Below, one piece after another: positions 1-31,278 of a stretch of 31,278 nucleotides of DNA (position 1 is the first letter of the stretch; the number at the start of each line of letters is the position of its first letter). A program made the position numbers and the translations under genes. The DNA comes from a virus: positions 1-31,278 of IMG/VR virus record IMGVR_UViG_3300042894_004973. The stretch is one strand, 5' to 3'. The notes beneath the pieces are model-generated. The model saw only the letters and a program-made list of their open reading frames with translations. It searched no databases and was not told the DNA's origin.

Positions 1-1628
1 GATCCGCTCACTCTTTTTGCTAAGAAAAAGTTTTTTCTATCTCCATTAAGTCTACCGTTAATATCTCTTGCTTCAGCTACTTTATAATCAGGAGCGCTGA
101 GACCTGCAGGCGCATTACCTGTTCTAACATCATATATTAAATCCTGTGCTAGTTGAAATACCCCGGGGGATACGTTAATTCCTGCATCATTTAGTATTTG
201 TCTGGTCCGATTAGTTAGATCGGTGCCGAATAGATTGTTTGCGCCAATAGTGTTGTTTGTCACTGTAATTGCGTTGCCAAATCTCTCGAAGATTTCAGGA
301 ACTAAAACAGCAGAAACTGTATTATCTCTACCAAGCGAAATGTTACCGAACGGTGCGTTGAGGTATCTTATATACAACCCGCTATAGGCCTTATCTACTT
401 GTAGTCTTTTATCTCGTGTTGTAGTTGTTACGTTAGGGCGACTTGGAGTATTAAATGTTGCAAAGCTTTCATTCTGTCTAATATCGCCTCCACTTGGTAA
501 AAAATCATAGCCGATGACACTATAATCTGGATTATTATAGAGCTCTAGTGCTGGATCAGCTCCATCGTAAGTTACTAGATATTCCTTAAGTTTTGCAAAA
601 CTAGTAGGTGCAGGAGGCGGTGCTCCAGTACTAGTTCCGCCGGCGCCACCTGTTGCAGAGGCTAGTTTATCAGCTAACGCTCTTTGATTTGCCTCTATCT
701 GCTGTAGTCTTTTCTTTAATATTTCCTGATTCCTTAGAAACCTTTTAATATCTCCTTCTGGTAACTGATAAGCTTGATTCACCCTTACCGTATTCATTAT
801 AGCGCCAGGGCCTATTATTCTTACCGTGCAGTCGTATCCGCCTTCTTGGTTAAACGCCCAATTAAAATTAGATACAACCCCGAGCATTCCGTCGTAATTG
901 CCGGACGTCTCTCTTGACTTTCTTGCGATTTCTTGTTGTATCTCTAGTTTTCTTCTATTAGGAGTTGCGGAAAAAGGATCGGGAATACCGTAAATTTCAT
1001 TTGTAACAAAAACTCCTTCAGGTGTAAAGCGGCCAGTTGTAGTATCGATATTATTAAAATACTGCGTATGACCCCACTCCAGTAGCATTGAGTATCCTAG
1101 CCTAAAATAAAGAGCTTCAACAACGTTCAATTGATTTATATTCCATACCTTGAAACTGATAGTGGCCTGTCTTAGAGATCCGAGTCTCCCTAAGGTCTCT
1201 ACTTGTATAGACGTAAGACCTGGCATAGGTCTATACCCTAATTCTGCGGTTCCTCCTAGCCCGTAAGCTCCTTCAGGACCAATTCCCTGTCTTAATGTTA
1301 ATCCTTCAGGATTAAATAATGCATCTCTCTGTGATCCTTGTATAGAGGTACCGGCTTCGAGAATCCAGTTTTTAGCTAGAGCATCAGGATCAAGACTCTG
1401 TATATTACCGAGTTTTAAATTATCGTAGAACTTAACTAAGTCGGCCTGATCACCATTGATATTAACTGATGATACAAGGCGTGCCCATGCACTTTTATTG
1501 GCTACAAATAAAACATCTTGAATGTCTCTTGTTTGAGCAGCATTACGGTTTGCCCTAATTGCTAGCTGCTGTAGGACATAATCAGGAAAAGGAGCGCCTA
1601 TAACGTTCGATAACTTAATATTAGCCAT
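1..1628 (-). CDS. Putative baseplate/tail structural protein, C-terminus cut by window edge
   Basis: An open frame runs without a stop from an ATG at 1626-1628 to the left edge, giving at least 542 residues. The start overlaps the stop of the upstream 101-aa gene, which supports translational coupling. Visible parts are an N-terminal region of about 290 residues containing LGRLGSLRQATISFKVW and FRLGYSMLLEWGHTQYF, a short charged helical stretch around residues 300-325 (KRFLRNQEILKKRLQQIEA), and a Gly/Pro-rich linker (GGAGGTSTGAPPPAP) before a second domain. I recall similar proteins in uncultured marine myophages only as virion structural proteins. The position next to the gp53/LysM-like gene suggests a baseplate part. 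The exact function is not recognised. Confidence 0.7.
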   Translation of the reverse strand, partial: MANIKLSNVIGAPFPDYVLQQLAIRANRNAAQTRDIQDVLFVANKSAWARLVSSVNINGDQADLVKFYDNLKLGNIQSLDPDALAKNWILEAGTSIQGSQRDALFNPEGLTLRQGIGPEGAYGLGGTAELGYRPMPGLTSIQVETLGRLGSLRQATISFKVWNINQLNVVEALYFRLGYSMLLEWGHTQYFNNIDTTTGRFTPEGVFVTNEIYGIPDPFSATPNRRKLEIQQEIARKSRETSGNYDGMLGVVSNFNWAFNQEGGYDCTVRIIGPGAIMNTVRVNQAYQLPEGDIKRFLRNQEILKKRLQQIEANQRALADKLASATGGAGGTSTGAPPPAPTSFAKLKEYLVTYDGADPALELYNNPDYSVIGYDFLPSGGDIRQNESFATFNTPSRPNVTTTTRDKRLQVDKAYSGLYIRYLNAPFGNISLGRDNTVSAVLVPEIFERFGNAITVTNNTIGANNLFGTDLTNRTRQILNDAGINVSPGVFQLAQDLIYDVRTGNAPAGLSAPDYKVAEARDINGRLNGDRKNFFLAKRVSG

Positions 1629-1926
1629 TATTAATTAGATTGTAATTATTCAACACTATTTTAATATCGGCTGGAACTCTAAGCTGTATACCAATAGGGG
1701 GGTAGATAGAATCTCCCGGAAGTGCATTTGCAGAAGCTATGATCCACCATAGACTACTATCTTGGTAAAAATCAAGGGCTATTAGATCTAACCTATCATT
1801 GATAGTTGTTATAAAATAGTAGTCAGAATCTGTAGGAGGTATTACCGGATAAAAATTAGTCTCATAGTAAAGACTCCCTGTTACGTCTAGTTTTGTTGTC
1901 CGTATGTATTGATATCTTGATTGCAT
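1621..1926 (-). CDS. LysM/gp53-like baseplate wedge protein
   Basis: A 101-aa protein. Residues 42-85 contain NDRLDLIALDFYQDSSLWW followed by an IIASAN segment and a closing LRVP. This is the pattern of LysM-like phage baseplate proteins (gpX and T4 gp53-type), in which a short domain anchors the wedge or hub by its fold. The length is small, as expected for a single LysM-like domain with an N-terminal strand. Its stop overlaps the start of the next gene. A gap of 28 nt separates it from the preceding 651-aa gene. Assignment as a baseplate component rests on this motif and on position; the split between gp53-like and generic LysM tail protein is unresolved. Confidence 0.6.
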   Translation of the reverse strand: MQSRYQYIRTTKLDVTGSLYYETNFYPVIPPTDSDYYFITTINDRLDLIALDFYQDSSLWWIIASANALPGDSIYPPIGIQLRVPADIKIVLNNYNLINNG

Positions 1927-1954
1927 ATTACTTTTTTCTACGCAAGTTTATGAG

Positions 1955-3910
1955 TTAACCTCCGTTATTTGTCTGCTGTCTACTCTGTCTCCGCTCTAAT
2001 CTAGCAGCCCTCCTTATATCTCTTCTAGTTAGAGATTGAAAGAATTCTGCTTGAGATAGTAGATCGGCATCTTGTCCTTGAGTATCTACCTGAGTCGGAG
2101 TTTGTACACCGACGGCTGGCGCTACAGGGAGACTGTTAGTAGCGAGCGTTTGTTTCAAATCATTGGTAGTTGCTGCTGGATCTAAATAATGGTCTTTGTT
2201 CACTATCAACGGTACCCACGGATTATCTTTACTTACTTTTCTCGGTAGTATATCCATTATAGGCTTGAAGGTACATTGTATAGCTACCATATGGGGCAAC
2301 TCTCTAACGTCGTTTTCCGCTACACCCTGTCCTAGATATTGATTTAAAACTATCTCCCAGGGAGTGTTGGAATTATCTATAGTTATGTTGATATTCTCAA
2401 TAAAACCAGGCATTCTGTAAATATAATCTCCAATAGTCAGTTTTACAACATTTCCTCGCATTATTCCGTAGTCAGGAGAGTAGTCAGGATATACTTGCGA
2501 CATTAATTGATTCAACTTCGTATACATCGGTAACATTTCCTGTCTACTCTGTGCAAACATTTTAAAGGTAAATCCAATACTTCTGTCAAAACCTTGGTAT
2601 GTTCTAAAAGTCTCTCCTCTACCTAAATATTTAAAAGTATTATACGAGGCTTGATTATTATCGGTTATTGATCCTTCTAAAAATGCTCTAAAAACTAATG
2701 CTATTGCTTGAGTTGGATCGGTATTATCAATACACTCAAAAGCAAATTTGATAATATCCTTAGTCTGCGATCCACCAGTAGCCCAGGGATCTTGATTACC
2801 TGTTACAGCAAAAGGAAATAGCATATTCAAGACATCTTCTCCTACTCTATTACCTCTAGAAATATAAGATACTCTTGAGTTAGGTGCACCAGGACTACCT
2901 ATTCCTAGCGTCTTTGTTATATTAAATGCTTCGTAATTAGAAAACGGAATTATCGGGTTGTTTTCATTGGTCTGTGCTCTGAAATCTTGGATTGGCTGTT
3001 GAACAGGAGTTCTAGTATCAGTTCCCTGAGTTGCTAATTGTTGATAGGTTAATGCAATAGCTGAATACGCTACCCCTTTTGCGTCTCCTACGGTGAATTT
3101 AGGATCGGCATTAGTTTGACTTAACTTAGTTACATTAGTGTCTGTATACCGGAATATTCTAGTATTTCCTATCCCGTATACTGATCCTGGTCCGCCAATG
3201 TAATTAAATAACTGAGATTGTATTGGTGAGATACCCATCCTGTCAACTAAGGTAGGATCTACTCCTACACCTCCTATTAAATCAGGATTAACTAAAAAAT
3301 TTGTATTTCCTACAATTTTTAATGCCCTTAAAATAGAGAGTCTGTTAGTGGCAGCAGTATTGTTTTGCGGTGCACCGGCGATGTATGCATACGTCTGCCG
3401 TGGATTTTCATAGAGGTTAGGTGCTACACCGTGTCTGTTAAAGTGAGCTCCTGTACCTTGAACTTGAACTTGAGCTAATGTGTTTATAGGGTTATAAACA
3501 TTAGTTACAGGGATAAATGAATTAACTATTCCTATATTAGCTATAGAATCTGCACCTATCGCTGTTGCATTAGGTACTTGCATTCTTGGATTAGTTAATT
3601 GTAATCCGCGCTGCTTTTCTATAAACGCAGTACCGCGAGGTGCATCATTGAAAAACTTCTCTATCCTCTGTCTGTCGATAGTTGAGGTTATAATTCCTGT
3701 CCCGCCAGTTAATAACTGCGTAATTGCACCTCCCCTCACCGGATAATCTAACGACGTTCTATTGATCTCGTAAAAGGCCCTTATTTGCGAAGGTGTACTA
3801 GCATTGTCTATCGGAAACTGCATGTAAGGCTGGTTGCTACTACCCCCACCAGGTCTATCTGCGCCATAGCGTAGACTAGTTAAATCAGTTCTGAAATTAA
3901 TTAAAGGCAT
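1955..3910 (-). CDS. Large tail/baseplate structural protein
   Basis: A 651-aa protein between the tape measure and the LysM-like baseplate gene. The first 400 residues are Asn/Thr/Pro-rich and poorly classifiable. Residues about 425-575 look like a compact beta domain containing GRGETFRTYQGFDRSIGFTF, MRGNVVKLTIGDYIYRMPGF and a run ending LPHMVAIQCTFKPI, which resembles tube-like or tube-initiator domains of phage tails. The last 40 residues are Arg/Gln-rich. By synteny, T4-type phages place hub and tube-cap proteins here (gp48/gp54), but I cannot demonstrate homology to either. It starts 1 nt after the stop of the 74-aa gene, so the two are probably co-translated. Confidence 0.55.
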   Translation of the reverse strand: MPLINFRTDLTSLRYGADRPGGGSSNQPYMQFPIDNASTPSQIRAFYEINRTSLDYPVRGGAITQLLTGGTGIITSTIDRQRIEKFFNDAPRGTAFIEKQRGLQLTNPRMQVPNATAIGADSIANIGIVNSFIPVTNVYNPINTLAQVQVQGTGAHFNRHGVAPNLYENPRQTYAYIAGAPQNNTAATNRLSILRALKIVGNTNFLVNPDLIGGVGVDPTLVDRMGISPIQSQLFNYIGGPGSVYGIGNTRIFRYTDTNVTKLSQTNADPKFTVGDAKGVAYSAIALTYQQLATQGTDTRTPVQQPIQDFRAQTNENNPIIPFSNYEAFNITKTLGIGSPGAPNSRVSYISRGNRVGEDVLNMLFPFAVTGNQDPWATGGSQTKDIIKFAFECIDNTDPTQAIALVFRAFLEGSITDNNQASYNTFKYLGRGETFRTYQGFDRSIGFTFKMFAQSRQEMLPMYTKLNQLMSQVYPDYSPDYGIMRGNVVKLTIGDYIYRMPGFIENINITIDNSNTPWEIVLNQYLGQGVAENDVRELPHMVAIQCTFKPIMDILPRKVSKDNPWVPLIVNKDHYLDPAATTNDLKQTLATNSLPVAPAVGVQTPTQVDTQGQDADLLSQAEFFQSLTRRDIRRAARLERRQSRQQTNNGG

Positions 3911-3911
3911 G

Positions 3912-4136
3912 TTAACGTTTGTTTGACGACTTTACATAGTCAATGTAAGTCGGTTGCGGTTTTGCATTATACGTAACATCTATAGGGTTTTGAATAGGAG
4001 GTATTGCAGGAGAGTTCAAAGGTACTGATGAACCTCTTATTGAGGCTGCAACATTTGCAGGAACGCCTTCAAAAATTCCCGAGGGATTAGTTTGCCCTTT
4101 TTTGCTTAGTGTTGATCTTGTTATTTGCTCTAACAT
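3912..4136 (-). CDS. Small hypothetical protein in tail operon
   Basis: A 74-aa protein, Pro/Ser/Asn-rich with a basic C-terminus (YVKSSNKR) and no evident domain. It sits 11 nt after the tape measure stop and 1 nt before the 651-aa gene, in the same orientation and with operon-like spacing, which is the main support for it being real. A minus-strand CATAAATA lies at 4145-4152, a T4-late-like octamer in sense orientation 8 nt before the start, though it overlaps the tape measure stop. No function is recognised; a small baseplate or tail-completion accessory is possible. Confidence 0.6.
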   Translation of the reverse strand: MLEQITRSTLSKKGQTNPSGIFEGVPANVAASIRGSSVPLNSPAIPPIQNPIDVTYNAKPQPTYIDYVKSSNKR

Positions 4137-4147
4137 AGTTTTATTAT

Positions 4148-6448
4148 TTATGCCATACCTAAACCGTATATTTGATCTTGTGTTTGTCCGAAGAGTATTT
4201 GACCTACCTTTTGTTTATCTAGGTAGACGTTACCGGGATTATTGCTTGCTGTTGCTCTGTCTACTGCTGCTCCTGCTCCTGCTCCTCTACTAACTCTACT
4301 CGTTTCTGCGGCGGCGGTAGCAGGGTTTACCGGTGCTGCCATTGAGGGATTCGGGGTTCCTACAGTAGGTGTATTTCCGCCTCCAGTCATCCCTGACATA
4401 GCTTTATCTACCAATCCTTCTAGATACATGCCTACTCCGCCTGCAACTATGAGTCCAGTTGCTAGGCCAGGAATACCGCCCATGCCGGCTGCCATCACGA
4501 CTCTTGCTACTGCTGTAGCAACTGATAGCATTGCTAATATTTTTGCAGCCTGTATAATGCCATTCATGATAGCTGGAATATTCTTTAAAACATCGGCTAT
4601 TCCTATGAAAACGTTTTTAATCTTGTCAGCTATGTTTTTCATTTTTTCAGTATTGTTAACAAAGCTGATTAACTTTTCAAGTATTCCAATAACAGGTCCT
4701 TGTAAGGTACTTCCTAAAATTTCTTTAAACTTTTCTACTGTAGTATTGAACTTATCTTGAATGGATGCTCTCTTTAGATCACTTAGCTCCTGCTGAGAGA
4801 GTACTTTGCTCAATCGTTTTTGCCCCTCTTCAGTCTTCATCAAGGTTTCGTACCTCTTAGATAGCGACTCACCTTCTTTTCCTCCTAACTCTAAAACTTG
4901 TTTTTGCTGTAATAATATCTTTGCATACTCTTCTGATGTTAATCCTATCCTCTTTGCTTCCGCATCTCTTGCAATAACATTCAGATTCATGAACTTGTCA
5001 TAAGTATACATCTGCTTATTTAACTCTTCCATAAGACCGGCAGTATCACCGGTAAGAGCTAGGTTTCTGGCGTTAATTAAATTACTTTCACGTCCCGTTA
5101 TAACAGAGGCTTCTATTTCACTACTAATACTTGATTCAAAATCTAAGAGACTGCTAGCTTGTTTATTAACTTGTTCTAGAGTAGTTCCTAACTTTGTAGC
5201 TCTAACTATAGCTGCACTTAAGGCTTCTATATCTCCTTTAAAATTCATTAGTACGGTTGCACTAGTTTTAGCAATACCGTCTAATATCTGTCTTTGTGTA
5301 AGGGCTAGCTTATTTCTTGCTCCTTCTATCTTTGCACTAGCCTGCAAAATACCGTAAGTTTGGTTTAACTTCTTGCCTGAAATAGCAGAAGCTGTTGCTA
5401 GTGCAGCCATTTGGTCGGCTGAAGCACCGATACGTTTTTGAACTAATGCAGCGGTTTCAGCAAATGCTTTATTGGCAGGTACTAAAAATCCAAAAGTATT
5501 TGTTAACTGGGAGTACGTTTCGGTAACCTCTTTCGAAAGTAAGAAATTGCTATGTGCAATCGCCATTAACTGGCCATGTAATTTTCCTGCCTCGCTTACT
5601 GATACTCCTAGATTCTTAGCAAAATCGAATGCCTTTTGATTGAACTGTATTGCGAGCTTTACAAGAGTTTCAAATCCTTTTGCAAGCAAACCTAGCATAC
5701 CAATTCCGAAATTGGTTCCGAGCTGCATCAAACCTTCAGCGAAGACTTCCATTTTAGAGCCGCCTTCTTCGGCTTTCTTTTTCATCGCCTCTAGGACTTT
5801 CTCACCTTTTGTTAGCTGGGATATTAGAGGGCCTATGAAAGGTAGCCCTCCTATTGTTTTCATGACAACAGCTAGACCTCCCATTGAGGTTTCAAAACGT
5901 TTTGCTTTTTTTAGTAACTTATCATATTCTGCGCCTTGCATCTTTATTGCTTCCAATGCATTCCAGTAACTATTCCTTATATCACTTGCTGCTTGACTAT
6001 GCTCGGCTGCTGTACCTTTTATCAATAATTCAAAATCAAATAACTGTTCAGCTAGCCTTTCTTGTTTTTGTTTGTTTGCTAGAATCGCCTTTTCTACCGA
6101 TGCAACAGATGAGAGGTCTTTTAGGAGGTCTTTGTTTTTATCTTTTAACTTATTAGTTTCACTTACTGCATTTCTTAGCTCTTTTGTAAAATCTCGGGCA
6201 ATACTCTTACCTACTTTTTGAGTATCGATATCAAGGCCCTGGAGAGCATCTCTCATATCATCTCCAATGATACTGCTAATTGCTCTTAGCGTATCTCTCA
6301 TTGTACCGAATACGGCATTGAGTTTTTCGGCTTCGGTAGTATTGGCGTTGCTGCCAGTAGGTCCAGGAGGCGGTGTAGTGCCTCCAGCTCCGCCGCCAGT
6401 TGCGCCAGTACCAGCTCCACGTGTAAATCTTGCTCTTCTTCTAGCCAT
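4148..6448 (-). CDS. Tail tape measure protein
   Basis: A 766-aa protein. Residues 1-35 are basic and Gly/Pro-rich. Residues about 80-190 are long charged helices (coiled coil likely). A hydrophobic stretch lies around 235-265 and a second, stronger one around 635-685 (LSVATAVARVVMAAGMGG onwards). The middle is Ala/Lys-rich helix. The tail end has QKVGQILFG, a motif I associate with C-termini of tape measure proteins. Tape measure proteins set tail length, fill the tube and are ejected on infection. Position directly after the gp26-like gene and its frameshift extension is the classic tail-assembly-chaperone then tape-measure order. The largest helical protein in the tail block, so the call is firm. 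Confidence 0.85.
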   Translation of the reverse strand: MARRRARFTRGAGTGATGGGAGGTTPPPGPTGSNANTTEAEKLNAVFGTMRDTLRAISSIIGDDMRDALQGLDIDTQKVGKSIARDFTKELRNAVSETNKLKDKNKDLLKDLSSVASVEKAILANKQKQERLAEQLFDFELLIKGTAAEHSQAASDIRNSYWNALEAIKMQGAEYDKLLKKAKRFETSMGGLAVVMKTIGGLPFIGPLISQLTKGEKVLEAMKKKAEEGGSKMEVFAEGLMQLGTNFGIGMLGLLAKGFETLVKLAIQFNQKAFDFAKNLGVSVSEAGKLHGQLMAIAHSNFLLSKEVTETYSQLTNTFGFLVPANKAFAETAALVQKRIGASADQMAALATASAISGKKLNQTYGILQASAKIEGARNKLALTQRQILDGIAKTSATVLMNFKGDIEALSAAIVRATKLGTTLEQVNKQASSLLDFESSISSEIEASVITGRESNLINARNLALTGDTAGLMEELNKQMYTYDKFMNLNVIARDAEAKRIGLTSEEYAKILLQQKQVLELGGKEGESLSKRYETLMKTEEGQKRLSKVLSQQELSDLKRASIQDKFNTTVEKFKEILGSTLQGPVIGILEKLISFVNNTEKMKNIADKIKNVFIGIADVLKNIPAIMNGIIQAAKILAMLSVATAVARVVMAAGMGGIPGLATGLIVAGGVGMYLEGLVDKAMSGMTGGGNTPTVGTPNPSMAAPVNPATAAAETSRVSRGAGAGAAVDRATASNNPGNVYLDKQKVGQILFGQTQDQIYGLGMA

Positions 6449-6463
6449 ACTTTATCTATAGAT

Positions 6464-6471
6464 ATAAATAT
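6464..6471. promoter_or_regulatory. AT-rich octamer upstream of tape measure
   Basis: Plus strand ATAAATAT (TATAAATA at 6463-6470), 15 nt before the tape measure start. On the coding strand it reads ATATTTAT. One of a recurring set in the gene gaps of this window; promoter function is inferred only. Confidence 0.35.
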
Positions 6472-6480
6472 GAATAACAG

Positions 6481-6726
6481 TTATTTTTTACCTGCTTTGC
6501 TAGTATATATAGGTGTGCTTTGAGTAGGATTAGGTACATCAGGTCTACTTACTTTCGACTTATAGACGGGTTTACTTGCTATAGCATCTGGAATAGGAGA
6601 TTTAAACGATTTAGTCTTTTCGGTAATCATTTCTCCTTTACCGGCTGCTTTATTATATTCTTCACGTTCTTTTTCGTAAAATTCGTTCATACTATTGAAC
6701 GTAAATCTACGTAGCCAGATAGGCAT
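6481..6726 (-). CDS. Frameshift extension of the gp26-like protein (tail assembly chaperone GT-like part)
   Basis: Counted from the first ATG this is 81 aa (MPIWLRRFTFNSMNEFYEKE at its start), but the same frame stays open upstream to 6837. That upstream stretch encodes plausible protein, including RSDLFRQIHEIVFFGKGGYD then WDTVYNMPIWLRRF, continuous with the 81 aa. The 77 nt between this ATG and the preceding gene would otherwise be an unexplained gap, and there is no ribosome binding site before the ATG. The frame overlaps the end of the 254-aa gene at a run of seven T. The best reading is that this is the 3' part of a frameshifted fusion of about 361 aa, equivalent to the T domain of lambda G-GT, made just before the tape measure. 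Confidence 0.6.
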   Translation of the reverse strand: MPIWLRRFTFNSMNEFYEKEREEYNKAAGKGEMITEKTKSFKSPIPDAIASKPVYKSKVSRPDVPNPTQSTPIYTSKAGKK

Positions 6727-6802
6727 ATTATAGACCGTGTCCCAGTCGTAGCCTCCTTTACCAAAGAAAACTATCTCGTGTATTTGTCGGAATAAATCTG
6801 AT

Positions 6803-7567
6803 CTATACTCGGGCGGTAGGGTAAAAAAAGGAAATATTTAATGGTATCTCTACACCCTCCTGTGTGTAGCCGTCGGAGCCGACGAAAGTAAAAGTGAGGT
6901 CTAAATCAGGAGATATCTTTTTTATATGATCTCTGAAGGCTCTAGCATCTGTTGCTAGAAGGTAGTTATCAATGAAATCCCTTACAGTCTTCTTATCTCT
7001 ATCGCCATTAACGGCAATGATTGTTTGTTTTAATCTTGTAGTTACTTCGGCAGATAAATTAGCTTTTTTCAAGCCCTTTAGTTCTTCCTCGATGATTCTT
7101 TCATCTCCGTGTGTGAGAATTTTAAAAGTAATTTCGTTTTGAGAAGCTGGAAGAGTAAATGTGAATTCGTTAATGTTACTGTATGTACTGTAATCTACAT
7201 CTCTATTCTTTAAAGTAGAGAGATCGATACTGATCGCTTCATCCTCTCCGGTTACAGGATGTGCCATTTTAACGTGGTAATCTTTTCCATAACCAAGGAT
7301 ACGGGCCGCTATTAGAACTGCGTTCTTATCGCCTACAGTTAGATCGTCGTAGTTGATTTTAGAAACGATAAGTGAGTTAAGTAACTTATCGAAAACTGTA
7401 CCCTGCCTTATATAGTTTGGGTTAGAGAGGATATCTTCCTCTTTTGCTGTCATGTACTTCATTTCAATAACCCCTGAGGATAAAGGGTTATCTAAGGGAT
7501 ACAAAAGCCCTTTGGAAGGGAGTTCTACTGTTTCAGTAGGTAGCGATAACTTGGTTTGTGTACTCAT
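6803..7567 (-). CDS. T4 gp26-like baseplate/tail assembly protein
   Basis: A 254-aa protein. The N-terminus has VELPSKGLLYP, followed by a region with YMTAKEEDILSNPNYIRQGT, LIVSKINYDDLTVGDKNAV and AARILGYGKDY. This pattern is that of the T4_baseplate family (gp26-like) seen in T4-type and marine myophages, where the gene precedes the tape measure. T4 gp26 is about 208 aa, so the size fits. It ends FFYPTARV, similar to the FFWP-type ends I recall for this family. A homopolymer of seven T at 6823-6829 (minus strand) lies six codons before the stop, where a +1 or -2 slip enters the downstream frame. The start has an A/T-rich leader and no Shine-Dalgarno. Confidence 0.75.
   Translation of the reverse strand: MSTQTKLSLPTETVELPSKGLLYPLDNPLSSGVIEMKYMTAKEEDILSNPNYIRQGTVFDKLLNSLIVSKINYDDLTVGDKNAVLIAARILGYGKDYHVKMAHPVTGEDEAISIDLSTLKNRDVDYSTYSNINEFTFTLPASQNEITFKILTHGDERIIEEELKGLKKANLSAEVTTRLKQTIIAVNGDRDKKTVRDFIDNYLLATDARAFRDHIKKISPDLDLTFTFVGSDGYTQEGVEIPLNISFFYPTARV
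6820..6832 (-). other. Candidate programmed +1/-2 frameshift site
   Basis: Coding strand TCC TTT TTT TAC CCT. In the zero frame it reads S-F-F-Y-P and stops at 6803. Skipping one T (or slipping back two) reads TTT TTT ACC CTA and continues open for 113 codons to the stop at 6481. The opposite shift (-1) reaches a stop within about 16 codons. An over-called T in the run would give the same appearance. Confidence 0.5.
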
Positions 7568-7591
7568 AATCTTGATTTATGTTATATATAC

Positions 7592-7599
7592 ATAAATAT
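7592..7599. promoter_or_regulatory. AT-rich octamer upstream of gp26-like gene
   Basis: Plus strand ATAAATAT (CATAAATA at 7591-7598), 24 nt before the gene start, in the gap between the 147-aa membrane protein gene and the gp26-like gene. Confidence 0.35.
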
Positions 7600-7625
7600 A
7601 TCAAGTATGAGTTTTTTTACCTATT

Positions 7626-8069
7626 CTAGAACAAATTCCAGTTCCAGGGGTCGGCGTAGATAGTAACTGCAATAAATACAAGGATCCATACAATAGATAC
7701 TCTAATATTATCCCAAACCTCTCTCATATTATCTCGTCTACTAATCTCGGCCTCTAACTCCGAGGTCCAGGTTCCGTTATACATTGCATCAAGAGACTCG
7801 TAAGAGCTTCTATTGAAATCATACTTAGGGTCAGTCCACTTAAACCTAGTCATAAGGTTACCTAGTCTACGGAAGAAGGCTCCTACAAACTGGCCGAAAG
7901 CAGTACTTTCTAGACCTAGCCACCCTAATACTTTCATAACTATCTTCTCAATACCGCACTTAACCATAACACACACAAACCATATAAACCTAACCATAAA
8001 GAAGGCTATAAAAAGCCCGATAATAACTCCTACATCGTAGGCCGTAATTCTGTCCATAAAGTCAAACAT
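7626..8069 (-). CDS. Membrane protein of unknown function
   Basis: A 147-aa protein with a hydrophobic span at about residues 12-38 (VGVIIGLFIAFFMVRFIWFV), an amphipathic middle, a charged region at 80-115, and a second hydrophobic span at about 120-140 (VSIVWILVFIAVTIY). Two transmembrane helices with a soluble middle are likely. I recognise no family. It sits between the tail tube gene and the gp26-like gene, after a strong terminator, so it begins a separate transcription unit. The coding strand has ATATTTAG at 8087-8094, 17 nt before the start. A membrane protein here is unusual for a tail block; lysis accessory or a membrane-anchored assembly factor are possibilities that the sequence does not decide. 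Confidence 0.6.
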   Translation of the reverse strand: MFDFMDRITAYDVGVIIGLFIAFFMVRFIWFVCVMVKCGIEKIVMKVLGWLGLESTAFGQFVGAFFRRLGNLMTRFKWTDPKYDFNRSSYESLDAMYNGTWTSELEAEISRRDNMREVWDNIRVSIVWILVFIAVTIYADPWNWNLF

Positions 8070-8140
8070 AACATTGATTTTTATACCTAAATATAACGGA
8101 TAACCCCATAGGAAACAACTTTTTACAGTGATATATCTTA

Positions 8141-8155
8141 TTGAGAATCAATGAG
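8141..8155. repeat. 15-bp direct repeat, copy 1
   Basis: TTGAGAATCAATGAG, identical to 8221-8235 and 80 nt away. It includes the inverted repeat ATTGA-GAA-TCAAT (with the base at 8140). The pair brackets the terminator. Confidence 0.7.
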
Positions 8156-8186
8156 TTATGAATATTAGGGTTTCTGTAAGATTCAT

Positions 8187-8212
8187 AAAAAAAGCCGCTT
8201 TTTAGGCGGCTT
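8187..8212 (-). terminator. Rho-independent terminator after the tail tube gene
   Basis: On the minus strand the stem AAGCCGC / GCGGCTT (8206-8212 with 8192-8198) has a 7-nt loop and is followed by seven T (8187-8193, sharing the stem's last bases). It lies about 27 nt after the tube stop and separates sheath-to-tube transcription from the membrane protein and gp26-like genes. Confidence 0.85.
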
Positions 8213-8220
8213 CTAATGTG

Positions 8221-8235
8221 TTGAGAATCAATGAG
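8221..8235. repeat. 15-bp direct repeat, copy 2
   Basis: Same TTGAGAATCAATGAG as at 8141-8155, lying just after the tube stop codon on the minus strand and upstream of the terminator stem. Confidence 0.7.
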
Positions 8236-8238
8236 ATA

Positions 8239-8724
8239 TCAATAGTTGAGGATACAGTAATCCATTCCGATACCTAATTCTATGGTAATTGCGTCTTGAT
8301 TTGACCAATCGTAAGATCCGAAGTTTGCAGTCTTAACGAAAGCTCCCTTAATAATCCACTCAGAAACCACGTCGCCTACAGGTCCAAGGATTGATAGATT
8401 CAAATCCTTTTTATAGAAGTCAGAATATCCGTCACGTCCAGTTACGGATTCGTGTGATAAACGTATCCACTCGATACAGGCCTGCTGTCCAGAAGGAGAG
8501 ATAGGATTGTAAAGGTTAAGGGTCATATCTTGCCATTCGGCCTTACCCTTGATCTTCCGGTAGATATTAATGTGGTCTAGCTTTACCTCATTCAAGTTGA
8601 TATTGGGTGCTGTAGCACTCTTAATCATGAAAGAAGGAATGCCGTCAATATACATGATAAACCGGTTCTGAACCGTTGGTTCATAGGCCGTGAACATTAT
8701 TTCATTTGGATCTAGTACTGGCAT
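8239..8724 (-). CDS. Tail tube protein, T4 gp19 family
   Basis: A 161-aa protein; T4 gp19 is 163 aa. The features fit the tube fold: an N-terminal strand with NRFIMYIDGIPSFMIKSATA, a LDHINIYRKIKGKAEWQDM region, and a beta-rich C-terminus (EWIIKGAFVKTANFGSYDW, then ITIELGIGMDYC). Hexameric rings of this protein stack to form the rigid inner tube through which DNA passes. It follows the sheath gene with one intervening gene and is followed by a strong terminator. The leader is A/T-rich and holds an ATATTTAT motif 16 nt before the ATG. Confidence 0.85.
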   Translation of the reverse strand: MPVLDPNEIMFTAYEPTVQNRFIMYIDGIPSFMIKSATAPNINLNEVKLDHINIYRKIKGKAEWQDMTLNLYNPISPSGQQACIEWIRLSHESVTGRDGYSDFYKKDLNLSILGPVGDVVSEWIIKGAFVKTANFGSYDWSNQDAITIELGIGMDYCILNY

Positions 8725-8740
8725 TTTATTCTTGTTTTAT

Positions 8741-8748
8741 ATAAATAT
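8741..8748. promoter_or_regulatory. AT-rich octamer upstream of tail tube gene
   Basis: Plus strand ATAAATAT (TATAAATA at 8740-8747), 16 nt before the tube start, in a 42-nt gap. Confidence 0.35.
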
Positions 8749-8766
8749 CTATTAGTACAGAACCTA

Positions 8767-9489
8767 TTACTTAGCTTCCTTCTCTATTTTTTTTGCTGCT
8801 TCTACTGCTTTAGCTGCGTCTTTATCTGAAACGCCTGCTTTTTTAAGTTTACCTCCTAGAGCAACAGCGCCTCCTAAAGCGGCAATTAGAACAGGAAGGT
8901 AATCAGTCAATTGAGCTAAAACACCTCCAGGAGGTAAGTGCGTAAATCCTTGCTGCATAGCACTCATAGTTTGGGGGTCAAGCTCATTTATCTCATCTCC
9001 TTCAGCTGTAATGGTCTCCATCTCTTTCTTTACACCACCAGTAGTTGCCTTAAACGTTTTGGTTGCGGCTTTAAGAGGATTGACGATACTTCCCTTCTGT
9101 ACCTTATCGATTACGTCGTCTAGAAGTGCGATTATTGCGCCGATTTCAGAGCTATCGAGGCCCTTCATAAGGCTTACTTGCCTGGCTAGATCAAGAAGCT
9201 TTTTCTTGAAATCACTTATGTTATACACCATGTTAGGCTGATCATTCTTAGACAAATTTAGCGCTTCCGGTCTTACCTTCTTATCGCTATGCTTTTCAGC
9301 TTTTGCTCCTTTATCGGCTTTAGCCTCTTCTTTAGGTGCTTTTTCTTTCTTCTCACCTTTAGGTGTTTTAACGGCCTCGGTATAAGCACCGCCTGACATA
9401 TCACCTTTGGCTTCAGTCAATACCTGCTTGGCAAGTGATTCGAACAATTGCTTTGATAAATGCAATCTAACTTTTGTGTTATTTTTCAT
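8767..9489 (-). CDS. Charged virion-associated protein of unknown function
   Basis: A 240-aa protein. It begins with a basic amphipathic segment (KVRLHLSKQLFESLAKQVL), then a very Lys/Glu/Ala-rich low-complexity linker at about residues 43-75, a helical region at 90-160, and a hydrophobic Gly/Ala-rich stretch at about 195-220 (YLPVLIAALGGAVALGGKL) followed by a Lys/Ala helix. I do not recognise the family. The position between sheath and tube genes, 18 nt after the sheath stop, suggests a structural or assembly role. The short N-terminal LSKQLFESL segment followed by a disordered linker could be a targeting peptide, but this is a guess. Confidence 0.6.
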   Translation of the reverse strand: MKNNTKVRLHLSKQLFESLAKQVLTEAKGDMSGGAYTEAVKTPKGEKKEKAPKEEAKADKGAKAEKHSDKKVRPEALNLSKNDQPNMVYNISDFKKKLLDLARQVSLMKGLDSSEIGAIIALLDDVIDKVQKGSIVNPLKAATKTFKATTGGVKKEMETITAEGDEINELDPQTMSAMQQGFTHLPPGGVLAQLTDYLPVLIAALGGAVALGGKLKKAGVSDKDAAKAVEAAKKIEKEAK

Positions 9490-9507
9490 CTAGAGTTATT
9501 TTTTATT

Positions 9508-11277
9508 TTATGCACCAAACGTAACACCGGTTGGTAAGATGTTGAAATCAAGTTGAATGAATTCAGCTGTTCTAGTAGGCTGTAGGTAAATAGCACCTAC
9601 AAGAAGGTTACGGTCAATTACATCTGGTGTATTATTGGTCTCATCCATTACTACACGGAAGGCATATAGACCTTGACGCTGTTGTACGTAATCAAGATAT
9701 GGATTAACTTGAGATAGGAAACGATTACGTGTAACGGCTGTATTCTGCTCGAATACCAAAGTCTGGGCAATCTGACCGATATAGCTCTTAAGGGCGATCA
9801 ATAGACGACGTACATTCACTCTATCTAGTGCAGAAGCACGAGCTTGTAGTGTCTTTTGTCCATATACTACTGTACCTTGACCGGGGAATACTGCGATTGG
9901 GTTAACGCGACCTGTATATAATGTATTACGTTGACCTACAGTTAGACGTCTTTCAGGCTGGATTACAGTTGGAAGACCTCCGCGATTTAGACCAGCGGGT
10001 GCAAACCACTCAGCTGATACCTTATCGTTGTACTCGTATACTCCGGGGATAATTACTGAAGCAGGTACGAAGTTCAGACGTCCGGTTTCGATTGAGCGAA
10101 CCTGTAACCATGGCCAATATGTAGCACCATAGCTATTGTCGTAAGACTGCGCTGCTGTAGTTACAAGGTTAATGGCTTGATTATATCCAACCATATCAAC
10201 TACTGCAATAGCATCTCCACGATTCTGAACCATTGCAAGAAGGCTACTGATTATTGAGGTAGCGTTTTGATTTGTGATACCTGGAGCATATATCGAATCA
10301 TATACGTACTGGTCTTGATTGGCCAGCAAATTGATAGCAGTAGCGTAATTGTCAGGGAATACACCTTGAATATTTGTTGCTGAGTTAGAACCTACTGAAG
10401 TTATAGTTGGGATTTGCTCGAATAAGTTCAATGGAGCAAGACCGAAACAACCGTACAAGGGACCTACAGCACCACCGAAAGCACCGTTTTGAGATCCGCT
10501 ACCGTTCAAAGGAATTGAGGCGGTGTAGGCGGCATAAGGACGGCCTTGTGGATTTAGGTAGTTAGGAGTCGGTAGGTTAACGTTTCTAACACGTACATAT
10601 AATGATGAGTTAGGATAGCTACCGGTAATCTCTAAATATTGCTGTCCATCGCTATCTGTAGCTACGGTTTGGGTTTGATCACCGATTACGTAGGCAATAT
10701 AGTTATTCTGATTAGGATCAAGAGAAAGGTTTGTCCAAGTCTCAAGTACGGTTTGGTTGGCTGTATAATCATCTCCTCTTCTAATCAAAAGAGTAAAGAG
10801 GCCGGAAGCTGAATCGGCTTGAGTAACTTGCCATCTAATATTATTTATAGACCCTGAAGGTAGAATACCGTTGAGTGCTGTTGTTGCACCCTGGTTATTG
10901 TTCATAATAGTACCTACTGAAAGGGTTTCAAGTACGAAAGGAGTCTCGCCAGCAAGACTACAAGGGATAAGGGATGAAGTCGCTGCTGTATAGGATCCAC
11001 TAGCAACTCTCGTTACAAGAAGTGAAGTACCTCCTTGTTGGAAGTAGTTATAAGCGGCTTGCGAAGTTAAATACTCGTAGGTGTTACTGTTAGATACAAA
11101 GGTAGTTCCGAATCTAGCTTTATACTGAGAATAGGAAGTTACGAGTGTTGGGATATTAGGTCTACCTACAACGGTTGGACCGATTAAGGCGGCTCCTACT
11201 GTTACTGGACCTGCAGTTACCTGGGAAAGGTCGTTTTCTCTTAGGAATACACCTGGTGAAATTAATGCTTCTGCCAT
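9508..11277 (-). CDS. Contractile tail sheath protein, gp18 type
   Basis: A 589-aa protein; T4 gp18 is 659 aa. The N-terminus (ALISPGVFLRENDLSQV, then TAGPVTVGAALIGPTVVGRP) is the typical sheath opening with P-G-V and a linker strand. The C-terminus has FRVVMDETNNTPDVIDRN followed by LVGAIYLQPTRTAEFIQLDF, the conserved sheath C-terminal domain that exchanges strands with neighbours. The middle is the variable surface domain. Sheath rings surround the tube and contract at infection. Together with the tube gene it shows the phage is a myovirus. The call is firm. Confidence 0.92.
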   Translation of the reverse strand: MAEALISPGVFLRENDLSQVTAGPVTVGAALIGPTVVGRPNIPTLVTSYSQYKARFGTTFVSNSNTYEYLTSQAAYNYFQQGGTSLLVTRVASGSYTAATSSLIPCSLAGETPFVLETLSVGTIMNNNQGATTALNGILPSGSINNIRWQVTQADSASGLFTLLIRRGDDYTANQTVLETWTNLSLDPNQNNYIAYVIGDQTQTVATDSDGQQYLEITGSYPNSSLYVRVRNVNLPTPNYLNPQGRPYAAYTASIPLNGSGSQNGAFGGAVGPLYGCFGLAPLNLFEQIPTITSVGSNSATNIQGVFPDNYATAINLLANQDQYVYDSIYAPGITNQNATSIISSLLAMVQNRGDAIAVVDMVGYNQAINLVTTAAQSYDNSYGATYWPWLQVRSIETGRLNFVPASVIIPGVYEYNDKVSAEWFAPAGLNRGGLPTVIQPERRLTVGQRNTLYTGRVNPIAVFPGQGTVVYGQKTLQARASALDRVNVRRLLIALKSYIGQIAQTLVFEQNTAVTRNRFLSQVNPYLDYVQQRQGLYAFRVVMDETNNTPDVIDRNLLVGAIYLQPTRTAEFIQLDFNILPTGVTFGA

Positions 11278-11298
11278 TTTAATAATTTATTTCTAGTA

Positions 11299-11306
11299 AT
11301 AAATAT
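11299..11306. promoter_or_regulatory. AT-rich octamer upstream of tail sheath gene
   Basis: Plus strand ATAAATAT (AATAAATA at 11298-11305), 21 nt before the sheath start in a 74-nt gap. Confidence 0.35.
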
Positions 11307-11351
11307 CAGTCCATAAAGGCAAAACCTAATTTATTCCCAAGGAGTACTCAC

Positions 11352-11606
11352 TTATGCAGGAAGCGGAGAGATATCTCCAGTTTCGGGATCAATACTGCCA
11401 TCACCGTACTTTTCTCCAAGCTGTTTAAGTTGCACGCGCTGTTTAAGTGCATTAGATTTAATAGCTTCTTTTAGGTTCTCTAATTCGAGATCAAGTAGAG
11501 TTCTTTGAAAATGTAACTCACCTAGAATTGCCGCTAGACGAGCGGCCTCTTGTCTGTTGTTTTGAAACTCTTGTAACTCTTCTGGAGATAATGTCTGTTT
11601 TTCCAT
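11352..11606 (-). CDS. Small coiled-coil protein
   Basis: An 84-aa protein that is almost wholly helical: residues 7-66 are rich in Leu, Glu, Gln and Lys in heptad-like spacing (ILGELHFQRTLLDLELENLK), then KYGDGSIDPETGDI at the C-terminus. Proteins with this combination of a helical hairpin and a KYGDG-type tail occur widely in phages without known function; a prefoldin-like or chaperone fold is plausible. It precedes the sheath gene by 74 nt and follows a 46-aa gene by 7 nt. Confidence 0.65.
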   Translation of the reverse strand: MEKQTLSPEELQEFQNNRQEAARLAAILGELHFQRTLLDLELENLKEAIKSNALKQRVQLKQLGEKYGDGSIDPETGDISPLPA

Positions 11607-11613
11607 GTTTTAT

Positions 11614-11754
11614 TTATTTTGTAACTTTTTTGGCTGCTTTCTTACGTGGTTTTTTGACTTCAGCAGGCTGTACTTCTAGAACAGGGGTCTCAACTTCAGG
11701 CTCAGGCTTAATGAAAAGACTCTTCAACTTGTTGATGATCTTACTAAGTACCAT
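11614..11754 (-). CDS. Small basic protein, 46 aa
   Basis: ATG at 11752-11754 and TAA at 11614-11616 give 46 residues: a hydrophobic/basic start (MVLSKIINKLKSLFIKP), an acidic Pro/Glu/Val-rich middle and a Lys-rich end (KKPRKKAAKKVTK). The stop is 7 nt before the next start. AT-rich octamers lie 17 and 49 nt upstream. The charge layout resembles small DNA-binding or virion accessory peptides, but no family is recognised. Support comes from the spacing and from the composition, which is not random. Confidence 0.5.
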   Translation of the reverse strand: MVLSKIINKLKSLFIKPEPEVETPVLEVQPAEVKKPRKKAAKKVTK

Positions 11755-11771
11755 GGTTTAGTTATTTGGTA

Positions 11772-11779
11772 ATAAATAG
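11772..11779. promoter_or_regulatory. AT-rich octamer variant upstream of the 46-aa gene
   Basis: Plus strand ATAAATAG (AATAAATA at 11771-11778), 17 nt before the 46-aa gene start. Confidence 0.3.
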
Positions 11780-11803
11780 TATTGAATCTATGGGATCTAA
11801 TAT

Positions 11804-11811
11804 ATAAATAT
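11804..11811. promoter_or_regulatory. AT-rich octamer in the gap before the tail module
   Basis: Plus strand ATAAATAT (TATAAATA at 11803-11810), in the 74-nt gap between the DUF2061 gene and the 46-aa gene. A second, variant octamer lies 24 nt further on. Confidence 0.35.
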
Positions 11812-11828
11812 CTACTAAACTTGCAGAA

Positions 11829-12056
11829 TTAAACCTTTCTATCTTCTTCTTTCCTAAGTCCGTAATTAATCCACCTATACCATATCCTTTCGTGTATATA
11901 GTATTGAATAGGCTTATAGACTAGTTCGGCGATACCAAATGCCGCACCTATTTTGACTGAACCTGATACTCCCCACATTATTATAAAGCCAATTAGAGTG
12001 CTGATAACTCGATAGCTTACGGTTTTTGCTATATGTCGTTTTCTTTCAACTATCAT
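11829..12056 (-). CDS. DUF2061 small membrane protein
   Basis: 75 aa from the ATG at 12054-12056, chosen because it overlaps the preceding stop as ATGA; a start 27 nt earlier would add nine residues unlike the family. The body (RKRHIAKTVSYRVISTLIGF, a hydrophobic span, then FGIAELVYKPIQYYIHERIW) matches DUF2061, a two-helix membrane protein family. DUF2061 genes are commonly next to or fused with APS kinase genes in bacteria and marine phages, as here, where the kinase is three genes upstream. Its role is unknown; sulfate or sulfated-product handling at the membrane is a possibility from context. Confidence 0.8.
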   Translation of the reverse strand: MIVERKRHIAKTVSYRVISTLIGFIIMWGVSGSVKIGAAFGIAELVYKPIQYYIHERIWYRWINYGLRKEEDRKV

Positions 12057-12286
12057 CTTACTATTACTACATCTCCCTTCCAAATTACCTCTACTGCAGT
12101 ACAGCTTACGTGGTGTTTTTCAACTTCTTGATTCCTAATCGAATCCCAGACTGTATCTCGGGTTGTATGTACAGGGAGTTGAAAGATAACATTTGAGCAA
12201 ATACGTTCTTGTCCGTCGACTAGTATTCGCCAAAAGCTATGATTATCCTTACACTGGGTATTCCACCTTACTTTTACGTCTATCAT
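12053..12286 (-). CDS. Small protein of unknown function in the sulfation cassette
   Basis: A 77-aa protein with a beta-rich look (KVRWNTQCKDNHSFWRILVD, then ICSNVIFQLPVHTT and a final VIWKGDVVIVR). No family is recognised. The start overlaps the stop of the nucleotidyltransferase as ATGA, and its own stop overlaps the DUF2061 start in the same way, so it is clearly translated as part of this unit. It has the clearest ribosome binding site in the window (AGGAGGG, 6 nt before ATG). It lies between the nucleotidyltransferase and DUF2061 genes in the cassette. Confidence 0.65.
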   Translation of the reverse strand: MIDVKVRWNTQCKDNHSFWRILVDGQERICSNVIFQLPVHTTRDTVWDSIRNQEVEKHHVSCTAVEVIWKGDVVIVR

Positions 12287-12669
12287 AATTTTCCCTCCTG
12301 TTTCATTTGTTCACGGATTTTGGTTGCAGATATATCATGGATCTCTTGAGGAGGTACATGTTCTATTACGTCGTAGCCTATTCCTCTTCCGATATTAACC
12401 GATTCGATATCGGGAATTTTCATGATATGTAATTTTCCTGTTTCTAGGAGATCTCTTAGTTCGCTCGATAGGTTCATAAGAATCTCTTGAGCCGTCCACG
12501 GGTTCTTCTCGCTAACAGGGACATCGCGAATACAGAGAAGTACCTTTTTTCCTTCTTCGAGAGCTTGATCAATTAACCATCTATGCCCAGAATGCCAGGG
12601 CTGCCATCTCCCGATGAACATTGCCCACTCTCCGGACTTATGTTCTGCTTTAGCTAGGTAGTTCTTCAT
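12283..12669 (-). CDS. HxGH-motif nucleotidyltransferase (NadM/cytidylyltransferase-like)
   Basis: A 128-aa protein. Residues 18-29 (FIGRWQPWHSGH) carry the HxGH signature of the nucleotidyltransferase superfamily, and residues 113-120 (ISATKIRE) match the ISSTxxR-type motif that binds the triphosphate. These enzymes transfer AMP or CMP from a nucleoside triphosphate. GRxQPxHxGH is nearest to NMN adenylyltransferase (NadM) types, but the protein is short. It overlaps the APS kinase gene by 20 nt. ATP sulfurylase belongs to the same superfamily, so a role in making APS is conceivable, but its own QxRNPxHxxH-type motif is not seen. Substrate is unknown. Confidence 0.75.
   Translation of the reverse strand: MKNYLAKAEHKSGEWAMFIGRWQPWHSGHRWLIDQALEEGKKVLLCIRDVPVSEKNPWTAQEILMNLSSELRDLLETGKLHIMKIPDIESVNIGRGIGYDVIEHVPPQEIHDISATKIREQMKQEGKL
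12293..12299 (-). promoter_or_regulatory. Shine-Dalgarno sequence for the 77-aa gene
   Basis: AGGAGGG on the minus strand, 6 nt before the ATG at 12284-12286 and inside the end of the preceding gene. It is the strongest such site I see; most other starts in the window have none. Confidence 0.75.
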
Positions 12670-13105
12670 TAGTATAGCGTTTTATTGCATCTACGCATTC
12701 GGATATTGATAACTTAGACGTGTCTAAATGTAATATACGTTCTTTTTCTGGTATTTCAAAATCTTGCACGTGAAATTTTTCTCTCCCTCTTTCCCCTTCG
12801 TAGGTCAAGTATATCCACTTAACATCGTCGGTCAGATTCTTAAGGTAGTTACGTGCTTCTTTATAAGGATATACGAGAGATAGAATAATACCGTCACTAC
12901 CTATACTATTCATGTAGTGAGCAATATCACTGGCTCTATTCAGATTTTGAATACGGCCTTTTCTACTGAAATTTTTGTTTTTAAAGATTTCACGCAGTTC
13001 ATCTCCGTCAATATTCCAGTATTCACCGAAACACTGTTCGTTTACTAATTTTTTTGCCAGGGTAGACTTACCGCAGTGGGGCTGTCCGAATAATACTATA
13101 ATCAT
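12650..13105 (-). CDS. cysC: Adenylylsulfate (APS) kinase-like protein
   Basis: A 151-aa protein. Residues 7-15 (GQPHCGKST) form the P-loop, DGD at 33-35 with LREIF follows, and FSRKGRIQNLNR at about 46-57 matches the APS kinase pattern in which Arg and Asn residues hold APS. APS kinase phosphorylates APS with ATP to give PAPS, the sulfate donor for sulfotransferases. The family is usually near 200 aa, so this is a compact version, with a shortened C-terminal part. The upstream gene is a sulfotransferase, with an ATGA overlap, which supports a PAPS-producing role. A generic P-loop kinase of another substrate cannot be fully excluded. Confidence 0.75.
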   Translation of the reverse strand: MIIVLFGQPHCGKSTLAKKLVNEQCFGEYWNIDGDELREIFKNKNFSRKGRIQNLNRASDIAHYMNSIGSDGIILSLVYPYKEARNYLKNLTDDVKWIYLTYEGERGREKFHVQDFEIPEKERILHLDTSKLSISECVDAIKRYTNEELPS

Positions 13106-13923
13106 TTTTTATAACCGAATATGTCAAAGAACCATTTGTGACTGTTGTAGATCCATTCGTAGGTGTAATCGCCTAATATGTCTCTTGAATCATCAGGTAG
13201 AGCACCTAATGTATTTCTAATTGTATGATCGCCATAAATACCGTGTACGGTATCATCTTCTACTGTGATTTGAGGTATATGGCTGAAGTTATGTTGGTAA
13301 TAAGGTACTTCAAGATATTGATAGATACTCTGCATCATTGCCTCTGGTTTAGTGCAGAGATCCTCATATCTAATAATAAGAAAGTTTTGAGCTGTCTTAT
13401 CAAGTATTGCTTGATATAGCTTTGGTACTGCATGCCCTATTGGATGTCCTACGGCCCATTTTTCTACTCGCTGCTGTGTAGTTAAACCCGTTAATTTAGC
13501 ATTGTCTATTTCACCCTGATCTCTATCGGGATTGGCTCTAAATTTTTTCTCCATAGAAGCAAATACCGCTCTCAAATCCCTTACCATGTATAGCATTTTA
13601 GGATTTGGATAAATGTTATTCACTAAGGAGTAAACAGAACCCCAATTTCTATTTTTGTCTAGAATGTAAGGCTTGTCAGTTAAATTTTCGATATAACCTC
13701 TTAGTCCCTCTCTACAGAAGGCATAAAACCCGTCACGCCACATTTCTTTATCCCCAGCGTATGCTTCTTTGTTTCCGTTATAACCAATTCTAGCACCTAG
13801 TACTAGATCAATCATACCGGAGGTAGGCGTAACATGAAAATCAGGATTTTGTCCAATGAGGTTTTGTAGTAATGTTGAACCGGCTCTAGGAAGTGAGCTT
13901 TGATAAAATATTTTTTGTCTCAT
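13102..13923 (-). CDS. PAPS-dependent sulfotransferase
   Basis: A 273-aa protein. Residues 10-19 (SLPRAGSTLL) form the 5'-phosphosulfate-binding loop, and residues 115-124 (RDLRAVFASM) match the 3'-phosphate-binding motif of the sulfotransferase fold. The length is typical. The enzyme moves sulfate from PAPS to a hydroxyl or amine of a sugar, peptide or other acceptor. Tyrosine, carbohydrate and small-molecule classes cannot be told apart here. It starts a unit of five overlapping genes with APS kinase next, so donor and transfer are encoded together. The start has a weak leader (ATTAAGTT before ATG). Between it and the adhesin gene upstream lies a 46-nt gap. Confidence 0.85.
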   Translation of the reverse strand: MRQKIFYQSSLPRAGSTLLQNLIGQNPDFHVTPTSGMIDLVLGARIGYNGNKEAYAGDKEMWRDGFYAFCREGLRGYIENLTDKPYILDKNRNWGSVYSLVNNIYPNPKMLYMVRDLRAVFASMEKKFRANPDRDQGEIDNAKLTGLTTQQRVEKWAVGHPIGHAVPKLYQAILDKTAQNFLIIRYEDLCTKPEAMMQSIYQYLEVPYYQHNFSHIPQITVEDDTVHGIYGDHTIRNTLGALPDDSRDILGDYTYEWIYNSHKWFFDIFGYKK

Positions 13924-13969
13924 AACTTAATTTAAATATAACTAAATTTTTTATGTTTTCAAAACTTTT

Positions 13970-14917
13970 TTATAAAGTACAGACTATATAACTATATTCT
14001 TCTGTGCATGCTACTTCTGTTGGTCCGGTAATGCCCCCAAATGCAAGAGCTGCATTTTGTGTACCTGCCCCTGCTAATGCATATCTAGCAGTACTTAAAG
14101 CACAACCTGCTGTCCAAGTAGATCCATTATACTCTTCTGTACAAGTATATCCTTGTCCACCAAAAGCAAGTCCGGCGTTTTGTGTTCCTGCTCCTGCTAA
14201 AGCAAATCTAGCAGTAATCAAAGCACCGCCTGCTGACCAAGCAGATCCATTGTATTCTTCTGTGCAAGAGACAATTGAAGCGTTATCTTCTCCTCCAAAA
14301 ACAAGCCCAGCGTTTTGTGTACCTGCTCCTGCTAAATATTTTCTAGCGGTAATTAACGCGCTTCCTGCTGACCATGATGATCCATCATATTCTTCTGTAC
14401 ATGCTCCATATGGGCTGTCTCCTCCAACAGCTAAAGCGGCATTTTGTGTTCCTGCTCCTGCTAAGTAATATCTACCAGTAATTAAAGCACCTCCTGCTGA
14501 CCATGATGATCCATCATATTCTTCTGTACATCTAAGTACATACGGTGAGTAAAAACCTCCAAAAGCAAGTCCGGCGTTTTGTGTTCCTGCTCCTGCTAAT
14601 CCATGTCGAGCACTAGCTAAAGCACCACCCGCTGTCCAAGAAGTTCCATCATATTCTTCTGTACAAGATACACTGTTGACAGGGGGGAGTGCCCTCCCTC
14701 CAAAAGCAAGACCTGCGTTTTGTGTACCTGCTCCTGCTAATTCGAACCTAGCGTAAATCATAGCGCCACCCGTTGACCAAGCTTGCGGTCCGGTATATTT
14801 AACTCTCCCCTCATCTTCATCATACCACATACTGCCTTCAATCTCTGGTGTTGGTGTTTTACCAAGCACCAAAACTGCAGTACCTGAAAGTGTTAAATTA
14901 GGGCCGTTAATTAACAT
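13970..14917 (-). CDS. Single-propeller kelch-like adhesin/fibre protein A
   Basis: A 315-aa protein. Residues 1-46 form an N-terminal module (NLTLSGTAVLVLG then IEGSMWYDEDEGRVKYTG) also present in the next two genes. Residues 47-308 are six kelch-like units with the pattern W-S-x-G-G-A-L-I-T-x-R-x-x-LAGAGTQNAGLAFGG-loop-CTEEYxGS. The last unit ends in a short SYIVCTL tail instead of a chaperone domain. The N-terminal W and C-terminal EEY could close the ring as one blade. No signal peptide or membrane helix is seen. A virion surface or receptor-binding role is inferred from the company it keeps. Confidence 0.75.
   Translation of the reverse strand: MLINGPNLTLSGTAVLVLGKTPTPEIEGSMWYDEDEGRVKYTGPQAWSTGGAMIYARFELAGAGTQNAGLAFGGRALPPVNSVSCTEEYDGTSWTAGGALASARHGLAGAGTQNAGLAFGGFYSPYVLRCTEEYDGSSWSAGGALITGRYYLAGAGTQNAALAVGGDSPYGACTEEYDGSSWSAGSALITARKYLAGAGTQNAGLVFGGEDNASIVSCTEEYNGSAWSAGGALITARFALAGAGTQNAGLAFGGQGYTCTEEYNGSTWTAGCALSTARYALAGAGTQNAALAFGGITGPTEVACTEEYSYIVCTL
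13994..14779 (-). repeat. Six kelch-like units (propeller 1)
   Basis: Six tandem units of about 41-47 codons. All six carry the cysteine of CTEEY. Loop lengths between FGG and C vary from 3 to 11 residues. Confidence 0.8.
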
Positions 14918-14942
14918 GTTGTATTGTTGATGTTTTTATTGT

Positions 14943-15893
14943 TTATTCTGGGATTGTACATATTGATATTCCGTTGTATTCTTCTGTGCATGATGCTCCA
15001 GATGGACTCCCTCCAAAAGCAAGTCCGCTAGCTTGTGTTCCTGCTCCTGCTAATTGTTGTCTACCAGTAATCAAAGCACCGCCTGTCGACCATACAGTTC
15101 CGTTATATTCTTCCGTGCAGGCATATCCCGGTGATCCGCCAAATGCAAGACCTGCATTTTGGCTTCCTGCACCTGCTAATTTAGTAACACCGTTAATCAG
15201 TGCACCGCCTGTAGCCCATGCTGATCCGTCATATTCTTCTGTACAAGTATATCCTTGTCCACCAAAAGAAAGAGCTGCATTTTGTGTTCCTGCTCCTGCT
15301 GACGACTCTCTACCGAATATTAAAGCACCGCCTGCTAACCACGAAGTTCCGTTATATTCTTCTGTGCACGATACATATGAAGTACCTCCAGAGGCTAATG
15401 CTGCGTTTTGAGTTCCCGCTCCCGCTAATTGAGATGTACCATTAATTAAAGCGCCGCCGGCTGACCAAGAAGATCCATTATATTCTTCTGTGCATGTTCC
15501 TACATTAATTGAAGGATTATTTCCCCCAAAAGCAAGGCCTGCGTTTTGGATTCCTGCTCCACCTACTCCAAATCTACACGTAATTAAATTACCGCCTGCT
15601 GCCCACGATGTTCCGTTATATTCTTCTGTATTTCTTAAAGGATTAGGTCCACCATCCCCTCCTCCAAATACTAAACCTGCATTTTGTGTGCCTGCCCCTC
15701 CTGCTCCTTCTGTCCTACAGGTAATCAATGCACCGCCTGCCGACCATGTACTATTCCCTGATCCAAATGTAAACTGTATTTTTCCTAATGTAGGATTAAA
15801 CCACATATTACCAGCAGTAGTTGTATTCGATACTGTATTAAGTATCAGTACTGCCGATCCTGTAATGACTAAATTTGAATTATCTATGTTCAT
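14943..15893 (-). CDS. Single-propeller kelch-like adhesin/fibre protein B
   Basis: A 316-aa paralogue of the neighbouring 315- and 319-aa proteins. The N-terminal module (NLVITGSAVLILN, GNMWFNPTLGKIQFT) covers residues 7-45; residues 50-306 are six kelch-like units; the tail is ICTIPE. It is the most diverged of the three: unit 1 has CRTEGAGGAG and RNTEEY without the usual cysteine, and units 3 and 5 lack the Arg after the GGALIN. It lacks the S74 chaperone domain of the larger adhesins. The three genes are spaced 25 and 35 nt apart and probably arose by tandem duplication. Receptor-binding or decoration of the virion is inferred. Confidence 0.75.
   Translation of the reverse strand: MNIDNSNLVITGSAVLILNTVSNTTTAGNMWFNPTLGKIQFTFGSGNSTWSAGGALITCRTEGAGGAGTQNAGLVFGGGDGGPNPLRNTEEYNGTSWAAGGNLITCRFGVGGAGIQNAGLAFGGNNPSINVGTCTEEYNGSSWSAGGALINGTSQLAGAGTQNAALASGGTSYVSCTEEYNGTSWLAGGALIFGRESSAGAGTQNAALSFGGQGYTCTEEYDGSAWATGGALINGVTKLAGAGSQNAGLAFGGSPGYACTEEYNGTVWSTGGALITGRQQLAGAGTQASGLAFGGSPSGASCTEEYNGISICTIPE
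14976..15746 (-). repeat. Six kelch-like units (propeller 2)
   Basis: Six tandem units. Five of six carry the CTEEY cysteine; the first reads NTEEY. Confidence 0.8.
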
Positions 15894-15919
15894 TGATATG
15901 TGGTGTTGTCCTTTCTATT

Positions 15920-15927
15920 ATAAATAT
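15920..15927. promoter_or_regulatory. AT-rich octamer upstream of adhesin B gene
   Basis: Plus strand ATAAATAT (TATAAATA at 15919-15926), 26 nt before the start, in a 35-nt gap. Confidence 0.35.
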
Positions 15928-15928
15928 T

Positions 15929-16888
15929 TTAGAAGCAGCATATGACTGGTACTGTATTGTATTCTTCTGTGCATGCTACATTTGGATCTCCTCCAAAAGC
16001 AAGAGCTTTAGCAAATGTACCTGCGCCTGCTAAACTACCTCTACCGGTAATTAATGCGCCGCCTGCTAACCATGATATACCATTGTATTCCTCTGTACAA
16101 GCCTCATTTGGAGTTGTACCTCCAAAGGCTAAACCTGCATTTTGTGTCCCTGCACCAGCTAGTGTTCTCCTGCCAATAATCATAGCGCCGCCTGCCGACC
16201 AATTAGTTCCGTTATATTCTTCTGTACATGATAGTATAGGTCCGTTCTGTCCGCCAAATGCAAGACCAGCATTTTGTGTACCTACTCCTGCTAGAATACA
16301 TCGGGCATTAATCATTGCTCCACCGGCCGACCAATTAGATCCGTCATACTCTTCCGTACAGGATACGTTACTACTAACCGGAGTTCCGGCATATCCTCCA
16401 AAAGCAAGCCCCGCATTTTGTGTTCCTGCTCCTGCTAAATTAAATCTAGCTGTAATTAAAGTAGTACCTGTCGACCAGGCTGTTCCGTTATATTCTTCAG
16501 TACAAGCTACTATAGTTGGTATACCACCTCCGAAAGCGAGACCAGCATTTTGAGTACCTGCTCCAGCTAAAAGATATCTAGCGGTAATTAAAGCTCCGCC
16601 TGCTGCCCAAGATGATCCATTATACTCTTCTGTACAAGATACTACTGTTGGAGTACTACCCCCGAATGCGAGGGCTGAGTTTTGAGTACCTGCTCCGGCG
16701 AGCCCGTTTCTAGCAGTGATTAAAGCACCGCCTGCCGCCCATGCTCCATTACCAAGCCCGGTATACTGTACTTTCTGTAATAATTTATTATACCATATAG
16801 CGCCCTCTATAGCAGTATCGTCTGCTCTTCCAAGTGTTAAAACCGCTTGGCCTGATATAACTAGGTTAGGAGGTCCGCAAACTTTCAT
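15929..16888 (-). CDS. Single-propeller kelch-like adhesin/fibre protein C
   Basis: A 319-aa protein with the shared N-terminal module (NLVISGQAVLTLG, IEGAIWYNKLLQKVQYTG) and six kelch-like units over residues 50-310, ending VPVICCF. It shares a 48-nt identical tract in unit 3 with the distant 1074-aa gene, showing sequence exchange. It lacks the S74 domain. It follows the glycosyltransferase gene by 33 nt, placing the modification genes directly upstream of the adhesin trio. The role is inferred as a receptor-binding or decoration protein; the N-terminal module could be the virion attachment part. Confidence 0.75.
   Translation of the reverse strand: MKVCGPPNLVISGQAVLTLGRADDTAIEGAIWYNKLLQKVQYTGLGNGAWAAGGALITARNGLAGAGTQNSALAFGGSTPTVVSCTEEYNGSSWAAGGALITARYLLAGAGTQNAGLAFGGGIPTIVACTEEYNGTAWSTGTTLITARFNLAGAGTQNAGLAFGGYAGTPVSSNVSCTEEYDGSNWSAGGAMINARCILAGVGTQNAGLAFGGQNGPILSCTEEYNGTNWSAGGAMIIGRRTLAGAGTQNAGLAFGGTTPNEACTEEYNGISWLAGGALITGRGSLAGAGTFAKALAFGGDPNVACTEEYNTVPVICCF
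15959..16741 (-). repeat. Six kelch-like units (propeller 3)
   Basis: Six tandem units, all with the CTEEY cysteine. Unit 6 has GTFAKALAFGG in place of GTQNAGLAFGG. Confidence 0.8.
16375..16422. repeat. 48-bp exchange tract shared with 29745-29792
   Basis: Identical over 48 bp between the 319-aa and 1074-aa adhesin genes, including the normally hypervariable loop (FGGYAGTPV). The flanks differ at several positions, as expected from a short recombination tract. Confidence 0.7.
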
Positions 16889-16906
16889 ACTACGTCACAT
16901 TTGATA

Positions 16907-16914
16907 ATAAATAT
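16907..16914. promoter_or_regulatory. AT-rich octamer upstream of adhesin C gene
   Basis: Plus strand ATAAATAT (AATAAATA at 16906-16913), 18 nt before the start, in a 33-nt gap. Confidence 0.35.
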
Positions 16915-16921
16915 ATTAGAA

Positions 16922-17845
16922 TCAAATGTTATTGAGTATTTCGTCAATATTAAACATGTCTGTTAACTCCATGTAAGGACATTCGTGTAGATTATTTTCA
17001 AATTGAAAATCAAAGAGATACGATCCTATGAGCTGATTTGCTTTCTTGGGTAGGTTTGCAACTACATTTTTATGTAATCTATATCCGAATACTGTCGGCG
17101 AAGTTCCTACCCATAGTACTGTCGATGGAAGTTTGAATGCGGCAGCAGCATGCTGTAGACAAGAATCGATTAGAACGCGTTTCTGTGCATCAACTAGTAT
17201 TGCAAATAACTCAATATTGGATAGCTGTTGGTCTATTCTCTCTACCCCGTCTAGGTGATATCCGTCGGGTCTAGTTACTTGAAATATGTGGTATTGATTT
17301 CTGAATTTATTTACAATTGCCTGGGCTATATCTTGAGGCATATCGCGGGTCCAGGAGTAATTATACTTTTGACCTTGGCCCGGTCCTCCCCCTGTTTGAA
17401 TAACTATTGTTGGTTTTTGTCTTTTCCAAAGACCGACTAATTGTCTTTGTACGTAGTTTGCAAATACTTGGGGCTGTTGTTCAGTATATTTTATACCCAG
17501 TAGATCGCACCAGTTTTCAATCAAATGCTTTGTTTTAGTAATATGTCCTGTTTGATTGTAGGGTTCGTGTCTACAGACAATGATATCTTTCTCGTAGATA
17601 TAGTCTTCATAGAAGTAGGGTGCTTGTGTTAAATTGTATACCCTATCGATATAAGGGTTATTTAGAAATGCTTCTGGATAGGATACTACCATTATCAGCT
17701 TTCTGTCAGGAAAAGCTTCTTTTATATCTTTACATAGAGAGGTTGCTGCAATATTTTTACCTAATCCTCCCTGTATATGCCAGATAAAAAATTTATCTCC
17801 AATATTCCTGTTTGAGTGGTATATGTATCCTTGTTCTTGTTTCAT
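16922..17845 (-). CDS. GT9-like glycosyltransferase
   Basis: A 307-aa protein. Residues 24-48 (WHIQGGLGKNIAATSLCKDI) are the glycine-rich opening of GT9/heptosyltransferase-type enzymes, which have a GT-B fold. The second half has LSNIELFAILVDAQKRVLID then SCLQHAAAAFKLPSTVLWVG, the usual sugar-nucleotide side signature for the family. Members move a heptose or other sugar onto LPS or glycans. The acceptor here is unknown; virion protein or host surface are both open. Its start overlaps by one base (TAATG) the stop of the preceding oxygenase gene, so it is part of that operon. Confidence 0.7.
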   Translation of the reverse strand: MKQEQGYIYHSNRNIGDKFFIWHIQGGLGKNIAATSLCKDIKEAFPDRKLIMVVSYPEAFLNNPYIDRVYNLTQAPYFYEDYIYEKDIIVCRHEPYNQTGHITKTKHLIENWCDLLGIKYTEQQPQVFANYVQRQLVGLWKRQKPTIVIQTGGGPGQGQKYNYSWTRDMPQDIAQAIVNKFRNQYHIFQVTRPDGYHLDGVERIDQQLSNIELFAILVDAQKRVLIDSCLQHAAAAFKLPSTVLWVGTSPTVFGYRLHKNVVANLPKKANQLIGSYLFDFQFENNLHECPYMELTDMFNIDEILNNI

Positions 17846-18492
17846 TAAAATATTAATTCAGTTAAGTTCTCTTCCTCTCCAAATCCTACTTTAGGTACTA
17901 CGTTGAATGCTAAACTGCATCTAGGTTTATCAGTCTTATTGACCGGTACCGAATGCATGAGATGAGAAGGGAATAGTATTAACAGGCCTGGTTCAAATGT
18001 TATAGCGAATTCCTGCTGTGCATACCTTAAGTCTTTTTTATCTTTTACTAGCTTTGGGGAAATATAAGATGCATTAACACCGCCTGCTGTTCTATGAAAC
18101 TTGATAGCCGATGTTTTTTCAGCTGCATGTCCGTAATAGAGTACTCCTGAGAGTAGACTATTTGGGTGAGTATGTGCAGTATGGTGCTGTCCTGGGGCTT
18201 TTATAGAGACCCAAGATTGTCCGAATCTATATTCATTATAGGCGTATCCTAGCTTCTCGGCATACACCTTCACGTTACCTAAGATAAATTCAGCTAATGT
18301 CGCACATTCAGGTTTATCTAACAAATAGCTATCCTTAGATCTGAACCCGTAGTTATCATGATCGGAATCGGTACCCATGTCTTGACCATCGAAGAACTTA
18401 ATTACCTTTGCATACTGCACGGGCAGCGTGGTAGCGTAAACCGGGGTTGGGAACAACTCCAGTATTTCATAATTAATTTGCATAACGTCCAA
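17845..18492 (-). CDS. 2OG-Fe(II) oxygenase-like protein (2OG-FeII_Oxy_5 type) 1
   Basis: A 215-aa protein. The start FPTPVYATTL and the core GQSWVSIKAPGQHHTAHTHP then NSLLSGVLYY are typical of the putative 2OG-Fe(II) oxygenase family TIGR02466/PF13759. Candidate iron ligands are His107 and His109 and distal His180 (SHLMHSV); Arg191 could bind 2-oxoglutarate. It is a clear paralogue of the adjacent 219-aa protein. The ATG at 18490-18492 overlaps the preceding stop by 20 nt; an internal ATG three codons on is an alternative start. Substrate is unknown; protein, nucleotide or lipid hydroxylation is possible. Confidence 0.75.
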   Translation of the reverse strand: MDVMQINYEILELFPTPVYATTLPVQYAKVIKFFDGQDMGTDSDHDNYGFRSKDSYLLDKPECATLAEFILGNVKVYAEKLGYAYNEYRFGQSWVSIKAPGQHHTAHTHPNSLLSGVLYYGHAAEKTSAIKFHRTAGGVNASYISPKLVKDKKDLRYAQQEFAITFEPGLLILFPSHLMHSVPVNKTDKPRCSLAFNVVPKVGFGEEENLTELIF

Positions 18493-19132
18493 ATATTATT
18501 TCAGAAATGGTTTCTTTATCGCCCAGTGTTCCTTTCGTTAATACGTTTACACCTAATGCTTTCCTGACTTTATTTGTTCTATTGGGAGGTACACCATGTG
18601 TAACGTATGAAGGAAATATAATGAAATTATTTTGTTGCGGTGTAAAATAAATTTCCTCCTGAGAGAATTTATGCTGCTGATAATCGTCCTGTAGAGAGGG
18701 TTCTAAATAAGTTCTATACTGAGATCCAGCTACTTTACTAAAGCAAATAGCTGCATCCCCGGGTTCAAAATCGTAATAAAATACGCCGGCAAGTAGAGTG
18801 TTTGGGTGAGTATGTGCTTTGTGAAATTGACCGGGCATTTTATAGGTAAGCCACGATTGAGAAAACTGCAATTCCTTATAGCGATACCTCATTACGTTAG
18901 TGGCAAAGTCATTAAAGCATTGCATGAAAAAATTAGCCAGCGGTTTACAGATTGGATGATCAATTATATAGCTATTTTTTGATATCCAACCATAAGGGCT
19001 ATTTTTTCCATCGTTCATTTCGCAACTATCGAAGTACTTAACTATTTCAGTTGTATCTCCCGGGTATGTTGCTACATACAGCGGAGTTGGAAACATTTCA
19101 AAAACTTTAGCACTACTCCCTGCTATATTCAT
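18473..19132 (-). CDS. 2OG-Fe(II) oxygenase-like protein (2OG-FeII_Oxy_5 type) 2
   Basis: A 219-aa protein with FPTPLYVATY near the start, SQSWLTYKMPGQFHKAHTHP then NTLLAGVFYY in the core and FPSYVTHGVPPNRTNKVR near the end. Candidate ligands are His107, His109 and His179, with Arg190 for 2-oxoglutarate. The core aligns closely with the downstream 215-aa protein, so the pair look like a tandem duplication that has since diverged. Spacing to the preceding gene is 4 nt. No signal peptide. Confidence 0.75.
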   Translation of the reverse strand: MNIAGSSAKVFEMFPTPLYVATYPGDTTEIVKYFDSCEMNDGKNSPYGWISKNSYIIDHPICKPLANFFMQCFNDFATNVMRYRYKELQFSQSWLTYKMPGQFHKAHTHPNTLLAGVFYYDFEPGDAAICFSKVAGSQYRTYLEPSLQDDYQQHKFSQEEIYFTPQQNNFIIFPSYVTHGVPPNRTNKVRKALGVNVLTKGTLGDKETISEIIFGRYAN

Positions 19133-19136
19133 AACC

Positions 19137-19742
19137 TTAATTACTTTTTTGTGAAGGACTGATAAAATTAAATGCTATAGAGATTCTCTCTTCGTTTGAT
19201 TCGTTTCTTTCTACGTGATGTTTGATCCAACTTGGAAACAGGTAGAAAGTAGATTCTTTAGCTGGCTTTGTCACAGAAAATGCGTTAGCCATTGTATGCT
19301 CTCTCTGTACCTTACTATTCATGAAGAATTCTATGTCGTCTCCCCTATGTAGCACTAAATCTCCCATGTTATTTCTTGGAACCGATACATAGTATACCCC
19401 AGACAAGATACTGTTCTGATGATCGTGTAATAGGTTATAATCATGATGTCCGTTGATGTTAATCCAGAAATTACCTATCTCTAGGTTATTGATTCCAGTA
19501 TAACGAGCACATACATCGTTGACGAATACGTTCAAGTCATTGAAGAGGTTTTCTAACGCTACCGGAATTGGGAAGAGGAGTTCGCCTGAATGCCATCCTC
19601 CTCGATTTGAAATCGTAACCCCGGGCTTCTGTCTACGGGTTTCCAGGCAATACTGCTTGATAGATTGATTATCGATTCCTGATACAGGACACTCCCAAAC
19701 CGGAGTTGCGAACCATAACTGTTCGTAAACTTTAAATTCCAT
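19137..19742 (-). CDS. 2OG-Fe(II) oxygenase-like protein (2OG-FeII_Oxy_5 type) 3
   Basis: A 201-aa protein. It has WFATPVWECPV at the start, GGWHSGEL at about 48-55, DYNLLHDHQNSILSGVYYVS in the core and FPSWIKHHVERNESNEER near the end. Candidate ligands are His106, His108 and His175 or His176; Arg186 is the candidate co-substrate residue. This is nearest to the classical TIGR02466 pattern and more distant from the two downstream paralogues. The leader AACTTAGTT directly before ATG is also present before the 195-aa oxygenase gene. Substrate unknown. Confidence 0.75.
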   Translation of the reverse strand: MEFKVYEQLWFATPVWECPVSGIDNQSIKQYCLETRRQKPGVTISNRGGWHSGELLFPIPVALENLFNDLNVFVNDVCARYTGINNLEIGNFWININGHHDYNLLHDHQNSILSGVYYVSVPRNNMGDLVLHRGDDIEFFMNSKVQREHTMANAFSVTKPAKESTFYLFPSWIKHHVERNESNEERISIAFNFISPSQKSN

Positions 19743-19756
19743 AACTAAGTTTTTAA

Positions 19757-20368
19757 TTATCTAAATGGGCGACCGCCGGTCCAAAATACTAGACACTTAC
19801 GCTGGCCTCGTGTGATTGGTTTTACTCTATGCATGCAGAATGCTGGAAAGCAAATAACGTCTCCTTTCTCCCTGGGCACAACTACTGATTTTTGACCACC
19901 AAACCAGATCTCAAAATCGCCTCCTTCATAATCCCTAGGATCTGATAATTGAACAGTAGTAGCGATCTTTCTTTTATTAACATCGAGAGCACCTACGTCC
20001 ATATGCCAGTCCAGGTGCCCTCCATCAGTTGGGTAGACTACATAGTGGATGGGATCGGTAACAACATCGATATCAAAATGAAATGCTTTTTCGTTAGCTT
20101 CTAATACTAGCGGAAATAAAATATCATAAAGCCATTTTGTATGCGGGGCTGGTTCAAGGTAGGCAATATCTCGGTTATTTGTTTGGTAGGAATCAGTATC
20201 GGTACCTAATTCTCTTACACCAGTCCTACCCTTGGAAAATTTATAGTTTGCTTTAACCATCTGCTCCAGTTCTCCGATCATACGATCATTAAATACGTTT
20301 TTAAAATAGTAAAACGTATTCCAGTTAGATTGTGGCTTAAAATTATTGTACGGCTTTAATGGAAACAT
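19757..20368 (-). CDS. PKHD-type 2OG-Fe(II) hydroxylase
   Basis: A 203-aa protein resembling prolyl/lysyl-type hydroxylases of the PKHD (PiuC-like) group. The HxD motif is at His122-Met-Asp124 (GGHLDWHMDVG), the distal histidine at His180 (FPAFCMHRV), and Arg190 (GQRKCLVFW) is the likely 2-oxoglutarate anchor. All three iron ligands are present, so catalysis is expected. EGGDFEIWFGG at 148-158 is the usual strand and turn before the distal His. Family members hydroxylate side chains or small molecules; in marine T4-type phages similar genes are frequent without known substrate. Confidence 0.85.
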   Translation of the reverse strand: MFPLKPYNNFKPQSNWNTFYYFKNVFNDRMIGELEQMVKANYKFSKGRTGVRELGTDTDSYQTNNRDIAYLEPAPHTKWLYDILFPLVLEANEKAFHFDIDVVTDPIHYVVYPTDGGHLDWHMDVGALDVNKRKIATTVQLSDPRDYEGGDFEIWFGGQKSVVVPREKGDVICFPAFCMHRVKPITRGQRKCLVFWTGGRPFR

Positions 20369-20374
20369 AACAAT

Positions 20375-20962
20375 TTATTTTTCAGTTCTATCAAGCATGG
20401 TAAACCAGCCTGTTAAAATATACTTTGTTTGAGTGGGAGAAGGAACACCTCTATGTAAATGCATCCAGTCCGACGGCCATATTATTAACTTTCCTTCGAC
20501 TGCTGATTCGAAATGGTGCTGATAAAAAAATTCAGTTTCACCTCTATCTGTTACTGTATTTAAGTAAACAGCCCAGACTAGAAACCTGTTACTGTATTTG
20601 TTTGTTGCTCTTTCGCAATGCCACCCGTGAAATCCTTCTCCTGGTTCGTAGCGCTGCATATTGAATAGAGGGCTAATCTGCAAAGGATCAAGCTTAGAGA
20701 ATGCTAGAGAATGTCTGTCAATATAATCTCGTTGACCTTTTTCTAAAATACCTACTAATTCTGTTAGCAAAGGACTCCAAGTCGGATGTTGCAAGTACCT
20801 AGGATCAAAAGTTATGTCTGTTGACTTTTTTCCGTTAGATGACGAAGTACCGTCGGGGCCGTAGAGTACGCCCGGTTTTTTATCTTCGGATACTTCAAAC
20901 GCATCTATAAAAGCTTTACATAACTGAGAGGATAATGCCTTCTCTTTTCTGTATATGAACAT
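20375..20962 (-). CDS. 2OG-Fe(II) oxygenase, prolyl-4-hydroxylase-like
   Basis: A 195-aa protein. FNMQRYEPGEGFHGWHCE at 100-117 gives the first iron ligands as His115-Cys-Glu117, an HxE variant of the usual HxD. GETEF at 141-145 is the turn typical of the group, and WPSDWMHLHRGVPS at 162-175 holds the distal His (168 or 170) with Lys180 in the place often taken by Arg/Lys for 2-oxoglutarate. All required residues appear present. It is first of five oxygenase-type genes in a row, 8 nt after the coiled-coil gene. Substrate unknown. Confidence 0.8.
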   Translation of the reverse strand: MFIYRKEKALSSQLCKAFIDAFEVSEDKKPGVLYGPDGTSSSNGKKSTDITFDPRYLQHPTWSPLLTELVGILEKGQRDYIDRHSLAFSKLDPLQISPLFNMQRYEPGEGFHGWHCERATNKYSNRFLVWAVYLNTVTDRGETEFFYQHHFESAVEGKLIIWPSDWMHLHRGVPSPTQTKYILTGWFTMLDRTEK

Positions 20963-20970
20963 AACTAAGT

Positions 20971-21684
20971 TTACTGTTGTTGCTGGCTTTCAACATGCTG
21001 GGCAAGCTGCTGTTGACGAGCCTGTTCAAATGTCAAAAGTGTATTACCTTCGGCCTTGAGTCTTTGCAGGGTTTGATAAGGACCTACAGCGTTAATAACT
21101 TCACTCGGTTCACTATTTGGACTGAGAGCCTTTACTCTATTTTCAAGCCTTAGTCCTAAGCTTTCGGCCTGATGTGTATTTACCTCTCTATCGTCGAAGG
21201 TTCCATCGTTGAGTTCGGCTTTAATCTTAGACCAAGTCTGGATCTCACGAACACGGTCGTGGGCTACCTGTTCCATGCAGGCTTTATTGTAGAGATTTTG
21301 ATCTAAATCGATCTGTGCCTCTATAATATCGAGCATATCACCTTTAAGTTCTGCTTCTTTCATTTTACGTTCGAGTCTGAGCCTTTCTACATCGGCTCTT
21401 CTCATTTCAAATGAAAGATTCATCATCGCATCAAAGTGCGCAGACATTTCCCTAACCGACTGCCAGTATTTAGATGCCGGAGTGGGATGCTTGGCATCAT
21501 TCAAGACCGATACACGCATTTCCGTTTCAGTACGGAAAATTTGTTTTTTATTCCAGTTATCGGCCAGTTCTTCTTTTAATCTTACAACTTCCCTAGCGTC
21601 TTCCGGTTTCAAAACCGCTAGAATATTCTGTAAATCACTAGGAATTGCTAGTTCGCGACCTGATTCTTGTTTATTTTCGTCCAT
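20971..21684 (-). CDS. Coiled-coil protein of unknown function
   Basis: A 237-aa protein, almost entirely charged helix: residues 30-55 and 85-160 are Glu/Arg/Lys/Leu-rich with heptad-like spacing (MRRADVERLRLERKMKEAEL), and the C-terminus is Gln-rich. The segment FRTETEMRVSVLNDAKHPTP then ASKYWQSVREMSAHF is one I recall from uncharacterised phage proteins of marine origin. The protein may be structural or scaffold-like; nothing in it suggests an enzyme. It lies between a fibre-linked small protein and the oxygenase operon. Confidence 0.65.
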   Translation of the reverse strand: MDENKQESGRELAIPSDLQNILAVLKPEDAREVVRLKEELADNWNKKQIFRTETEMRVSVLNDAKHPTPASKYWQSVREMSAHFDAMMNLSFEMRRADVERLRLERKMKEAELKGDMLDIIEAQIDLDQNLYNKACMEQVAHDRVREIQTWSKIKAELNDGTFDDREVNTHQAESLGLRLENRVKALSPNSEPSEVINAVGPYQTLQRLKAEGNTLLTFEQARQQQLAQHVESQQQQ

Positions 21685-21741
21685 AACGAAGTTTGTATTT
21701 ACTATTAATGTAACAAATATTATTCAATCTTCCAACTCTTT

Positions 21742-22017
21742 TTAGGGAAGAATGATATTTTGAGGTTCAGGGCCACAGAGCCATGGTGTTGAACCGGAAA
21801 CGCAAGTTTGCCATTCTGTCTGAGTCTGATCAACTACGGCATCAACGAGAGCTTGTGCTTCTGCTTTAGTCTTTTCTACAGCTCCTACCCGGGTTGCCCA
21901 GATTTGATTGTTTTCCGTTACCCATACGTTTGCGGGATATCCGGCAATGTGGGATCTTTGGTTATCTTCGTGGGTGATGAATCCTACCCCCGTGTTAACT
22001 GCTACGTAATACTGCAT
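21742..22017 (-). CDS. Small fibre-associated protein, possible assembly chaperone
   Basis: A 91-aa protein with a beta N-terminus and a conserved-looking block NQIWATRVGAVEKTKAEAQA followed by a helix. A similar DQIWVARL block and Glu/Ala helix is in the 57-aa protein at 31014-31187. Both genes lie directly after a fibre-type gene in transcription order, the place taken by fibre assembly chaperones in many phages. That function is an inference; no family is recognised. Cys77 and Cys86 near the C-terminus (VSGSTPWLCGPE) are odd and unexplained. Confidence 0.6.
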   Translation of the reverse strand: MQYYVAVNTGVGFITHEDNQRSHIAGYPANVWVTENNQIWATRVGAVEKTKAEAQALVDAVVDQTQTEWQTCVSGSTPWLCGPEPQNIILP

Positions 22018-22041
22018 GTTTTTTAGTTTTAAGGTTTATTA

Positions 22042-22049
22042 ATAAATAT
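22042..22049. promoter_or_regulatory. AT-rich octamer upstream of the 91-aa gene
   Basis: Plus strand ATAAATAT (AATAAATA at 22041-22048), 24 nt before the start, in the 31-nt gap after the 802-aa gene (its last base is shared with that gene's stop). Confidence 0.35.
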
Positions 22050-24457
22050 TACTTGTTCTTAAATTTATTGATTTTTGCCGTAAGATCGGCAATTTGCTGC
22101 TGCTGTTCTTGGATGGCTTTAATAAGCGGAGCTATAATTTTTGAATAGCTCATACCCTCTACCTCGCCTGCTTCATCCTTACTTACTATTTCAGGATAAA
22201 CATTGGCTACCTCTTCGGCAATCAATCCTATGTCATGTTTGCGGTTGGTTTTCCAATCAAATTCAACAGGTTTGAGTTGGTTAATTTTATCAAGCTGTGA
22301 TGTTAATTCTTTGATATCATCTTTGTAGCGCTGGGCTGATGTTTCAATAAGGCATGATACTGTTGTGATGCCGTTTTCGGCACAGTAATCGAAAGATAGT
22401 AGAGGGCCTATTCCACCTGTGTATTCTTCCGTGCAGGCTAAATATGCCCCGTAAAACCCTCCAAAAGCAAGTCCAGCATTTTGTGTTCCTGCTCCAGCTA
22501 ATGCATATCTGGAATTATTTAGAGTACCGCCTGTTGACCACGTTGATCCGTTATATTCTTCCGTACAGGCACCGTATCCGCTACTGCCTCCAAAGGCTAA
22601 AGCAGCATTTTGTGTGCCTGCTCCTGCTAAACATTTTCTACCAATAATCATAGCACCGCCTGCTGTCCATGAAGTTCCGTTATATTCTTCTGTACAAGCT
22701 CCTGCAGATCCTCCAAATGCTAAAGCTGCGTTTTGTATACCTGCTCCCGCTAAGCTATCTCTACCAGCGATTAAAGCACCACCAGCAGACCAAGAGGTTC
22801 CGTTATATTCTTCTGTGCATGCGCCTGGTCCATAGTTTCCGCCAAATGCTAATCCGGCATTTTGTGTACCTGCTCCTGCTAAATACTCTCCACCTGAAAT
22901 TAAAGCACCGCCTGCTGTCCAAGTGGCGCCATCATATTCCTCTGTACAGGTATTTGGGGACGGCCTTCCTCCAAAAGCTAAAGCTGCATTTTGTGTTCCT
23001 GCTCCTGCTAAACGGAATTGAGCGTTTATCATTGCTCCACCGTTTGACCATGAAGATCCATCATACTCCTCTGTACAATTATAAGTAGGATAACCGCCAA
23101 AAGCAAGACCTGCATTTTGAGTACCTGCTCCTGCTAAAAAATGTCTAGCAGTGATCATAGCACCGCCTGCCGACCACGATCCTCCTGGCCCTACACCAGA
23201 TGTATAATAACAAAATTGAACATTACTTATTGTTTTTATAGAACCTGATATCTCTAGTGTATCATCTACAAATGTAGTTCTGATAGATGTATTGCCTGTT
23301 GTGTTGGAGAAGTTGAAGGTTTGGGGGTTGGGGTTTGAGCCAGCATATTCTTCTGTGCATGATTGCCCCGGATTTCCTCCAAAAGCAAGTCCTGCATTTT
23401 GTGTACCTGCTCCTGCTAAAAATGCTCTACCAGTAATTAAAGCACCGCCTGTAGACCATGAAGATCCATCATATTCCTCTGTACAGGTAACTGAAGGAGT
23501 GCCTCCAAATCCTAAAGCAGCATTTTGTGTACCTGCTCCGGCTAGAGCATACCTAGAGCTAATCAATGCTCCTCCTACCGACCAAGAAGTACCGTTATAT
23601 TCTTCAGTACATGCTACTGTTGTTGGGTTGGTAGTTATTCCACCAAATGCTAAGCCTGAATTTTGTGTTCCTGCTCCTGCTAAACCTTGTCTAGCAGTAA
23701 TTAAAGCACCGCCTGCCGACCAAGTCGATCCATCGTACTCTTCAGTACATGCTCTTGATGTTGGGGTGGTAGTTATTCCACCAAATGCTAAGCCTGAATT
23801 TTGTGTTCCTGCTCCTGCTAAATACAATCTAGCTGTAATTAAAGCTCCACCAGTTGACCAGGACGATCCATTATATTCTTCTGTACATGATATAGGATTA
23901 TATCCATCGCTACCTCCAAATGCTAAGCCGGCATTTTGTGTTCCTACTCCTGCTAAGAGATATCTAGCAACACTCAAAGCTCCGCCTGTAAACCAGCTTG
24001 ACCCGTTATATTCTTCAGTACATGTACAAACATATGTTACAATACCTCCAAATGCTAAGCCTGAATTTTGTGTACCTGCTCCTGCTAAACTTTCTCTAGC
24101 AGTAATTAAAGCACCACCAGCACTCCACCCGGCTACTATATTATATCCAAATCCTACACTTCCTGTTACACCTAATGATCCGCTAACTTGAGCCGATCCT
24201 GTAAAAGGGAATACGGGCGGTAGGTTTATATAAGATGCTGTAAGGGCATATGAAGATGTTCCAAATAGAGATCCTGTTGCTGATATATTACCTGTTGAAT
24301 TTGAATAGAGGAAAGTTTGTGTAGTACCTCCACCTGTATGATAATTAAATCCTACACTTCCAGTAACACCTAGTGATCCGGTCGCTCTGAAGGATCCTGA
24401 AACCCTAGAGTTGTCTGGAGAAATTAAACCGTTCCTGGCTACAAATTCGTTTGACAT
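22049..24457 (-). CDS. Two-propeller adhesin with S74 chaperone domain
   Basis: An 802-aa protein. Residues 1-40 (MSNEFVARNGLIS, then GSLGVTGSVGF) are shared with the two larger adhesins. Spacer A (TQTFLYSNSTGNISATGSLF) at about 46-65 precedes propeller units 111-371, spacer B (TFNFSNTTGNTSIRTTFVDD), a second set of six units, and spacer C (GITTVSCLIETSAQRYKDDI). From about residue 707 is a peptidase S74 domain with HDIGLIAEEVANVYPEIV and a Gln-rich C-terminal helix (IQEQQQQI). S74 domains help trimer folding and cut themselves off at a conserved Ser (here the S of SAQRYKDD). Relative to its two neighbours it lacks the first propeller. Confidence 0.85.
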   Translation of the reverse strand: MSNEFVARNGLISPDNSRVSGSFRATGSLGVTGSVGFNYHTGGGTTQTFLYSNSTGNISATGSLFGTSSYALTASYINLPPVFPFTGSAQVSGSLGVTGSVGFGYNIVAGWSAGGALITARESLAGAGTQNSGLAFGGIVTYVCTCTEEYNGSSWFTGGALSVARYLLAGVGTQNAGLAFGGSDGYNPISCTEEYNGSSWSTGGALITARLYLAGAGTQNSGLAFGGITTTPTSRACTEEYDGSTWSAGGALITARQGLAGAGTQNSGLAFGGITTNPTTVACTEEYNGTSWSVGGALISSRYALAGAGTQNAALGFGGTPSVTCTEEYDGSSWSTGGALITGRAFLAGAGTQNAGLAFGGNPGQSCTEEYAGSNPNPQTFNFSNTTGNTSIRTTFVDDTLEISGSIKTISNVQFCYYTSGVGPGGSWSAGGAMITARHFLAGAGTQNAGLAFGGYPTYNCTEEYDGSSWSNGGAMINAQFRLAGAGTQNAALAFGGRPSPNTCTEEYDGATWTAGGALISGGEYLAGAGTQNAGLAFGGNYGPGACTEEYNGTSWSAGGALIAGRDSLAGAGIQNAALAFGGSAGACTEEYNGTSWTAGGAMIIGRKCLAGAGTQNAALAFGGSSGYGACTEEYNGSTWSTGGTLNNSRYALAGAGTQNAGLAFGGFYGAYLACTEEYTGGIGPLLSFDYCAENGITTVSCLIETSAQRYKDDIKELTSQLDKINQLKPVEFDWKTNRKHDIGLIAEEVANVYPEIVSKDEAGEVEGMSYSKIIAPLIKAIQEQQQQIADLTAKINKFKNK
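22421..23176 (-). repeat. Six kelch-like units (propeller 5)
   Basis: Second propeller of the 802-aa protein; six units, all with the CTEEY cysteine. Confidence 0.8.
23629..23684. repeat. 56-bp tandem duplication within propeller 4, copy 1
   Basis: Identical to 23767-23822, offset by 138 bp, which is exactly one 46-codon unit. It covers part of the variable loop and the FGG strand, so it marks recent unit duplication or conversion. Confidence 0.7.
23767..23822. repeat. 56-bp tandem duplication within propeller 4, copy 2
   Basis: Second copy of the 56-bp tract at 23629-23684. Confidence 0.7.
23832..23945. repeat. 114-bp exchange tract shared with 27180-27293
   Basis: 113 of 114 bp match between the 802-aa and 1089-aa genes; the single difference (23904 against 27252) changes Gly to Val inside the variable loop. 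The tract is shorter than one unit (about 135 bp). Confidence 0.8.
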
Positions 24458-24460
24458 AGT

Positions 24461-27400
24461 CTATTCTTGGGGCGGTGTTTTATATAAATATTTTTGATCT
24501 TCTAAATCGCTAGCTTCCTTAGTTAACACAGCAATTTGTTGTTGCTGCTCTTGAATAGCTTTAATTAGGGCGGCTACCATTTTAGAGTAACTAATACCTG
24601 TTATTTTACCCTCTTCGTCTCTACTTACTACCTCGGGATAAATTTCGGCTACCTCTTCGGCAATCAGACCAATATCTGGTTTGCGGCTTGTTTTCCAAAC
24701 AAACTCTACTGGTTTAAGTTGATTAATCTTATCAAGCTGGTTTGTTAATTCTTTAACGTTGTCTTTATAACGATGGGCTGAAGTTTCTACTAGACATGAT
24801 ACTGTTGTTATACCGGTATTAGATGAGTAGTCGAATGATTTTACTATAGCGGCCGTACCGTTGTATTCTTCTGTGCATGCTACAACTGTTGGGGATGTAC
24901 CGCCAAATGCTAAAGCAGAGTGTTGTACACCAGCACTTGCTAAGCTGTCTCTACCAGTGATTAAAGCACCTCCTGCCAACCATGAAGATCCATCATACTC
25001 TTCTGTACAAGCACGAACTGTAGGTGATGCATATCCTCCAAGAGCAAGAGCTGTATTTTGAGTACCTGTCCCTGCTAATCGAGTTCTACCAGTAATTATA
25101 GCACCGCCTGTTGACCAGCTAGCTCCATCATATTCTTCTGTGCAAGCTCCATTTGGATTGTTTCCACCAAAAGCTATAGCTGCATTTTGAATACCTGCTC
25201 CAGCTAGACTAAATCTAGAAGTAATCATATTACCTCCCGCTGACCAAGCAGATCCATCATATTCTTCTGTACATGTTGGGTTTCCAAATGCTAAACCAGC
25301 ATTTTGAGTACCAGCGCCTGCTAAATCACCTCTAGCAGTAATTAATGCTCCACCAGCTGACCAAGATGATCCATTATACTCTTCTGTGCAAGCTACAACA
25401 GCATTAATACATCCTCCAAATGCTAAACCAGCATTTTGAGTACCAGCGCCTGCTAAAATACTTCTTCCGCTAATCATCGCTCCGCCTGCTGCCCATGAAG
25501 ATCCATCATATTCTTCAGAACATGCTACTTTAGTTGGTGTTGCTCCACCAAAAGCAAGACCTGCATTCTGTGTACCTGCCCCTGCTAAAGAAGTTCTAGC
25601 AGTAATCAAAGCACCGCCTGCTGACCATACACCTGCCCCTCCATCTGATGAATTAAAACAAAATTCGATATCGCTTATTGCTTTTACAGAGCCTGTTACT
25701 GCTAACGTCTCTGTCACTCTAGCCGATCTAATAGCTGTATTACCTGTTGAAGTTGAATAGTTAAATGCTTGGATAAGACCAGGGGCACCGCTATATTCTT
25801 CTGTACAGGCATAACCTGTAGCACCAGCTGGGCTTGCACCACCAAAAGCTAAAGCTTCATTCTGTGTTCCTGCTCCTTCAAGGGCATATCTAGCCTGTAT
25901 TAAAGCACCGCCTGTAGCCCAAGTTGATCCATTATATGCTTCTGTACAGCTAACTAACGTTGGTGTTGATCCTCCAAAAACGAGGCCTGAGTTTTGAAAG
26001 CCGGCTCCTGCTGATTGATCTCTAGCTGTAATTAATGCACCACCTGCTGCCCATACTGTTCCGTTGTATTCTTCTGTACATGCAGTAGCGGATGGAGTTG
26101 TATTACCTCCAGATGCTAAACTAGCATTTTGTATTCCAGATGCCGCTGAACCGAATCTAGCAGTTATCAAACCACTAGCTACTGCCCATGCTGTACCATC
26201 ATATTCTTCTGTACATGAACAAGCTGTATATGTTGGAGCAGCTCCTGAACCCCCAACAGCTAAAGCTGCATTTTGAGTTCCAACTCCCGGTGAATACCAT
26301 CTAGTAGCTATCATAGCACCGCCTGTTGCCCATGTTGCTCCATCGTATTCTTCAGTACAAGTGACAATAGCTGTATTAGTAGGTGGGTTTGTTGCTCCTG
26401 AAAATCCTAAAGCTGCATTTTGCGTACCTGTACCTCCTAAACCAAACCTACCTGTTATCATTGCATTGCTTGCCGCCCATGATGTTCCATTGTATTCCTC
26501 AGTACAGTTACGCATTGAAGGAGGTGCGTATCCGTTAAAAACGAGAGCACTGTTTTGAACTCCAGCTCCGCCCGATAGATACCTGCCTGTAATCATAGCC
26601 CCGCCTGCAGTCCATCCGGCAGTTGAATTGTATGAAAATCCAACACTACCTGTCACACCTAGGGATCCTGTGATTCTAGCTGAACCGGTAAATGGAAATG
26701 CTACAGGTGCATTTAAAGCATTTGATGCTGTAAGGGCAAATGATGCTGTACCAAATAGAGAGCCTGTTGCCGATATACAGCCCGTTGTATTTGAGTAAAG
26801 GAAGGTTTGTAGTGGACTGTATTCTTCTGTACATGATAAAGTATAATACTGATCTCTTCCTCCAAAAGCAAGACCTGCATTTTGAGTACCGGCTCCTGCT
26901 AGTGTTCGTCTACCATTAATTAAAGCACCGCCTGTTGACCATGAGGTACCATTATATTCTTCTGTGCATGCTTCATTTGGGTTGCCACCTCCAAATGCAA
27001 GACCAGAGTTTTGTGTACCAGCTCCCGCTAAGCTATACCTAGCTGTTAATAGAGCACCTCCTGCTGACCATGAAGATCCGTTATATTCTTCTGTGCAGGC
27101 TACTATAGCTGGGGCTGGAGTAAGTCCTCCAAACGCTAGTCCAGCATTTTGAGTGCCTGCTCCTGCTAAAGTTGCTCTGGCTGTAATTAAAGCTCCACCA
27201 GTTGACCAGGACGATCCATTATATTCTTCTGTACATGATATAGGATTATATACATCGCTACCTCCAAATGCTAAGCCGGCATTTTGTGTTCCTGCTCCAG
27301 CTAAAGTGTTTCTAGTAGTGATTAAGGGATTTCCGGCTGACCAAGATATACCATTGTATTCTTCTGTACAAGCTACTATTGCTATAATTCGTCCACCAAA

Positions 27401-27730
27401 AGCTAGAGCTTCATTTTGTGTTCCTACTCCTGCTAACTGTCTCACAGTGTTAATCATTGCTCCGCCTGCTGTCCATGAGGTACCGTTGTAGGCTTCTGTA
27501 CATGCTACACTAACCGGTGTACCACCTCCAAATGCAAGTCCGGCATTTTGTGTTCCTGCTCCAGCTAATTGATATCTAGCTGTTGATAGAGCACCTCCTG
27601 TTGACCAAACTTTATAAGCAAACCCAACACTACCCGTCACCTCCAATGATCCAGTCACTTGGAACGAGCCTGTCACCTGAGAATTATCTCGAGATATTAA
27701 TCCATTCCTAGCTATAAACTCGTTTGGCAT
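24461..27730 (-). CDS. Three-propeller adhesin with S74 chaperone domain (1089 aa)
   Basis: N-terminal module MPNEFIARNGLIS with GSLEVTGSVGFAY at 27-40, then propeller 1 (42-304), spacer A (TFLYSNTTGCISATGSLF), propeller 2 (373-646), spacer B (FNYSTSTGNTAIRSARVTET), propeller 3 (702-956), spacer C (GITTVSCLVETSAHRYKDNV) and an S74 domain from about residue 983 with PDIGLIAEEVAEIYPEVV. Eighteen kelch-like units in all, each with the cysteine. Propeller 2 is more diverged than the others (ASNAMITGRFGLGGTG, AVASGLITARFG). A tail fibre or spike with several receptor-binding heads is inferred; the S74 domain argues for a folded trimer that sheds its chaperone. Confidence 0.85.
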   Translation of the reverse strand: MPNEFIARNGLISRDNSQVTGSFQVTGSLEVTGSVGFAYKVWSTGGALSTARYQLAGAGTQNAGLAFGGGTPVSVACTEAYNGTSWTAGGAMINTVRQLAGVGTQNEALAFGGRIIAIVACTEEYNGISWSAGNPLITTRNTLAGAGTQNAGLAFGGSDVYNPISCTEEYNGSSWSTGGALITARATLAGAGTQNAGLAFGGLTPAPAIVACTEEYNGSSWSAGGALLTARYSLAGAGTQNSGLAFGGGNPNEACTEEYNGTSWSTGGALINGRRTLAGAGTQNAGLAFGGRDQYYTLSCTEEYSPLQTFLYSNTTGCISATGSLFGTASFALTASNALNAPVAFPFTGSARITGSLGVTGSVGFSYNSTAGWTAGGAMITGRYLSGGAGVQNSALVFNGYAPPSMRNCTEEYNGTSWAASNAMITGRFGLGGTGTQNAALGFSGATNPPTNTAIVTCTEEYDGATWATGGAMIATRWYSPGVGTQNAALAVGGSGAAPTYTACSCTEEYDGTAWAVASGLITARFGSAASGIQNASLASGGNTTPSATACTEEYNGTVWAAGGALITARDQSAGAGFQNSGLVFGGSTPTLVSCTEAYNGSTWATGGALIQARYALEGAGTQNEALAFGGASPAGATGYACTEEYSGAPGLIQAFNYSTSTGNTAIRSARVTETLAVTGSVKAISDIEFCFNSSDGGAGVWSAGGALITARTSLAGAGTQNAGLAFGGATPTKVACSEEYDGSSWAAGGAMISGRSILAGAGTQNAGLAFGGCINAVVACTEEYNGSSWSAGGALITARGDLAGAGTQNAGLAFGNPTCTEEYDGSAWSAGGNMITSRFSLAGAGIQNAAIAFGGNNPNGACTEEYDGASWSTGGAIITGRTRLAGTGTQNTALALGGYASPTVRACTEEYDGSSWLAGGALITGRDSLASAGVQHSALAFGGTSPTVVACTEEYNGTAAIVKSFDYSSNTGITTVSCLVETSAHRYKDNVKELTNQLDKINQLKPVEFVWKTSRKPDIGLIAEEVAEIYPEVVSRDEEGKITGISYSKMVAALIKAIQEQQQQIAVLTKEASDLEDQKYLYKTPPQE
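24484..24491. promoter_or_regulatory. AT-rich octamer upstream of the 802-aa gene
   Basis: Plus strand ATAAATAT (TATAAATA at 24483-24490), 26 nt before the 802-aa gene start but inside the last codons of the 1089-aa gene. Confidence 0.3.
24863..25627 (-). repeat. Six kelch-like units (propeller 8)
   Basis: Third propeller of the 1089-aa protein; six units, all with the cysteine. Unit 3 has the shortest loop, reading FGNPTCTEEY. Confidence 0.8.
25793..26614 (-). repeat. Six kelch-like units (propeller 7)
   Basis: Second propeller of the 1089-aa protein; six diverged units, all with the cysteine. It has several long variable loops (GATNPPTNTAIVT in unit 2). Confidence 0.75.
26819..27607 (-). 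repeat. Six kelch-like units (propeller 6)
   Basis: First propeller of the 1089-aa protein; six units, all with the cysteine. It is the propeller that has no counterpart in the 802-aa protein. Confidence 0.8.
27180..27293. repeat. 114-bp exchange tract shared with 23832-23945
   Basis: Partner of the tract in the 802-aa gene. In the 1089-aa gene it lies in propeller 6 units 3-4, while in the 802-aa gene it lies in propeller 4 units 2-3, so the exchange joined non-equivalent positions. Confidence 0.8.
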
Positions 27731-27738
27731 GTATTAAA

Positions 27739-30700
27739 TTAATTTGACAGGTTATCTATTTTTTTAGCTAAATTAGAGAGCTGTTGTTGTTGTTCTTGGA
27801 TGGCTTTAATAAGGGCGGCCACCATCTTAGAATAACTAATTCCTTCCACTTCTCCAACCTCGTTTTTCTTCACTATTTCAGGATATACTTTGGCTACATC
27901 CTCGGCTATGAATCCAATATCGTGTTTGCGACTTGTTTTCCAATCAAATTCAACCGGTTTGAGTTGATTGATTTTATTGAGTTGGGAGGTTAGTTCTTGT
28001 ATATTGTCTTTATAGCGTTTGGCCGATGTCTCTATTAAACAGGATACTGTTGTGATACCTGTATCTACTGAATAATCAAATGTTTTTTCTACGGCTTGGG
28101 CGCCTGTGTATTCTTCTGTGCAAGAAAAAATACTACTATAAGCACCTCCAAAAGCGAGAGCTAGTTTTTGTGTCCCTGCTCCTCCTAAGGCGACTCTAGC
28201 TGTTATCAAAGCGCCTCCTGTTGACCAAGAGGTTCCATTATATTCTTCTGTACATACTCCTGGGAAGCCCCCGCCGATAGCAAGACCAGCATTTTGAGTA
28301 CCTACTCCTGCTAGATTTTCTCTAGCATTAATTAAAGCACCTCCAGCCGACCATGATGCACCGTCGTATTCTTCTGTACAACTTAAACAGTTTGAGTTAT
28401 CAAATCCACCAATTGCTAAAGCAGCATTTTGTGCGCCAGCTCCTGCTAAGTAATATCTAGCGGTACTTAAAGCACCTCCAGCCGACCATGATGCACCGTC
28501 GTATTCTTCTGTACAAGTAGTTAAACCTACATTACTATATCCGCCAATAGCAAGGCCTGTATTTTGAGTACCTGCACCTGCTAAACGATATCTAGAAGTA
28601 CCTAGAGCACCACCTGTTATCCAGCTTGATCCGTTATATTCTTCTGTACAAGATAAAATAGTAGGTGTATTACCTCCGAAAGCTAGGGCTGAATTTTGTA
28701 TACCTGCGCCTGCTAACTGAAGTCTAGCAGTAATTAGAGCGCCGCCTGCTGACCATGATGATCCGTTGTATTCTTCTGTACAAGATAAAATAGTGAAAGT
28801 CGGTGCTACACCTTGACCTCCAAATGCTAATCCAGATTCTTGAGTTCCTGCTCCTGCTAAAGCTGTTCTAGCAGTAATCATCGCCCCGCCTGCCGTCCAC
28901 GTAGCAGGTCCTGCATTAGGTGCAAAATAACAAAATTCAACATTACCTGTTGTTAAAAAAGATCCTGTTACCTCGGCATCTCTTTGCATGAGAGCTCTCG
29001 ATATTGTTGTATCACCTGTTGTTTCGGAGTAGGTAAAGGTGATTGGACTGCCGTTGTATTCTTCTGTACAAGCAACTATTATAGGTGACGCATATCCTCC
29101 AAATGCTAATCCTGCATTTTGAGTACCGGCACCAGCTAATCTCTGTCTTCCACTAATCATTGTCCCGCCTGCCGACCAAACTGATCCGTTGTATTTTTCT
29201 GTACAAGTATATCCTCCTGATCCACCAAATGCAAGTCCTGCATTTTGTGTTCCTGCTCCTGCTAGTTCAAATCTACCAGTAATCAAAGCACCGCCCACTG
29301 ACCAGGAAATACCGTTATACTCTTCAGTACAAGTTTGAGGTCCATAGCTTCCACCAATAGCAAGAGCTGCATTTTGGGTTCCTGCTCCAGCTAGCTGTTG
29401 TACGAGATTAATTAAAGCGCCGCCTACTGACCAAGACGATCCATCATATTCTTCTGTACAATTTGATATACCATTGACTGGATTACCGGCATAGCCTCCA
29501 ATAGCAAGACTTGCATTTTGTGATCCTGCTCCCGCCAGAAGACTTTTAGCGATAATTAAAGCACCGCCTGTAGACCATGAAGCACCATTGTATTCTTCTG
29601 TACAAGTATATCCTCCTAATCCACCAAATGCAAGTCCTGCATTTTGTGTTCCTGCTCCTGCTAGGTTTTGTCTTTCACATATTAAAGGACCGCCTGTAGT
29701 CCAAGTTGATCCATCATACTCTTCCGTACAGGATATATTACTGTTAACCGGAGTTCCGGCATATCCTCCAAAAGCAAGCCCCGCATTTTGTGATCCTGCT
29801 CCAGCAAGAGATTGCCTACTGTTAATCAACGCACCTCCCACACTCCATCCTGCTGCTGTAAATGAAAATGCTACACTACCTGTCACTCCTAGTGATCCAG
29901 TGATTCTACCATCTCCAACAAATGGAAATCCATAAGTACCGTCAAGATAGGAGGCTGTAATAGCAAATGAGGCTGTTCCGAATAGTGAGCCTGTAGCCGA
30001 TGTATTGCCTGTTGTGCCTGAGTAGAGGAAGGTTTGAGTTACAATTGTTGGGCCTAGATACTCTTCTGTACAAGCTAAAAATCCTCCTCCATAACCTCCA
30101 AATGCTAATGCACAAGCTTGCTCACCAGCACTACCTGGCTGTATTCTTGCACGAATCATTGCTGATCGAGCAGACCATATAGATCCGTCATATGCTTCAG
30201 TACAAGTAAACCTGTTAGGGGCAGCTGGACCGCCTCCAAAAGCTATAGCAGAAGTATCGCTAGCCCCCTTTCCTCCTGAGCGTTCTCTACCGTTTATAAG
30301 GGTACCTCCTGTTGCCCAAGAGGTTCCGTTATATTCTTCTGTTGTTGCTACACCTCCTTGTCCACCAAATCCTAAAGCAGAGTTTTGAGTACCTGCTCCT
30401 GCTAATTGCTGCCTTCCAGTAATCATTGCACCACCTGACGACCAGGCACTTCCATTATATTCTTCTGTAGAAATTGAAAATGCTAGAGCAGCGTTTTGAC
30501 TACCTGCTCCTGCTAAAAATGTTCTAGCTTGAATTAAATTACCTCCTGTTGACCAAGAGGTTCCGTTATATGCTTGAGTATTATTGGTATTTCCAAGTAC
30601 ATTTGTTCCTCCAAATACTAAAGCAGCATTTTGTATTCCTGCCCCACCACCATTTTGTTTTCTATCAATTAAAGCAGGTCCTGTTGCCCATGTGTTACCA

Positions 30701-30963
30701 TTGTAAGATTCTACACAAGTAAGTCCAAGTCCTGGTGTATAACCGCCTGCTGCTAAAGCTGCATTTTGTGTTCCAATTCCAATAGGTGCGTTTCTACCTG
30801 TAATTAAAGCACCACCAGCACTCCATCCTTCTGGTCCACCTGCTAGGTAAGCAAACCCGGCGCTACCGGTAAGGCCTATCGATCCTAGGATCTGGGTCGA
30901 TCCCGACATTGCGGAACTGTCCTGGGCAATAAAGCCATTTCTGGTTATGAATTCGTTTGACAT
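27739..30963 (-). CDS. Three-propeller adhesin with S74 chaperone domain (1074 aa)
   Basis: Same plan as the 1089-aa protein: N-terminal module (MSNEFITRNGFIAQDSS, GSIGLTGSAGFAY), propeller 1 (47-302), spacer A (TQTFLYSGTTGNTSATGSLF), propeller 2, spacer B (TFTYSETTGDTTISRALMQR), propeller 3, spacer C (GITTVSCLIETSAKRYKDNI) and S74 from about residue 980 with HDIGFIAEDVAKVYPEIV. Eighteen units; three units of propeller 1 lack the cysteine (NTQAY, STEEY, TTEEY) and that propeller is the most diverged in the window. It is probably the first-transcribed of the three giant adhesins. A receptor-binding tail fibre is inferred. Confidence 0.85.
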   Translation of the reverse strand: MSNEFITRNGFIAQDSSAMSGSTQILGSIGLTGSAGFAYLAGGPEGWSAGGALITGRNAPIGIGTQNAALAAGGYTPGLGLTCVESYNGNTWATGPALIDRKQNGGGAGIQNAALVFGGTNVLGNTNNTQAYNGTSWSTGGNLIQARTFLAGAGSQNAALAFSISTEEYNGSAWSSGGAMITGRQQLAGAGTQNSALGFGGQGGVATTEEYNGTSWATGGTLINGRERSGGKGASDTSAIAFGGGPAAPNRFTCTEAYDGSIWSARSAMIRARIQPGSAGEQACALAFGGYGGGFLACTEEYLGPTIVTQTFLYSGTTGNTSATGSLFGTASFAITASYLDGTYGFPFVGDGRITGSLGVTGSVAFSFTAAGWSVGGALINSRQSLAGAGSQNAGLAFGGYAGTPVNSNISCTEEYDGSTWTTGGPLICERQNLAGAGTQNAGLAFGGLGGYTCTEEYNGASWSTGGALIIAKSLLAGAGSQNASLAIGGYAGNPVNGISNCTEEYDGSSWSVGGALINLVQQLAGAGTQNAALAIGGSYGPQTCTEEYNGISWSVGGALITGRFELAGAGTQNAGLAFGGSGGYTCTEKYNGSVWSAGGTMISGRQRLAGAGTQNAGLAFGGYASPIIVACTEEYNGSPITFTYSETTGDTTISRALMQRDAEVTGSFLTTGNVEFCYFAPNAGPATWTAGGAMITARTALAGAGTQESGLAFGGQGVAPTFTILSCTEEYNGSSWSAGGALITARLQLAGAGIQNSALAFGGNTPTILSCTEEYNGSSWITGGALGTSRYRLAGAGTQNTGLAIGGYSNVGLTTCTEEYDGASWSAGGALSTARYYLAGAGAQNAALAIGGFDNSNCLSCTEEYDGASWSAGGALINARENLAGVGTQNAGLAIGGGFPGVCTEEYNGTSWSTGGALITARVALGGAGTQKLALAFGGAYSSIFSCTEEYTGAQAVEKTFDYSVDTGITTVSCLIETSAKRYKDNIQELTSQLNKINQLKPVEFDWKTSRKHDIGFIAEDVAKVYPEIVKKNEVGEVEGISYSKMVAALIKAIQEQQQQLSNLAKKIDNLSN
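28108..28899 (-). repeat. Six kelch-like units (propeller 11)
   Basis: Third propeller of the 1074-aa protein; six units, all with the cysteine. Confidence 0.8.
29056..29847 (-). repeat. Six kelch-like units (propeller 10)
   Basis: Second propeller of the 1074-aa protein; six units, all with the cysteine. Unit 5 ends CTEKY. Confidence 0.8.
29745..29792. repeat. 48-bp exchange tract shared with 16375-16422
   Basis: Partner of the tract in the 319-aa gene, about 13 kb away. It lies in unit 1 of propeller 10, whereas in the 319-aa gene it lies in unit 3. Confidence 0.7.
30058..30825 (-). repeat. Six kelch-like units (propeller 9)
   Basis: First propeller of the 1074-aa protein; six diverged units, three with the cysteine. 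Confidence 0.75.
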
Positions 30964-31004
30964 AATCTAAATCTCGGTTCACTATCCCCGAAATAGAGTT
31001 CTAT

Positions 31005-31012
31005 ATAAATAG
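31005..31012. promoter_or_regulatory. AT-rich octamer upstream of the 1074-aa gene
   Basis: Plus strand ATAAATAG (TATAAATA at 31004-31011), 41 nt before the start, in the 50-nt gap. The coding strand reads CTATTTATATAG. Confidence 0.3.
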
Positions 31013-31013
31013 T

Positions 31014-31187
31014 TTAAATCTCTACAACTCTGTACTTCCTATTTGTTGGATCGGCACTCTCTAGTTCAAATGCTTTGGCCTCGGCCTCAATGAGAGTAGG
31101 ATATTCATATACAGGATCGTCGGGGTTAAGACGTGCTACCCAAATCTGATCATTGCCTGGAATGAACTCCATTTGTACTTGATACAT
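31014..31187 (-). CDS. Small fibre-associated protein, 57 aa
   Basis: ATG at 31185-31187 and TAA at 31014-31016 give 57 residues: MYQVQMEFIPGNDQIWVARL, then a PVYEYPTLIEAEAKAFELES helix and RKYRVVEI. The block NDQIWVARL with a following Glu/Ala-rich helix resembles NQIWATRV in the 91-aa protein at 21742-22017. Like that gene it directly follows, in transcription order, a gene with a fibre-like C-terminus. I recall such small proteins near marine phage fibre genes with no assigned function. The gene is short, but the composition and spacing (10 nt after the preceding stop) support it. Confidence 0.6.
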   Translation of the reverse strand: MYQVQMEFIPGNDQIWVARLNPDDPVYEYPTLIEAEAKAFELESADPTNRKYRVVEI

Positions 31188-31197
31188 AAGTCAATTT

Positions 31198-31278
31198 TTA
31201 TATTAATCGATAGGTTGTTTTTACTGTCCAGGTTCCTGTTGAAGGTCCGGCAAGAAGTCTTGCGTTTGCACCGCTTAG
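31198..31278 (-). CDS. C-terminal end of an upstream protein, probably tail fibre (partial)
   Basis: The last 26 codons of a gene entering from the right edge, with a stop at 31198-31200. The end reads LSGANARLLAGPSTGTWTVK then TTYRLI, a beta-type C-terminus such as fibre tips and jelly-roll virion proteins have. The gene start and most of the protein are outside the window, so the function is only suggested by position next to the small fibre-associated gene. Confidence 0.5.
   Translation of the reverse strand, partial: LSGANARLLAGPSTGTWTVKTTYRLI

Follow-up and report, generated by a model that had tools for sequence, protein, structure and literature searches.

Phage fibres that end in an S74 chaperone domain usually carry beta-helices as their binding domains. 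Kelch-domain proteins are already known in phages: according to the consulted sections of the two sources, phage vB_PcaM_CBB encodes the kelch-domain proteins CBB_550, CBB_552 and CBB_554, of which CBB_552 is in the mature phage, kelch proteins also occur in other giant phages, including Pseudomonas jumbo phages (PMC5259590), and P-HM2 has a kelch protein as well (PMC3037559). Propellers are further reported, in the accessible parts of the respective texts, as a seven-bladed propeller of the SU10 tail nozzle (PMC9509320) and as a domain of a Brevibacillus protein (PMC10743442). In the sections consulted on CBB and P-HM2, tandem propellers within an S74 stem are not described (PMC5259590, PMC3037559), and in the literature searched, mostly outside subscription journals, we found no description of a multi-propeller, stem-inserted kelch form. 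It is this form that appears to be new here; the remark of a preliminary description of this DNA, that propeller adhesins are poorly described, needs correcting in so far as kelch proteins as such are on record in phages.

Here we analyzed an IMG/VR record of an uncultured virus of bacteria over its full 31,278 bases, referred to below as the window, together with its relatives. On the evidence set out below, we consider it probable that its six repeat genes encode adhesive tail-fibre propellers that combine a conserved scaffold with one variable face.

Eleven six-unit blocks and their predicted fold

Six genes of the window (g1–g6, Table 1) encode tandem kelch-like units, counted by a unit HMM as 6, 6, 6, 12, 18 and 18, that is, 66 units in 11 blocks, with scores of 26–68 bits per unit across all 66. 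The same numbers had been given in the preliminary description, and a crude regular expression built on the W returned them too, save for one g5 unit, which it overlooked but which reading the sequence plainly reveals. Each of the 11 blocks, 252–274 aa in length, starts at a W and finishes at EEY, as had also been described. In an unselected count within the blocks, W came first in 66/66 units, GG was present in 62/66 (it is absent, among others, from the third unit of g6 block 1 and the third unit of g5 block 3) and EEY came last in 59/66; in the relatives, counted likewise without selection, W came first in 1654 and GG occurred in 1531 of 1698 units. All six repeat proteins match phrog_27227, which the PHROGs annotation lists as 'unknown function', far beyond chance (E 2.7e-41 to 1.3e-137). 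Positions 20801-31278, with g4–g6 entire, are 100% identical in L006, a contig from another metagenome (L-numbers are labels of relative contigs or loci carrying the repeats), and 9932-22888 was likewise recovered identically in L001, L002 and L004. Assembly collapse of the repeats is therefore unlikely.

Table 1. Positions of the repeat genes, their propellers and stem features, and selected neighbouring genes in the window.
Feature	Coordinates	Strand	Details
Tail wedge gene	1621-1926		
Tail hub gene	6803-7567		
Tail tube gene	8239-8724		
Tail sheath gene	9508-11277		
g1 single-propeller protein	13970..14917	-	315 aa; six kelch units 13994-14779
g2 single-propeller protein	14943..15893	-	316 aa; six kelch units 14976-15746
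g3 single-propeller protein	15929..16888	-	319 aa; six kelch units 15959-16741; modelled, pLDDT 92.1
orf20971	20971..21684	-	237 aa; no Pfam/PHROG match; relative on 86/128 relative viral contigs
orf21742	21742..22017	-	91 aa; no Pfam/PHROG match; relative on 82/128 relative viral contigs
g4 fibre-like chain	22049..24457	-	802 aa; two propellers; S74 C-terminus
g4 S74 (chaperone of endosialidase) domain	22184..22339	-	SAQRYKDDI motif
g4 propeller, stem site 3	22421..23176	-	six units
g4 propeller, stem site 2	23345..24127	-	six units
g4 stem site 1, empty	24305..24364	-	TGSVGFNY-HTGGGTT-QTFLY; short loop; g5/g6 have propeller here
g5 fibre-like chain	24461..27730	-	1089 aa; three propellers; S74 C-terminus
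g5 S74 domain	24626..24781	-	SAHRYKDNV motif
g5 propeller, stem site 3	24863..25627	-	
g5 propeller, stem site 2	25793..26614	-	diverged block
g5 propeller, stem site 1	26819..27607	-	
g6 fibre-like chain	27739..30963	-	1074 aa; three propellers; S74 C-terminus
g6 S74 domain	27868..28026	-	SAKRYKDNI motif
g6 propeller, stem site 3	28108..28899	-	
g6 propeller, stem site 2	29056..29847	-	
g6 propeller, stem site 1	30058..30825	-	lowest unit scores among 11 blocks

The kelch homology, which had been proposed from the repeat pattern, was confirmed by a profile search and by the predicted fold. A profile built on an alignment of 110 rows (109 besides g3), in which 14 columns are invariant (11 G, 2 W and 1 Y), matched 83 PDB sequences at E ≤ 1, and among the best 60 of the 83 were SAKe6FR (8e-21, the best match), KLHL12 (5.7e-16) and, as the best Keap1 chain, one at 5.4e-13. 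With the same alignment, AlphaFold2 modelled g3 at a pLDDT of 92.1 (mostly 93–99 from residue 51 onward) and a pTM of 0.88, with approximately four strands per unit. Six-bladed kelch proteins came out on top when this model was compared with the PDB by Foldseek (SAKe6BE-L2, E 1.9e-16), the list also including Plasmodium kelch, KLHL17 and Keap1, and VIA-align superposed the model on SAKe6BE with a Z of 31.9 and an rmsd of 2.2 Å over 242 residues, and on Keap1 with a Z of about 31. The superposed part of the model was residues 45-291 against one chain and 70-314 against another, a shift that is as expected if the ring opened at another strand. These predictions support g3 as a six-bladed kelch propeller, with ring closure read from the superposition. 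A full-length g6 model, based on a 10-row alignment, reached a pLDDT of only 29.9 and was set aside; because g3 was the only protein modelled well, we rely on homology for ring closure in the g4–g6 blocks and for the trimer. Single sequences stayed below the Pfam Kelch_1 gathering cut-off of 20.1 bits, a practical threshold and not a structural feature: two of the six proteins scored 12.3 and 13.8 bits, the single-sequence scan gave no Kelch_1 match in the other four, and the genome search gave 17.4 bits.

Kelch and galactose-oxidase propellers had both been put forward for comparison; six-bladed kelch domains, of the Keap1/KLHL type and designed, matched best; galactose oxidase is a seven-bladed propeller. 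Propeller folds often carry enzymes, and some BFVD matches are labelled galactose oxidase, from which a glycan-cleaving or oxidising function of the propellers might be read. We regard such a function as very improbable, since the six-bladed kelch domains that head the PDB matches are not enzymes and the conserved polar residues R11, Q20 and EE recur in every blade, like a scaffold rather than one active site.

Fibre-like chains, single-propeller genes and their neighbours

Once the propellers are excised, the stems that are left of g4, g5 and g6, 291–300 residues long, can be aligned over their whole length. At three stem sites, a propeller takes the place of a short loop between a G-F-x-Y-like and an F-x-Y/F-S/C-like strand, one of these sites being empty in g4. 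Peptidase_S74 (PF13884) is C-terminal in all three chains (49.5–55.8 bits against a cut-off of 22; E 5.4e-13 to 5.5e-15), their C-terminal part matches tail-fibre PHROGs, and the Ser and Lys of the S74 motif, the residues that serve self-cleavage in S74 domains, are present. Because the propellers are inserted in a shared stem ending in an S74 chaperone, g4–g6 can most probably be read as trimeric tail fibres belonging to a T4-like myovirus, and eight of the eleven propellers are likely to be mounted on tail fibres. These genes lie in a contractile-tail locus, the window also containing sheath, tube, hub and wedge genes. Upstream of g6, the relative contig L006 has a long fibre-like frame (2-2530) with TASFATTAS/TGSLFGTSSWAL repeats and no kelch units, which has the stem motif TGSLFGT in common with g4–g6.

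The other three genes are built differently, as g1–g3 have a short N-terminal strand region before the propeller and stop right after it, and a Pfam scan found no S74 domain in them. It could be that the fibres comprise g4–g6 only, and that g1–g3 are non-virion proteins acting in the host or serving as a recombination stock for the fibre propellers. Besides the missing S74 domain, this would fit their situation among a sulfotransferase gene, an unmatched ORF and 2OG-oxygenase genes, as well as the exact DNA runs of 33–48 bp that connect g1–g3 mutually and with g5/g6. We lean against it, since rows of single-propeller genes recur among the relatives (three in L012, five in L097) and 152 of the 257 relative frames contain a single block of six units.

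Around the repeat genes, orf20971 and orf21742 are candidate fibre assembly factors. Beside the propeller genes, at 11829-13923, lie DUF2061, cytidylyltransferase-like, APS-kinase-like and sulfotransferase genes; among the 128 relative viral contigs, some of which are one virus resampled, 56 carry a relative of the sulfotransferase, 22 one of the kinase and 18 one of the transferase. Possibly the virus encodes in these genes a sulfation pathway that would modify a surface molecule or a virion protein. Five consecutive 2OG-Fe(II) oxygenase genes occupy 17845-20962, each with relatives on 21–44 of the 128 contigs (paralogues cross-match), and T4-like cyanophages commonly have genes of this kind, according to the sections consulted of PMC3037559. 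The 307-aa ORF next to g3 (16922-17845), with relatives on 19 of these contigs, gave no match in Pfam and PHROG scans; it looks glycosyltransferase-like by eye, a likeness supported by no search. Literature searches, mostly outside subscription journals, found no paper joining sulfotransferase, 2OG-Fe, phage and tail fiber. As regards the host, the sheath matches Flavobacterium phages best (52.8%) and then a Microcystis phage (47.8%), and three of the 21 relative loci in cellular assemblies are labelled Flavobacteriaceae/Flavobacteriales, the remaining labels being archaeal, SAR324, Maricaulis, planctomycete and further ones, with four weak Belliella matches; to name Bacteroidota as the host group would be no more than guessing.

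Constant unit number, shuffled units and variable positions

Two viral scans and one genome scan yielded 257 distinct repeat-bearing frames at 123 loci, with only identical or contained repeat regions removed, so that near-duplicates are counted and the window is present via identical copies; at least 578 of the 597 candidate stretches listed from viral metagenomes were confirmed as family members. Six units were found in 342 of the 344 complete blocks, although the query itself had six units, which may bias the set towards similar relatives even though tblastn is local. Of the complete blocks, 301 were counted as six directly by script; eleven longer runs, nine with 12 units and two with 18, all showing a longer gap after every sixth unit, brought the running total to 325; and 29 odd script pieces represented 19 blocks, 17 of which had six units after joining pieces or counting weak units by eye, a matter of judgement. 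Excluded from the block count were 18 pieces cut by contig ends and all frames with fewer than three units or less than 70 bits in total, five of which had a unit of at least 15 bits (four cut by a contig end, and one, in L167, with six units by eye that was left uncounted).

The two exceptions are a three-unit block flanked by two six-unit blocks in L031 (5257-8334) and a five-unit gene within a row of single-propeller genes in L097 (6411-7251), which may be real or may reflect assembly collapse. The preliminary description had argued from the constant six for selection on a six-bladed propeller, and had named variable unit numbers in relatives as an observation that would speak against it; the relatives bear the argument out in all but these two blocks, and do so despite the shuffling of units. 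Beyond the three propellers per chain that it gave, chains of relatives carry four in L009 and L132 and up to five in L061, where the linkers between the five six-unit propellers of a 1,904-aa chain (3541-9276) measure only 9–10 residues.

Within the window, the nearest unit by DNA belonged to another gene for 51 of the 66 units; it stood at the equal blade index of another block for 13 (10.2 expected) and within its own block for 11 (5.1 expected). Exact DNA runs between units of different genes reached 48 bp (g3-g6), with a median longest run of 12. As far as these comparisons tell, units have moved between blocks while the count per block remained six, and the blocks are not copies of one frozen ancestral block. 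The number six could in principle be inherited rather than structural, in an open or solenoid-like array, and weak residual similarity speaks for this, with same-block similarity slightly raised (p 0.0005) and same-index similarity barely so (excess 0.0039, permutation p 0.014). Such an array is nevertheless scarcely conceivable given the confident superposition of the g3 model on propellers and the persistence of six units in nearly all relative blocks in spite of shuffling.

To locate variation within the unit, entropy was calculated from 1300 relative units, all of modal length and picked by the W...GG pattern, a selection that makes W1, G27 and G28 fully conserved by construction, for which reason these positions were not used. 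At unit positions 12 and 13 (ARxxLAG), entropy reached 3.62 bits and 3.76 bits, respectively, against 0.01 at G18, and the 1182 units that could be parsed showed 1157 different versions of the post-GG loop, 4–18 residues long. Over 17 block pairs that do not overlap, several of them from common groups of relatives, pN/pS was 1.12 at positions 12/13 (bootstrap 0.73-1.58) and 0.41 (0.34-0.51) at the other core positions without those forced by the pattern, or 0.32 with them. This suggests that the scaffold is held by purifying selection; since the interval for positions 12/13 includes 1, relaxed constraint is as good a reading there as diversifying selection, the two positions being either free or diversifying.

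The Keap1 residues that hydrogen-bond NRF2, and the blade ranges, are listed in the consulted part of PMC8161161. VIA pairs model residue 45 with Keap1 347, and an ungapped offset from there puts unit positions 12 and 13 at Keap1 363 and 364. By this arithmetic on published residue numbers, Keap1 G364, N414, R415, S508, S555 and S602 lie at +4/+5 from the blade start, which corresponds to unit position 12 or 13, while R380, N382, R483 and Q530 lie at +21 to +26, in the post-GG loop, and Y334 directly follows G333, by that count the last G of GG. The phage family thus varies, as far as residue arithmetic can place it, where Keap1 binds NRF2.

Fixed contacts within the virion would hardly be expected to show the high variability seen at ligand positions of the Keap1 type and in the loops, and we therefore consider it unlikely that the propellers are virion decorations or spacers, stiffening the stem or making intravirion contacts, with the receptor bound by another fibre. 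Such a fibre might be sought in the fibre-like, kelch-free repeat frame that L006 has immediately upstream of g6, and the kelch protein in the CBB virion is given no adhesin role in the consulted sections of PMC5259590, both of which would be in keeping with decoration.

Over 8,014 bp, the window differs from L003 at 18 positions, all in g1 (2) and g2 (16), and 16 of the 18 fall in two tracts. Intragenomic gene conversion was rejected as their source, the window holding no donor for either tract, and exchange with a related phage or chimeric assembly remains. Propeller genes as general short-term hot spots are not supported: in the 20 other near-identical rows (many redundant, one without a propeller), propeller changes did not exceed those outside in 19/19 informative cases.

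Proposed function and comparison with known systems

Returning to adhesive propellers, we propose that each six-unit block would fold as a six-bladed kelch propeller, the N-terminal W strand completing the last blade. The propellers of g4–g6 would be insertions in loops of the shared, S74-ended stem of trimeric tail fibres, and those of g1–g3 would stand alone. Two residues per blade (ARxxLAG) and the post-GG loop would vary on the face equivalent to the ligand-binding face of Keap1, a face whose most likely ligands are molecules of the host surface; a chain with several propellers would gain avidity or more than one specificity. The data show the unit counts, one predicted propeller fold, the sites of insertion, the S74 domain and the pattern of variability; ring closure in g4–g6, the trimer, self-cleavage, the location in the virion and receptor binding are what we infer. 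More tentatively, and with some doubt on our side, a large and almost uncultured phage group may use kelch propellers as an exchangeable binding scaffold, with fixed stem sites, free residues and a free loop, shuffled units, a number of six policed by ring closure, and many binding faces per virion. The propellers are a plausible host-binding device of a family with hundreds of members in viral metagenomes, and they offer a natural experiment in which blades are shuffled and diversified while their number is fixed; with the variable positions mapped, receptor binding is open to direct testing.

Like the propellers of Keap1, KLHL proteins and SAKe6, those of the phage are predicted to have a four-stranded blade per unit, with the GG doublet and the E-x-Y and W positions, six blades in all, and a junction blade built from both ends. 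They differ from these in having units of about 44 aa with Y-N/D-G-S-x-W joints and up to five propellers per chain, and in that the opening of the ring would lie at strand 4, with W coming first, while the Keap1 junction blade uses C-terminal residues 598-609 (PMC8161161, sections consulted); a Pfam scan found no BTB domain in the phage repeat proteins. Compared with other phages, the kelch fold matches entries of CBB, PhiPA3, Noxifer, PS119XW and BcepSaruman in BFVD at 12–22% identity, the two CBB entries, matched by fold only, at 12–14%. A tblastn search with g3 and a g5 block gave no match among 50,697 phage records, from which records very near the window were possibly excluded, and a diverged relative as query gave a single match of 28.9%, to a Paenibacillus phage. 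Low-complexity masking was rejected as the reason for the empty search, because both queries match relatives with the filter on; 13 residues are masked in g3, and the g5 block is left unmasked.

The fibres of extracellular contractile injection systems likewise present beta-propeller binding domains on tail-fibre-like shafts, but their propeller lectins come with collagen-like shafts and TNFR-like domains, as far as the consulted text goes, and the word 'kelch' is absent from its main text (PMC12923769). With the S74, or endosialidase-chaperone, fibres, g4–g6 share the C-terminal PF13884 domain, in which the S-x-x-R-Y-K motif is retained, and they differ from these fibres in that the presumed binding domains are kelch propellers instead of beta-helices.
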